NCBI GenBank assembly: GCA_037042915.1
Contig: CM073201.1
Span: 1 to 64,000, forward strand
Length of the DNA stretch: 64,000 nucleotides
Source: Auricularia sp. M13
Taxonomy: Eukaryota > Basidiomycota > Agaricomycetes > Auriculariales > Auriculariaceae
Direction of reading: 5' to 3'
This document shows positions 1-64,000 of the stretch, one piece after another. A program made the translations under genes and the position numbers. The first letter of the stretch is position 1. Every line of letters begins with the position of its first letter. The notes below the pieces were generated by a model that saw only the letters and a program-made list of their open reading frames with translations, was not told the DNA's origin and ran no database searches.

Positions 1-1023
1 GATTTGAGTTAACGATAAGATTCAAAATGAGCAGGGGAAACAGTCTCGCTGTGTTTGCACGACGAGAGCCAGGCCGGCTGGGGCAGCACAGAACACGATG
101 GTCAAGTCGGGGTTGCTGAACGGGAACGAGAAATAAACAAGCAGATTTGCAGATCCATGTGCTTGGTGCGCAAGAGTACGGCTTGCACTTCCTTGAACGC
201 GAAGTTCGAAGTGTAATCGTTCCGAATGAAGCCTAGAGAAAAGCACTGCTGGAAGTCTGAGTGTGAGCCCGGCGCCCGGAGCATGAAATAGCAAATTCCA
301 ACAAGAGTTAATCAGCCTGTTAGTGCGCAACCCGGTGTGGACGATAGATGCGAGGCAAACCATCGAGGGAGGATGACAAGAAGCGGAGGTAGATTGAAGG
401 TCCGCCATCCTCCCGCTGGCTCCAAACTTCCATGTCGCGTTGACGCTATGAGCTCCGATAAGTCACATTCACAAACTCTAGATGATTTGAGTCACGCTTT
501 TTGCAATATAAAGACGCTACGTCGCTTGCGGGTTCTCTGTCGAACTGAATTGTGACCGGAATGGCACTGCGCGTCTGTCCAGCTTCTAACTTATATTCTG
601 ACCTGGGTTATCATGCGCTCAGCCTCTACTTGGTGCTTTTTTTATGAATTCCTATCTGCTTGGGCGCGTAAAACTTCGATATCCGCCAGTCTTTCCGCGA
701 GCGTGGATGCTGCCTGGAGCCAGTCGACCGCGTCGCGCATCCGCCGATGAGAATGACAGGCAGCAATCATCCTGCTGGCGCGCAATTATCTGCATCAACC
801 GCGAGGGCGTACTCGGAGGCCACCAATCACAAATTACAACGAAAGGTATGCATCGCGTCACATTCAGGTACCAAACTTTGCTTATTGAAGCACATAGCGG
901 CGCAAGAGTTGCACAATCCTTTTTTCGCATGCAAAGTAGCGCACAGGACACCTGCGCTTCCCTGAGCGACCGTTTTTAATCGCCCCCTACCACGCCAGCT
1001 GAGTCATCAGATCGCGCGCGACC
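1..1023. other. No gene recognised
   Basis: Open frames on both strands here are short, overlap each other and show no recognisable domain or consistent splice structure. I read this as intergenic DNA upstream of the dehydrogenase gene. Confidence 0.5.
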
Positions 1024-1029
1024 TATAAA
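1024..1029 (+). promoter_or_regulatory. TATA box of the dehydrogenase gene
   Basis: TATAAA lies 71 bases before the chosen start codon at 1100, a normal spacing for a basidiomycete core promoter. The assignment rests on motif and position only. Confidence 0.5.
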
Positions 1030-1099
1030 CCGCGCAGCCGTGCTTGCTGGCAGCAGTAAAACTCCCGCCCAGTCCCCTCCCTCTACCCCCAAAGACAAA

Positions 1100-2022
1100 A
1101 TGCCCGTCTGGCTCGTTACAGGGCACGTCTTCTCCGTCTTGCCCATTTCGAACGTCGTTTGCTGACGTCTGGAGCGCCGCAGAACATCGCGCGGTATCGG
1201 CCTCGAGCTCGCGCGCCAGCTCGCAGCCAACAAGGCTAACACCGTCATCGCGACGTGCCGCAACCCGTCCAGCGCGACCGCGCTCTCGCAGATCGCGGGC
1301 GTGCACGTATTGCCGCTCGATATCACGTCCGATGAGTCTGTCAAGGCCGCGTTTGAGAAGACCAAGGAGATTCTGGGGACGGACAAGGGCATCGACTATC
1401 TGATTAACAACGCTGGAATCGTGGGTGATTTAGTATTTGCGAAGAGTTGCTGGTCTCACTCAGAGATGCTGCAGGGCGGCAACGATTCGGTCGACGACGC
1501 GACACCGGAAGAGCTGCAGCGCCAGTTCGCGACGCACGTCATCGGCCCGCTGCGCGTCTTTCGCACCTTCCGCCCGCTCGTGGAGAAGGGGGAGCGCAAG
1601 GTCGTGGTGAACGTCACGAGCGGCCTCGCGAGTATCGGGCTCGACCTCGGCCCAAAGAATGCGAGTTACAGCATCGCTAAGGCCGGCATGAACATGCTCG
1701 TACGTCGCATCCTGCAGCTGTCGTCAGTGAAAGATGCTGAAAACTTTGTGCTAGACCTACAAGATGTCGAAGCAACACCCCGACCTGACGATATTCCTGC
1801 TCGATCCTGGCTGGATCAAAACTGGTAAGTTAGCCTCGAATTGTCGCTCGTGCGCAAGTCTTTCACGCCACTTACCACGACGCCGTAGATATGGGTGGAC
1901 CTGGCGCGTTCCTTGAAGTCGACTATGCGGTGTCGAAGCACATTGCGCTCTACGAGCAGGCGACGCTGGCGACACATTCTGGGAGGTTTTTTGGTCACGA
2001 AGGAAATGAACTACCCTGGTAG
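1100..2022 (+). CDS. Short-chain dehydrogenase/reductase (carbonyl-reductase-like)
   Basis: This should be a cytosolic NAD(P)H-dependent oxidoreductase of the classical SDR fold; the substrate cannot be told. Five exons (1100-1122, 1183-1420, 1466-1699, 1755-1824, 1889-2022) give 232 aa in one frame. Seen: the Rossmann nucleotide motif TGTSRGIG near residue 8, LINNAGI near residue 83, a serine in VNVTSG, and the catalytic YSIAK tetrad tyrosine and lysine near residue 157. The C-terminal DPGWIKTDMGGPG matches the family's conserved tail. Length is normal for an intracellular SDR. The first intron begins GC rather than GT (1123-1182) and is the only way to form TGTSRGIG. The second intron needs an AG two bases past the first candidate to hold frame. 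No disabling change was seen, and there is no neighbouring pathway gene to suggest a substrate. Confidence 0.87.
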
Positions 2023-3571
2023 TGTCAGCGGCTGGGTAATTCTACCACAAGCTACCGTTACAGTAGCGCACTATATTGACCTTGCGATGAAAAATGTGCC
2101 AATAGCTAAAAAAAACGAGCGAACTGTTCAGGATCAAAGAATTGAAGCTCCGTTCCGCTCCTTGCCCAGCACACTCTTCGCGATTGACCGCCATGGCGCC
2201 TGCGCAACGCTTTATGTCAGTCTCGAGAAAGCTATGCCTTCAGGACCATTGGCAGTCAGCGACTGCGCCGGAGGGCCAACTGAATTGCCGCTTCTTGACC
2301 CCGACCTCGACCACGTTCGCCTCGAAGACTAGCACTGATGCCGGCTGCACTCTACGGCTTAAAGGGCTCTTGTTGAACATATGAACCGGATTCATTGCTC
2401 GTTTAGAGCTTGCTCTTACCGCGGCTCATGCACTGGCTATGCAGAATGCTCAGACCGCGTGATTTGAAGGGCTCCCGTATGCTCGTTCTTCGGCTTAAAT
2501 CCTAGCTTCAACGATGCTGTATTTGTTGCAACGTGCTATTTTCCTTCATTTGGTCTGTCGGCACTAGCGGACGGTTGCGCTCGCTGGCACGTAGCGTTGG
2601 GGACAAACTCTGTGATGACCTGCTATCGATTTCATGGACCCGCGATCCTTTCGCACCGCGCCAAACTTATCTAATTGGTCCTAAGCTACAGCGATGGCTG
2701 TTGTGTGCTGCTCCATCCAGCAACATTCCTTTTCTCCTCGAACACGTGGCTCGACTTTGTTGTCATCGGTGCAACTCTTTGGTACGATGGCCGCTACTTG
2801 GACTCTCCGCGCCCCGTGTATCAGGCCCTGCAGTTGAATTCGGCCAAGCAGAAACTGGAACGCTTGCGCGCCTTCGCGTCACAGTCACTGTTGTGCACAG
2901 AGCGAGCTCATTACGTGGAATCCCCTGCCTTATCGCCCCGATCAGCCCCGTGGACACGACGGGCCAGTACTCAGTTTTCCGATTCTCTGCGGTGCGACCT
3001 CTTGGGATCACCTGACTGTGCAGGAAACAGTAATTTAGTCAGTGAGTCTCGTGTTGATATGTTTCGCCGTCCAATCCCCACTTAACCTGCATGGACGCTC
3101 GTGATTCAGTCGCCTTGCTATGTTTATCTGCCATACCAACAGACGCGCTGTAAGGCGCAAAGTGACGCGCTTTCATGGACGGTCTTCTCGCATTCGTGGA
3201 CCGTAGCTATGCCTCCAGCCAGGCGGACGGCTGAAGGTCGGGTGAAAGCTCCACTCCGGGAATGGCTGAACGTTGCTCAATGCTATTTCCAGGTCGACAC
3301 ACAGGATCTGAGTTACTTCGTGTGATAATGATATGTGCGCTTCCATCCTTTCCACTAGTTTGACTCTCATGCGAGGCAGCTCATGCAACGTGTATAAAGT
3401 CGCCATGCGGTTTCCGGCGCGACTTCCCCGAATTCCCTGGCGGCTATTATTTGCGTCTGCGCGCGTGGCACGGTGAAATCCCGGTATTATGTCTACTTCT
3501 TACATACATGCTGGTCGCCACTCGTGCCTTCGAGTTTCCGTTCCTGGCCAGGTCGATGCCGCCTGGACGCG
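2023..3571. other. Intergenic, no gene recognised
   Basis: The longest open frame here (about 160 codons near 2.5-3.0 kb) has no recognisable motif and overlaps equally open frames on the other strand. I see no gene or repeat. Confidence 0.5.
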
Positions 3572-3577
3572 TATAAA
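3572..3577 (+). promoter_or_regulatory. TATA box of the AA9 gene
   Basis: TATAAA lies 56 bases before the start codon at 3633. It is the only TATA element close upstream of the LPMO gene. Confidence 0.55.
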
Positions 3578-3632
3578 TGCAGGACGGCTTCGTAAGGCAG
3601 CGACAGAGTCATCAGCCCTCTCCACCCAGACG

Positions 3633-4469
3633 ATGAAGTTCGCCGCCCTCGCCGCTTTTGCCGCACTTGCGCAGTGCGCGTCCGCGCACTGTACGTCCTT
3701 AGCCATATCATACATCCACGAGCGCATGCTGACGCGCTGTTATAGACATCTGGACGACGCTCATCGCGGGAAGCACGACGTCCACGGCGGCCGTGCGCGT
3801 GCCGGCGAACAACTCGCCCGTGACGTCGCCCACGGCGTCCAACTTCCTGTGCAACACCGTCGGCACGCCCGCGACACAGACGCTCTCAGTGACTGCGGGC
3901 TCGACCATCGGCTTCAAGCTCGACAACACCTTGTACCACCTTGGTCCTGCTGCGATCTACCTCGGCAAGGTGCCCAGCGGGCAGACTGCTGCCAGCTGGG
4001 ACGGCTCGGGCGCGGACTGGTTCAAGGTGTGTGCGAATTGTGATGCGGTTCATTTAACTGCTGACTTGTGTCGTGTTGTAGATTGCTGAGTGGGGGGCAA
4101 CGTACCCCAATGGGCGCAACTCGGCCATGTCCTTCGCGGACTTCAACGCTAGTCAGCTGACCACGACGCTGCCAAAGAGCATCCCCAACGGCGAGGTACG
4201 GTGTTTCCATCCAGCTCAAGGGGCCCGCTGGAATTGATTACATTCCGCAGTACCTGGTCCGCATCGAGCAGATCGGCCTGCACGTCGTCAACGCGCCGCA
4301 ATGGTACATCTCCTGCGCGCAGATCAGTGTCACGGGCGGCGGCTCCGCGAGCCCGGCCACGGTCGCCTTCCCGCCGTACAAGGCGACCGACCCCGGCCTC
4401 ACCGTCGACATCTACAACGTCCCGGCGCCGGACTACGTCGTGCCTGGCCCGCGTCCGTTCACTGGATGA
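3633..4469 (+). CDS. AA9 lytic polysaccharide monooxygenase (former GH61)
   Basis: This is a secreted copper enzyme that oxidatively cleaves cellulose or related glucans. Four exons (3633-3690, 3746-4026, 4082-4195, 4251-4469; introns 55 nt each) give 223 aa. A signal peptide, MKFAALAAFAALAQCASA, ends directly before His, which becomes the N-terminal copper-binding histidine (mature start HYIWTTLIAG). The second copper ligand fits the His of LYHLGPAAIYL, matching the family's GHPGPV region. The axial tyrosine fits QWYISCAQI near the C-terminus. The length is that of a single-domain AA9; no CBM1 cellulose-binding domain follows. Introns are in frame and splice sites are canonical. The residue before Gly-Pro is Leu rather than the more usual Pro or Thr. 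This is an ordinary plant-biomass decay gene and points to a saprotrophic lifestyle. Confidence 0.93.
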
Positions 4470-6180
4470 ACTGGAGCGACTCGATTCATCCCTGCCTGCG
4501 TCAATGTGTAATTACCGTACTTATGCCCCATTTCTCTACCAATTTTTGATGTTCCGACCATGCAGAAAGCCGTTAGAGCAGGGCCGTGCACCGTAGCGCC
4601 TGGCGGATATAACGGCGAACATGCGCCGGAGTTGGACGTGACGTGTCAACTCCGCTCAGACGCCTCTCTCCTCGCGCCTTCCCTGTTCCATCCAATTTGC
4701 GCCCTCGGAAGCGCAATATACACGCTCTTCTCGCTCTATGCGTACAAAATATCTGCCACCAAGGCTGGCGCTACCACCAGACTCGCCAACGTCATGCGCT
4801 CCCGACGGCGCTGCTACCAACAGTTCAAACGTGCCAGCACGATATGCGCCAGTGCGGACGGCGCTTGCGGCATTTACTGACCGTGTTTACACCCATCGCT
4901 CGTTATGAACTTTATGCGCCTCGATCATGAACGGCAGCGTAGGATTTAACGACTTGACGAAGTCTGCGGCGCAGTTAGCTGGCTTGGCATCTGTACCCGT
5001 CCCACATAAGCTTTGGACTACTTCAGTGGTTCCGCTGTTATAGAGCTCCTGACTTGAGCCAGCTTACAGCCCTGCGCCCAACGTGTGCTTGCTCCACTTC
5101 AGCATGCGGAATGATGATATTGGACATGGGTGAGTCTTAGATGGATGGCAGTGCGGTCTGTCTCCTGTACTTGCTTATGGATTAAGCAGGCCCTGGACTA
5201 CTGGACTCCATCCCGGACTTCACCCACGCGACAAATGGTCGCTCCACTTGAGCAGGTGAAATGATGCTCAACACGAGATAAACTTGTGGACCTTCATTAC
5301 ACCCTCACGGACGTAGCCTCCACAATCCCTGGACTATATCCGCCGCGTCGCGCTGCATCGAGTCTACCGCGTAGGGCGGACTGGGCCATTGCAACGATTA
5401 TCTTCCATCGTAAAGTCTGCAAAGGAGACTAGGACTGGGCGCTCACCTCGAAGTCAATGGAATGGCCGAGCTCCCTTATTTCAGTATGGTATGAGCGTCT
5501 TGAAACTAAACTGAATTCCTGACGCATACCCTTATGACCAGATTCTCAGCGCCTCTACAGGCCTCAACATTGTAGGCGGCAACGATGCACGAACAATCGC
5601 GAGCGCCCATATGACTTCCTGCAGCTCTTCTGCGCTTGACCGCGTCAACAGCTCCGTGAAGGGTGAGACATCTGCGAGCGTTTCAACACATACCGCGTCT
5701 GCTTCCAATCCGGATTGAGCCCGACCCTTGTGGTCCCGACGCAGTGCCACCTCGGCGACAGTGTCAATATGATCGACAGTCTGTTTGGATCTGCACCTTT
5801 ACGCAGGCATTGGGGACGATTTGCAACCTCCCGTTATCATCCCGGCGACTGGCTCGAAACTCAAGGCACGCTAACTGCGTGGCAACGGTACGGAACTTTG
5901 TCTGTACAACGGATTTTCGTGGGTTCGCTGACGGAAATACGCTCATAGCTACCGAGGATGAACTTACAGCGCATTTGTGTTAGCAGCTGGCTTTGTATGG
6001 AAGCGAAGATGTCGGTGGTGCGCTAGGTAGCCGACAGCGACCGAAGCACGGGATGTTGGGAAGCGCCGTCGCCATCAGCGACCGGCGGATTGATATCCGT
6101 CGTCCGGCGATCCCATTCTCCAGCTTGTCCTCTTTCTCCAACTTCGCGCGCGCGTCGTGCAGAGCGTAGCGTAGCTGGGC
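4470..6180. other. Intergenic, no gene recognised
   Basis: Only short frames without domains occur. Around 5.0-5.3 kb phrases such as GCTCCACTT recur loosely, but I could not define a repeat unit. The stretch separates the LPMO from the SLATT gene. Confidence 0.45.
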
Positions 6181-7919
6181 ATGAGCGGCGAGGTGCGCTT
6201 CGAATTCTGCCGCGTGCCTGCCGCGTGCTCATTCTAGCCGCTGGATTCTTTTCTTTCTTTCCGCAGGCCAAGCACCCGCAGCAGCCCGCCGTGCGCGAGC
6301 TGTTCCCCGCCGTCGTCAGCGCGCTGGAGAACCGCCTGCTGTCCGCCGTCGAGCGCGCCGTCACGCCAAACCCGAACGCGAACGCGCCGTCGTCGTCCGC
6401 TCTGCCGCCGTCACACGCGCCACAGGAGCAGCCCGCGTCGCAGCAGCAGCACCAAGATCCGTACGGGGCCCCACAGCAACAGCACCACCAACACCAGCAG
6501 CCACAGCTCCACGACTCGCCACACGCCTCGATGGACGACCACAGGACGACGGCCACGGGCAGCACGACGCTGCAGCCACTCCTCGCGCCGCCCTCGACGT
6601 CGGGCTACGCTGCGGACCAGCGCCCGCCACAGCACGACCCGTCCCGGGGATCTCCGCCGCCGCCGACGCCGGCGAAGGAGCGCGTGGTGTCGATGAGCGA
6701 GAAGGACGTGACGGACTCGCGCATGATGCCCGTGCCGCAGCCCGCCGCGGCCTACCAGCCGTCGCGCCACCCGTCCGTCGCGTACCGCGACCAGGGGCCG
6801 TACCCACAGGTCCCGCTCTCGCGCCCGCCGACCATGCGCCGCGCGAGCCAGGTCGACTGGATCGTGCCGACGCGGCCGGACGACCGGGTGCGCCGTGGTC
6901 TCGTTCTACTGTATCTGCGCAGCGCCCCCGCTAACAGAACCCCTCGCGCAGACACGGGACACGGTGGCGCGGCGTTTGCAGCCGACCATCGAAGTCGCAA
7001 GAAAACGGCACGTCGCGCTGGAGGCGAAAGGTGCGCGCCGCTCTACCCTCCTTGTCGCGCTCGCCGCTAACGCCTCGCCAGCCAAGCTCTTCGGCCGCTC
7101 GCTCAATGCTGCTATCGGCCTGCAGATCGTCGTTGGCGCGCTCATCACGGGCCTCGCGGCGGTTACTACAGGGCGGCAGGTGCGTTACCGGTTAGCGCCA
7201 AACTGCCCCGCAAATCTTGCTCATGTGCATGAACAGACGTCCATCATGACTTCGGTGCTTGGTGCGCTTTCCATCCCTGCAAATCCCTCGTACTACCGCG
7301 CTAATTACACATTGGCTTTGTCTCCTCCATCCTCCCCACGTCTCGTCTGCAGGCGCGTTCTCCACGATCATCGGCTCGTTCCTCGCGCGCATGCGCGGCA
7401 CGTCCGAGCCCGACCTCTCAAAATCCAGGGCGAAGGGGTACGACCGCTTCCTGCGAGCGTGCGAGGCGTTCCTCGTGGACTTTGGCGAGGAACCGGCGCG
7501 AGAGCATATTGACAAGATCAATGGGTTCCGCCAGGAGTTCGAGGAGCTCGAGGGCAGCGCGAACGCGTGCGTGTCTTTTATTTCTTCGTTCCTGTCCTCT
7601 TTATCTCTTCATCTTTCTTGCTTTTTGCTTTCTCCGCTTAGCTCGCCATATGCGGTGCGGTGACGTTGACGTTGGCGCCGTCGCTGGGACGTTCTCATTT
7701 CCCTTCTGCCGCGCGCCAGCGCACTCTCGTCCATTCCTCTCCACCACCTGCTTTCACTCCTCATGCTCCATCACGCCTTGCTCGTCCAGTTCGGCGCAAT
7801 ACTGCACCTTCGACGTTCCCTCTTGTCCTCGCGCAGTCTCACCCTTCCAAGTGCTGCGGATCTATCTCTTGCTGACGCCCGTCCGCTTTCGCAGAGAACA
7901 GAAGGGCAACAACGTCTAA
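6181..7919 (+). CDS. Fungal SLATT-domain two-TM protein
   Basis: The C-terminal half is the fungal version of the SLATT domain (SMODS and SLOG-associating two-TM effector), a membrane-embedded fold that in bacteria serves as a predicted cell-suicide or pore effector; the fungal role is unknown. A seven-exon model gives 357 aa: 6181-6192, 6267-6887, 6952-7030, 7082-7179, 7237-7261, 7353-7566 and 7895-7919. Residues 1-210 are low-complexity, rich in Gln, His and Pro. Then come an amphipathic helix (TIEVARKRHVALEAKAK) and two hydrophobic segments, GLQIVVGALITGLAAVTTG and SVLGAFSTIIGSFLARM, followed by a charged tail (EHIDKINGFRQEFEEL). The domain assignment rests on the two-helix pattern with TTGRQTSI between them. 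The 12-nt first exon and the 328-nt last intron are the least certain parts. Confidence 0.8.
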
Positions 7920-8185
7920 GCCACGTTCATCCCTCCGCATCCATAGTCTCTTCTCACATGTCCATGTCCCCGTTTTTCGCACGCATGCACACTGACACAC
8001 ATACATAGCACATCACCACCCGCACACTGCATGGATCCACGTTCGTTTCGCTTGTCGTTAGTTTTGCCCCGTCGCTGTCGCGTATATCACATCCCGCTTG
8101 GTTTTCTTTTGTTGCATACTTGACGTAGTTGGTAATCACTACTTGGTTGGATGAAGTCAGGTCGAAACGCGAGCTGACACACGTA

Positions 8186-10064
8186 CAGTCATGGACCGGT
8201 CCTTGACACAGAACTTTGAATTTCGCCTACCGGACCTTGTAATTTACTTCCCCTTTCAAAATTTCTTCACAGTCCACTCGAGATATGTCTTGGCCATCCT
8301 CTAAAAAAGTTTCAGGTCGGGAGAATCTGTTACAGGTGAGAACGAGCACGATTCTCTGACCGGGTGCAAAACGGCCAAACCCGGCTCCTTGACACAGGCC
8401 TCGTCCGACTCGGTTGCCCGCCACCCACCCGCTACTCGAGCACATCTACGATACCTAGTGCCCCGAGATTGACTTTAATCATATCACTGTGCTATCTAGT
8501 ACAGACTGCGATATAAATTGCGCTTTATCGACCACTACAAGCTGTCCTCATCGGTATCACCGTCACCGTCATCAGCAGGCTCATTCTCCTTGTCCTGTGA
8601 GTCTAGAGGTGGCAGATCGGCACGCTTAGGGCGCATAGGCTTTTTGGGGAGGTCCTTGACACGAGTGCCAGCAGATCTGAGGACTTCGCACCTTGCCTGC
8701 CACTCTGCGACATCGGCCGTGTACTTCGCCATCCAACTCGCCCACAACTCATCAATCTCGGCCTTCCGACGGCTCCTCGTGTCTTTGGCGGCCTTCCGGC
8801 GCTCCTTATCACATTGTTCGGCTACACGTCGAGCCTCGTCGGCCTCCAGAGCCTCAACAAATTGAGAGTCGGTGAGTACGCGACCGTGACCATTTGGGAA
8901 GTGGCTGCGTGATGCAGCTTGATCTCGGCTCTCCCTGCCGTGCAGAGCGTCGGTGAGCTTTGTCAGGTGCAAATGCTGCAAGACCAGCTGCGCGTTGGCA
9001 TCCTCCAGCATCGAGCTGCGGCAGAAGACGTGATGCTTCGCAAGATCAAGGCTCGCGGCAAGTTCTGCTGCATGTCGCTCCAGCTCTGTGCGGCTCATGT
9101 CCTTGACCCTTTTTCCAGATGTCAGAGACCAATTGGGCTCGGGAAATTCGGGAGCGGACTGTATGACTGGAGCCTGCAAGGCAGCGCGCACTTCGGCAGA
9201 GGTTGCACGTGCAGGGGCGACGAGGTAAGAAGCGCGAGTGGTTGAAAGAGCAGCGGCAAGCGGTCTCATCCTCTTCGAAGGTGTGAATAGCGAAGGGTCG
9301 ACGTCGAGCAAAGGCCTCCGCTTTGGTGTGCAAGGCACTGTGATGCGCGATGGGGTCGAAAGGAGGACGGGATCGATTGGTGGAGCTGGGCTTGAGCTGG
9401 AGCAAGGCTCCGGATTTGCTGGCAGGTGCGTGTCCATGTCAATGTCGAAAGCAGAGCGCGGAAGAGCACTGAATGCAGCGACAACTGCTCGCACAGGGCT
9501 GGATTGGGGCTGTGGGAAGCTACCGCGAGTAGAATTCCCACGGCTGGGGCGCGCCTTCGCAAGCACAACACTTGGGTTGTAGGGGAAAATTCCGGTCGCA
9601 GAGAAGGCCGCCTTCACAGTTTCTGGTGTCAATGCCTCTCGAATAGACTCGCCAAAGATGCCCGCAAAGTCGGATTTCTTGACTGGGCCGTACTTCGACT
9701 CGAACACAGCAACCTTCTCTGACCAGACACGCTTGAGGACTGAGAAGCATGCAACGTCCAAGCCTTGGGAGACATGAGTCGTGTGTGGTGGAAGGGCAAC
9801 AATCTTGATGTTGTGTTCAATCCCGTAGCGGATGAATGCAGGTGCAAGATGCAATGCGTGGCAGTCGAGAAAAAGCGTGCGTTCTTCACCGTTGGATGCT
9901 GCACCGTGACTTCCTAATCAATACCTAAAAAAATGGCATATTCTGGTAGAAGAAACCTATTTACACCTAGAAAAAATGGAGGGATAATTTTTGGGGCCCA
10001 TTTACAAGCGCAAGAAGCGATTGTGTCAAGGACCGGTGCCGTTTCAAGGACCGGTCCATGACTG
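8186..10064 (-). mobile_element. Internally deleted pogo/Fot1 (Tc1-mariner) element
   Basis: Both ends read CAGTCATGGACCGGTCCTTG in inverted orientation (8186 onward; 10064 backward) and are flanked by the TA target dinucleotide at 8184-8185 and 10065-10066. This defines a 1,879 bp pogo-type DNA transposon. The core GGACCGGT/CCTTGACAC motif is repeated just inside each end (around 8382-8400 and 10024-10037). Only the 3-prime half of the transposase gene is present, so the copy cannot encode its own enzyme. Its TIR differs from that of the intact pogo element at 10987, so the two belong to different subfamilies. Confidence 0.92.
8535..9910 (-). pseudogene. Pogo/Fot1 transposase, C-terminal part only
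   Basis: The open frame encodes the second half of a DDE-1 superfamily catalytic domain: a second aspartate in LFLDCHALHLAP, then PPHTTHVSQGLDVACFSVLK and a third-carboxylate region. After that comes a linker rich in Pro and Ser, a charged region (DEARRVAEQCDKERRKA) and an acidic tail. The DNA-binding N-terminus (HTH and CENP-B-like domains) and the first catalytic aspartate are missing. The frame is closed by a stop just upstream of the remaining part. The layout matches the intact transposase at 11277-13560 domain for domain where they overlap, but the sequences are well diverged. Confidence 0.85.
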
Positions 10065-10195
10065 TAATATGAAATTTGTTATCAAACAACATTCCGATTA
10101 TCCAGAAAGACCCATTGATCCAGCTTCACAGGCCGCCTGAGTGCGCTCATTCTTCGTCCATCGCCTCCAGAAGACGGAAGCGAATGTCCCGCCAC

Positions 10196-10869
10196 TAAGG
10201 CTGCAACTAAATTAATTACTTACTAAGTATAATTAATTAACAGCCTATATAAATATAATTAGAGTACAGACATCTGTATTTTCGAGTAATTAGTTATAAT
10301 TAATTGTATCTGTATGCTGACTTGATGAGGGCTCAGATCAACTGAGATGCAGTTAGGGAGAGGTATTCTACAGCTAAGGCACCTCACTGAGGCCTTTCAG
10401 CCATGCTTGTGAAGGTCCTTGAGGATACGGAAGACCGCCAAGCTTCTTATAAGTTGCCAAACTCATTTTCTGCAGTATACTGGCATAGTACTGCATCTAA
10501 AACCAAGCTATAGGGACTCCTAGTGACTAATCACATCCTTGAGGAGCATGTATGGTATCCTAGTCATCAGTCATGCCATGTCTTGGATCCTCCTTCCTAA
10601 TTTGGACATACTCTGACCGAAACGGGTTTCTTGCTTCATCCCCACTTTGCATGCATTTCAACACGTCTAGGACCTTGTGTGACCAGGATATATAGTTACA
10701 AACACATGTATAATGTAGTCATCAGTTGTATACACTGAGTATAACTTGTCATCATTGGTACTTGATCTGATATAGATATAACTAGTTATAATTAATTAAT
10801 ACTAATTACATACTGAATTTAAATAAAGTACGGCGAGGTGTACTTATATTTAAATTAGTTGCAGCCTTA
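10196..10869. mobile_element. AT-rich hAT-like MITE
   Basis: A 674 bp, strongly AT-rich stretch begins TAAGGCTGCAACTAA and ends with its exact reverse complement. It is flanked by perfect 8 bp direct repeats CCCGCCAC (10188-10195 and 10870-10877). The 8 bp duplication, short TIR and lack of coding capacity fit a non-autonomous hAT element. It sits inside the last coding part of the BTB gene. Confidence 0.88.
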
Positions 10870-10986
10870 CCCGCCACTCGTACTGCGGAAAATAGCAGCC
10901 ACCCCATCCACATGTTACATTCTTGACTGCATCCAATTTCTCTTGCACCCATTCGTTTGACTCGAGAGCCTCGATTGATGGCACTA

Positions 10987-13983
10987 CAGTATCTGACGGT
11001 CCAACGAGACAAGTTTAGTACCTTGTGCTATATTCGTTTATTCCTCATATTTTCTGCCAAAATTTCGATACTTTCCGCAAAATCAGAGTGCTATATACCC
11101 CCTAGAATTTTTTCGAGGTGAATCGTCAATGAAATGAGTGCACGGTGAGGTGCGCGACGAAACGGTGCATTCCGAGCGTCGGACAACGGAACGAGACACT
11201 CGCCGCTACCAACCGGTTTCGACGCCGCAGCCAATTTTGGCTTCCTACATTGCCGCCAGCCTCTAAATACATGTTCTTACTCGTCTTCTGACTCGTCCGA
11301 CTCGTCACCCGAGGTGCTGGATCCATCTGATGAGCTGGAGCTCTCAGAATCGGACTCGGTGGCCGCCGCCCGTTCCTCCTGCTCCCCCTGTGCTGGAGCA
11401 GCCCGTTTCTTGCGTGCAAATGGATAAACAGGCTTCGGTGGGCCCATTGTCTTGTCGCTCCACTTCCTGGAGCCCTTGTACTGCGCCTTGGCCGCGGCAA
11501 GTGCAGCACGCCATTCCGCCATTTCCTCGTCGTATTTCTTGCGAAGTGCCGCGTTCTCCAGGCGCTTTTTCTCCTTTTCTGCCTTCGTCGTCGCCCGCGC
11601 CTCCTTCCGCTCCTGGATATCGGACTTGCGGCGCTCTTCCCTTGCCTGTAGCTCGCGCTGGCCCTCGAGGACCTCGTCACTGGTCAAAAGCAGGCCGTGC
11701 CCGCCTTTGAAGAGGTGCTTCTTCGGGTTCTTTGTCTTCTTCTCCTTGTGGCGAAGCTTGCGGTTGAGCTGGAGGTTCCACTGGTGCTCCAGCACTAGAG
11801 CGGCCTGGGCACTGAGCAGCATGTGCTTCTGTGTGCGGTATTTGCGGCGTGCAGTCTTCAGAGCGGCTCGGAGCGCCCGGTTGTCTGCTTCGACATCCGC
11901 CAGCTGGTGGCGCAGGGTCTGCTCAGGCGAGAGGTCGCCTTCGGAGACCAGCCAATCGGGCGAGCTTGGCGGCAGGTGTGCAACAGGCGACGACAGCTTG
12001 TCATCGGAAGTGATGTTGCCGCTGACCAGAAAACGGGCCCGCGTGCCCGACAGCAGGCTTTTTGCGACGCGTGCACGACGCTGCATGGTTGGCGGAACAT
12101 CAGGCACGGCAGGCGCGCGTTGTGGTGTTTTTGGAGCAGGGTTGGCGGTGTTGGGGTCCCGCAGGGCAGGGTCCAGCGGGAAGCCCGGATCGTCCGCAGG
12201 TGGCGTTGGTGGTCGCACAGTCATGGCGGTAATCATTGCCTTGATGGGAGACGAAGGGTCGAAGAAGGTCAGAGGTCCATTGGCCTGGCTGGGCGCCATC
12301 TGCTCTGGCCTGATAGCGTCAGGGTTGAAGGGGTGAACGCCTGTGGCTCTGAACGCAGCGAGGTTGTTTTCGACGGTGAACGTATCTTTCCATGGCTGCT
12401 CAATGACAGACAGGAAGACATCTTTGGTGACTTTCTCGCCGGTGGACCGCTCGTAGGCTTGGAATGCCGCAGCATATCGACGTTTGAACACCGAGAAGCT
12501 GACAACGTCGAGCCCTTGAAGACCGTGGGTACAGTGGCTGGGATAAGCAGCAACCTGAACGTTGTTGTCGCGGGCGCATTCAAGACCGTCCACAGTGTAG
12601 TGGGAGGCATGGCCGTCGGCGAGGAGGAGGATGGTGTCCTGGCGGCCCGGGCCAGCCTTGTCCGCCGTCTGCGGCACAAATTCCTTCTTCATCCAGTGCG
12701 CACCAATAACACCATTGGCGTAGCCCTTCTTGGAGACACCAACGCTAAAAAATATCAGACCGTTGGCCCACAGGGAATGGAACTACGTACGATGCATTCA
12801 GTGGATTGTTCTTGGTCCAGCTCGACATCACATTGGCACCCTTGAAGACAACTGCAGGGCGCAAGGTGCTGCCATCTGCGCAGATGGTCGCAATGACCGA
12901 CACCAGCTCGCGGTTGCCGCTGCCCTGCGCATGCTGAACACGTTTTCCACGGGCCGCCGTGACGTGCTCACGAGGAGCAACACCAAGCTGGACGCCACAC
13001 TCGTCCATCTTGAAAATGCGGTCAGGAGTGATGTTGTGCTTCTCAATAAGGTCTTTGAGAAGCTCAAACCACCTGGCCACACGCTCTGGAGACAAAGCAG
13101 AGGCGCGAATGGATTCCAGACCCTTGCTGCAGTAAGTCGACAAGCGCTGCCAATGCCTGGTCTTGAACCGAGACACCCATTGCTTGCCGACCCCTTCCCA
13201 GGTGTCCTTCACCTTCCCACGCTTGCGGATGAGGGTGTCTGCTAGCTCGGCGATGTGTTTATCGTTTGGTGCAAAACCACGATCACCCATGCCGATTATA
13301 TACTTGACTAGCATATCCTCCCCTTCCGCACCCAGAAGGGTCTGCGCAGCATCTCTGTCAGAGCGGGCCTTACGGCCATCGATGCGGGCGCTCAGGGTGG
13401 CATGGCTGATGCCAAAGCGCTCAGCAACCTTGCGCACACCTTGTGGAGTCCCCATGCGGCGAAGCCGCTTCCACTCCTCCACAGCCTTGCGCTCGCGCGC
13501 GTGGCGATCAAGGCGTGCATTGAGGCGCGCTTGTTTTTGGCTTTTGACGCGCGGCGGCATCTGTCGGTCGAAGAAGGAGACGTGGTCAGCGGAACAGCGG
13601 AGCCAGTACCGGCCGGAGCAGCCAGTACGAAGTGAACCAGCTCTCTCTCATCCAACTCTTATTCTCATCCTCCCAAATTTTAATATAGCATTTTATAGGT
13701 ACTTGGCCGTAGATATGTGAGGAAATGCTGTAGGAATACGCTTTGACCGGTCGTGCAGACATGGAAATGCAAAGTTGCACAGTCGGTTTTGGCCGCTTGA
13801 CCAACCATTCAACACTTCCTCCACCCGCTCATCAAAACCCAAACTCGCCCAAACTGTGCAGTCGCTTAGATAACATATAGAAGAGTATACGATATTAATT
13901 TGAAAATTTATGGAGCACTGTATCGGCGACAGGAACGGTTTGTATCGTTGCTATATAGTGTCTCGTTGGACCGTCAGATACTG
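10987..13983 (-). mobile_element. Complete pogo/Fot1 DNA transposon
   Basis: Perfect 25 bp terminal inverted repeats (10987-11011 and 13959-13983), starting CAGTATCTGACGGTCCAACG, are flanked by TA on both sides (10985-10986, 13984-13985). The 2,997 bp element carries one transposase gene with an uninterrupted two-exon frame. Perfect TIRs, a clean duplication and an open frame suggest a recent insertion. It interrupts the BTB gene at codon 231. Confidence 0.95.
11277..13560 (-). CDS. Pogo/Fot1 transposase (DDE-1 superfamily), intact
   Basis: The enzyme should cut and paste the element at TA sites. Exon 1 is 13560-12791 and exon 2 is 12744-11277, with a 46 nt intron; together they give 745 aa. 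Domains in order: basic N-terminus; a psq-type helix-turn-helix (GVRKVAERFGISHATLSARI, about residues 40-60); a CENP-B-like second DNA-binding domain (WEGVGKQWVSRFKTRHW); then the DDE catalytic core. Seen in the core are the first Asp in FKMDECGVQLG, the second in LLLADGHASHYT, and the conserved GLQGLDVVSFSVFKRRY. The C-terminus is a Lys/Glu coiled coil followed by a Ser/Asp/Glu-rich tail. No stop or frameshift was found. The frame, conserved residues and perfect TIRs make this a candidate active copy. Confidence 0.93.
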
Positions 13984-14676
13984 TAGGATGAAAGAGGTCT
14001 GCAGCGCGATCGCCAGGGAGTTCCATGCTTGCGCATTGGCCCTGGGGTGACTCTTCTGACCGTTCCTGCGCGTGCAGTAATCGGTGTTTTCGAGGTAGAA
14101 CGGCGCATCAGCGTTGTTGTGAACGAGCAACAAACAGAATTTCTCGATGCGCTCCTGGCGGCGGGCGACGAGCTGGGTCACCTGCGTGTAGTCGAGGTGT
14201 GGCATGCCGTCGAAATCGAGACGCAGCGTCTGGAGCTCCTTCAGCGTGTTCCCCGCAACGCATTCCTGGCCGTATTTCGAGGCCAAAGCGTAGAGGTGCA
14301 GCGCATCCTCTTGCATATCGGCCTTGTGCAGGACTAAGAGCAGTATCTCGAGTGCCTCGGCCATCTCGTATTTCTCCGCCACGCGGAGACACAGCTCGAG
14401 ATCGCCGAGGTTGGCGAGACGCGAGAGACCAGGCGCGAGCCCCGTGCCGCAGCACAGGTGAAGAAGGACCTCCAGCGTCAGCCCGTCCCCCGATACAGCG
14501 ATTGCGTCCTGCTTGGTTTCTCCCTGTGGCAGCGTGAACAGCGTGCGGAACCAGCCTGACGCGCAAGCTAGATGCGATGACTCGATGTGGAACTTGACGC
14601 CGTCGGCAGAGACGAGCGTCGTATTTGCTGGGCCTGGAAAGGCGGCGTGGGCTTTAGATGTGGCGTTGCGGCTCAT

Positions 14677-16233
14677 GGCGGCGGTGACGGTACCTGGTTA
14701 AGAAGAACACGAGGCGTCGGGCCCGGCCGTGCCAGGTATCACCGAGTTCATTCATTGCTGTACAGTGTAGATTGATACCGTGACAGTAGCCGGGGAGATG
14801 GAATGAATCAGAATGCGCTATGAATGTGGCATACAGGCCTGTGAGACGGCTCTTGAGCGACCACAACGTAGATCCTCAGGAAAACGGAGAGTATAGTAAG
14901 GACTGCTCGTATCATAGGCCATCATAGCTATTTCCTCTTCTCCGGAAATAGGACGTCGCAGCTCTATGCGGCTTAGAGAGAGCGCGCTGTTGATGCGACG
15001 ACTAAGCACCCAGTGTACGTTTGCAATCGCTTGCTGCGGTCTGTTGATCTGCCTGTCGACCAGCAGCGGGTGCGGCTGGCACTCGAAGGGCTTCTTCCAC
15101 AAACAGCTACGAAGACTGGCTCCGGCCAGCGCCGGCCTCAACGTCGAAGACCGCGTACGGCTAACAGCGACCCGCCGCCCGTCGAACTCGCCGACGGCTG
15201 GACTTCGACCACCGTCTGCAGTGCTCGGCGTCGACGTCAACCTCCGCCTCCGCCTCTGGCGGCCGCCTGCTGCAGTCCAACGGCACCAGCATCTTGGCGA
15301 CGCCGCTACCGGCGCCTATTAACCAGCTCCTGAATTTCCCCCCCGGCCCGTTTAGTCGCTATATCGGCGCGCGTGCAAGTGCGAGATCTTCTACGCGATT
15401 TGCTCTTCGGTGACACGTTGGGGGCGCGCAACCGTTGTCGATCCTTGGGAATTGATAATTACGGACTGGAGGCTGCTGGATGAACTCGCCTGGTCACAGG
15501 CCGCTGAGCGCGGTCACAGCGTGAAGGTCGTTCCCAAGGGGCACAGTTTGAATCAGTGGCACCAACATCGCGCAGCGTTCGCACGGAGCTCCCTCCATAT
15601 GCTCAGCAGCACGTCTGGCTACCACAGTCAACCCTAGCTGCCTGAGTCCATACGGGTGACGTTGGATCGCTTGCGGCACGAGTTGCCCGACGTAACGCAT
15701 GACAACGCGAACCACCGCCCAACGGCGATGCAAACGGCGAGCCTCTGCACTCTCAGCAGACCGTCCGACTATCAAAGTCGACCTTTGCTGCCCAAGCCCG
15801 TGCACCAGAGCGCTCAGCTGCCGTCCCAATTAGGAAGGTAGTGGTTCATGGGTAAGTTCTGTAATATCTCCCAAGGCCTGTAGGCCGGGTCTCATTCGGA
15901 TCCGACCTATCACTATAGGTTATTTGGGTAAAGTACAGGTGGTCTTGTTACAGCGCGCCGGATCTCATCTCGACACAAAAGTTTGCAGCGGGGCCCATCG
16001 CAGTTGCACGCGGTGTTGAGCGTGTGCTTGTGCCCGACCAAGTGTATGATGATGCGTTATGTGTCAGAAGAGTAAGAAGGCATGCCGATGAGAACTTGCC
16101 ACTGATCAAATGCGCGTTCCCTAAAATAGCAACAGTCCACACACAAACCGAAGCATACATCAGGCTTATATTCAAACCCCAGGCTGAGGTGGGATTAGCA
16201 TACTTCAGCCAACATTCTGGTGAATAATTCATC
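14677..16233. other. No gene recognised between the BTB gene and the split target gene
   Basis: Frames near 14.9-15.3 kb (118-140 codons on each strand) and 15.95-16.2 kb have no domain and no convincing splice pattern. They may be decayed coding DNA, but I cannot support a gene. Confidence 0.45.
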
Positions 16234-16839
16234 TCACGAATGTTTCACAATATACTGAGTTTGAGTTTTTTGCAAGGCCTGTTGGATGATAACTGGGTCG
16301 TTGGTTGCACGGTAGTATGCGTCGCCCACCGCGTATTGATCGTCAAAGGTCACTTCAAGCAGCCGCATAAACCGCTATAATGAAAGCATGAGGTTGGAAG
16401 GGTCGTGATGCAGGAAGACATACGGTGAGGGATGTACATGCACATGGCTGGTAGTATTCGCCTTCGTATCTATCGTAGAACTGAAATGTGGGCAAGCCGA
16501 TGTCGAACCTCAGCTGGATGTCCTGCATAACGCCGTACACCCGCTCGAGCGTTGTCGCCTGACGCTCAACCTCGTCGTGAACGGCAGATTGATCATTCCT
16601 AAATGCAGCAAGCGTCAGATTCATCCACCCCGTCTAAGTGAACTCTTCGCGAACGCATGAGAAAGGGAGAGATATGTCTGAATGACGCTGAGTTGCTCCG
16701 AGAGCCTCGTACGCAGCCCGCCGACCTCCTTCCTCCCGCCGAGGATACTCCATGCTGTTACCGCCCATTACTGACACCACGCGACCGCGCCAACCTTACT
16801 TGTCATCCGCACCTTGAACACGGCCAACTTGCTGAGAAT
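16234..16839 (-). pseudogene. C-terminal part of the gene split by the 28.7 kb element
   Basis: Read on the minus strand, this begins ILSKLAVFKVRM and continues SILGGRKEVGGL, IQTYLSLSH, then IQLRFDIGLPTFQFYD and a last exon RFMRLLEVTFDDQYAVGD, ending at 16234. It is colinear with residues from about 90 to the end of the intact paralog at 46750-47628. A TAA replaces the tyrosine codon of the paralog's WRQYWAM, and one intron donor has lost its GT, as expected for a gene dead since insertion. Its missing N-terminal part is the fragment at 45516-45777, also minus strand. The two join exactly at a shared 10 bp sequence. The family is a common Agaricomycete one of unknown function. Confidence 0.82.
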
Positions 16840-16872
16840 GGGCTATCTCAAGCTTCTTTTATCTGGTATATT

Positions 16873-17190
16873 GGTCCCAACTATCTATACTAGTAGACTT
16901 GGGTCCCAAGTCCCAGATTTCTCTGAGACCCGTTCTCAACTCCAGCACCAAGTCCCAAAGTTGGGACTCGGTCCCGAGGAATTGAGCACCAGAGTCCAAA
17001 GTCGGGACCAAGTCCCAAGTTTGGACTCCCAGCCAAACTCCCCACCGAGTCCTGACTTCGGGATCAGGTCCCACAGTCGAGAAGTCCCAAATCCAGGACC
17101 GAGTCCCAGGTCTCAACGGTCACCGGGATATCTGGGACCAAGGTCCCAAATCTCAACCGGTCCCGGATTCCCTGGACCCAAGTCCCGGAT
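16873..17190 (+). repeat. Left subterminal GGTCCCAA-type repeat array
   Basis: About 320 bp is made mostly of degenerate copies of GGTCCCAA, AAGTCCC and GGGACC separated by 5-20 bases, oriented chiefly C-rich on the plus strand. It starts directly inside the left terminal repeat. A matching array of opposite orientation lies inside the right end. Subterminal arrays of this kind usually serve as transposase binding sites; that role is inferred here. Confidence 0.75.
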
Positions 17191-17259
17191 TCACCTCGGA
17201 CGGCCCAAGCCCAAAGTCACAATTTTATGTACATCGAGGAATACAAGCTATCAAACACT

Positions 17260-18560
17260 TCATTTTTTCAGCCACACATGCTGCAGCGCTCCATCGGCGC
17301 TCACTCGCGCGCTCACATCTCTCTGCAACAATCCTGCCAACCAGTCGCGAGCTAGTTCACTCAGAAGATTGCGCATTGTGACAAAAACATTACGCACCTT
17401 CCTCACCAACACCGTATCCCTGCAGCTGCACCCAGTCTGGCCTGAACGCCCCTGTTAACATGAGCATCGGCGTCTCTCCAGTCAGGCTAAAGTCGATCAT
17501 AAGAACGGATCTGCACGAGACCGATGGCACTCACTAGTCATAGAGAGTCATTCCCAGGCTCCACAGGTCTGCGGCGACGGTGTATCGTCCACAGTCGACG
17601 ACCTCTGGGGCCCGGTAAGCAGGTGTTCCCGCTAAGCCCTGTGTTGACGGTCAGTCACCCACCGTGCGAAGCACGCTGCACATACCGTAACCCAACCCTC
17701 CTCCGTGGCGACAGCGGCCACACCAAAATCGGCGAGCTTGACGTCGAAGTCGCCTTCGCCACAAACCACAACATTCTCCGGTTTGATATCCCTGTGCGCG
17801 ACCGCTCGCGAGTGGAGGTGCATCACAGCGGCGCAAAGACCACGCGCAGCGGTCTTTGCGAGACCAGTGTCTACAATTATCAACATCAGTATAACCCTAG
17901 AATCATAACACGCACTACTCACTCAGTCGTCCCTTCGTTGTAACGAAATCCCACAGGTGTCCGCCCGCAAGGTATTCCATGACGAGGCACACGTGCCCGC
18001 GCTCCTCGAACACATCTTCGAAGGCCACGATGTTCGCGTGCGATAACAGAGCCAATATCCTAGCCTCGTCGAGAAGCTGCTCGCGACGCCATGAATATTC
18101 TGTGCGCACGGCCTGCTTCGATATCTTCAAGGCGTAGACCAACCCGCTCGACATGCACGCGGCACTGTAGACGACACCGCATGCCCCGCTACCAATACTG
18201 CGTCGGTTGAGCCCACGCCCTTGTGCCGTGTTGAGGAGCGAGGCATACTGTTGCTGAAGCTCGTAGCGTTCTCGAACTATATCTTCCACGTTTTCCTGGC
18301 TGTACGCAGAGAATCCCCAGTCCTTGACCGTTGTGCCGTCGTATATGATCTGCTGTACGTGCCATCTTTTAGTTGAAGTACAGCCAGATATGCCCACCTC
18401 GTGCGCACCTCGTCCCGACAGTTTGTCGATGGTTCTGACGATCTGGCCATCGCCACGCGCGGGCTGTAGACGGAGACGTTCATCGGTCCAAGCCGTTGCT
18501 CGCGCACTTCGCCCTGTGAGCTCGATACACCGTTTTTTGCCTTGAAGTGCAGTTCGCGGC
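17260..18560 (-). CDS. FHA-linked protein serine/threonine kinase (Chk2/Rad53-like layout)
   Basis: The kinase core is complete and split by small introns. The Gly loop is GSGACGVVYSA, the ATP lysine lies in VYALKISKQ, the catalytic loop is HRDIKPENVV, and the Mg motif is KLADFGVAA. After an intron come the APE region GTPAYRAPEVV and DLWSLGMTLYD, then two further exons ending SADGALQHVWLKK, stop at 17260. The N-terminal part has the spacing of an FHA phosphopeptide-binding domain (LSGRGAHEVGISGC, KRWHVQQI, DGTTVKDW). No start codon is visible in frame after 18560, so at least one upstream exon is missing from the model. FHA plus CAMK-type kinase is the layout of DNA-damage checkpoint kinases. 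The gene is the closest to the left end of the 28.7 kb element, which suggests cargo. I see no stop or frameshift in the core. Confidence 0.78.
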
Positions 18561-18921
18561 TAGCGCGCCGCGATACGCTTCGCGTGTCGCGCCCACTCGA
18601 CCCCCAAGAGCGCGGGGCAGGACGCCGTGCCCGCATTCTGCACGCGTGGCGCGGCTTCCTCCACATCTAGCTGTGCTGCGCCGTGTGGCTGTTCGATACA
18701 ACCCGCGAGCTTGCTTGTGGGCGTCGCACGCGACCTTCAAGAACATCGCGACGCCCGAGCGCGCGTGAGGACGTGCGCGTTCGCCGGTACCCTCTGGACG
18801 CGCTCCGCTTCCAAGCCTGCTGGCCTCCCCCGCCTTATGCCGCGCCATTGGCTAGGCAAGACGTTCTTGTACCTGGCGGGCTTCATGGCTGGGAAGGCGC
18901 ACTCCGAGTCCTTGTGCTGCT

Positions 18922-20054
18922 GTGCGCGAGACGACCTCCACGAGCTCGTCTCCGTTCGCGCTCGCCTTGAGCACGACCGCCAATCTGCACGCCGTCTCGC
19001 TGCCGGCAGCACCAACGCCGTTGCTCAAGCCCGCATCGTCGACCGAGCTCCTCCCCTTTTCCCTCTGGGTTATCGCATCGCCCACTGCGGCTTCGCAAAG
19101 ACGCGCCCAATCGACCAACTCAGACACATTTGGGCACCGGCTGACGGTCGCGCTCGTGGCACCGGCGGACGAGATGCCTCAGAAGACGACGCGGTTCCGT
19201 TACGAGGTGAGGGCGCAGCCCGTCTCGAACCAAACCTCTGCCGCCAGCATGATCTATTTGCTGCGACGTGTTGCGTACAACTTGCGGCTTCTGTTCAGCA
19301 TTTCATCTTTTATCCTAGACGAGAGGTCGTCTGAGCACTCACCTTCTGCAAAACAGTTCCGCTCATGCTGTCCTTCGTCGTATACCTCACATATGCCGCG
19401 ACGACATTCAGCCCGCTGCTGTGGCCCAGCAGCCCCTTTCGGTCGCAGCTTACGCCGATCATGCAGCAGTGCTGGAACCTGTTCATTGGTATTGTGCGGC
19501 GGCGGCAGTCGGGCCCTGACGACGCAGCCAGGGCCGACGACCTGTGGAGGAGCATCCCCGCGCATGACAAGCCCCACACCCTTGCGTCCGCGCTGTCCTG
19601 GCTCAACCAGTCGATCCGTTCGCCCGACATGTTTACCGCGTTGCTGAACGCGCTGGGTGAAGTCAACCTCGGCCGACCCACCGCGCAGAGCCTACCATCG
19701 ACTATGCGCCAGAGCATCCTGGACAGCATACAATCGGAAACCCACTACGACCGCCTCCACAAGACGCGTATACCTACAGAGCGCCTGTCGCGGTACTTCC
19801 GCGCCGTGTCCAATATTGTGACCAGCGACGACGATGCCCATCGCATCGGTTCGCAGTTCGCGCATGCCCTTGTCAAGCGCGCCATGGCGGAAAGCGACGC
19901 GCGGTCGCCTAGCTCTTTGTCTCGTACTCACACGATGTCGAGTCTGACCACGCGCGCCTTGAGTTCCGATAAGGCGTTACCCATGGACTCGTCGTGCACT
20001 TCGCCGTGGCCTCCAATCACTGCGTGTCTGTCAGTTGACATTCGTCCTGCGTGA
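18922..20054 (+). CDS. Hypothetical protein with a possible membrane segment
   Basis: An open stretch at 18922-19209 reads into a likely intron near 19210-19350 (acceptor before CTGTCCTTCG). It is followed by 19365-20054 with one hydrophobic segment (MLSFVVYLTYAATTF) and then a soluble helical region: QCWNLFIGIVRR, LASALSWLNQSI, ERLSRYFRAVSNIVT. Composition and codon use look like coding DNA in this strand, but I recognise no domain and the exon joins are not proven. It lies between the kinase and the KDZ transposase within the large element. Confidence 0.45.
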
Positions 20055-20099
20055 TTTCCTTGATCTTGTTTTTGATATCTGCGCCCTTTTGTAGCACCT

Positions 20100-20600
20100 T
20101 CGACGGACTGCGCTGTCCCTGGTGGATGCCGAACCTCGACGCCTGACGCCGTTCGTCTCGCGCGCGACGACTGCCTTTCTCTGTTAACTACATCAGTACT
20201 TTGCTTGCGTCCATCAACACATTCGAACTGACGCTCTTTCCGCGGCACTCCGTCCAGACTGGCTGACCGTTCAATTCCTCTCGCGCGCCACACGCCGCAG
20301 ATGCTCGACGGCGCGTTTCCCTTTGGTGATGGCGTCTTTCTCCAGCGTCTGGGGGGGGGGGGGGCACGCGGCCCGCTCCTACAGTTCGCGTTCGCGGCTC
20401 CTCGTCGTTCGCGCAACCAGCGCGTTGACCGCGTGCAACTGCCAAATTCGCGTGCTTCAGCACCTTGATGGTCGGCATTGAACTCCTCGTCCACCTCGTC
20501 GCTGAGGACCTTGATAGCCGCGACCTGCCGCCGCAATATCGAACACGTCTGCTCAGCTGGCGTCGACACGTCTATTCCTCAACCTATCCCTCCACATACA
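20100..20600 (-). other. Possible coding remnant with a 14-base G tract
   Basis: On the minus strand short coding-like pieces occur on both sides of a run of 14 G (20350-20363): VAAIKVLSDEVDEEFNAD upstream and LEKDAITKGKRAVEHLRRV downstream. They are in different frames, separated by the homopolymer. This may be the end of a decayed helical protein gene. No family is recognised. Confidence 0.3.
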
Positions 20601-20728
20601 TGCATCGTCGATCTCGTCTCGCTGGTTGCGCGTGTTTGTAACCTTAGACCTTTGCAATAGTCAGTCATATATTCTTTCTTGAACCCGAACGCACCTCTGC
20701 CCAGGTCAACCTCTGCTCATCATGGTCA

Positions 20729-23700
20729 CTACTTCGCAGCCGCCCTTCCCTGTTCTTTGGCGCGCGAGGTAGCGCTGAGACGAGCCCGCTGCTTTCTCCC
20801 GCGTAACTTCATTTTCCTGTCCCTTTTTTCTGCGGATAACTCGCGCCGTCGATTCCAGATGGCGAGAAATGCGTAGCCAAACAGAATTGCGTGGGCTTGC
20901 GACAAATATGACAGTGTCTTGCGTATCTTTCGAAGCCCCGAGTTTCCGCATTCCGCGGCGCTCGAGTTGATATGTCTGAGCTGCGAGTTGAAGTGCTTGT
21001 AGTTGTTGATAAAGCACGCCGGCGAACAGCGTGAGTGGCCCTCCTTGTGAAACTCGTCGATGAGGAAAATCGTGTCCTTGAAGAACTCGGCCTCGCGCAG
21101 CATGCAGTAAGGCGCGAGTGCGCACGCGAAGTCGTATATCACGTATTTTGGCGCTTTCTTCCAATGCGTGAACAGAGCAGAAAAAACGTCGTTGCGCCCC
21201 TCGCCGTGCGGTATAACGTGGAACCCGAGGCATACGCTGTGCGTGCACCAAACTGCCATTAGTCCGCCGGTGATGCCTTTCTTCACGTAGGCCTCATAGT
21301 ACTTCGAGCAGCCGACCGCCCGCCCGATCGCTGACAGTCGCGCGCTCCGTCTTCTTGTCTGTCGGTAGACGCGGATATGTCGGTCGGTCGCGAACGCGCC
21401 GTCGCCCATAGAACGTTCCTGTCTGGCCGAGGTATGAGAACTGCTGCTCCTGTGTACGCCAGATGCTAACTTACTTCGCGCCAGTCTTCCTCGCTTGGTT
21501 CAATCGCCGCCGATTCCGGATCGTTGCTTGACAGGCTAGCCAGGCTTCGTATCGCGCGATCTACGACAAACCGCGCGACGTCCTTGACGGGTTCCGATAT
21601 CGCACCGTCAAGCTGAATTTCATGTCGAAGAATCCGTCCCAAAGCAGGAACGATACGCAGCAGAGCTTCGGCCGATTTTGCATGTCCTGATTTCGCAACG
21701 AGGTCGAGGGACTCCCAAGACTCGCGTGGTGCGAACTGGATGACTGGCTCATATGCGAGCAGCTGCTGGGATATCAGCTTATGTTGAGCGGAACATCATC
21801 ACTGTCAGTCACCTGTTCCAACAGCTCGAGATAAAGCTTCGTTTGCGGCTCTGTAACTTCTCTCCACGTCGACCGTACATGCGTCTCGAACAGTTTGCCC
21901 AGCCCGACGTTGACTTTCTTCAACTCTTTCGCAATCCCGGGGAGGCTCTTCTGCATGGCGTCGTCCTTCTCATCCATATCTTGGCGACGCTTCTTCGCGC
22001 GCCGCTGAGCTGCGGTCTCGTCCACGTCTGCGTCGACGAGCATGGTATCGAATATGGACTCCTTGGCGTCGCGGCCTTGCGCCGGCAGCGGGCTCTTGTT
22101 TCCCGCCCCAACCTTTTTCCTCCATCGAACCGCGTTCTGCGCTCGGGTTCGCAATAAACCCGTAACGAGGGTTAACTTTTCCGACGGCGGTAAGACGTTG
22201 TCCCTGACGGTGTCTCCAGTCGTGGTCGGCGGCCGGAGAGTCCCCGACTCCAGTTTAGCGTCGAAACCGGCTGTGACGCCGTCGAAAATGACAACTTCCG
22301 GGCTGTCTCCGCACTGGGAGCATGCGAAACTGTTGATGAGTTGCTGGATTCTCAGGAACGAGAACCAGACTTTGCGTAGGGTGGTATCGGATACGAAGGC
22401 CTCCGGCGAGCGGTGTTCGATATAGCTATTGACAGTGTGCTTGCAAAATGCGTGGAAAGGCGCCTCGTAGCTCGTCATGCTGCTCGTGAACGAGTTGAGC
22501 AGCTCGTGACTGTAGAGGTGCTCGTTGTTGTAGTTGAATATCCCGAGCTCCCGCATGTCCGGTCCGCACCGTTTGCGGCACGACGAGCAGCGCTGAACTT
22601 CGATCGTGGCCTCGTAGGCGCGAACTGAGGTGTACACGATGCACTTCCTATCCTGGACGGGCGCCAGCGCCAAAGCCACACCGCCACATGCACACCGAGC
22701 GTCTGTGTCGATCCTAAACCTGGCTGGGAGAGGATCGACCAGTGCAAATGACGCAATGTCATCTCGAGGCAGACGCGCCCATTCCGGGGGTGCGACGGGC
22801 AGGTAGGACACGCTGCGATGAGTCTCTGGGCTGCGTGCTTGATGTTCTTCTTGACATGTCAGCACACTACTAATGCAGATATCTCTCTGGTGCGCTCACC
22901 TGGGCCCGGATTCTCTGCCTCGGCATGGTGACATTCGCCGTCTTGCTTGCGGTGGTCATCCGGCGTTCCGTCCTGACCGCTCAACTCAAGAAATACAGCG
23001 TTCTTGCGGGCCGAGGCGATGTGCTCGCAACCGCGCCCGTGCTTCCGACAGAGCCACTGTCCCGCGTCGACTGAGTGCCCATAATGAGACACAATGGCCT
23101 TGCCCCGTGTGCGCGAGCCGCACACGAACATCGACAGTGCCGGTCCGCAATCCGCGGTCTTGTCGCGGCGAAACAGCACGGATTCGGGGTTATCTGGCGG
23201 TCTCGTTAGCACGCGACAACTCGCCGTGCAACTCGCGCCCGCCGACTAACCATATTCCGAGAATGATTTGAATCTCGGTCTCTCTGAGTCCTGGACCAAT
23301 CGCGTGTGCACGCAGCGCCCTCCCTGAGTAAAATCCGGGCATGGACTGCAGGTGTAAGACGACTTGTGCGACGCCGTCACCTCGACTTCGATCACAGTCC
23401 ACCCGTCCACACCGTCGATCCCTTCCAATTGATCCCAGTCACACAGTTGTGCGACCCATGTCCTAGGATCTATCTGGAAAAATCCAGAGTCCGTTGCTCG
23501 ACTGCACGACAGTACACCGGATACACCTCTTTCAGGGCACTGTTACACGCTTTCGGTTTGCGACGACCGGGACTTTTACATAGGGAGGACGATTGGGTAC
23601 ATTCAATAACATGATTCGGAGGTGGGCGGGGTGGTGAGGTGTGCTTCGGCAGATTGTCATCCGGGAGGGACTTGGGAATCGTTCTGGCAGGTCCCCGACC

Positions 23701-23881
23701 ACGGCGTACGCGGGGCTCGAGAAACACTGGTGCCATTCCCAAATTGTCCTTCAATGCATTTCAAAAAATCGATATTAATTATACACCGTTCTTCGCGGGT
23801 AGATAAAAACTCACGGTCCTTTTTGGAATTTAGCAAGTCAACGGTGTACGATCCGACAGACGGTATTTCCGATGGTACCAA
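20729..23881 (-). CDS. KDZ-superfamily transposase with cysteine cluster (CxC4-like)
   Basis: The catalytic domain, 21409-20729, carries the KDZ signature: HGEGRNDVFSALFTHWKKAP, then YDFACALAPYC with an acidic residue, LIDEFHKEGHSRCSPACF, and NSSAAECGNSGLRKIRK with the glutamate. Upstream exons on the same strand read 21780-21480 (helical), 22865-21774 with a zinc-binding cluster (CACGG, then CSSCRKRCG) and a conserved block GIFNYNNEHLYSHELLNSF ending CSQCGDSPEVVIFDGV, and 23430-22859 with SYTCSPCPDFTQGGRCVH. The N-terminus lies near 23.5-23.9 kb. The exon before the catalytic part seems to need a frame change near 21.35 kb: TGTFYGRRRVRDRPTYPRL is in a different frame from CSKYYEAYVKKG. The copy may therefore be inactive, or there is an intron I missed. 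It is the only transposase inside the 28.7 kb unit and the likely mover. Confidence 0.82.
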
Positions 23882-25080
23882 GGTAACTGCCCAAAAAAAA
23901 AAGGTGGTTTAATCACCAAAATCACGATTTTTTCCAGGGGAATGCGTACAGAGTCCGAGAGCGACGCGACTTGACACGCGTAGGGCCTTCCTGGCCGCAC
24001 GCCAAGTGCAACCACAGCGAGCGCAGCCCACTCCTGATTACCACTACACCTAACGTCTAGGGTAGGGCTGTCAAGGACGAGGGCCGAAGGGGAAGGGGTG
24101 GGGTGCGCGCGTGCTGTGTGAGCGGAGAGACTGAAGATACGGATGATTCCGTTCGAGTCCGAAAGCACTTGTCCCTCGCGCGCCCTCCCCGCCCCGTCGG
24201 CGACCACCCGAGACGATTCGGTGTGGATCGCCGACGGCTCCCATCAGTAGTGCCACCTCCCATCACGCTGCGCCGAGCTACCCTGTGCTGCCCTGCACGC
24301 GACACCCAGTAGCGCACTCTGGATTTCCGGTGGTCGCAGATCTGCGGTTGCCAGATGGCGAATATCTCTCCGTCGCGTCATCTGCGGTTGCCATATTCTG
24401 TCGACAACGACAAGTCGCGACAACGTGCATCTGCGGGTGCGGTAGAGGTTTCACAAGGTGCCAGGCCGTGCTGCTGCGGGCCAACGCGTTTCCTCCATAC
24501 TCATCTCATGCGCGTCCACCCAGACCCATCCAAGCCTCAAACCAGGATACCGATAATTAAAGCCCGTGTCTGTTCCTCCAGTCCGTGTGGCCCCATAGCC
24601 CATCATGTGCATTTTCGGCATAATGAAATTCCACTTGAGTCGTACCTGTATCACCCCTGCTGCTGCTGCGACCAATCGAGCGGTTTCAAAAGCCCTCCCG
24701 CTCCATCAAGGATCTGCAAGTTCTATTATCCCGCAAATGCATCCAAGAGTCAGATATTCGCCCTGGGACCGTACAAGCACGGGCTCGCCGGTATATGACA
24801 TTAGACTGCATTACTGGCATCCACTGGCTCACGTCCTTGACAGACATTTTTTCCGCTGGAAGGAAATCAGGTCTGATACCAGATTTTGCTGACCGACTGG
24901 ATCTTCGGTCAGTAGTTTAACCCGCAATCACAGCGCACAATCTTGCTGATTTGCATTCACTCATTTTCTTCGACTTCTTAGCTTGATACACACTTATGCA
25001 TAATCCAGTCTCAATCAACTTTCGTGGAAACTAGAATGACATTGGCAATAATTGTGTATCTAGTGCTCAAGGCGTGCATA
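23882..25080. other. Intergenic inside the large element
   Basis: No frame with domains or consistent splicing was found. It holds an A10 tract at about 23895 and phrases such as GATCTGCGGTTGCCA repeated twice near 24.34-24.40 kb. It probably contains the promoter of the transposase. Confidence 0.45.
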
Positions 25081-25084
25081 CGGT

Positions 25085-27303
25085 TCAGCGGCGGCGAAGG
25101 CGGCGCGCTCTGAGCGCCATCTTGACCACTTTTGACTGGAGCTGCTCGTTCGCCAGGTTCGCGGCGATCAGGGCGTCCTCTGCGTCCTTCTTGGCCTTAC
25201 GAAGCTCCTCGACTGCGGCTGCCGTCTCGGCCGCCTGCTGCTGCCGCGCCCCGGTCATCTCACGGAACCACACGTCCCGGATTGCTTGGGGCAGGGTGGG
25301 CGCGTCGACCTCGACGCGGTCGCTGTGCCACGTGTATGCGTGACCGAGCCCTTCCTTGGGCATCGCGACAATCATAACCGACGCGCCGAGGCAGTCGGCC
25401 AGATACTCGCCCTATGATGAACTGCGTCAATGACTGCGAGTCACCACTTCCGAGGGTGAACGCACCTTCTGGACCACCGAGTTGACCATGGGCTTAAAGT
25501 CGTGCTTGACGGTCTTATGCACAGCTTGCACGCGAGCCCACCTTCCTGGGTAGTTGCGCTTGTATGCTGTCCACGGATCGAACGGTCAGTACGGCGAGCA
25601 ACAGCGACGAATGAACCAGACTGACTGATATTTTCGCCCGCAGCGGAACTTCCTTTCCACCCATTGCCGATGACCGTTGTCGCGTTGTCCTCCTGCTTTT
25701 CAAGTGCAACGCGCTGGTCGACCGTCTTGCTGAGGAGCTCGCGCAGAGCCGTGGATTTGGCGGCGGCGGATTTGGCGGCGGCAGCGGCGGTGTCAGCGTC
25801 GGCAGTGGCAGCAGTCTTCGCGGCAGCGGAGTCGCCCGTCTTGCAGGCAGCCAACAAGGCCTGCTGCTCGCTCACCTGCTCCGGCGAGGGATTCGCCATC
25901 TCCAGTGCGACCTTCTGACGGGTCTTGTCCGGCTCGTCCGCGATCTGCTGGTGCAGTTTGACGAGTCGCGTTTCCGAGTCCATGTCGTCGTCGCTGTCAA
26001 TTATGCCGATGTACGCCGCCTGGTTGAAGTACTCGCCAATCGGTTCATTGTCCACGAGGTCCACGCCGTCCATCCCGGCGGCTGCAGTGGCGTTGGCATC
26101 GGTGTCCTCATCGGCGTCGTCGTCGTCGTCGTCGGCGTGTTCATCCGCATCCCCGTTGGCACTGGAGTCGTCCTCGCTGGAGCCGACGTCGATGTCCTCG
26201 TCGGCCTGCACATTTGCGCTGGACTCGTCGTCACTGGCACCGTCGACCTCAGTGCCATCCTCGCCGACTCGTCGTCGCTGGCGCCGTCGCTGTCAGCATT
26301 CTCCTGGCTCTGGGTGTCAGCGTAGTCTGTGTCCTGCGTATCATCGCTGACATGGTCCTCGCCGCACTCACATCGTCAGCGGTGTTGGCGTCCTCGCTCA
26401 TGGCCTCGGCGACGCGGCTGGACTCGTCATCACTAGCACCGTCGACCTCAGTGCCGTCCTCGCTCGACTCGTCGCCGCTCGCGTCGTCGCTGTCAGCGTT
26501 GTCCTGGCTCTCGTCGTCAGCGTGGTCTGCGTCCCTGCGTATCATCGCTGACCTCGTCCTCGCCGCGCTCACGTCGTCAGCCGCCTTGGCGTCCTCGCTC
26601 GCGCTCTCGTCGCCAGCGATGTTGGCGTCGTCACTCTCGGCATCGCCGTCGTCCTCGCTCATGTCTTCGCAACGCGTCGTCCTCGCCGTTGTCCTCGCCT
26701 TCTCCGTCGTTGCCGTCGGTCGCATAATCGTGGTACCCAGTGATTCCCGCCCACTCTTCCTCCTCGTCTTCCATCTCGACATCGCCTGCGACGTCGGACG
26801 AGGCGGCTGGTCCCAGCGAGATGGACGTGGTGCGGTGGACGAGCACGAGCGCAGAGTCATCGCTGCCTTCGGATTCTGAGTCCAGCGACATCTCGTCGGT
26901 CTCCGCGCCCGCCTCGAGCAGGGCGCTGGCCTTCTTTACGTCGTCCAGCAAGGCCGCCTGACGAGTGTCCGTCTCCTTCGCCCTGGCAGCTTTTTTTGTG
27001 AGCTTGGGTGCGGCAGAGCTCGCTCCGAAGGAACCGCCCTGCGTCCTAGCCTGCCAAACGTATATCAGTCGTCGACGGTTAGATAATGGCGGAAAAAAAC
27101 ACCCACTGGGCAATGCGTCCAGTGGTGGTGCACGTTGCGACCACTGCCTGAGCAGGTCTTGCACACCGGCACGTTCTTCCTGGATGTGGCAGACGCTTTG
27201 AACGCGCGCCCGACCGCGCCTTGGAGACCTTGACCGGCGAGCCGGGGCCCGAGCGCAAGCTTCGGCGGCGCGAAGTGGTTTGTCGGCGAGTGTTGGGCGG
27301 CAT
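25085..27303 (-). CDS. Acidic, Ala-rich nuclear-type protein with a small zinc motif
   Basis: A minus-strand gene with several introns. Near the N-terminus is VCKTCSGSGRNVHHHWTHCP, a likely Cys/His zinc site. A long Asp/Glu/Ser-rich region follows, built partly of repeats (ADDVSAART, GASDDESS, SEDAN) between 26.66 and 26.0 kb. Next comes an Ala-rich helical part (TAATADADTAAAAAKSAAAK), then a compact C-terminal domain, YKRNYPGRWARVQAVHKTV, DFKPMVNSVVQ, GEYLADCLGASVMIVAMPK, and a terminal coiled coil. Introns at about 27.11-27.05, 25.63-25.56 and 25.48-25.41 kb keep frame; the exons between 26.6 and 26.2 kb and the true start are unsure. It is divergent from the gene starting at 27.66 kb and is not a family I recognise. 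Confidence 0.6.
26230..26660. repeat. Imperfect tandem repeat coding acidic segments
   Basis: Units of about 210 bp containing GACGACGTG/AGCGCGG-type phrases recur (for example around 26340-26400 and 26530-26590), encoding ADDVSAART-SAMIRR on the minus strand. They account for the repetitive acidic part of the host ORF. Confidence 0.5.
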
Positions 27304-27657
27304 GGCGAGCGTCGAGGTAAGAAAGCGTCGAGGAGGTGTTCGTGTGTTGCGCGGGGGGAAAGGCGAACGAACTGCACCAGAGCAAGTCCGCCAAATGATA
27401 TCTGGGACTCAGCCCAGCAAGCACTTGTGTGTCTGTGACACCGTCGGCTTCTCACGGTATCATGCTAATTATTTATTTTTCGCAGGGTTCTCTCGGATCC
27501 ATCATGACACCAACGATCCCGCGGCGCGGCATGTGCTGCCCTGACCGAGGCCTGGGAAAGTTCCGCGCTGGGAGATCAAATCGACTTGGCCAAAAATTTC
27601 AGTCACGGTGCGTCGGCGATTGCTTTGGAGTGAGCGCGTTCTCACATAAGGCAGCTC

Positions 27658-29525
27658 ATGCGAGAGCCGACGCCTGTCGCCCAAACGCCCCACCCCCCCA
27701 TGACCACCAACGACCGCAAAAGCAGCAAACGCGACAACCTCACGCGCAAGGCCAGCGCCGCCCGACACCGTCCACCGCCTGCCTCAGCACCGGATCCTCC
27801 TCACCGCAAGGCGCGCGCTGCCGCAAAGCGAGCTGCAGACAAGCTTCTATGCTCCCCGGACCATCCCGTCCAGTCAGTCAAACTCCCGGGAGAACCCAGC
27901 CGCGACCGCATGCAGTGCCCTCTCTGTGGTGCGACCGGCGTAGTCGACCTCTGGCGCACGCCTGGCAAAAACGACCCAGGGAAGATCTGGTTCGGTGTAC
28001 GTGTTCGTTTGTGCTCATCGCCTGTCAGCTTAACGTCTCTCAGTGCGCGGCCGCCTGCAAGGACGACATCAAGGAGCTCGAGAACTCCTTGGCCGGCCCG
28101 CACAAGCGCTCACTTTCGTCGTGCTTTGCGTCCTTCACCAACGACGACCTATGCTTCGAGTCCTGGGTTCCGAACTTGCTGCGCGCACTGTCTGACGTTG
28201 GCAGCTCTCCCACCAAGTCTGACAAGGCCAGGCCGGCATCCAGGCCTGAAGACGTCCGCGACGCCGCAGGCAGCGACGCTGCTGCCGACGATTCCGAGAT
28301 CAGCAACACCGCAGGCAGTGACGGTGACCGCGACGGTCCCGACGCCGCCCCATCGACCGATGACGAGGTGCGACCGGCTCGCCGTCAGTCCGCGGGCAAG
28401 AAGACGAACGACGAAGATAGCCAGTCCAGCGCTGGCAGCGACGTCGGCGCCGAGGATCCGTCCGATTTGGACATTCAGATCAATTCCCGCTATGTCTTCG
28501 TCTTCCTCGAACTCCTCGTACGTGCTGGTTACCCGCGCACACGTGAACTTTGCTCACACTGTCATAGGACGGCAAATCCAAGATGGTCATGCACCGGTTT
28601 GCCTTCGACAAGATGAACTACTGCGACCTGGACAAACGCACGAGCAAGTACATTGACCAGCATCACGGCGTGCTGTCGCTCGAGGGCTGGCACGGCCCAA
28701 CCCACGAAAAGGGCTGGAAGACTTTCACCAACATCCCGCCCCTCGATGTCGTCCCCATCATCGACAACGAGGTCAAGTTGCGTATAACGTACAAGGACCA
28801 TCCGCAGGGCCCGCGCCGTCCCGCCACGCCTGACCCGGTGCCGGAAAAGCAGCGCGAGACCTCTGTCGTCATCGATTTGACAGTCAGTGACGACGACGAA
28901 GCCAACGTCGGACTGGACGCCGCCATCGACTCGGATTACGAGAGCGGGTTTTTCTCGCCGCCGTCACCGCCTCGCTCCGCGAAATCATCCAAGACCCGCA
29001 CCGCGAAGTTGGGCTCCCTCAAGCAGCTGAAGCCCGATACCGCCAAAAGCTCCGCCGCCATCAAAACCGACCGCTCGTCGCGCGACCAAGTCCACCCCGA
29101 TCCATCGCGACGCCCTCGGAAACAATACCAAAACGACCTCGGCGACCAGCAGCGGCGAGAAGAAAGCCGATGCAGTCGGCACCAAGCAGCCTGGGCTGGC
29201 GGCGAAGAAGAACACGGCGAAGGACGCGGCGAACAAGGACGCGGCGAAGGTCGCGGCGAAGACCGCGGTGACGACCGCCAAGTCTCCGCGAGATGGGAAG
29301 GCTACCTCCCAGCGCGCGGAGGGCTCTGGCAAAGGTGCGCCGAAGGTCACCGCTGCTGGCGCTAGCGTCAGGAAAGCCATGGGTACCGCGAGTGTCAAGA
29401 GGAGCGGGGCCGTGGCTCAGAGCGCATCGCCGTCGACTTCTAAGTCGTCCTCCAAACGGCCCGCGTCGCGCGGGCTCGATGAATCGCCCAAGAAGAAGAG
29501 GAAGATCAATCCGTTTTCGTCTTGA
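27658..29525 (+). CDS. Zinc-motif protein with acidic middle and nuclear localisation signal
   Basis: Exon 1 ends with CPLCGATGVVDLWRTPG and NDPGKIWFG. After an intron at 27998-28043 it continues CAAACKDDIKELEN. The Cys spacing around GKIWFGCAAAC resembles a GRF-type zinc finger; this is suggestive only. A Ser/Asp-rich linker follows, then an intron near 28.52-28.57 kb and a folded-looking domain (MVMHRFAFDKMNYCDL, YIDQHHGVLSLEGWHG, IDNEVKLRITYKD). A second acidic stretch and a long Lys/Ala/Ser tail end in SPKKKRKINPF, a classical NLS. Near 29.08-29.12 kb the frame changes, by a short intron or a frameshift. It is divergently arranged with the gene at 25.1-27.3 kb across about 350 bp. The two look like partners of one transcription unit pair within the element. 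Function unknown, probably nuclear and nucleic-acid related. Confidence 0.62.
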
Positions 29526-29717
29526 TGGATAGGTATCTTTTTGCAATAATCTCAAAGAGCGAGCCTGCTTCTTTGAAACCAGAATGTGTAGAAAACTCTT
29601 TACAGAGAAAAAAAAAAATCGTTCATCTAATCTGCGGATATGGCGCAAAACCGCCGTCGTCAATTGTCGGACACGCATCCGTAACTACAGGGGGACCATT
29701 TGTATATCTTGAGCTCG

Positions 29718-31624
29718 TCAGCCGGCGGTGTGCTCAGGTTTCTCCGCATGCTTGGCGAGGCGAGCCGCAACCTGTTCGACGGTCATGAGAGGCAGCGCGC
29801 GGACGGTCGTGCGATTGACGATGCTCTCATGCGTGAAATGCGCGATGCAGATGCGTTGCCCGCCGCTGTATGTGACTCTGTGAGGAAAAACGGCGCCGCG
29901 AAGGAGAATGAGGGTGCCGGGCATGTAGTCGATGTCGTGGTTGAGGACCTTGAAGCAACCCTCAGTGTAGTTGCCAATCGTGAGAACTGGCGTCCATGCG
30001 AATTTTTTATCACGCCGGTCTGTGTGCAGGGCCGTTTGCCGATTGTAGATGAGTGACCGGCCGTGGAAATATGTGGGATCATATTGAGACAGGATCTTGT
30101 AGGACGGGATAGCGTTTCTCAGCTGATCTCTTGCTGCGGTGAGGAGCGCGTGTTGGTCCGGGTCGATGCACTGCAGAAGGTGGTCGATACGCTGAGAGAC
30201 GACTCTCAGCTTGTCCATGAGAAGCATCGCCGCGTTGAAATCCTTCACGCGACCGCCAACAACGTCAGTGGCGGGACCAGCTTGCCCGCCCTTGCGACAG
30301 GCGACGGTCATCAGCCGTGTCATACGTGCAAGTTTGGACGATACTCACGTCGTGTCCGATGGCATTCCATATGTTGACGAGTTGGAAGCAGCCCGAGATC
30401 TCTCCCTTAATGTTACTGCGGTTGTATGCACTGCGCTTGTTGCGCACCCGGCCGAGTGTCGAGAGAGATTTCCACGTCCTCGCCGAAGTCCTGGAGAGAT
30501 CGGAACAGTAGTTTCTGTGAATGAAGTGAGCTCAGCGCCTCAGATGTACAGCAGAACTCGGAGACTTGCGTGAGCGTCGTCACCGAGGAAGTTTGGAAAG
30601 ACCCAGCATAGCGCGACACCGTCATCGTCGCGCAAGACAAAAGCTTCTGTCCCCTCGCATCTCACGCTGTCAGGCTGCGTGGGAATTTTCTTCCCGGTCC
30701 AGTTCTCCTGCGTGGCATCTGTGAACGCTGCGAGGCGTATCCCGGGAACATGTTCTGCAGCAGCGCAATATCAGCTCAATCGCATGTTCGAGCAGAAATG
30801 AGACGCTTACTAGAGTTCGCAATGGCCTGGCGAGTCTTTCTGCGGTTCATGCTTTGCCAGTTCCTCCATAATTTCTTGGCCTTCTTGATATCCGTGGGAG
30901 ATGGAGCCGTGCTGCGTCGTAGGACATGTCAAAGTCGTGCAGATGTCAGGGTCACACTGAGAAAATGAACCTGAGGTGCCCAGCAAGCAGTGGTTGAGGC
31001 AACATGCCGCTCCTCGCCGCGGAAACGGCCTGTGAAGAGCTACTTTGGCGTGAGATATTGCGCGGCGCCTCGGGGTGGCGTGTGAACGCACTTGCGAATT
31101 CGGAGATCAGGAATGAGTTGCGCAATGCCATCGCGGGGTGCGGGACGCGCTGCAGCGGGCGAAGCTTCGTGTCTTGCCACTGAGAGTGCGGGTTCCGTGC
31201 GTTTCTCCGCTGCGTGGCGCGCGCGGGCCTGGTGTGCTAGAGGAATGTCCTCGGACGAGCTTGAACCAGTACGACGTGATTTTGAGCGCAAGGCAGCTAG
31301 CGGCACGTCTTCGGAGGAGTCGGACGGGACATTCTGACTTTGGCTGCCCTCTAAATGCTGGACCGTGGATGCGTGCTCGCGATCGGCAGCAGCGGCCAAC
31401 AAGGCATGGTCGAGAATGGAGTCGGCAGCGGTGAGGGGGCGATCGAGTTGTCCGGACAGGAAAATCTGCTCCATGTCGAGTTGGACCGCGGCCGCATAGG
31501 GACCTTGACAGTGTCAGCATCTGCATAGACCTGACTGCTGGAGCAAGCAACACCTGAAGCGATGTCCGGGGAACTCATAGCAAGTAGACTGAGAGAGCTA
31601 TCGGGGTGAGATATCTGAGTCATC
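29718..31624 (-). CDS. TET/JBP-family 2-oxoglutarate/Fe(II) dioxygenase
   Basis: Enzymes of this family oxidise 5-methylcytosine or thymine in DNA. The C-terminal exon (30290-29718) shows the double-stranded beta-helix motifs. LHTDRRD is the HxD iron pair. WTPVLTIGNYTEGCFKVL follows, then MPGTLILLRGAVFPHRV with the distal iron histidine, and a 2-oxoglutarate-binding Arg in GGQRICIAHF. Preceding exons give NIKGEISGCFQLVNIWNAIG (intron 30291-30348) and, near 30.69-30.56 kb, EAFVLRDDDGVALCWVFPN. An acidic, Ser-rich N-terminal exon (about 31624-31040) begins near MSSPDIASGV. The link between N-terminal and catalytic exons is inferred from strand, spacing and known fungal gene structure. In mushrooms these genes are known to be linked to KDZ transposons, and this one lies between the transposase and other cargo of the 28.7 kb element. 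No catalytic residue seems missing. Confidence 0.85.
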
Positions 31625-32780
31625 TCACCTGCAGTCTAGATATCCGGCATGCAGGTGCGCCGTACACGCGCATGCGGGGCGGCGGCGGTGAGGTGAGGAT
31701 CGTGTGGCGCGGGACCAATCTGGAGATACCGATAAGATCACTTCCCGTTTGGGCGGCCGGCGAGCACGCGCGTGCGGAGTTAGCACGCTCAACCTCAAAC
31801 CAACCACAGACGACCAGACAGGCGACCGACGGGCACCTAGCCGTCCCAGCGCCGCTCCTGCGTCGTATTGCGCGCAAAACCGCGCATGACAGTGGAAGTA
31901 GGCCTCAAGTGGCTGGGGTGTGGAGGCACATCGGCTTCCATTGCGCGTCGGGACGACTACATGAAATATGTTGCGTGTAGCGCGTCCTCGTGGGGCGGAA
32001 AATGCGTTATGACGCTATGGATGCACGGCGACGCGCATTGGAGGCCCATGTGCAGCCACACCACCAGCCCAGCATCATCCGCGCGAACACCAGGGCGAAT
32101 GTGTCCGGCGGTCAACAGGTCACGTGACCTCATTCTCACCTCGAAGGCACGGTAGGAACAGTGGGACCACTGGATAATGGAGTTCATTGTCGGTTTGCAA
32201 AGCAGAATGGACTTCTCACCTCAGTCTCAGCTGTCAAACGGAGGATTTGTGGGTAAGGAACATTTTGACTGGCTTCAACAGAGATGGTACTGACTCTTTG
32301 AATCTCAACCAGGGCTATCTCATGAGGACGAGCAACAGACGGTAATAAACAAGTTAAGATATGCACTGCGGTGAACGAGAAAATCGACCGAGAACGGAAA
32401 GAGGACACAACGGAGTAAATTAGTGAAGTGCTCGTTTTGTTCTGTATGACCTGGGCATGCTCACCAACACGCATGACATTAGTATCATAGGGCTGCCGAT
32501 GCGGGGAGACGAGTCCGGATGCATTTCGGCGGGGCACTTGGGCAAAATCCGCCCAAGTCCGACTCTCTGTGACTGGGCAGTCTCGGCTTTGGCCGATATC
32601 TTCCCGACCACCATCGCTCACGGCGTCCAACGCCATCAGCACCCCCGCAAGCCCACCCCTTCCCCGCCTTGCTCTGCGCCGGTCACCCTAGACGTTAGGT
32701 GTGGCCGTAGTCGCAGCGCAGGTAATACATCTACCCAACTCGCGCGCACACACGTGGGTGCTCCCCTGCCAGTCCACATT
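31625..32780. other. No gene recognised; divergent promoter space
   Basis: The stretch lies between the start of the dioxygenase gene (minus) and the first exons of the large plus-strand gene. Open frames are short and domain-free. It may hold the control region for both. Confidence 0.4.
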
Positions 32781-32847
32781 GCGCACCGCATGACGCGAAC
32801 TGTGAGTACGATTTTCTTCGCTGTCATTCTGCTTGCCTGGGTGGCAC

Positions 32848-33675
32848 ACGAGATGTCGCTCGCCGTAGAGCAAGGCTTGGGGCCCAGGCCAGACGTTGGC
32901 GATCGGGTGTACGGCCTGCTCTGCGGCGAGCGCTTCACTCGCTGCTGGAGATATTATCCGCCACTCAGTTTCTGTGGCTGCATGACACTCGAGACTTGCT
33001 GCAGTGCAGGTTGCGAGACCCACGCCCTACCTAGGCGATCAGGTCACGCGGCAGGCTCTGCAGCAAGTCGCGCGTCGACGCAGTCACTATTCTCGCTTGG
33101 GCTCGACACCATTGTCATCGAAGCTAATAAAATTTTGCAGAGCACTGCCGTCCCTGTCGACATCGAGCACGCCCACGAGAAACGTGAGTAGATTTTTGTT
33201 CACTGTCGTCCTGCATGCCTCGGTCGTAGACAAGATGTACCTCGCCGCAGAGCGAAGCTCGGGGCCCAGGCCAGACGTTGGCGATCGGGTGTACGGCCTG
33301 CTCTGCGGCGAGTGCCCTACTCGCGGTGGGAGATCGCAAGTCGCGCGTCGATGCAGACGCAAAACTCGCCTGGGCTCAATGTCATGGTCTTCGATGCTAA
33401 TGAAATTCGACAGAGCACTGCCGTCCCTGTCGACATCGAGCACCCCCACGAGAATCGTGAGTAGATTTTTGTTCACTGTCATCATGCATGCCTCGGTCGT
33501 AGACGAGATGTACCTCGCCGCAGAGCGAAGCTCGGGGCCCAGGCCAGACGTTGGCGATCGGGTGTACGGCCTGCTCTGCGGCGAGTGCTTCACTCGCGGT
33601 GGGCGACCGCAAGTCGCGCGTCCATGCAGAGGCCATACTTGTCTGCGCTCAAGGCCATCCTCTTCGAAGCTGATT
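32848..33675 (+). repeat. Three tandem exon-intron modules
   Basis: Near-identical blocks start at 32848, 33230 and 33503. Each holds an exon (ACGAGATGTACCTCGCCGCA...) and an internal block GGCCCAGGCCAGACGTTGGC. The last two also carry the intron starting GTGAGTAGATTTTTGTTCAC. The last two units are 273 bp apart; the first is 382 bp away and more diverged. The duplication unit includes introns, so it arose at the DNA level. Confidence 0.85.
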
Positions 33676-36600
33676 ATATTTCACAGCGAACCAAAACACC
33701 TGCCGCCTGCCGCAGACGAGGTGTGTCACCGTGAGTACCAAGCGCAGACATTTGTTAGACAAAGCTCAAGTCGCATCGGCGGCGCTGCAGCCCAGATCAG
33801 CTCATACTACGGATGTGAGTACAGCTGGCTCTCGAATGAGACCAGTCATCCTCATTGATGCTCACCGCCTGATACAGACTGAATTCGCGAAGCGCGATGC
33901 CAAAGTGGAAGAAACGGCGGATGAACCAAGCGGAAATGGAGGCGTGGAGGACGAGGAGGGAGCAGAGCGAGAGAGAGAAGCTCGAGCGACAGAGGGAGGA
34001 GCGGGAGCGCGTGGAGATGGAGCGACGGGAAGGCGCCGCTCGGTCTCGAGGGTAAGGAACATCAATGATGCTGACACGATGACCGAGACTCATGCTGTGG
34101 CAGCGAGGGCGGCAGCGGCGACGGAGCTCGCACGGCGCCCGAGCTGAGGCACGGGAACGATGAGCGGTGCGTGTCTGTCAACTCGCCAATTAACACAGCT
34201 GACATCAGCGCAGGGAGCGGCTTGGACGAGCCAGCGAGGACGAGTCGCGAACGGAAGAGTAAGCACTGCTGAAAATGTATATTCTAATGTCCTGAATGTA
34301 CGTAGGGAGCCCGTCAAACGGCCAGAAGACTTGACCATTGAAGACCTGGCGGGCTATGAGTGAGCCGCTCAACGGTACCTGTCAAACAGATCTGACGGTG
34401 TATTTCACAGCATCAACAAGTACCACGGCACGAAGGGCTTCGTCGTGGGCACGACGATGACTTGGCGGCAATACATGGAGGGCGGCCGGGTCTTTGGCGA
34501 TCCCTCGTTTCAGATGATTGTCCCGAAGAAATACCAGGGCATGATCCCGACTATCGACGTTGTGCAGAGAGATCCCACATTGCAACATCTCGTCGGCGTG
34601 GCGTGGGAGCTCTGGGAGGCGAGGAAACCGCCAGCGATACCGCGCGCACCTTCGCCGCCCTCAGAACTGGCGTTAGCCTGGGGGGAGACGGAGGACGCGA
34701 AATCGACATGGACGCCATACCAGTACTACTGGCCGTCCATAGACGACCCGACATGGGTCGTCTACTCCAACCGCGTGATTATGCCGCCGCCGCCGACCGA
34801 CCCAGAGAAAAAACTGCGGGCAGACGCCCGCTATGGAATCCATGAGCGCCAGTGGCTCCCGCAACACTGTGCGTCGGAGCGCATGAGGCCGTATATGGCT
34901 TTCATCCCGATGCTGCGGCCCTGGAAGCGCGACGAAAGACACCTGTTCGAGCGAAACGACACTTGGTTTTTCAAGACGGCCGAAAGTCCAGATCAAGACA
35001 TCGCCTGGATGAGGTTCGACAAGGAAAGGCACACGGTTGCGGCGGCAGAGGGACTTTGGAGGTTTCGAGACAGTGTACGGGCAGCGGTTCGTCAGGAAGC
35101 CACGCGCACGCACCTCGCCTGGGACGAGGCGAGGGATATGGCCGGGTCACATGAACCCTTCTGGAGGCAGTGGGAGAAATACTCCGGCAGCATCGACAGG
35201 GAACATACCGCGTCCGCCATGGCGTACGTGATGTCCGAGTCTGGGACGGAGTGGGTCCTGCGCTGCGCGCTCGGCGCCTTTCAGCGCGGTATCCTCGAAG
35301 TTAGAGGCTACATCGAATACCTCAAGGCCCTCTACAGGATGCGCGACCTCAGCATGTATGACAAGCATCGTCAACTTGAGCCGACGAGGGGCGAAGTCGC
35401 CCGGATGACCCGATACTTCAATCGGAGGGATTCCCGGGGCGTCTTCGTCGAAAACCAGGATGACGCTGTAACGTTCGCCCGGTACGGCGTACCCGTGTGG
35501 TGGGTCGAAAAGTACAATTCGACCAAGCACGGAACTCGGTTACATCGTCAAGACGGGGTGCCGGTTCTGTCATATGGCTTGGTCCCCGAGTTGGACGAGA
35601 TAGTCTTCGAGGATGCGCCGTGCAAAGGGCACGATTCCGTGTCGCTGCTTGCGACGCGGAAGCAGCAGGAGGAGAAGGAGAAGCACGAGGCGGCAATGGC
35701 AGCTGTGCATCAGGAACAACGGGCAGGGTACGTGAGATTATGCAAGGAAAATTATCACTGGAGTTGACAATACACAGGTTTCAAGGCGAGGAAGGTCAAG
35801 CCGGCGACAATGGCGCCCCGTCTGCGTTTGACATCGACGAGTCGGACGTCGCGTTCCAGCATGAAGCACGGCAGCGTCCAGGTGGTGCTGAGGCAGGGTA
35901 CGCGCGATTATACAAAGAAAATTATCACTGGAGTTAAACAATACCCAGGTTTCAAGGCGAGCAAGGTCAAGCCGTCGACGATGGCGCCCCGTCTGCGTTT
36001 GACGTCGACGAGTCGGACATCGGGTTCCAGCATGAAGCGTGGCAGCCTGCAGGTGCTGCTCAGGTTGGCAGAGAGGTCGTCACGAACCGGCGACCCGATA
36101 CGCCACCCAAGAACACTGGCGCGAGCTCTCCGGCGCGCTCTACATCATCCACGTCGCGTCACGTCGACGCGGATGGCGCATCGGATGATGGCTGGGTGCA
36201 GGCGGACGACGCGCGTCTTGAACCGGAGGAGGACGATTCCGACTATGAAGCCTTGCTGCGCGAGCAGACCATGAGGAAGCTGGCTCAGTCGCAAAAGCCA
36301 AGGCGACCACCGCGCTGGTTGCTCAAGCCCCACTCAAGTAATGTTTCCACCCAGCAGCAGCAAGGCGCCTCGGAGACGGTCGAGGCGGTAATTGCGCCGC
36401 TCGCGAGTGCGCAAGAAGGCGTGACACAGACGGCGACCGCGGAAAATCATTCGCCTGCGACTGTGGCCGAGGACGAGACGCCAGACTTGAGGGGCGCGAC
36501 TCACGTCGACAACGCCGATATCTCAACAGGCGATCTCCCAGCCAGCGGAAGTCCCGCGAGTACAGCAGCGGATGTACAGCACCGCGTTCGACGACGGCGC

Positions 36601-38010
36601 CGACCTGCCCGACTACGAGGAGGACGAGACGGCGCACCCGCATATAGCGAGAGCAGGAGCGGACCAGCCAGCAGGGTCGGACAGCGGTGTGATGAGGTTG
36701 GACAGCTCGCAACCGGCGGTGGTGGAGGGCGGTGTGATGAGGTTGGGCAGCTTGCTGCAAAAACGGAAAGGTATGCAAAATGGAGAAATACTTAGGGATT
36801 CATGCTAACCGTAAGAGAAGATCCTCCTACCGCGGCGGACGCTCCTGCGCCGGTGCGCCGAAAGCGAAATGCGCAGCGGAACACGATGCTGCACAAGACC
36901 CTCAAATCGATGCCCGAGGGCGCGCAGCTCAAGGGACTCTTGATTCGCATGACCACGCGGTGGGAGGCGCAGTATGATCTCCCGGACTGGTGGCCGAGCA
37001 CGCTCCAGGTTGGGACAGAGGCGGCACAGTACGTCGACAAGAGCAGGCAGCGCGAAGCCCGACTCGCGGGCTGCACGAATCCTGTGCCGCAGCTTCACAA
37101 GGGCGCGAAGACGATTCACAAGATGCCCACGCTGGACTATTTCGCGAACGCGTGGTCGAACCGCAGCGTCCAGCAGAAGACCAGCAAGCGCAACGTCTTC
37201 CAGGGCCTGTTCAGGTGGCTTCAAATCCGGCCATACTATCTCGCGAAGATCGCCAGCGACCCGATCGACGAAGACGAGGGATTCGAAACGAAGCAATGGC
37301 GAGAAATCATCAAGGGCGTCATGCCCAACAGGGAGTCGCGGCCGATAGTCAAGCGTCTCGGACTCGACGTCGCTCACGCGACGATAACGGCAGGGCAGGA
37401 CGCTGTCGATGTCGAGAAAGCCGAGCGGCTGCTCTCGCTGAGGCCGCTGCTCGAAAAGTTGAAGGACAAGTGCACCTTCGACGGCCACGAGTTGCCGCCG
37501 CCGCCGTGGGATTCAGAAGAATCGCTACCGCTCAACTGGGTGAGCTACATCGTCTGGGAGCTCGCCGAGCTTGAGTTCCGCTACGACATGCTCGACCTTG
37601 CCATGAGCATGCGTCGCTGGTACAGCAACATCCCCGAGCTCCAGGCCGTGTCGACCCTCGAGTACTATGGGTTGGTGAAGGACTGCTGGGCAGGCGGGAT
37701 CGAGATGGTCAAGCCGACTCGCGAAACTTGGCTGTGCTCGAGCAATGCGCGCGAGCGCTTGCTCGCGTTGCGGTCCTTCGCAGAGCTCATGAGGTACTGG
37801 CCTCGGGCGAGCGAAATGCTCGGGCCTTGGAAAGATCACTGGGACGCCGACAATGACGCGCCCGCGCTCGAATCAGACGAGTTCCGAGAGCTTGAACGCA
37901 GCGCCTGGGTTTGCTACCAGCAAACCTTTTACGACCACCGCGGGCGCATGGCGCCGTTGCCCTGCAGAAGACCTCCGCCCCCCTTCGCTGTAGAAAACTC
38001 GCAAGACTAA
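32853..38010 (+). CDS. Large multi-exon gene of unknown function with duplicated exon modules
   Basis: Many exons read in one consistent phase. The 5-prime part has two-exon modules (STAVPVDIEH-HEN joined to DEMYLAAERSSGPRPDVGDR). Then comes a charged coiled coil starting MPKWKKRRMNQAEMEAW at 33897, a linker, and EPVKRPEDLTIEDLAGYD joined to INKYHGTKGFVVG (34371-34410 region). A long domain follows (34410-35727: DPSFQMIVPKKYQGMIPTID, WTPYQYYWPSIDDPTWVVYS, ARYGVPVWWVEKYN). Two copies of an exon FDxDESDxxFQHEA come next, then an acidic linker and a C-terminal domain (36802-38010: LIRMTTRWEAQYDLPDWWPS, LPLNWVSYIVWELAELEFRY, LMRYWPRASEMLGPWKDHWD). Near 36.55 kb the frame changes in a way I could not assign to an intron. 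The start is uncertain. The Trp-rich domains match no family I know. It is the largest cargo gene. Confidence 0.62.
35728..35949 (+). repeat. 170 bp exon-intron tandem duplication
   Basis: An intron (start 35728) plus exon (FQGEEGQAGDNGAPSAFDID) is followed by a second copy of the same intron (start 35898) and exon (from 35950). The period is 170 bp. Both introns share GATTATnCAAnGAAAATTATC. Both exon copies remain in frame with the flanking exons. Confidence 0.85.
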
Positions 38011-38525
38011 TGTGTATTGTGTATGACGAGACCATCTAACTTACTGTAGTAGATAAGACTGAACAGCTGTATGTAATATTCAAGCGCGTCGAAAAATGGT
38101 AGGTGCAGCGGGTGCACTATTGACATTTCGAGCAGCACAGCGCACCATGATGTGCGGAGAACGGAATAGGTAATGTAGGCAGGGGAGGAATCGTCGGTCA
38201 GCCGAGCGACACGGTTCAATAAGGGACATGGTAAGTATTTTTTTTTTTTCATTCCACCAGAGGGAAAGGTTTATCTGACAGGCAGACTCTTAGTTGACGA
38301 CCTATCGACCGTCGATGAATCCGGGGAGGAGTTGGCGAGTTGTGTAGAAGGTCTGCAAAGTTTTAACTGAAAAGTGAGCGCAGCTCACTGGGCTCAACAG
38401 TGAGCGTCCTCTGCGCACCTGCAAGACGTTGGTTTCCGGGCAGTGCGGGTCAACGCGCTTCCTCGTTCATTGAGCGTAGTCTCGCGCTGGCCTACACTGC
38501 ACGTGAATGAGCGTCGCGCAAGGCG
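38011..38525. other. Intergenic inside the large element
   Basis: This is the 3-prime flank of the large gene. It contains a 13-base T tract near 38236. No gene or repeat is seen. Confidence 0.45.
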
Positions 38526-38807
38526 TTACGTTGGCGCTCGAAGACAGTGGATATGCAGCAGCGCAATCTGCAGTATTGGCCGAGCGCGGACCCAGGCCGT
38601 GCACTGTGAGGTGTTACAGGACAACTGTAGGCAAAACCTGAACGAAGCTAGGGAAAGACGTACCTCGTAAAGATCGTCAGGACCAGCGTCGACGAGGGCA
38701 CCTGGATTTTTGACGGCGGCACGATTGTTGGCGGCAGCGACGCGAATATCAGCCAGTGCAACGAGTTTCCCGGCAAGATCGTCGGCGACGTATGCACACG
38801 CTGTCAA
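38526..38807 (-). pseudogene. Truncated copy of the heptad coiled-coil gene
   Basis: The frame encodes ADDLAGKLVALADIRVAAAN and NPGALVDAGPDDLYE, then an intron (GTACGT...CACAG), and CTAWVRARPILQIALL. This matches the C-terminal third of the longer gene at 40000-40797 (KLVAEADIRVAAADNRAAV, NPGALADAGPDDLYE, RTAWVLARCCRFLRL) exon for exon. It lacks the N-terminal heptads and stops early. It is best read as a partial duplicate. Confidence 0.6.
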
Positions 38808-38839
38808 TGCGATATTTGCGCAGGACTGAGTGAGGCGAG

Positions 38840-39317
38840 TATGAGCGTGGCGCCTGCGGGCGGTCGAAAGGTATGTCAGCCGTTACTATGGTGGTGCAGC
38901 CCGCGCACTCACCTGAAGCTTCTAGACCACAAGCTCGCGAGCTCGTCGCGTAACTCGCGCTGAAGATTGCGCTGGACGTCCGCAACGGCTACACCGCGTC
39001 TGCGCGCGCTGTCTGGAACCTGCGCCGTGGTCCGTAAGCCGTTATTATCATGATGATACCTGCGGACTTACAGAGGAATGGCAGACGCCCCGCGCGCTCC
39101 ATCTACGTGCGAATATGGCTGGAGGACGTGGCGGGCAGCTGCGACGTCCGTCCCGAGTCACTGCGCGCGATGTGCAGTCTACACGAAGGTACGTTAGTCA
39201 TTATCATCATGTGACCTGCGGACTAACCTGCTCGTCACAGACAGCCAGATGCGGTCCATCGTCGCGCAACACGGCCTGGAGATCGCATTCGAAATCCTCA
39301 ACATCTACCATGAGTGA
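38840..39317 (+). CDS. Small hypothetical protein, four exons
   Basis: A possible start at 38840 (MSVAPAGGRK) leads through three small introns (GTATGT...CTAG; GTAAGC...TACAG near 39031-39074; GTACGT...CACAG near 39189-39239) to about 107 aa. It ends SIYVRIWLEDVAGSCDVRP, ESLRAMCSLHE, DSQMRSIVAQHGLEIAFEIL and NIYHE, stop at 39317. The exon joins keep one frame. A similar exon edge (GTGCAGTCTACGAG then GTACGT) recurs just downstream near 39335, suggesting local duplication. No domain is recognised. Confidence 0.5.
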
Positions 39318-39999
39318 GTGCGGGTGAAGTGCAGTCTACGAGATGGTACGTCAGTCTGGATTATTTCTCCAGTAGACGCGGATTCACCAATGTCGCAGAC
39401 GCTACGCGCGGGCCATCGTAGCGGAATTCACGCTCAAGGACGTGGTAGACCTCCCCAACATGCACCATGAGTCGGAGCGCGCGACGTGGACTCTACGACA
39501 AAATCCTACGGCGCAGAGGTGAGAGTCACGGACTCTCATCGCTGTGCAGCAGGTTCAGCATGGGAGCCGGCGTGTTCGTGCTCAGCGCCGGCTCCACGTG
39601 GTGTATGACAGAGACAAGACGGGCTGGGGCGTCTGCAGGAGCCGCAGTGCCCTATTCGACAGTGGCCTCGCGCTCTGCAGCGATGACGAGACAATGGTCT
39701 GCCGTGGCAGCACGCTCGTCGACGGCAACAGTGCGCACTTCCGCCTCTGCAATGTGCTGTGAGGATACGGCTCGATGCTCTCTGCAGCGTCGGGAGCGCG
39801 TTGATCCAAAGCTGTGGCAGAGAGCCTACGGACCACTCTATCAGGCAGTATCTCGAAACTGTCTGCCGACCCGAGCGCCTTGCCGGTCACAGTGTGACGA
39901 AGGAAGCGAGGGGCAATAGAGCAAGATCGATAAATTTTCTAGTCGAAGCGGCACAGCAGGCGGACAACTGGTGACGGACAGGACAAGGCATGCAGAGAA
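39318..39999. other. Possible further exons on the plus strand, unresolved
   Basis: Open stretches such as YARAIVAEFTLKDVVDLPN (39395-39470) and VVYDRDKTGWGVCRSRSAL (39590-39670) look codon-biased and are bounded by plausible splice sites. I could not connect them into a gene with confidence. Confidence 0.35.
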
Positions 40000-40797
40000 C
40001 TACATTGTCCGCATGGTGCGGGCGGCGCACTTGAAAATGCCACCGATAATGAGGAGGGCCTCAGTCGGGCGCTCACCGCGCGTCCACCACAGCCGCATGT
40101 GGAGGACGATGCACCCGATCATGGCCATGTCAAATAGGACGCGGGTGCGGCAGCCTAGGCGGAGAAACCGACAGCATCTTGCGAGGACCCAGGCCGTGCG
40201 CTGCGAGGCGTTCAAGGCCAGCAGTAAGAAACAGCGGAATGAAGTTGTTGAACAACGCACCTCGTAAAGATCGTCTGGCCCAGCGTCGGCCAGCGCGCCG
40301 GGATTTTCGACAGCCGCGGCACGTTGTTCAGCAACGGCGGCGCGATTGTCGGCGGCGGCGACCCGTATATCAGCCTCTGCAACGAGCTTGGCGGCGCGAT
40401 CGTGGGCGACGGCGACGAGAGCGTCAGCTGCAAGGACGCGGCTATCGGCGCGTTTTTCGGCGACGCAGGCGCGCTCTTCCGCAGCCAGGACTCGGTAGTT
40501 GGCGTGGTGGAGTGCAGCCAAGACGCGCCGCTCAGCGGCCAGGATGCGTTGTTCGGCGCTGTAGTCGGCATCGGCAGCGCGGTCTGCAGCGCAGTTTTGG
40601 GCGGTCGGGAAGCGCAGTGCAGCGCCGTCGACGTGGTCATGGTCGAAAACAGGATGTTGGGTCGACGTGAAAGGGTTCAAGCCGGATAAAGAGGTCAAGC
40701 CCGCGCCGAGTGGGACGGCGGAACGGGCTTGCATAAAACGACGCGACTCTCCCGGAAATGTCAAACGGTATGCAGAGGTAAGTGTGAAGTATGACAT
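40000..40797 (-). CDS. Heptad-repeat coiled-coil protein with hydrophobic C-terminus
   Basis: The N-terminal part is an Ala/Glu/Arg coiled coil of seven-residue repeats (AEQRILAAERRVLAAL, VLAAEERACVAEKRADSR). A conserved NPGALADAGPDDLYE follows, then an intron at about 40262-40206, and a tail with two hydrophobic stretches, VLFDMAMIGCIVLHM and ALLIIGGIFKC, ending RTMRTM at 40000. The tail could anchor the protein in a membrane. Related sequences lie at 38526, 43296 and 44530 in the same orientation. The N-terminal start and upstream exon are uncertain. No known family is recognised. Confidence 0.55.
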   Translation of the reverse strand: MSYFTLTSAYRLTFPGESRRFMQARSAVPLGAGLTSLSGLNPFTSTQHPVFDHDHVDGAALRFPTAQNCAADRAADADYSAEQRILAAERRVLAALHHANYRVLAAEERACVAEKRADSRVLAADALVAVAHDRAAKLVAEADIRVAAADNRAAVAEQRAAAVENPGALADAGPDDLYEVRCSTTSFRCFLLLALNASQRTAWVLARCCRFLRLGCRTRVLFDMAMIGCIVLHMRLWWTRGERPTEALLIIGGIFKCAARTMRTM

Positions 40798-40899
40798 TGA
40801 GGTCCACAGTCAGACTAAGCAAAAAGTGAGCAGGCCAGCAGTAGGATGGCGGGTACTGACGATGACAAGAGCGGCAGTGAGCGGATTGTGGAAAACCGT

Positions 40900-42046
40900 T
40901 AGTGGATGTTGCCGATAGACGACACGTCGGCGACACTTACGACGGCCATGGCATATTCACAGGACACCCTACAAATTCTCGTTTACTTTGTGAAGGCTGC
41001 GCAGTCTCGGTGCTCAATGTACCGCTTACAATGTCGGTTTGTTCAGCGGCGGCGTCGCGATTCCCACGCTGCCAGACACGGTCCACGCGCGGCACTGGAG
41101 CCTGTGCATCAGAATCGCGAGGGCGTACCGCCCAGCGCACGCGGACACCCACCAGACACGACTCTATCCTCGGCCTCCCTGCGCCGTCGCCGTCCGCAAA
41201 GTTTGCGCACTTCACGGTCAGCGCACGTTTGCGTACTTCACCGTCAGCGCGCCGAGCCTCATTCCGCCGTTGCCGTGCTCGAAGTTGCTCATGGAGTCTA
41301 CTCACAGTCCGTCCGCAGCAGGGTCCGTCCGCAGCAGGTCGCCCGACCTGACCTGTTCAGCACGAGCACGAGCACGGCTGGTGACGAGGCGCCGCGCTCG
41401 TCGCTGGCGTGACACTGTCCGACTCGGACTGCGATGAGTCGCGAGCGGTATACGGCCCAGTGTCAACAGCACGTAGAGAAAGCTTGCTGTACGCAGCTTC
41501 CTATTCATGCCTTGCCGCTCGCGCTGACGGTGTTGCGTCAGATCTCGGACAACAAAGTGTTGATCTTCGCCATCGGCGGCGGGTCGCACGCGAATTGTCG
41601 GTCGCGCGCACGGGCCGGCCGTGCGCCATGTCACCCAGTTGCTCGTTGTTGGAGGGGCCCAAGGCAGCGCCGAAGACATCGACGCCGTGTGCGTCCTGCA
41701 TTGCACGATCCAACGACGATGCAATGTGCGCGTCGCAAGCGGCTATCTGATAGGTGGATGTCTCGTTGCTGCTGGTCATGGCGAGAGCAGCAGGAGCCGG
41801 CCGACTTGCTGTCATTCTTGACAGCGACCATTGGCCAGCTCCTCTTCCTGTTCCCAGCGCCGCCCGCCTGCTCTCACCGCGCGTCCACCGCTCTTCTCCC
41901 GTCATCGCCAATGCCCCTGCACACGCAGACGCGTACAGGCGTCGTCAGCCGAGCCGCAGAGACGCAGAGGCAGACGTGCAAACACCTCCCGGCGCGCCCT
42001 CACCTGCTCGCTTGCTCGTGTACGTGCCCAGCACCCCCGCCGTCCC
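40900..42046. other. No gene recognised; short GC-rich repeats
   Basis: The stretch contains two adjacent copies of TTCACGGTCAGCGC/TTCACCGTCAGCGC (near 41210-41260) and of GTCCGTCCGCAGCAGG (near 41308-41340). Frames on both strands are of similar length and lack domains. Confidence 0.4.
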
Positions 42047-43015
42047 TTCTACGGCTGGCTCACCTGCTACACGTGCGTCACCGTCCTCGCTCGGGCAACT
42101 CGCAGCCTGGAGCTCAAAATTGACGTTGTTTGTTGCGATTCAGAGCAAAAGTTCTTGCACACTTCATCCGTTCGGACTGGACGCACATACACGGACATTG
42201 CGCGCAAGGCGTTCGGCCCGCGCGCGACGGGCTTCACAACCGCGCTCTTCTTCCTCGAGCTCTTCACGCTCTCCGTCGTCCTCGTTACCGTCTTCGCCGA
42301 CAGCCTGCACGAACTCGCACCCGCCTACTCGGCTGACGCGTACAAGGTGCTCGCATTCGTCATGTACGTCCCCACCCCATGCCCCCACAGAAATAATGTA
42401 GCTGACGTTTGTAATCCAGCCGCCTGCCAACAGTGTTTCTCCCGCTCACGCTGCTGTCGTACGCGTCACTCGTCGGCGTGACGTCAACGCTGTTCATCAC
42501 ACTTGTCGTGCTCTACGACGGGCTCGCCAAGCGCAAGGCGCCGGGAAGCCTGTGGGACCCCGCGCCGACGCGCCTTGAGCAGCAGTCGCCGCTCAAGCTC
42601 AGCATGGTGTTCGGCCTGTTCATGGCTTCTCTGGCCATGCCGTCATCCCCAGCCTCGAGCTCGACATGGACAATCCCAAGAAGTTCGACCGCGTCATGAA
42701 CATCGCTTTTGTGAGTCCACCTCGTTCTCCCTCCTTCATCCCCATGCTGACAGTTTGCTGTTGGCAATGTAGACCGTAACGACGCTGCTGTACACGCTGA
42801 TGGGCGCCTCGGGCCACCTGATGTTCGGCGACGCCGTCTCGCAGGTGTTCAGCCAGGACCTGCTCCCCACGCCCGGCTTCGCCAGCTCGCTCAACACCTT
42901 CTGCGCCACGTTGCTGGTGATCACCCCGCTGACCAAGTTCGCGCTCAACTCGCTGCCGATGTTGGCGGCAGGCTGGTCGCTCGGAGCAACACGGTCTGCG
43001 GCGAAGACAAAATAG
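42047..43015 (+). pseudogene. Fragment of a vacuolar amino-acid transporter (AVT/AAAP) gene
   Basis: The fragment starts mid-gene at FYGWLTCYT. After an intron (about 42078-42150) it continues AKVLAHFIRSD, then TYTDIARKAFGPRATGFTTA, FFLELFTLSVVLVTVFADSL, YKVLAFVM, an intron, FLPLTLLSYASLVGVTSTLF, a cytoplasmic loop, ELDMDNPKKFDRVMNIAF, an intron, TVTTLLYTLMGASGHLMFGD and FCATLLVITPLTKFAL. These are transmembrane segments from the middle of an AVT-type proton/amino-acid transporter. The first helices and the last ones are absent, and a frame change lies between FIRSD and TYTDIA. Introns are kept, so the piece came as genomic DNA, not as a processed transcript. It lies within the large element and looks like captured host DNA. 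Confidence 0.82.
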
Positions 43016-43295
43016 CCGAAGGTCGACAGAAGGCGCTGTTCAGAACTCATGAATTTGTCGATTGACACAACGAAGTGCTGTCTGGAAATCACAGCCAGTT
43101 AGCGGACTGCTGCGGAGACAACGTCATGCTGATGCTGGCTCGCATCGCGTGTGGAAAACTCGACCGGCATTTCAATCAGACTGAGCAAACGGCTGGTATT
43201 ATTGAAACTGACAGCAAGAACGGACTGACTTCTCCGGGTGTGGACCACATTCAGCAAGAAAAACAGCAGGGTAGCAAGACGGACAAAACACAAGA

Positions 43296-44210
43296 TCAAT
43301 TCGGGCGCACGGAGGAAGAAGTGAAGAATTTGATGACGGCGACGACGCGTTCCGCAAGGGCGACGACGCGTTCCGCAAGGGCGACGACGCGTTCCGCAAG
43401 GGCGACGACGCGTTCGCCGAAGGTGACGACGCACTGGGCGACGTCGACAATGTGCGGCTCGTGAGGGGCGTTCCCGGGATTGGCAGAGGCAGCTTCGGCA
43501 GGGACTACAAGTCCTTGGGAAGCCGCAGTTCGGGCCTGCGCAGCGACGAGTAGATGCTCTGAGGCGCTGGCCAGGCTGGCTGGCGACGTTGCTGTGTGTT
43601 GGATGGCGGCGGCGAGGCTTTCGGAGACGCCAGTAGAAGCGCACTCTTCGACCGTGTCGCCCAGCTGTTCTCTAGTGGCAAGAGGTTCTCGGGCAACGCA
43701 AACATCTGGGCGATGACCAGCAGCTGCCCCACGCTGCATAACACCAGGAACGCGGAGCTTAGCAGCTGACAAGCGCTCTTTGACGGCGGGGAGACGTCGC
43801 TGGGAAGCGGCCGTGACCACTCGGGAAGCAGTCAAGCCGTCCAATACAACGGGCAGAGAGCGCATAACTGTGTGTGGAAATAATAGCGCAGTCATCGCGG
43901 TTGGCTCGCAGACGCCCGTCACATTCACAGCGGTGAGGGGTTCCACAGGAACAGCGCGTAGCCCGAAAGCGGTGAAGCGGTTGTTGATCAAGGGGGCGCG
44001 GACGGCGCGCTCTTCGGCGGCGACGGCGCGCTCTTCGGCGGCGACGGCGCGCTCTTCGGCGGAGACGGCGCGCTCTTCGGTGGCGACGGCGCGCTCTTCG
44101 GTGGCTGCGGTGCGCTTCTCTGCAGCGAATGCACGTTCTTCTGCGGTGACGACGCGTGCGGCGGACGTGGTGCGGTGTCCAGCGGCTTTGAGCTCGTTGT
44201 CGAGCAGCAT
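43296..44210 (-). CDS. Heptad-repeat coiled-coil protein
   Basis: An open frame of 304 codons has two blocks of perfect seven-residue repeats. Near the start it reads AEERAVATEERAVSAEERAV (44150-44000), and near the end LAERVVALAERVVALAERVV (43420-43340). Between them is a less regular, Val/Thr/Ala-rich helical stretch (EHLLVAAQARTAASQGLVV). The protein should form a long coiled coil. The frame is open throughout despite the repeats, which argues for selection or recent origin. It is related by repeat style to the frames at 40000 and 44530. Start and possible upstream exons are uncertain. Confidence 0.5.
   Translation of the reverse strand: MLLDNELKAAGHRTTSAARVVTAEERAFAAEKRTAATEERAVATEERAVSAEERAVAAEERAVAAEERAVRAPLINNRFTAFGLRAVPVEPLTAVNVTGVCEPTAMTALLFPHTVMRSLPVVLDGLTASRVVTAASQRRLPAVKERLSAAKLRVPGVMQRGAAAGHRPDVCVAREPLATREQLGDTVEECASTGVSESLAAAIQHTATSPASLASASEHLLVAAQARTAASQGLVVPAEAASANPGNAPHEPHIVDVAQCVVTFGERVVALAERVVALAERVVALAERVVAVIKFFTSSSVRPN
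43343..43426 (+). repeat. 21 bp tandem repeat, four units
   Basis: The unit GCGACGACGCGTTCCGCAAG plus G repeats four times almost without change, the last copy slightly altered. Each unit encodes one heptad of the overlapping coiled-coil frame. Confidence 0.85.
44003..44125 (+). repeat. 21 bp tandem repeat, about six units
   Basis: The unit GCGACGGCGCGCTCTTCGGC plus G (with G/T variants) repeats about six times, encoding the N-terminal AEERAVA heptads on the minus strand. Confidence 0.85.
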
Positions 44211-44529
44211 GTGAGGCAGGAGTCAAATGTGTTTGGGTCCGTGAGCCGTCCGACAGCATGTACGCCGCACATGGCGTGCCATCCGAATCCACGAACGGTC
44301 GCAGAGCTTATGCGCGTTGGCGACTAAGGAGATCGCATCCCGCCTACGCCCAAGTAAATGCTCTTGCTGCATGGGTGAGCTGTGTGAATCGGCTGCTTGC
44401 ATGCAGGCTTTGGCTCATATTTTGCGCTCCTTTCTTACTAGATTGTAAGATACGAGGCCAATGGGGATAAAGGGGAACAAGGAGATGTGCTACTATGGAC
44501 AGAACAGGTACAATATCAACAAGTTTGGT

Positions 44530-44903
44530 GCTCGTGGACCCATAGGCACCAGGCGAGAGAGCAGGTCGACCGATATGGCCAGGGCAGCCGCGACGCAGTT
44601 TTCGGCGGCGACGACGCGGTTCTCAGCGTCGTTGATGCAGGAGCGGCCGCGTTCGGCGATGGCAGCGCTACACTCGGCGACAGCGATGAGATCGCCAGTG
44701 TGCTCTGCTCTGCGCTGACCGCGCGCTCGTCAGCAGCAGCGACGAAGGCGGCGGCGTTGGCCTCAGCAGCGGCCGCGCGATCGTCAGCAGCGGCGGTACG
44801 TGGTTCTGCGCGCTACTCTGCGGGGACCACGCGCTCGTCAACAGCAGTGACGCGGGCTTTGGGGGTGCCGCTCTTTGGCAATGGGCATCTCGAACTCGGG
44901 GGG
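44530..44903 (-). CDS. Short Ala-rich helical frame related to the coiled-coil genes
   Basis: The minus-strand frame reads TAVDERVVPAEYRAEPRTAA, DDRAAAEANAAAFVAAADER and AVSAEQ before losing the heptad pattern. It resembles the heptad genes at 40.0 and 43.3 kb and may be another decayed paralog. No start or splice signals could be fixed. Confidence 0.35.
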
Positions 44904-45324
44904 CTACTGTAATTACAGTGGCCTGTAATTGAGGTGCGGGCACGGATGCTGGCAGAGTTCAATTACTCCGATGTACAGCGGGTTTTTGGTCAAAAGCCGA
45001 GCTGTGATAACACGGCGGCGAGGCATTGGAGAGAGACAAGTCGGAAAAAAAAAAAAAAAAGCGCGTCGGCGAGCTCACTGAGCGGTTGTATTGGGTCGCT
45101 CGGTGGGCGAAAGCAGCTGCTGGCAGGGCTGTCACTGATCAATCCACCAACCCGCCGTGGATACCCTGTTGGGAGAACCTTGGTGTCCGTGGTTCAAGAC
45201 ATGCGGAATATTCTGACTGTATTACATTTATTATGGCAGATACTACGGAGTGTTAAATTTGAATGTGTTTGGGACTACATTTTATTTTATTTTTCTCGGC
45301 ACCATAAGTTGCTAGTATGTCAAA
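44904..45324. other. No gene; A-rich tract near the right end of the element
   Basis: The stretch contains a run of 17 A (about 45043-45060) and an AT-rich segment (45220-45310). No frame of interest was seen. Confidence 0.5.
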
Positions 45325-45486
45325 GTTGGGACTTGAGGAAAGCTGGGACTTGGGACTCGATTTCTTAGGACCTGTAAAAGTTGGGACCTGGGACTGGGTT
45401 CTTGGGACCGGAATATGAGGGGTGGACTGTAGTGTGGAAATTGGGACCTGGGACCCGAGTCTGTAATATAAGGAACTTGGGACCAT
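45325..45486 (-). repeat. Right subterminal TTGGGACC-type repeat array
   Basis: Copies of TTGGGACC, GGGACTTGGGACT and GGGACCTGGGACT recur every 10-25 bases, G-rich on the plus strand. This is the inverse orientation of the array inside the left end (16873-17190). The array runs directly into the right terminal repeat. Confidence 0.75.
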
Positions 45487-45515
45487 TATACTGAATACAG
45501 GAGTGCTTATATACC

Positions 45516-45777
45516 TGCTGAGAATAGCACGTAGGACGGCATTGCACGCAATGAGAGCATGCTTGATCCCATGTTCGACGGACGGCTCGAGCGGCGTCCG
45601 GCGTTTTTCGATCGAGGCCTTAATGCGCTGTAGCGCGCGCGTGAACGAGTCGATATCGATGATGAGCTCGCGGATTTTAGCGGAGGCGCCGGTCGCCTCG
45701 CTCAGCGCTGCGCGGAGCTGCCATGCGAGCTGTAGCACGGCGACGATGTCTCCGAACGAGCTGAAGGAGATGGGCAT
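45516..45777 (-). pseudogene. N-terminal part of the gene split by the 28.7 kb element
   Basis: The frame starts MPISFSSFGDIVAVLQLAW at 45777 and continues RAALSEATGASAKIRELIID, DSFTRALQRIKASIEKR and CNAVLRAILSR, then runs into the element's right end. The paralog at 46750 reads FNAVGDFIAVLQLAWQLRAA in the same place. The last codons before the break (ATTCTCAGCA on the minus strand) are repeated at the start of the C-terminal part at 16830-16839. No other damage is seen in this part. N-termini of this type occur in many Agaricomycete proteins of unknown function, some linked to STAND or ubiquitin-like architectures. Confidence 0.85.
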
Positions 45778-46749
45778 GCTAGTGAGTCAACGGAGATGCG
45801 GACGCAGCGACGTCGACGGCTGGCTCATATATGTGCCACGAATCCCTTACCCGCTGCATTGCACTAGAAGCTGCAGCGGAAGTGTCGGGAAACCACAGGA
45901 TATCGAGCAGTGTCCCGGTTTGTGCGGAGGGCGGGTTCAGTACAAGTACAGTATATGGCGCCAGTCTGCTCTCAATGAGGTATATTTGGTTCGAGAGAAG
46001 CAGTGAGCGGTGCTCACTGCACGTTCTCCCCGGCCTCAGGCTTCAGGGCGGACGCAGACGCGAGATAACATCGGAGCTGTAGGTGAATTGGGGAGAGGGC
46101 CCGCAAAAAGGGACCAGTGGCTCCCGTTCGGGACAGCTGCAGGAGGCGGATCTATTATACAGCATCCATTAACGCGTTGTTGAGAAGCGATGTTAACGCT
46201 GTAAACACCAATTGACCGACGGGGAAAGCTGAGCACGAAGCAACGGGTTTTATTTGGCGTCCGGTCGAGCGTTCCTCGAGCGTAGCACTCGCCTAGAGAG
46301 CATGTGCAGGCCGACGAAGCGCGGGGTGAGGGACAGCAGCCGGAGTCCCGCTGGTATTCGCGCGCTAGCGGCTGTCAAGGTAGCAGCAGAGGCAGCCCGT
46401 TGTCACGCGAGTTGATGAGAATCGTGCCCAGGATTGTGTTTGTGGCGCAGAACCCGTTCACGCGGCGACGGGAACCATGCATGTGAGCGCAACGCCAGCG
46501 TCGATGTGCGGGGGCATGAGTGTGCGCCACGCGCGCCGGGGCGTATGGCAGTGACGCCGACGTCGAGCGACCCAGGCTCAATGAAGCAGCCCACAGGGAG
46601 CGCGCGACGCGGATACGATGCGCGGCAGCGTCGCGGAACCACGAGTAGTATAGCAATTAGACAGGCTGAGTAAGCCAGTGATTTTATGCCCATCGCCGGT
46701 GATAGTATTAATACTCCTGTGTGAGTTGAGCTCCCGCCCCTGGTGCTCG
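45778..46749. other. Divergent intergenic region between target gene and its paralog
   Basis: The two paralogs face away from each other across about 970 bp. Frames inside are short and without domains. It probably holds both promoters. Confidence 0.5.
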
Positions 46750-47628
46750 ATGCTCATCACCTTCAACGCTGTCGGTGACTTTATCGCCGTGCTGCAGCTT
46801 GCATGGCAGCTGCGCGCCGCTTTGAGCCAGGCGACTGGCGCCTCGGCCGAGATACGGGAGCTCGTGATCGACATCGACTCTTTCACACAGGCGCTGCAAC
46901 ATATCAAGTCTTTGTTGGAGCAGCGCGCAACGCTGCAGCCTGCCGTTGAGAATGGGATACAACACGCAATCGGCGTGTGCCACCAGGTCCTTTCTCTTAT
47001 GCTCAACAAGATAGCCGCGTTCAAGACCCGGATGACGCGCAAGGTCGGCGCTGGGGCGTGGCGGCAGTACTGGGCTATGGCGGCGTGGAGTATCCTCGGC
47101 GGGAAGAAGGATGTCAACGGACTGCGCGTGCGGCTGCTGGAGCAGATCAATGTCATCCAGACGTACCTGGCTCTCTCGCAGTCGTGCGTTCCCGCGCGGA
47201 CAGCCGGACAATTGCTGACCTGACGGCCAGAAACGATCAGGCTGCCGTCCTGGAGGTCGTCGCCCATCAGGGAACTACGTTGGGTAGGATTTTCAGTGTT
47301 GTGCAGGACATCCAACTGCGCTTCGACGTCGGCATACCCTCATTTCAGTTCTATGATGAAACGACACGGGAATACTATCATCCATTCGTTCGCACGTCCC
47401 TCCAAGTACGTGATCATCTGCCTGAGCCCGCCCCCCTAGCTACTTAATATTCGTCCATAGAAATACAGAACATTGCAACAATCGCTCTTCGCCGGCTCCT
47501 ACATCCCATATGATGACGATTACCCCGAGGACTTTGTGCTGGACCCGGTAAAATTCCAACACGTCGCGACGCAAAGGCCAGCGTTGGGGATTACTGGGCT
47601 GCATCTGCCTGGCGAATGTTCAAGCTGA
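46750..47628 (+). CDS. Intact paralog of the element's target gene; unknown function
   Basis: Three exons (46750-47180, 47231-47405, 47461-47628; introns 50 and 55 nt, canonical) give 257 aa. The N-terminal helical domain begins MLITFNAVGDFIAVLQLAWQ and includes IRELVIDIDSFTQALQHI. A middle block has KTRMTRKVGAGAWRQYWAMA and WSILGGKKDVNGLRVRLLEQ. The C-terminal part has FSVVQDIQLRFDVGIPSFQF and SLQKYRTLQQSLFAGSYIP. The exon structure matches the split copy, whose last exon aligns with KYRTLQQ. No signal peptide or TM segment is present. The N-terminus resembles helical domains that precede STAND or ubiquitin-like modules in mushroom genomes; that is a resemblance only. The end at 47628 is chosen because the split paralog ends at a matching point. 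Confidence 0.72.
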
Positions 47629-48368
47629 TCGCGCATCTCTCTGGCAGGATCGCGCTGTACAGCGCCCTTGGGGAGTTTGTTGCGATGCACTCGCAACGGG
47701 TCCAGTGCTGCTTCTTCAAAGAGCAGGTGTTCGACCAATGGCAAGTCCTCATCGGGATGGGCAGGCCGCGGCGGAGCGAGAGCGTGGACATCATCAAGGC
47801 CCTGGTCGAGCGCAGGCACGATGCCGGCGCTGCGTGCAATTGCGAACCCGGCGCGCGGTGCGGCGATCGGTACCCACTGGCAGCGGACCGTCTCTCTTCG
47901 CAATCGCGGCAGTGGCTTCCGTTGCAGCGCGCGGTCATCAGACTCGACATCATCCGCGCCATGGCATCCACCGTGACCATCGACGCTGCCGCCGCATCCG
48001 GGCATGTCGCACTCTGCGATGAGATCTTCAATCTCCTCAGCATGTGCCCACACCCGTGCGTCCTCTATATTCAACTGCCATCTCGGCCTCATGCGATCGT
48101 CTGTCTGTCTGGCCGCAATGATTTCAGCAAGTATCTGCAGCGCGAAATCGTGCCGCTGCTCGAGCTGCACGTCGAGCACCAGCAGCCCAGTCTGCGCACC
48201 ATCCGCGGCGTGCTGCAAAAGGTGCCCGTCGCGGACGGCGACATATGGAATCCGCTCTGGTTCCAGCCGAACATCTACTTCGAGGGCCCGCGCGTCCGGT
48301 TCGGCTGGAAGGAGCCGCACACCTCACAGCGTTTCAACAGCTTGCAATGGTTCTTGAAGCTGCGCTGA
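47616..48368 (+). CDS. Hypothetical protein, 250 codons
   Basis: A single open frame reads LIAHLSGRIALYSALGEFVA, FKEQVFDQWQVLIGMGRP, a Cys-rich patch (CNCEPGARCGD), LQREIVPLLELHVEHQQPS and FQPNIYFEGPRVRFGWKEP, ending SLQWFLKLR. It overlaps the end of the previous gene in another frame, so the true start may lie slightly downstream. It might instead be a 3-prime exon of that gene joined by a very short intron. No family is recognised. Confidence 0.5.
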   Translation: MFKLIAHLSGRIALYSALGEFVAMHSQRVQCCFFKEQVFDQWQVLIGMGRPRRSESVDIIKALVERRHDAGAACNCEPGARCGDRYPLAADRLSSQSRQWLPLQRAVIRLDIIRAMASTVTIDAAAASGHVALCDEIFNLLSMCPHPCVLYIQLPSRPHAIVCLSGRNDFSKYLQREIVPLLELHVEHQQPSLRTIRGVLQKVPVADGDIWNPLWFQPNIYFEGPRVRFGWKEPHTSQRFNSLQWFLKLR

Positions 48369-48977
48369 TGTTGGCTGGGAGAGAGGGAAAGGAAAAGTCG
48401 TTGTTACGCTGGTAAAGCCGGCACCATTACCAGGAGAGAGAATTGATCATACCTGTTAAAATGGTGTACCTGCGCTCGATCATATACAGTTAAGAAGTAT
48501 GTATAGATTCCTATGGCAGGTGTGATAGTGTCTGCTATGTTCATAAATTTTCCCTGTGATTAATCCGGATTCTCTATGCAATAATCATACAGCAATCAAC
48601 TAACTATGTCAGGAGCTGTTTCTGAGATTATTGGAGGGGTCTTTGAGAAATCATATGTGTCTAGTATCGCATTCTATGATCAATGCCGACCCCAGATTCA
48701 AATCACACTTGACTAGTTGGATCCCACTATCTCCGAGTCAGTGATTCATTGAGGCAAGTGGAACTGATCACACCTGAGGAAGTGGAAACAGCAGCAGTGA
48801 TCATTCCCTGAGCAAGTCACTAATCAGACACATGTTCATGGACTATTGTCCATGGAACTTCACCATTGATGCCGTTGTGATCGTCCATCGCGAAAGATAT
48901 TGAGCGCACCGTCCGATTAATTAAAACGACTTAAACTGAAGATAATGTACATGCAAACGAAAACTGCGGTCCGTATC
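48369..48977. other. AT-rich noncoding stretch
   Basis: The base composition is clearly richer in A and T than in the flanking genes, and no frame of note occurs. I looked for inverted ends and a target duplication, as for a MITE, and found none I could defend. Confidence 0.45.
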
Positions 48978-51207
48978 TCATTTCTTATTTTTCTTCGGAT
49001 TTATCACGGATGGCTTCCGAGTCGCACTATTGCGGGTGCGAGTACTAGGTGCATCAGACACATCGAGCGGAACCTTTGCTCTCTTCGTAGCGGGAGCTTC
49101 ATTCGCGTTGTCATCTGATGCCCTGCAAGCAAGCAATGAGTAACTGTGTTCAATGAATGAACCGCAACGTACTTCCGTTTCACACCTGCCTTCTTTCCCG
49201 CACCCTGTACCACCGTTGCTTCACGTACCGCAACGTCCTCAGCCGCGTGGTTGCCCTTATCTCCGCATCTAGCACCACGCCCCCCGCCACGTCGTTGTCC
49301 CTGTCCGCGCGCCACTGCAGCGGCCTTGCCGCGACGCTTGGTTCCGGTGGTCGGTGGTGCTGCTGTTGCGTCATCGTCGAGTGGTTCTGAAGCGGCCTTG
49401 TCGCCGTCTTCAGCTGCCTCGGATCGAGGAAGGTTTGCTACGTCCTGGTCCAAAGGCGGCTGCTGCTGTGGGGTTGGAGAACGCGACGGCACAGGCTGTT
49501 CCGGCGAAGGCAAAATTGTAGCGCTTGTTGCGGGACGGCACATAGGGCTTGAGGGTGCGCGAAGCGCGCCCTCGTTAATGCCTTGCTGTATTTGCGGAGG
49601 GTCTGGCGAAGCGGGCGGTTGAGCAGGTTTCTCGGGTGGCGGATTCTTGCGCGCGTTTGCCAGCGCCTCTCTGGGTCACAATCAGACGCGGTGTTGAACA
49701 TGTAGTCAAACTACTCACTGCGCTAACCGTTTTTGCAGTTTGTGGGCCAGTCGATTAGCCCGAAAGTCATTCGTAGCACGAGTGATGGCGGCCTGATGGT
49801 AGCCAAAGCGCAACGGCTCCTCGACAGACCGGCGATGCATCTGGCATTTCTGAACGTGCGTGTAGAGGTCCAGGAACTGCTGTTCCGCCATTTCCTCCGG
49901 GTTTCGGAAAGTAACCCCGTCTGGCACACGGGTTGGGGTCACAAAGTCATTCGGGTTCTTGGAGACTTCGTCCCAGAAGCGTTCGCAATCGTCAAGCGGT
50001 GCATCGGTACAATCTAGAGTAAAGTCAAACAGAAAATAGCGCAGAGAGTAGGCACTGCTCACGTGCGAAGAGGTCTTCGAAATACACCTTCAGGGCCTTG
50101 CGCAGTTGAAGCAATTGAGGGCCAGTACAAGACGTTGGCAGCTCCGGCAGCTCCGTGCAGTAGCGGCCTGTGTCGCGATCAGGCACCAGGTGGACGGATT
50201 GCTATGCGGCACGCACCAGTCGTCAGATCGCTCTCGTATTCTGACCATCGTGGTGCAACGAAATCTTTGTAGCCGGAGATGTCGAAAAATCGCGGTTCAT
50301 CCGGGAGCGATGACCAAAAATTTCTGCTGCCGTTAGCCTCAACGTCTTGTCCACCAGTGCAAACATACCGAAAGCGATGCAGTCGCTTATCCTCCTCGCC
50401 GATGTAAAATCCTTGAAGCGCTACAACAAAGACTTTCCCGAGGCCTTTCGACTTGATCTTGTCCTCGACCTTCTCCGAGAACCAGCCGGCAAATCCGCGC
50501 TGACGGCTGCGACCCAAATCAGATGCCGCAAGTAATATGTGAATACAAACTGTACTCACTCCTGGACAACAGAGGAAAGCGTGGCCCTCTGCTCCTCCTC
50601 CTCCTTCCGGACCTTGGCGAGAACCGTCCAGCTCTCCCGCTCACTCTCAGGAAGCTCGTCGAAGAGTTGCTTCAGCATCTTCTTCCTCTCGCCGAGGTAG
50701 CCAGGTGGCAATTTCTTGGGAGCAGCGGTGATACCGAGGGAGGCGAGGGTTGCCGCATGAAGACGTTCTTTGTTGGATTGAACGGTTGCCCAAAGCTCTG
50801 ATGGCCCAGTAGCACGCAGCGGACTCTCCTCGCTCTGGCCGCCACCCTCTTCGAATTTCGTGAGCTTGGCAAGTTTCTTGCGATCACTATGGTTGCGTAG
50901 CCATCGCTCGGAAGACTGGGTGAGGTAAATTTATGAATGTCCAATGGAGCACTCAAGCGGCGCTCACATTGAATATCTCGTCAAATGTTTTGGTTGAGCC
51001 GTCGTCGTTCCGTGGATTGCCGGCGAAGTCGGGTTGTGCAAACGGTTGCAGCTTGTATTCATCCATGTAGTGCTTTAGCAGGCGAAAGAAGTCGCCTTCA
51101 CGTGACGTCCCCTTCTGTGCGTCGACCGCGTGCGCATCGACAAGAGACCTGAGCTTTGGGAGAGCCCAATCCACGAATGCCTGCGTCAACTTCAGTTCTT
51201 TGCCCAT
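48978..51207 (-). CDS. Lys/Glu-rich protein of unknown function, probably nuclear
   Basis: The start at 51207 (MGKELKLTQAFVDWALPKL) is followed by FRLLKHYMDEYKLQPFAQPD, an intron near 50968-50917, and a charged region with YLGERKKMLKQLFDELPESE. A domain with GFAGWFSEKVEDKIKSKGLG and GFYIGEEDKRLHRFRYVC and a short exon with PTSCTGPQLLQLRKALKVYF come next. Then TRVPDGVTFRNPEEMAEQQF and FGYHQAAITRATNDFRANRL. The C-terminal third is Pro/Ala-rich with basic clusters (TGTKRRGKAAAVARGQGQ) and ends NPKKNKK at 48978. At least five introns with usual borders separate these parts. Basic clusters suggest nuclear location. I recognise no domain. Confidence 0.65.
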
Positions 51208-53685
51208 CGCGGGAAGGGGAGAGCAAATATGACCACTCACGCTATTGCGCAAGTCTTATATAGGTCACGACCACAATGTGGTTTTGTTCACCACCGAACA
51301 AGGCTGGGAAGCGCACCACCGGCAATAGCCTGGATCGGATTCGCCTGCAATTTGGCGCTCGAGCAGGTCCAGCTTCAACTTGGCCGTCGTCGTTGTTGTC
51401 ACGCCCGTGTTCGGATTCCGGAACGACTGCGCGGAAGGCCTTGCGTAGGCACAACGACGGTCGTGGAGCGCGCGCGAGAATGCGAGCCAGCCGGTGTTGC
51501 ATCTGTCGCGATAGCCCAGGTATTGAATGTCCTTCTTGGTGCTTTCAGTTTTGCCTGTGCCATACTCGCCACTGCAGGGATTGGGTCAGCAAAGGTGAGA
51601 GCAAGAGGAATAAAAACGAAGCAGAGCAAGGGTGGGCGGGAACGGGACCAGGACTGGCGCGTTAAGGCGCTGCGGGGTGTGCGTCCGACGCGCACTGCGT
51701 GACAACGAGCGCGACAGAGGAAAACCGAAAGATAACAAGGGCTCGCGCGGGCTCTCCACAGCGCATCTACAGACCTCGTCCGTGTGGTAATCGCGAGCGT
51801 GACATCCATCTCGTATGCGCTAAACGCGGCGCAGGCTATAGACAACGGAGCTGAGTGAAGGGAGCGAGCAACAAAGCGACGAACAATGGAAATGAAAATC
51901 AAGGAGCAAAGTATGCAGCGGGCATGCGCGGTGGCGGGAATAGAGGGGAAGGGAGCTCTGACCGCATCCCCTTGCAGTCATTCACGCAGACACCAGCTCA
52001 GGCGCGGGAACCATGGCCCGCGCGGCTAAACAGCAAACGATGCTAGTGGCGCAGTCACAAACGAGGGCGCGCAGTGAAGCAGAGGGAAGGGCACGTAAGG
52101 GCGAGCTGCATGCGTGCGCAGGCCAGTGCGCGCGCAAGCCATCGGACGGCGAGGTCGACGGTCGTCATGGACAAGCGCATCGCACGCCGCAAAGTCGCGA
52201 TGGCGCGCAAGGCACAGGATGGACGAGCGCGGCGCGACTACCACGAACTCGAGTCCAGCACGCTCTCGCGAATAAATCTGTCACTGAGCAAAGCAGCGCA
52301 GGGATTGCAACTTGAGCTTTCGTCCGCGCCAGACACTCTCCCGGCAGGAACCGGACAGAACACGACTGGTTCGCCCGCCGTGGTACACACGCGCGCCGGC
52401 GCCTCGTGTGCGACTACCGGCTGACATACTGCTACCGTTCAATGATAGCCGCGACCAAGCTCTTCGGGTGCCGTTCTCGAGCGCGCCACACGAACGGCTT
52501 GCCCATGGTGTCCAGCGCTGCGCCGCTGTCCCGCGGAGACACCGGGTACAAGGGAACCCGTAGCAGCACAGATAGCCCATGTCAGGCTACAATGGCGGGG
52601 CGATGCGGGATAGCGCACAAGACGTCAGGCGAGCGCCCATGCTACCTTTGCGACCCAACGCGCGACCAAGTCATCAGTCGTCGACCTGGGCACCCATTGC
52701 GGATGAACACAGGTCCCCGCGACCAATTCGGAATACAGCGCCGTGGTACGACGCAGAATAGCGTCCCACATGTATGGCGCTGCGGGCGTTGGCAGAAGCA
52801 GGTCGCTTTGCCCCACATCAGCGTTGAAATTAAAGAGCAAGCAGACGCGGCAGTCGAGCGACCGCGCGCGGACGTCCAAGCCGCGCGGCGCGTCAGAGTG
52901 CAATGCCAAGTAGGCTGCGCGTCGATGGAAACCGCGGCAAGAAATTGACCAAGGAAGATGGAAAATGAAAATGAAGGAGCAATGCATGAAAAGAAAAACG
53001 GTGCAGATGTGCAAGTAGGTTTACCGGGGACGAATGCATCACAATGCAGAACAGCCAGATACCAGGAAGTAATGGATACGGCTGTCAGGTACGGCATGCA
53101 GTACTTCTTTCAGTCGCAGCAGACAGGACTTGACGCGCAGCCCAGCGACCCGGACAGTAGCTGAGCGCGCGCCAACGGTAGGCTGCGTTGTGGCGCGGCG
53201 GCGGCGAGTGAGCAGAGGATGGTGCACGCTGAAGCAGACAGCATGGCGCTACACGGCCCGCAGATCAACGTGCTCGTCGTCAACATGGGCGAAAGGCTTC
53301 ACGGCACGCCATACATAGCGCGCAGCTCGTCGTATATGCACAGCTCGTGACTGTAGACGAGCATGTGCAGCCAGCCATCAACGTTCGGCGGATGAGCACC
53401 GCTGGGCTACAGACGCCTGGAGTAGTGACGAACAAGGAAACGAAAAAAGGAAGGCCGGAAGAGCTTTGCAGCGCAGCGCTCGCAGACGCACGGTCAAACA
53501 GCATTCGCAATTGGCACACGAGCTTGTTCGTATGCGTGCAAGCGCGACCCAGAGCACGAGCAAGCCAGCTCTGGGCAGGGTGTCCATGACGACAGGCGAA
53601 TGACAGGGAAAGAAACGCTCACCCCGTGATTCGAACCCGCGTGCTTTGGAAGGAGGGGAGGGAAAGAGCAGACTGGATTGTACGT
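51208..53685. other. No gene recognised
   Basis: This is GC-rich DNA with open frames on several strands at once (for example 51.3-51.9, 52.0-52.6 and 52.6-53.1 kb). None has recognisable domains, hydrophobic patterns or coherent splicing. It may be old decayed coding DNA. Confidence 0.4.
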
Positions 53686-54079
53686 ACGTAATGAGGACGG
53701 ACTGGTTCTCGCGTTCCTCGCCCATGTTGACCCATGCGCGCTCGGCGATAGCGAATGTGGGGCGGGTTCTCGTCTTGTCGCCGCGCATGGTACTGGGCAA
53801 CGCTCTTGTCCGAATCAGATTGGGTAGCTGCTTGTACGGGTTCATCGCGACCAGCGACAGGCCCGAGTATGTCTGTCGCAGCGGTCAGGTCAGAGCGCGC
53901 ATACCGGGCGGGATGACGCACGCAGATGGCATCGGAGCCGTGATGCAGACACAGTTGTGGATGACAGAGGCCTCGTTGAGGAAGGTGAGGTCGGCCATGT
54001 CCTTGACCCGGTCAAACTTGGGCTGGTTCATCTTGCTCAGCTCGTCCAGCGACACCAGCTGTATCTGCCGAAGGTCCAA
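53686..54079 (-). pseudogene. Fragment of a class II myosin heavy-chain motor domain
   Basis: Reading the minus strand: [20 protein letters not shown] and [17 protein letters not shown] (the start of the myosin motor, just before the first loop). After a break comes TYSGLSLVAMNPYKQLPNL, RTRPTFAIAERAWVNMGEER and ENQSVL. In a working myosin the P-loop GESGAGKT should follow directly; here it is absent and unrelated DNA continues. The N-terminal SH3-like part is not visible either. This is a piece of about 110 codons from a housekeeping gene, next to the second KDZ transposon. Confidence 0.82.
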
Positions 54080-54284
54080 TCAGGGATGCATACAGCCAGC
54101 CTGGAAGGGGCGGACCTTGCTGTTGGCGGCAAGATACAAGTATGATGCGGCTGACAGTCATGCAGTAGTCGCAGTGTCGGAGAGAGATTGGAACTGCGGC
54201 GACAGCCGCAGGCCTCTCGTCAGTTTGCTCCTGCCTTGCGCACGTGCCGACAAATTTCTACTTTATTCTGCATGAGAATTGGGC

Positions 54285-54580
54285 AGCCCTATGTCACTGC
54301 CAGCACTTGAAGAGCTCAAATCTCAACTTCCGGCTCTATTCATGCGGCCAAAACCGCTGAGCACTCCCATGTTTGCTCCTTCCTTACGCATGCGCTAGTA
54401 AAATTCTAACTAATCTCGCAGCCAAATGCGCTAGCCCTATGTCATTTCATGCGCTCGACGAAGTCCATTTGCAGATTCCGGCTTTATTCGTGGGTCGTTC
54501 ATGTCATCATTGGCTCGAGCCCTGAATGCTTGAAGATCCAGCACAAATACATGCTCCTACACTAGAAATAGGACCACTCC
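54285..54580 (+). repeat. Two imperfect 148 bp direct repeats beside the second KDZ element
   Basis: AGCCCTATGTCA, followed some 40 bases later by TTCCGGCTnTATTC, occurs at 54285 and again at 54433 with the same internal spacing. The units are diverged. They may be subterminal repeats at the 3-prime end of the KDZ element; no inverted counterpart was found near 58.2 kb. Confidence 0.45.
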
Positions 54581-57500
54581 GTATCAACTGCAGCATCTAC
54601 TCGGTCTGTCAGCTCCATAATTGCCAGGTCAGCAACCTTACCCTGCTCGTTCTTCACAGTACCTCCGACGTTTCGTTTCTTGCCAATTACTTGCCCCGAT
54701 ATCAGCATGCCCGCTTGCTTCACGCATTCCTCGGCTTGCTCCACGCGATGCTCATATATCGCGGCCTGTTTCAGAGCATACGCTCGTCGTCCACCTGCTA
54801 TGGTCGAATGCGCACCGCCGGGTTCGTGATCGCTGTCGCACTCGCCCACCGAAGCGACGTCTTGCCATATTCCGCTCATTCGCTTGAAGGTGGAAAGCGT
54901 TCGCTCAAGTTCGGCCTGGAGTATTTCAACCTCCTCTCGACAACGATCGCGATGTGCGCGCGCGCGGAACCAGCGCACACGTTGCTCTTCTCGAAGGTCA
55001 GCACAGTAGCAAAGTTCTATACCGCTACTTACCCTCCTGTGACAGTTCATCAAGAGATTTACTATCCTTGGGTACGTCCGCATCCCTGTCACCCGCCCAG
55101 AACCAGGGCTGCGGTAACTGGCTTTCTCCAAGCTGTGCGGAATTTGTGGCGCTGACGTGGAGATATTTAAGGTCGTCCGTCGTGAGTTCCTGGTACCTAG
55201 AGGAGTCCTCGCTGGGGATACCAAGGGAAACCATGGCCTTCTGGTGGCGGCGATAGGCGTCCGCATGCTTGTGGATCTTCTTGAAGTTCGTTTGGACTGA
55301 CTCTTCCGCGCGGGTAGTTGGTCCGTAGCCTCGAACGTTACGCTGCTTGAAGGTAAGTGTACTGTTAGAAGCCTGGATGGCTATCTTCATGTTTGCTAGA
55401 GCCATATCCGCTGCTGATCACCTGAGCAGGTATTCGCGTTCGCCAAGTTCGAAGAATCCAAGTCGCTTCCGGTCATTGGCGTCTGCCCAATCCGACGGCA
55501 AAGACAAAGGTTCGTCTTCCGGACACCCGAAATCTTCGTTGATATCGGCCGAAAAGTCTTCAGAACCGGGTGCAGAGCCGAGTGCCGGCATGTGGATCGC
55601 CTGGAGGATATGGAAACTCGTCAAATCGTCGCGCAAGTTGGAACGCTTCAGACACAGCTGCATCAACTTTTCCCTCGACGGCGACTCAGGTAACGAGGAT
55701 TTGAACTCCCTGAGCTTGCATCTAATCACATGAGCCCAGTCCCCGTGTAGTATTTGGCGACGTACTGTTTAGTCTCGAGGTTGAGTGCGGTGTCAATAAA
55801 CGTTGTGCTGCAGTACGACTTCTCAAAGTCCAGGTTCCCTAAGGCTCGTGCCTCCTCCTCTTCCTGTCGCGCGAGGGCAGCAACGAGTTCAGCACGCTTG
55901 GGGACTGCGGGTGTTAGACACATCACGCCTCGCGGAAAGTATGCTCACCTTTGGCATGATCGGCCCTGTATACACTGCGCCAGATGCCGGACTCAGGCTC
56001 GAGCCAAGCCTGGGTTGGCAATTTTTCCCAGGTGTTGATGAGCTCTGGATTGATGCCAGTATTCAAGGCCACAAAGCTCTTCTCGGCCTCGGCTTTCTTC
56101 TTGAGTTCTGCCCGAAGCTTATCAACTAAGGATGTAGCTAAAATATGTGAAATCAATGTGCTGATAAAAGGCGAAAGGGTTGCGTACCCATGGACATAAC
56201 CTTACGATAATTCCAATCACCATTCGTATCGTCAAATGTATCCTTACGGTGGCCAAAGTTCTGGTCCTTCGTGATCTTTGCCGTTTCATTGCTATGCGCC
56301 CAGGGTCTCTCGACGCCTTCGCCATCTGTGCGTCCGCACGCAACTGTATACTGCGGGCTGAAGCGAAAGCGACAGTCTTCCTTATGACCTTGTAGGTGCA
56401 TCTTGTTGACGAGCACGGTCATGTCCTTCACGATGGGAGCAAGATCGGGGAACGTATCGGAAAAGCGGTCGTGCAACCGGACCGAATACTGACATCCCTT
56501 ATCGCACAGGAGAAATCTAGGAAGTGCCGTTGCTGGAGACTGACCCAACGCGCCCGCAAGCGCAAAGTCGTTCAGACAAAACCTGTGGAAAATCAGTAAT
56601 CCTCAATGCAGCTTATGTGGCTTACTTTTCGCCGAGCTTCATGTCCACGATGGAGTTCGGCCGGTACAACGAATGACGTACACAGACGACAGCTATAATG
56701 CCCGTCACGACAATACCTCGTCGCTTCGTGTATGAACTCATGCTTCGAAGGTTCGCGCAGGTCGAGTTATGCTGCCGCATGTCCATAAGCATGTATCCGC
56801 TAATTCAGATTGTGCGCATACCTCGTTTGGGTCATCAGAAACATTATCTTCATACGTAGCGTTTTCCTTGGAATTGGTGAAATAACCTCGCCCGTCGAGC
56901 AAAGGGGTATCGTCAACATCATGAGGCTTCTGAATAACCACCGCTCGAAAATTGCCGTCCATGCCCAAGTACAGAGCGTACTGATGGCTGTGAAAACGTG
57001 AGAGACTGCACTAATTTGTGTACGGCCTGAAAACGCACGCATTGGAAGCTGTAAGCTTCTGCTCCCAGTCACTGGACATGTTGAAACCAGGTTCCGGGCA
57101 GGCGGGGCATAGAATCGCAACGCTTGTACTCTCATTAGGCAGGAATTTGGAGATGTTTGAAGCTTGGCCACTCTGCTTCAAGCGCATCAAGCAGCGCCAT
57201 TCACGAGACACTCGGAGAAGTTCTTCATAACGGTCCTAGGTACCCATGAGGCCGGGGCAGAATTTTGTCAGGGGTGGGCTTACCGGAAGACCGTGTGATC
57301 GTGTGTTGTCTGTAAGACGGCGTAGCAATGCCCAGTAGTCATAGGCTGGCTTTCGAGACTGTAAGCTGTCCAGGCGATAGTGTTTCAAGACTCGTATGGT
57401 GAACGCAGTCCGTGGGGAGTCCCAGGTGGCTGGGTACAGCAAAGACAATAGGAGCTGGTACGGCTCGGGCTGCGCTCCCACACATCGACAATAAACGATT

Positions 57501-58173
57501 CGAAGTCGATGGATGCCATTGGTATCAATGACAACGAGGACAGGATTGGAATCGGCGGCATACGGGCAGCGTGCGCCATCGTGGCCGAGGCAAAGCTGGA
57601 AGCCACTTTTGTGCAAGCTCCAACGTCGGAAGTACGAGCCAGTCCATTTCTCTAGGCGATGGAAGGGCAGGTGCTTGTGCGTTTCCAGCATGCAGCCTTC
57701 GCAGATAGCAGGTTGAAGGCTGCAATCTTTGCAGCGCACTGTTCTATTCCGCCCTTCGTGACCACATCCGCAAGGCCTGTCGACATCCGAATCGAACTCA
57801 AGGCTGAAAAGAGCATCCAGTATGAGAGGAGAGCGTTCTGTAAATTCCTTCATAGCTTGTGACGTCGTCTGTCGTCGAATTAGCAAAGTCACAATTCACC
57901 ATCTGGTCAGCAAACCTTAGAGTGGGAGGATTGTTCTTTACTAGGTGCAGCAGGCTCAGGGGAGATGGATAGAGGGCGAAGAGCTGACTTGGGCGAATGA
58001 TTGGCATGGTTTTGTTTCGCCGAACGCGCCGGTGCAACGGGTACAAAGGAAGTGGGGATCCGGGAGCCACCTTCATAGTTGGCCTCAACCCCAGCGCTGC
58101 ACTCCGTGTCGGAGTCAAGCTCAAGTGTACTGATGTGCGTCTTCCGTCGTTGTGAGCGCTTTCGAGGAGGCAT
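54562..58173 (-). CDS. KDZ-superfamily transposase with CxC2 cysteine cluster
   Basis: The start at 58173 is MPPRKRSQRRKTHISTLELD. The CxC2 cluster is in the exon 57892-57236: CGCGHEGRNRTVRCKDCSL, QPAICEGCMLETHKHLPFHR, then FQLCLGHDGARCPY and IHRLRIVYCRC. Later exons give LCPACPEPGFNMSS (57.1 kb), YLGMDGNFRAV (56.95 kb, first catalytic Asp), and the core LPRFLLCDKGCQYSVRLHDR and VNKMHLQGHKEDCRFRFSPQ, then CGRTDGEGVERPWAHSNETA with the glutamate (56548-56160). Helical C-terminal exons end MELTDRVDAAVDTEWSYF at 54562. All exons read openly and are joined by usual 50-60 nt introns, so the gene looks nearly or fully intact. This is a different KDZ subgroup from the one at 20.7 kb. Element ends could not be fixed. 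Confidence 0.88.
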
Positions 58174-58559
58174 AGCAACAGGGTCAATGTCTTACGAAGT
58201 CCGACAGTACTCCTTATCTCTGACGTTCGACTCCCGATGCACATACTGCCCGGCAAAATTGACAAGCATCCCATACACCAGGTGTGTCTGACCGCCTTGA
58301 TTCAGGCCTCATATGCTTATCGCGTGCCTTTTCAGGCGGTTTCACTGGCAGACGAAGCCAGGCCGAGCTAGCCTCCTTAAAGAGCAGTCGAGTGTACGCC
58401 GGCCGCATGCAGGCGGAGCTGCGGGCCGCCGCTACCGCCCAAGTCTGCGACTTGCTCACCTGGGTGAATTGGGCGTTCCGTCTGCGTCCCGGAGACTAGG
58501 CCGAGCCGTTGTTTCTGGCTCCCAACATCAGCGAATCCAGAGGAGTGAGCAGCTCTCCT

Positions 58560-58695
58560 ACGACCCCACGTGCTCGGACGGGATGCAGCTGGACGTCCCT
58601 GCAGGCACCACTGTGCGCTTCGAGCCACACCGTTACGCTCTGCGCGCCACAGTCGGAGCGCACGTTGTCAGTGACTGGAACAGCTCCTCAAGCCA
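58560..58695 (+). pseudogene. Small fragment resembling the urease beta region
   Basis: About 45 codons read YDPTCSDGMQLDVPAGTTVR, then FEPHRYALRATVGAHVVSDW. The block GMxLDVPAGTxVRFEP is typical of ureases (GMRLDIPAGTAVRFEPGD), and the following xLxAxxGxxVVS also fits the beta chain. No other urease part is seen on either side. It is a short match, so the call is tentative, but the conserved run is unlikely by chance. Confidence 0.45.
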
Positions 58696-59011
58696 GCCTC
58701 TGCTGACACCGCGCACTTGGGCAACATCGTGCGCGCGATCTGGTCTGCCGCTTCGTGCATGTGCCCAAGCCTGGCCTTGCGGCAGGCCCGATGAACATCA
58801 CGCATGCGGCATTGGGCTCTGGGCACCTGGCGTCCGTCGGGCTGCGCGACAGGTCGTCCGGCACCATCTGCGGCAGCAGCAGTAGGACATGTCCGCACAG
58901 CACGCGCACCTGCTCCAGTCGCCGCAGCAACAGCGACAACCTCAGCAGCAGCGCTTCAAGCCGACGCTCACCCAGCTGGGGCGCGGCGTCTCGCTGCTCG
59001 CGCCCGTCGAA

Positions 59012-59694
59012 TGTGCCGCTCTATATTGTCGAGTTTAAGGCTGGCGGATCTTTTCTACTGCAACACTCGATGTGCGCGTGGGCGACCTCGTCATTGTCGA
59101 GGCTGACCGCGGGAAGGACCTTGGAAAGGTCTTCAACGACAGCATCGCGTCCGTCGACATCGAGGCACTACAGCTCTAGGCGGCAGGCTCGTGCGGCGAG
59201 CGTGTCAGCCCTGGTGGACCGATGCAGTTCTGGAAGTGAGGGTCTCTGGCAAGGCCAGCCGCAGGATACCTAGTGCGTCTTTTCCCAGATGGTATGACCA
59301 TTTAGGAGCGTTAACTGTGCCATGTATCACAGAACGCTCGTAGCAAAAAATGAGCGACGAAACGAAGGCGCTACTGCAGCTCTGCCAGACAAAAATTAAA
59401 CAGAAGAAGCTGCCCACGGACGTCGTGTTTGCCGAGTATTAATGGTGCGCCCTCTGCCTATGCAACTGCAATGTTGTGCTCTCGTGACATGCCTCTTCAG
59501 GAACTGTCGCAAGCTCACGTTCTACTTTGTCGTGGAGAAGAGAATCGACTTCCGCGAGCGTGTACGAGAATTGTTCAGGTGCGTTTGCCTCCCGTCGACA
59601 CTCAACCAAAATACGCGACTAAGCTCGCGGTTCCGACAGGCTGTACAAAATGCCCATCTGGATGCCGTCGCTGCGAGTGCCGGCAGCTGAATGA
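59012..59694 (+). pseudogene. Decayed PSP1 C-terminal-domain gene
   Basis: Pieces of the PSP1 domain appear in order but in changing frames: VPLYIVEFKAG (59012), LDVRVGDLVIVEADRGKDLG and KVFNDSIASVDIEAL (59072-59180). Then come LLQLCQTKIKQKKLPTDVVF (59370-59430), RKLTFYFVVEKRIDFRERVR (59508-59568), an intron (GTGCGT...CGACAG, 59579-59639) and YKMPIWMP. At least two frame changes and a stop interrupt it, and the N-terminal half is not recognisable. PSP1 is a conserved fungal protein originally found as a suppressor of DNA polymerase alpha mutations. The introns kept show a genomic origin. Confidence 0.75.
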
Positions 59695-60238
59695 TTGGAC
59701 GACGCGCGATGCGTCAAGGACAATATCACTTTGACTCGCGACTGGCTGGCGGCCCCTCTAGAACACGATCTCGAATATCTATTATCGCTCTGTGTATCAT
59801 AGCGAACCGGCTCTCGTTCTGCTGCGCATCTCTGACGTCTTCCCTGCCGCTTGCATGCCCGAGTCCCTACATTTTCTTTTTCTTCTCTCCTGGTCATTAA
59901 CGTGCAATCAGGCAGGACATCGTGAAGCATTTTGTAGGTAAGTCTGCTGTCAATCTGGTGATTTCTCTTTCTTTTTGATATCCTTCGCGTTGGTGCTCAG
60001 TGTGTCGCGCCGGCAGGCAATCATGGCACGCGTGTGAATGCGCATGTAAGCATTGGCTTCATACAACCACTTCGAAGCCAGAGCGTGCCAGGTTTCACCA
60101 CAATAGGAAGAGCGCTGATGCCTATGAGACTGAAGCGGAGTGGTTGGTGGTTTGCCGCTTCCCTCATCAGAATAAAAGCCGAAAGACTTTCGAGACCATC
60201 TCAATCTTACCACTGAACGCTTGCTCTAGAACATCGTC

Positions 60239-61585
60239 ATGTATCCCGGATTTCGTGGGCTCTATCAGGCTCCGCGTCGCGCTACCCCCCAAATTCCTAC
60301 TATTCGCTGCCCAACCTGCCGTGCGGAGCTCTGGCCTCAGGCTCACGCTCACGGAGACCCCGAATACATTGTATGCATGCCTCACTAAATTGTGCAACGT
60401 TGTCATTGATTACGACACAGTGCGAACTTGGTGGCCATGGCCATGTTGCTATATATCACAATGGTCGCGTTGAATGGACCGGCGCGAGTACGGATATCAT
60501 TGCCCACTGTGTGTATCCCGGCTGTAAGATTAGGAGCTCTGGCGATTGCGATTTGAGTCTTTGCCGGACGCATTGCCTCGAGCTTCCGGTGCTTTGTGGT
60601 TGCTCTTCGCATGACACCACGCGGCGCCGACGCCTCGGGGAGGACAACGTCCGCGACCTCCAGGAGATGGACATTCTGATTGACCAGTATCCCGACGTGT
60701 GGAAGAAAGTCACGGTGACTCTGGAGTTCACAGACAGGGTGAGTGCTTCATAACAGACCCGCAGACTTCGGCTAACCTGAAACGCAGAACCTTGTCCACG
60801 AAGCCGAGGCTCCTAGCATCTACAACACCATTAGACTGAGCACTCTTCCTCCGGACGTGCAGCAGGCTCTCCGTACCTTTGAGGTCTACCCAAACTCTTA
60901 CACCGTTAAGAACCGTTCGGGCAGCTGGGTGACGTACAAGGACAGCAAGGCCGTGCGCGTTCCGCCGAACCGGCACCGTGTCGATTTCCGAGCCCGCAGC
61001 GTGGAAGGTGCAACACAGCCCTTCCCGCTCCCCTTCTACGTGGACATGAGCAACGCACTGGACAACTATCAAATCTACCGGCAGGACGGCGCATCGAGGA
61101 AAGCCGCCTGGCGCGAGGCCTTCCCGAACTGCGATGACGACGATTTCGACGAGACGAGCCTCGACTTAAATCGCCAGGCCTGGTTGAAGGCGCCCCTCGA
61201 AATGCGACATCGTTTTCTGGAGTACGGCAGAACGAGCAAAGGCAGCTGGGCAGAGTTTGCGATGCAGGTGCAGGCGCTGCCTGACGGCCCATTCGATTAC
61301 TTCGACGACAACGACTACATCGCGCAGCCCGCGGCCATCGGACACTCCTCGTCGCCAGCGGCAGATGCTGCACGCCGTCGCGCTGAGGGGAAGCGTCGCC
61401 GCGACAGCCAGTCGAAGGACGAGCAAACCCAGCGGTCCATCAAGAAGCGCAAGGTTGACCACATCGCACCTGCGACGGTCCCGAGGCGTCGCTGGCTGGC
61501 AGGTCCTGCAGCTGAGGAGGCGGGGCCGTCTCGTGCACGGAGCGCTCCCGCAGGCCGCGTTGTAGACGATAGTGACGATGACTAG
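60239..61585 (+). CDS. Hypothetical protein with Cys motifs and a C-terminal NLS
   Basis: Exons 60239-60370, 60421-60738 and 60788-61585 (introns 50 and 49 nt) give 415 aa. The first exon has RCPTCRAELWP, like the last zinc pair of a RING finger, though the first half of such a finger is not visible; an upstream exon is possible. The second begins CELGGHGHVAIYHNGRVEWT and has Cys pairs (CVYPGCKIRSSGDCDLSLC, CLELPVLCGC). The third has YTVKNRSGSWVTYKDSKAVR, FPLPFYVDMSNALDNYQIYR and an acidic/basic tail with SIKKRKVDH as NLS, ending DDSDDD. It reads cleanly. No catalytic domain is recognised; a nuclear zinc-binding protein is the best description. Confidence 0.62.
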
Positions 61586-61649
61586 GGAGCTGAAGAAAAC
61601 GTGCCATGGTTTGGGAGTAGAGGATCTAATGGTTACATTCAACAAGCAT

Positions 61650-61915
61650 TTAATATGAAACCTTGTATTTGCTCACGCTCAAGCTGGTCCAGTGATGAGT
61701 TTGACGAGGCGATGGATGTGAAGTGGGTCCGCGAGCGAAACAAAGAATGGGCAGACTGCAGGCATTTAGCATACATTGAAGGGCAGAAATGCGCGGACTT
61801 ACCGTGGGAACTAGTTGATATTCGAAGGCTCGTGCAGGAGCGTACTCCTCAGGCGATGCATCCAAGTCCTGACTGACGGACGTGGTCTCAGAAGAAGCGG
61901 CAGCACTCATCATGT
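61650..61915 (-). CDS. Possible small gene, unresolved
   Basis: Minus-strand frame MSAAASSETTSVSQDLDASP, PARAFEYQLVP, then a good donor (GTAAGTCCGCGC) and acceptor (CTGCAG) leading to SAHSLFRSRTHFTSIASSN. This may be a short two- or three-exon gene or chance. No domain. Confidence 0.3.
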
Positions 61916-62488
61916 TCGGAGCCAGCAAGCCTAGCACATGCTCCGGAGCGCGTGCAGATTCAACTTCCACGACCGCAAGCCAGGATCCGGGCGTTGGTGT
62001 AGCAAATGCGAGCCCGGCCAGAGCACAATCGGTTGAAAGAAAATTGCAACCCGCTCAGACACCTTGGTCGGACTTGCAACCCGCTCCGACGCGTTTGGTC
62101 CGCTCTTCGATTTGTGCACCACTCGCTCACTCGTCACTCGCGGAGGTGATATCAATGACCCTCAGCCCACGCATATCCTCAGCCCACGCATATCTTTTTG
62201 TACTCCGGCTATTTGTAGAGGTCTTCGGCGGTGCGGCCACCTGAGCACCGGCTGGACAGCGCGGAGCGGCTGCGCTAAATCCAGATGTCTGCGGCGACGC
62301 AGGCGAGCCAGAGCGGCCAAGAGGGTGCGGTGCTTGTGCTTTTGCGATTAACCTGTTGGACGAATGGCTGACTGCATTCTCCATGCCTTGCAGACCGCCA
62401 CGAGCAGCAAGGTGCCATCGGCCTACAGCCCGCGACGCGCCAGCCCGCGACCCTGCCGCCGCTGCCGCCAGCCCGATGGAAGTCGTCC

Positions 62489-63490
62489 GTGGAGAGCCTG
62501 TCGTCAACGACCGAGGATGAATGGGAGTCGACCGAGTCCGGCGCTATCACGCCCAACCCAAGGCCCGCAGACAGCCCCGGCCCCATGGAGCGCGTCAACG
62601 CGAGACCTGCGCTGCTGCCGTCGATGGCGTCAGGCGCGACAGTGACGGGCAGTAGCAGCAGCAACGGCCGGCCAGTTGACAAGCCCAGCCCTGCCCCGCC
62701 AAAGACCGCGCTGCTCACGTCGCCGGCCGCCGCCAGACCAGGCACCGCAGCAGGTCCCAGCGGTCGCCGCCCGCGCCCCCAGTCCGCCATCTTCCCTGCC
62801 GGCGCTGCCATAACCCCTGTCGTGCCCCAGCAGCGCCGCGTCTCGGTCTCCGCGCTCGATGAGGACGGCCGCACGCGGCACAGACACTTGTCGTCCACCC
62901 ACAGACTGTCGCTGCAGCCCGGCTCGTCGTTGTCGCGCCCACTCAGCGTGGACCTCATTGCCGCCTCCCCCACGAGCAGTACACCGCACCTAATCTGGCA
63001 CTCCGCAGCTTCGCCGACTGGCGATGCGGCCGCCACCATCCACACCGATTAAGCCGTCCGTTTGCACCCCGCCATCGACGCCTCAGGACGAATGGGCCGC
63101 AGGCTGTGGCTTCGGGTTGGAGCTCATCGTGATACTGCTCCTGACGTCCGGCACGCCAGTCTGTCTGCGGCTCCGGCTCCGGGCCAGCCTCTGCGGCACT
63201 CTGAGGCAAATACCCTCGCCAAGCTGGGTGCGATACCGCGCTAAGGGCTCGGAGGATGACTTGCCGCAGCTCGAGAAGCTCATTGCGAACTACAGCGACG
63301 CCGACGTCAAGCGACGCTAGAACTGGCAGCACACCGCCGCGAGCGCAGCCGTGGGCTGTGGCGCGTGTGCAAGCACACCATCATCATTGGCGACTCGCTG
63401 TGCTGTGCGACCGCTCTCAGCTCGCGCGTGTGGCGGGGCGTATTCCTGCGCTGGCTGAAACGCTCGACCTTGACCCCACGGGCTAGGGGA
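62489..63490 (+). pseudogene. Degenerate Ser/Pro-rich reading frame
   Basis: A codon-biased frame at 62489-63052 is rich in Ser, Pro, Ala and Thr (SVESLSSTTEDEWESTES, RRVSVSALDEDGRTRHRH). It is followed in shifted frames by DLPQLEKLIANYSDADV and RSRGLWRVCKHTIIIGDSLC (to about 63480). Several frame changes break it up. The source gene is not recognised. Confidence 0.35.
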
Positions 63491-64000
63491 GCCCGCCAAA
63501 CACCATTATTCTAGCGCAACTGCAGCTCGAGATGCCAGTTGCTTGTGCGCCTCGCCGGCCTTATCCTATACCTCGAGCTCGGCCAATGGCTGCTCGCGTC
63601 CGACTGCTCACGTCCGACTGCATCGCTCGACACTGCTTTACTGCCCACCAGTCATGTTCGTCCTCGACGCGCTTGCGCAGCCGCCGTATGTGTATGGTGT
63701 TGCTACAGGCAAACTCTAAGCGTTCACTGCGCATACTCGCGCGTGACTGGACAGCGGTTCACTGCCGTTTGCGAAAAGGGAATAGGACAGATTAATTTTT
63801 TTACGACCGCGCAGCGTGCGGTGTCGTGCAGTATCAGCTTCAAGCACGTACAAGGGGAGGAGATACCAACTCCGTGCAAGCAGTTTGCGGTTTGCTGCAA
63901 CATTCCCAATCGGTGTGCTAGAATCACTGCTCGCAGTATGGCGAAGGTCCGGACTGGACGCCATATCCCACTCATAGTGAAATCCTGCATGATAATATGA
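63491..64000. other. No gene recognised
   Basis: Only short domain-free frames up to the window edge. Confidence 0.45.

Follow-up and report, generated by a model that had tools for sequence, protein, structure and literature searches.

How do two parts of one gene come to lie 28.7 kb apart on the same strand? This question is raised by a 64,000-nucleotide stretch of Auricularia sp. M13 DNA (GCA_037042915.1, contig CM073201.1, forward-strand positions 1 to 64,000; hereafter the window, which contains no N), for which an earlier note had proposed that an element with inverted ends and a 10-bp target duplication split a host gene. One part of the gene, defined by the stretch similar to a neighbouring paralogue, lies at 16444..16839 and the other at 45518..45786, both on the minus strand, and reading by eye showed that the repeat at the junctions encodes I-L-S in each, in agreement with the view that these are parts of a single gene; an in-frame stop was also seen by eye in the left part, beyond the junction. 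The neighbouring paralogue (46750..47385, plus strand, in the opposite orientation; 69.5% identity) is uninterrupted across the break point and, as had been suggested, pictures the intact gene. When the two flanks were joined by script, they aligned to an uninterrupted locus on C12 of the same genome with 96.4% identity over 2,049 columns, including 33 gap positions. This alignment runs through the junction, and the C12 locus carries a single TGCTGAGAAT, as had been expected of an empty site, the site here being a paralogue and not an allele.

The interval between the gene parts proved to be the bounded unit that had been claimed, with limits corrected to 16840..45517 (28,678 bp, GGGCTATC...ATATACCTG) from the end matches and the empty site. 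The ten-base TGCTGAGAAT is found at 16830-16839 and 45516-45525 (both on the plus strand) and nowhere else in the window, where 0.22 occurrences are expected by chance; because two or more were reached in 4 of 100 shuffles, this repeat by itself is weak evidence. Matches elsewhere in the same genome support the break points independently of it. Fifteen places matched window 16600-17100, one being the window itself; six matched the element side only (from 16840, one from 16842) and eight the host side only (up to 16839 or 16840). At the right break, element-side matches stopped at 45517-45518, and the nearest host-side matches began at 45513. The 10-bp length of the duplication did not hold: all four copies of the element that we identified end in CTG, and because the terminal TG of the element also stood in the host site by chance, the duplication is 8 bp, as in 4/4 copies. 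In the window it is CTGAGAAT, at 16832..16839 (plus strand, the preceding TG being host site) and 45518..45525 (plus strand).

Just inside these limits we found the imperfect inverted ends described previously, each of 41 bp: the left (16840..16880, plus strand) reaches TTGGTCCCAA, and the right (45477..45517, minus strand) matches it at 26/41 positions. The corresponding match was 26/41 in the copy on C10 and 27/41 in that on C2, the value of 11/41 for the C1 copy coming from an alignment one base out of register. The oppositely oriented motif arrays were present as well, the first 400 bp (16840..17239) containing 12 GTCCC and 3 GGGAC and the last 250 bp (45268..45517) 10 GGGAC and 0 GTCCC, against means of 0.55 GTCCC (left) and 0.2 GGGAC (right) under single-base shuffling.

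The kinase, KDZ-type transposase and TET/JBP genes that had been claimed for the interior were all located there and, with a divergent protein of unknown function (ORF3), make up the gene set common to the copies. The left end of the element is occupied by the kinase (exons within 17635..18559, minus strand), which has HRDIKPEN and DFG; each of the other three copies likewise has a kinase in its left arm, with piecewise identities of 35-61%. The transposase gene (20732..23245, minus strand) was supported by profile matches and codon-phase divergence, with exons at 21777-22895 (CxC4), 20732-21499 (KDZ), 21469-21795 and, less certainly, 22862-23245, the splice sites not being settled. Its CxC4 domain (PF18717) scored 136.7 bits against a cut-off of 26.9. 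For the KDZ domain (PF18758), the window ORF gave 23.7 bits (E 4.6e-5) and the C10 copy 24.2 bits, against a curated cut-off of 26.6; the domain was missed by the six-frame Pfam scan of the element. Of eight loci ~60-63% identical to the KDZ exon, four pass this cut-off (two on C8, one each on C1 and C4) and four fall just under it, at 24.1-26.0 bits (C5, C1, C7, C11); KDZ matches occur in at least 149 places in the genome.

Next to the transposase gene is a conserved core stretch (24042..28829), pieces of which are ~75-76% identical to the other copies and in which no domain exceeded its curated cut-off. The TET/JBP domain (29721..30344, minus strand) matched CcTet at E 4e-7, with the HTD motif, the distal H and the R aligned, so that the catalytic residues (H, D, H, R), which form the metal and 2-oxoglutarate ligands, are present; its Pfam score was 33.8 bits against a cut-off of 34.9. 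The ORF3 module (32499..38524, plus strand) is 94-98% identical in the copies, apart from a 3′ part that is 88-91% identical in C2, and holds open frames at 34364-35764 and 36796-38007 that are oriented divergently to the transposase and TET genes. No Pfam or NCBIfam family matched ORF3 and no PDB relative was found, two second-frame matches, at E 0.37 and 0.99, being taken as chance; a single-sequence structure model (mean pLDDT 34.9) was unusable. By eye, the order transposase, TET, divergent ORF3 was seen at 12 further loci.

The earlier note held that ends never paired elsewhere would favour chance rearrangement over transposition. A search of the genome yielded three further copies with both ends, on C1 (30.9 kb), C10 (42.3 kb) and C2 (35.5 kb), and all four paired copies carry perfect 8-bp duplications, each with its own sequence (CTGAGAAT, CGGCGGCC, GTCTCGGG and ATTGAGTG). 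By coordinates, 4/7 left ends and 4/6 right ends could be paired, so that the case named in the note does not apply; partners were not found for the other three left and two right ends, nor was a left end found in the 10 kb surrounding each lone right end. At C9:680k and C12:238k, short left ends sit in duplicated DNA that is 95.5-96.1% alike. There is also a smaller family with related ends, comprising 12 pairs 3.5-14.6 kb apart, of which 10 were examined and eight have perfect 8-bp duplications; among the listed genome matches (150 of 163 candidates scored), no KDZ place fell within these 12 pairs.

The size differences between the full copies were considered as cargo, an explanation rejected in part in view of nested insertions in C10 and C2. 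C10 has a 5.6-kb insert between 284-bp direct repeats (100%) and an extra block of 7.6 kb, of which ~4.3 kb lies between direct repeats of 858 bp (99.9%), the remaining 3 kb being unaccounted for; the insert in C2 is 6.5 kb long and has inverted repeats of 1.9 kb (99%). Once these blocks are subtracted, both copies measure ~29 kb. Not all copies are intact, since matched stretches outside the window copy carry stops: one in the transposase exon of C2, three in ORF3 of C2, and in the TET stretch one in C10 and several in both C1 and C2, although some of these may reflect introns or nested insertion.

The four copies, on comparison, proved to be mosaics. Identity between copies is 95-98% in the left ends and in most of the ORF3 module, and the ends of the window copy are ~96% like those of C10, while the transposase-TET core of the window is just 73-77% like that of the other copies. 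With C10 as reference, the left arm is 99% identical to C2 and 72-74% to C1; the right arm is 98.5-99.3% identical to C1, neither C2 nor the window matching any of the three pieces tested; the core is 98-99% identical to C1 and C2 and 73-77% to the window; and the main part of ORF3 is 97.6-98.1% identical to the other three copies. C10 thus combines the left arm of C2 with the right arm of C1. A locus at C3:279-294k, whose TET exon is 96% identical in protein to that of the window, was rejected as donor of the window core: at the DNA level identity is 86% across 29286-32950 and 78-91% for other pieces, which makes it a relative and not the donor. The window copy also contains host-like fragments, namely 550 bp (19360..19909, plus strand) that are 97.8% identical to an internal part of a DUF6535 host gene on C5 and have no match in the other three copies, and a broken amino-acid-transporter (Aa_trans) fragment (42045..42961, plus strand) that is 87% identical to a host gene on C5 and keeps intron sequence.

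We conclude, with a probability of roughly 0.88, that the interval is a complete copy of a bounded, giant KDZ-type (Kyakuja-Dileera-Zisupton) cut-and-paste transposon with mosaic copies. The paralogous empty site and the three further paired-end copies with distinct 8-bp duplications support transposition of the interval as a single bounded unit, and the element would accordingly be mobile. An origin without transposition, in which segmental duplication or a chance rearrangement brought unrelated genes in between the gene halves, might be argued from the position of the window at a contig end, from the C9/C12 similarity, which shows that such regions duplicate, and from the shuffles that reached the ten-base repeat. 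We consider this extremely improbable, given that four copies have the same limits from end to end, that their 8-bp duplications are all perfect but differ from copy to copy, and that such duplications recur in the related smaller family. A giant of another class (Starship-like, CACTA/Plavaka or Maverick) in which a KDZ gene is merely nested is also improbable, if less drastically so. KDZ matches are common in this genome and C10 and C2 do contain nested insertions, but all four copies have the CxC4-KDZ gene in the core that they share, and duplications of 8 bp have been described in Zisupton, Dileera and Cryptococcus KDZ1. When the whole element was scanned against Pfam in six frames (E 0.05), only kinase, CxC4, Tet_JBP and Aa_trans were reported, with no Starship-type tyrosine-recombinase captain or other recombinase; because these scans also missed the KDZ domain, their silence on weak domains counts for little.

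Under the transposon reading, the CxC4-KDZ transposase would bind the GTCCC/GGGAC arrays, which are its putative binding sites, cut both ends and insert them into a target opened by staggered cuts 8 bp apart. The TET/JBP oxygenase encoded by the element may oxidise methylated bases on the element and so counter silencing, with the kinase and the ORF3 protein as possible accessory factors. The ends, which would be required in cis, vary little, and arms, core and cargo are swapped between copies. Our preferred route to such swapping is repair of the excision gap from another copy or an unrelated chromosomal site with template switching, which at an unrelated site would also import pieces of host genes; we give this origin of the mosaics an even chance. 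A somewhat lower probability goes to exchange among resident copies by gene conversion or ectopic recombination, with no role for post-excision repair. It would give the same pattern, and the exchanged tracts adjoin long stretches of 97-99% identity; however, conversion or recombination would not itself bring in unrelated host fragments, and flanks would be mixed if crossing over took place between chromosomes, but the duplications match in 4/4 copies. The window copy could instead be a passenger with the same ends and a foreign core, moved in trans by the C1/C10/C2 lineage, a proposal in keeping with its C10-like ends and divergent core and with the 12 smaller pairs in which no KDZ place was scored. 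We think this rather unlikely, as the exons for both transposase and TET are open in the window copy, and catalytic residues are retained in its kinase and TET.

Because the family offers four copies whose ends are exact, together with an empty site and host-like fragments that can be traced, it can be tested directly how a DDE transposon grows to ~30 kb, how modules are swapped, and whether an element-borne TET/JBP protects so large an element from silencing; the recurring transposase-TET-ORF3 order offers a defined unknown protein to study. More tentatively, and with doubts that outweigh our confidence, we suggest a chassis system: a KDZ lineage with fixed ends, fixed genes (kinase, transposase, TET/JBP, ORF3) and exchangeable arms, which might be rebuilt regularly through template-switching repair and pick up host genes as DNA. 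Such a lineage might then act as the Starship counterpart of the DDE, cut-and-paste type, equipped with its own epigenetic defence and a conserved unknown partner protein.

Starships are the cargo-moving fungal giants met in the literature searched, and eight of 42-606 kb are described in the basidiomycete Tremella fuciformis (PMC13066641). They are likewise large cargo-carrying mobile units but are moved by a tyrosine-recombinase captain, which the six-frame scans did not report here. Pack-MULE-type capturing transposons, named in PMC12477816, are a second point of reference. Like the window element, they hold host gene fragments within a cut-and-paste element. They have a different transposase and are usually short and non-autonomous.

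Traits of the KDZ superfamily found here are the CxC cluster in the transposase gene, the 8-bp duplication (4/4 copies) and terminal inverted repeats, and the TET/JBP domain with its ligand residues is a trait of TET-positive fungal transposons. The latter, described for Zisupton, Dileera and Kyakuja (Kojima 2025, PMC12730594), share a KDZ-type transposase and a TET/JBP gene with our element, and CcTET is placed near their AG type. Zisupton and Dileera have 8-bp duplications, as here. Kyakuja elements have 7-bp duplications and CA..TG ends without inverted repeats, so an assignment to Kyakuja was rejected for an element with 8 bp, GGG..CTG termini and imperfect inverted repeats. The available text of that paper names a kinase (alpha-kinase) for IS3EU families only and mentions neither giant size nor mosaic copies. 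Cryptococcus KDZ1-KDZ3 (PMC12810828) also have a KDZ transposase with a CxC cluster and inverted repeats, with duplications of 8 bp in KDZ1 and 4-8 bp in KDZ2 and KDZ3 and with movement shown; they differ in size (9-11 kb), in having CxC1 and not CxC4, and in inverted repeats of 139-241 bp, and no TET or cargo is stated in the text available. The window element is large, as the earlier note claimed, but not unprecedented, because KDZ elements of up to 30.3 kb in the brown alga Ectocarpus and of 31.7 kb, seen moving, in Chlamydomonas (as cited there) have been published (PMC12477816). These giants, from other lineages of life, are described in the accessible part of that source without mention of TET/JBP or arm swapping; they share with ours the KDZ transposase, a size of ~30 kb, nested transposable elements and accessory genes. 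The window element is an unusually large, modular member of the known KDZ group.

In a search of the whole window, TGCTGAGAAT was found at 16830-16839 and 45516-45525 and in no third place. Using the left junction (window 16600-17100) as a query against the 52.1-Mb assembly (14 contigs; the window spans C9:1-64000), we obtained 15 matched places, one being the window itself; eight matched the host side only, stopping at 16839 or 16840, and six the element side only, starting at 16840 (one at 16842). At the right junction, matching ended at 45517-45518 on the element side; on the host side the closest matches began at 45513. The flanks, joined by script, matched C12:1117001-1122000, a paralogous uninterrupted locus that contains TGCTGAGAAT once, in one alignment of 2,049 columns with 33 gaps and 96.4% identity that ran across the junction. 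The bounded insertion at 16830..45525 proposed in an earlier note was thus borne out by own-genome matches breaking at the same points and by this empty locus. As the note had also claimed, a single gene is split: both parts lie on the - strand, and the repeat, read by eye, encodes I-L-S in each. The neighbouring paralogue (46654-48368) is a member of a gene family present in multiple copies on C9, the window's contig, and C12, with a weak SesA match (E 0.042, under the cut-off), and a separate KDZ transposase fragment lies outside the element at 56210-56515 (- strand).

All four copies with both ends are flanked by a perfect 8-bp repeat, different in each: CTGAGAAT in the window copy (C9), CGGCGGCC in the copy on C1, GTCTCGGG on C10 and ATTGAGTG on C2, the chance of one such match being ~1.5e-5 at equal base frequencies. 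These duplications set the limits of the element at 16840-45517 (28,678 bp), from GGGCTATC to ATATACCTG, so that the 28.7-kb size first reported holds, while the 10-bp duplication reported with it is 8 bp plus a coincidental TG. The imperfect inverted ends of ~40 bp were recovered, with 26/41 positions matching in C9, 26/41 in C10 and 27/41 in C2 (the C1 comparison was out of register), as were the oppositely oriented motif arrays inside them. GTCCC predominates on the left (12–15 GTCCC and 3–5 GGGAC within the first 400 bp) and GGGAC on the right (9–10 within the last 250 bp), far above single-base-shuffle means of <0.7; the highest combined count in interior 400-bp windows was 4.

The earlier note had suggested searching for other copies of the two ends as inverted pairs. 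A 22-base left-end pattern occurred exactly at seven places genome-wide and a 21-base right-end pattern at five, plus one with one mismatch, while the reversed patterns, used as controls, occurred at none; by coordinates, 4/7 left and 4/6 right ends formed four pairs. Allowing three mismatches in the left pattern gave 25 further places, namely 12 inverted pairs 3.5–14.6 kb apart and one single. This smaller, related family has ends GGGCTATG/CACATATG and includes C1:8696867-8700338, C3:35489-39162, C7:3352552-3367111 and nine more pairs. Among the ten pairs read, eight had a perfect 8-bp duplication at a position homologous to the giant ends, and two (C8:3389k and C9:682k) had none. One 13.9-kb pair on C3 interrupts a KDZ-type transposase exon. 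Since no KDZ place fell inside the 12 pairs among the 150 of 163 candidates scored, the smaller elements look non-autonomous.

A six-frame Pfam scan of the whole element (E 0.05) matched a kinase, CxC4, Tet_JBP and Aa_trans. The KDZ domain was missed and appeared only when single ORFs were scanned (E 4.6e-5), and the silence of the six-frame scan elsewhere is therefore weak evidence. The kinase and TET/JBP enzyme noted earlier are indeed present, at 17.6-18.6 kb (-; HRDIKPEN and DFG present) and 29.7-30.3 kb (-). The transposase, with its CxC4 cluster and KDZ domain, lies at 20.7-22.9 kb (-), Aa_trans at about 42 kb (+), and ORF3, defined by open frames, at 34.4-38.0 kb (+). CxC4 scored well above its curated cut-off, and the KDZ (23.7 vs 26.6) and TET (33.8 vs 34.9) domains slightly below theirs; alignment of the TET domain to CcTet (7vpn, 8jkk; E 4e-7) showed H, D, H and R preserved. 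For ORF3, Pfam and NCBIfam gave no matching family, and PDB matches did not exceed chance. Its module contains tandem duplications at 33063-33671 (273 bp, 2.2 copies) and 35722-36064 (171 bp, 2.0 copies), and a similar-size unit seems repeated more often at C3:280-282k.

By Pfam, the other three copies also carry a kinase near the left end (35–61% amino-acid identity in pieces). Stops fall within matched stretches of the transposase exon of C2, the TET of C10, C1 and C2, and the ORF3 of C2, so these copies are not all intact; some of the stops may be introns. ORF3 of the C2 copy is also interrupted in its second open frame, by 6.5 kb of inserted sequence with inverted repeats of 1.9 kb (99%; L031). 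By eye, a further 12 loci show transposase, TET and divergent ORF3 with order and orientation unchanged, in spans of about 8 to 28 kb (C1:405k, C3:117k, C3:436k, C3:3568k, C4:4345k, C5:3340k, C5:4004k, C7:3586k, C8:3312k, C9:3622k, C11:3050k and C12:802k).

We compared the copies piecewise, with C10 as reference. Its first 260 bp were 97.3% identical to C2 and 95.8% to both C1 and the window; its left arm, 99.2% to C2, 72–74% to C1, and 69% to the window or unmatched; its transposase, middle and TET, 98–99% to C1 and C2 and 73–77% to the window. The main part of ORF3 was 98.1% (C2), 97.7% (C1) and 97.6% (window) identical, and its 3′ part 90.7%, 96.6% and 95.2%, respectively. Three right-arm pieces were 98.5–99.3% identical to C1 and unmatched in C2 and the window at E 1e-5, although other comparisons gave a single repeat-like match of 81 bp to the window; the last 195 bp were 100% identical to C1, 95.9% to the window and 81% to C2. 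These identities conflict from piece to piece, so the copies lack a single end-to-end history. Unequal rates of change, as the sole cause, would not yield such conflicting groupings. C10 combines a C2 left arm with a C1 right arm, and the window copy a distant core set between common ends with a common ORF3 module.

Host-like DNA lies within the element. Window 19360-19909, unmatched in the other three copies, is 97.8% identical to the interior of a DUF6535 gene on C5 that is open over 741 codons. The stretch at 42045-42961, broken in the window copy, is 87% identical to an amino-acid-transporter gene on C5; the intron sequence it keeps suggests that it was captured as DNA, and C2 carries a related stretch. 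Because the open genes on C5 are longer, the direction was probably from host to element. The gene families suggest that the host is a mushroom-forming fungus. An SMC-hinge fragment in the C2 left arm (L033:5015-5438) is possibly another captured host piece; the scan for it covered C2, around whose fragment the C10 left arm is 99% alike. Two stretches of the C10 copy (L025, L028) hold insertions within direct repeats, of 284 bp (100%) around 5.6 kb and of 858 bp (99.9%) around about 4.3 kb, near-identities that make them probably recent LTR-type elements.

We propose that the encoded transposase would move the element by cut-and-paste, that template switching during gap repair could produce the mosaic, and that TET/JBP may counter silencing of the element, a role that Kojima also proposes (PMC12730594). 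In titles and abstract openings of the surveyed literature, no KDZ family from fungi was mentioned that combines such a size with swapped arms, a statement limited to that scope. The earlier view that an element of this size with such genes is unusual holds only in part: PMC12477816 describes algal KDZ elements at 30.3 kb and cites another size of 31.7 kb, these elements harbouring both accessory genes and nested elements, and PMC12730594 reports TET-bearing KDZ elements in fungi.
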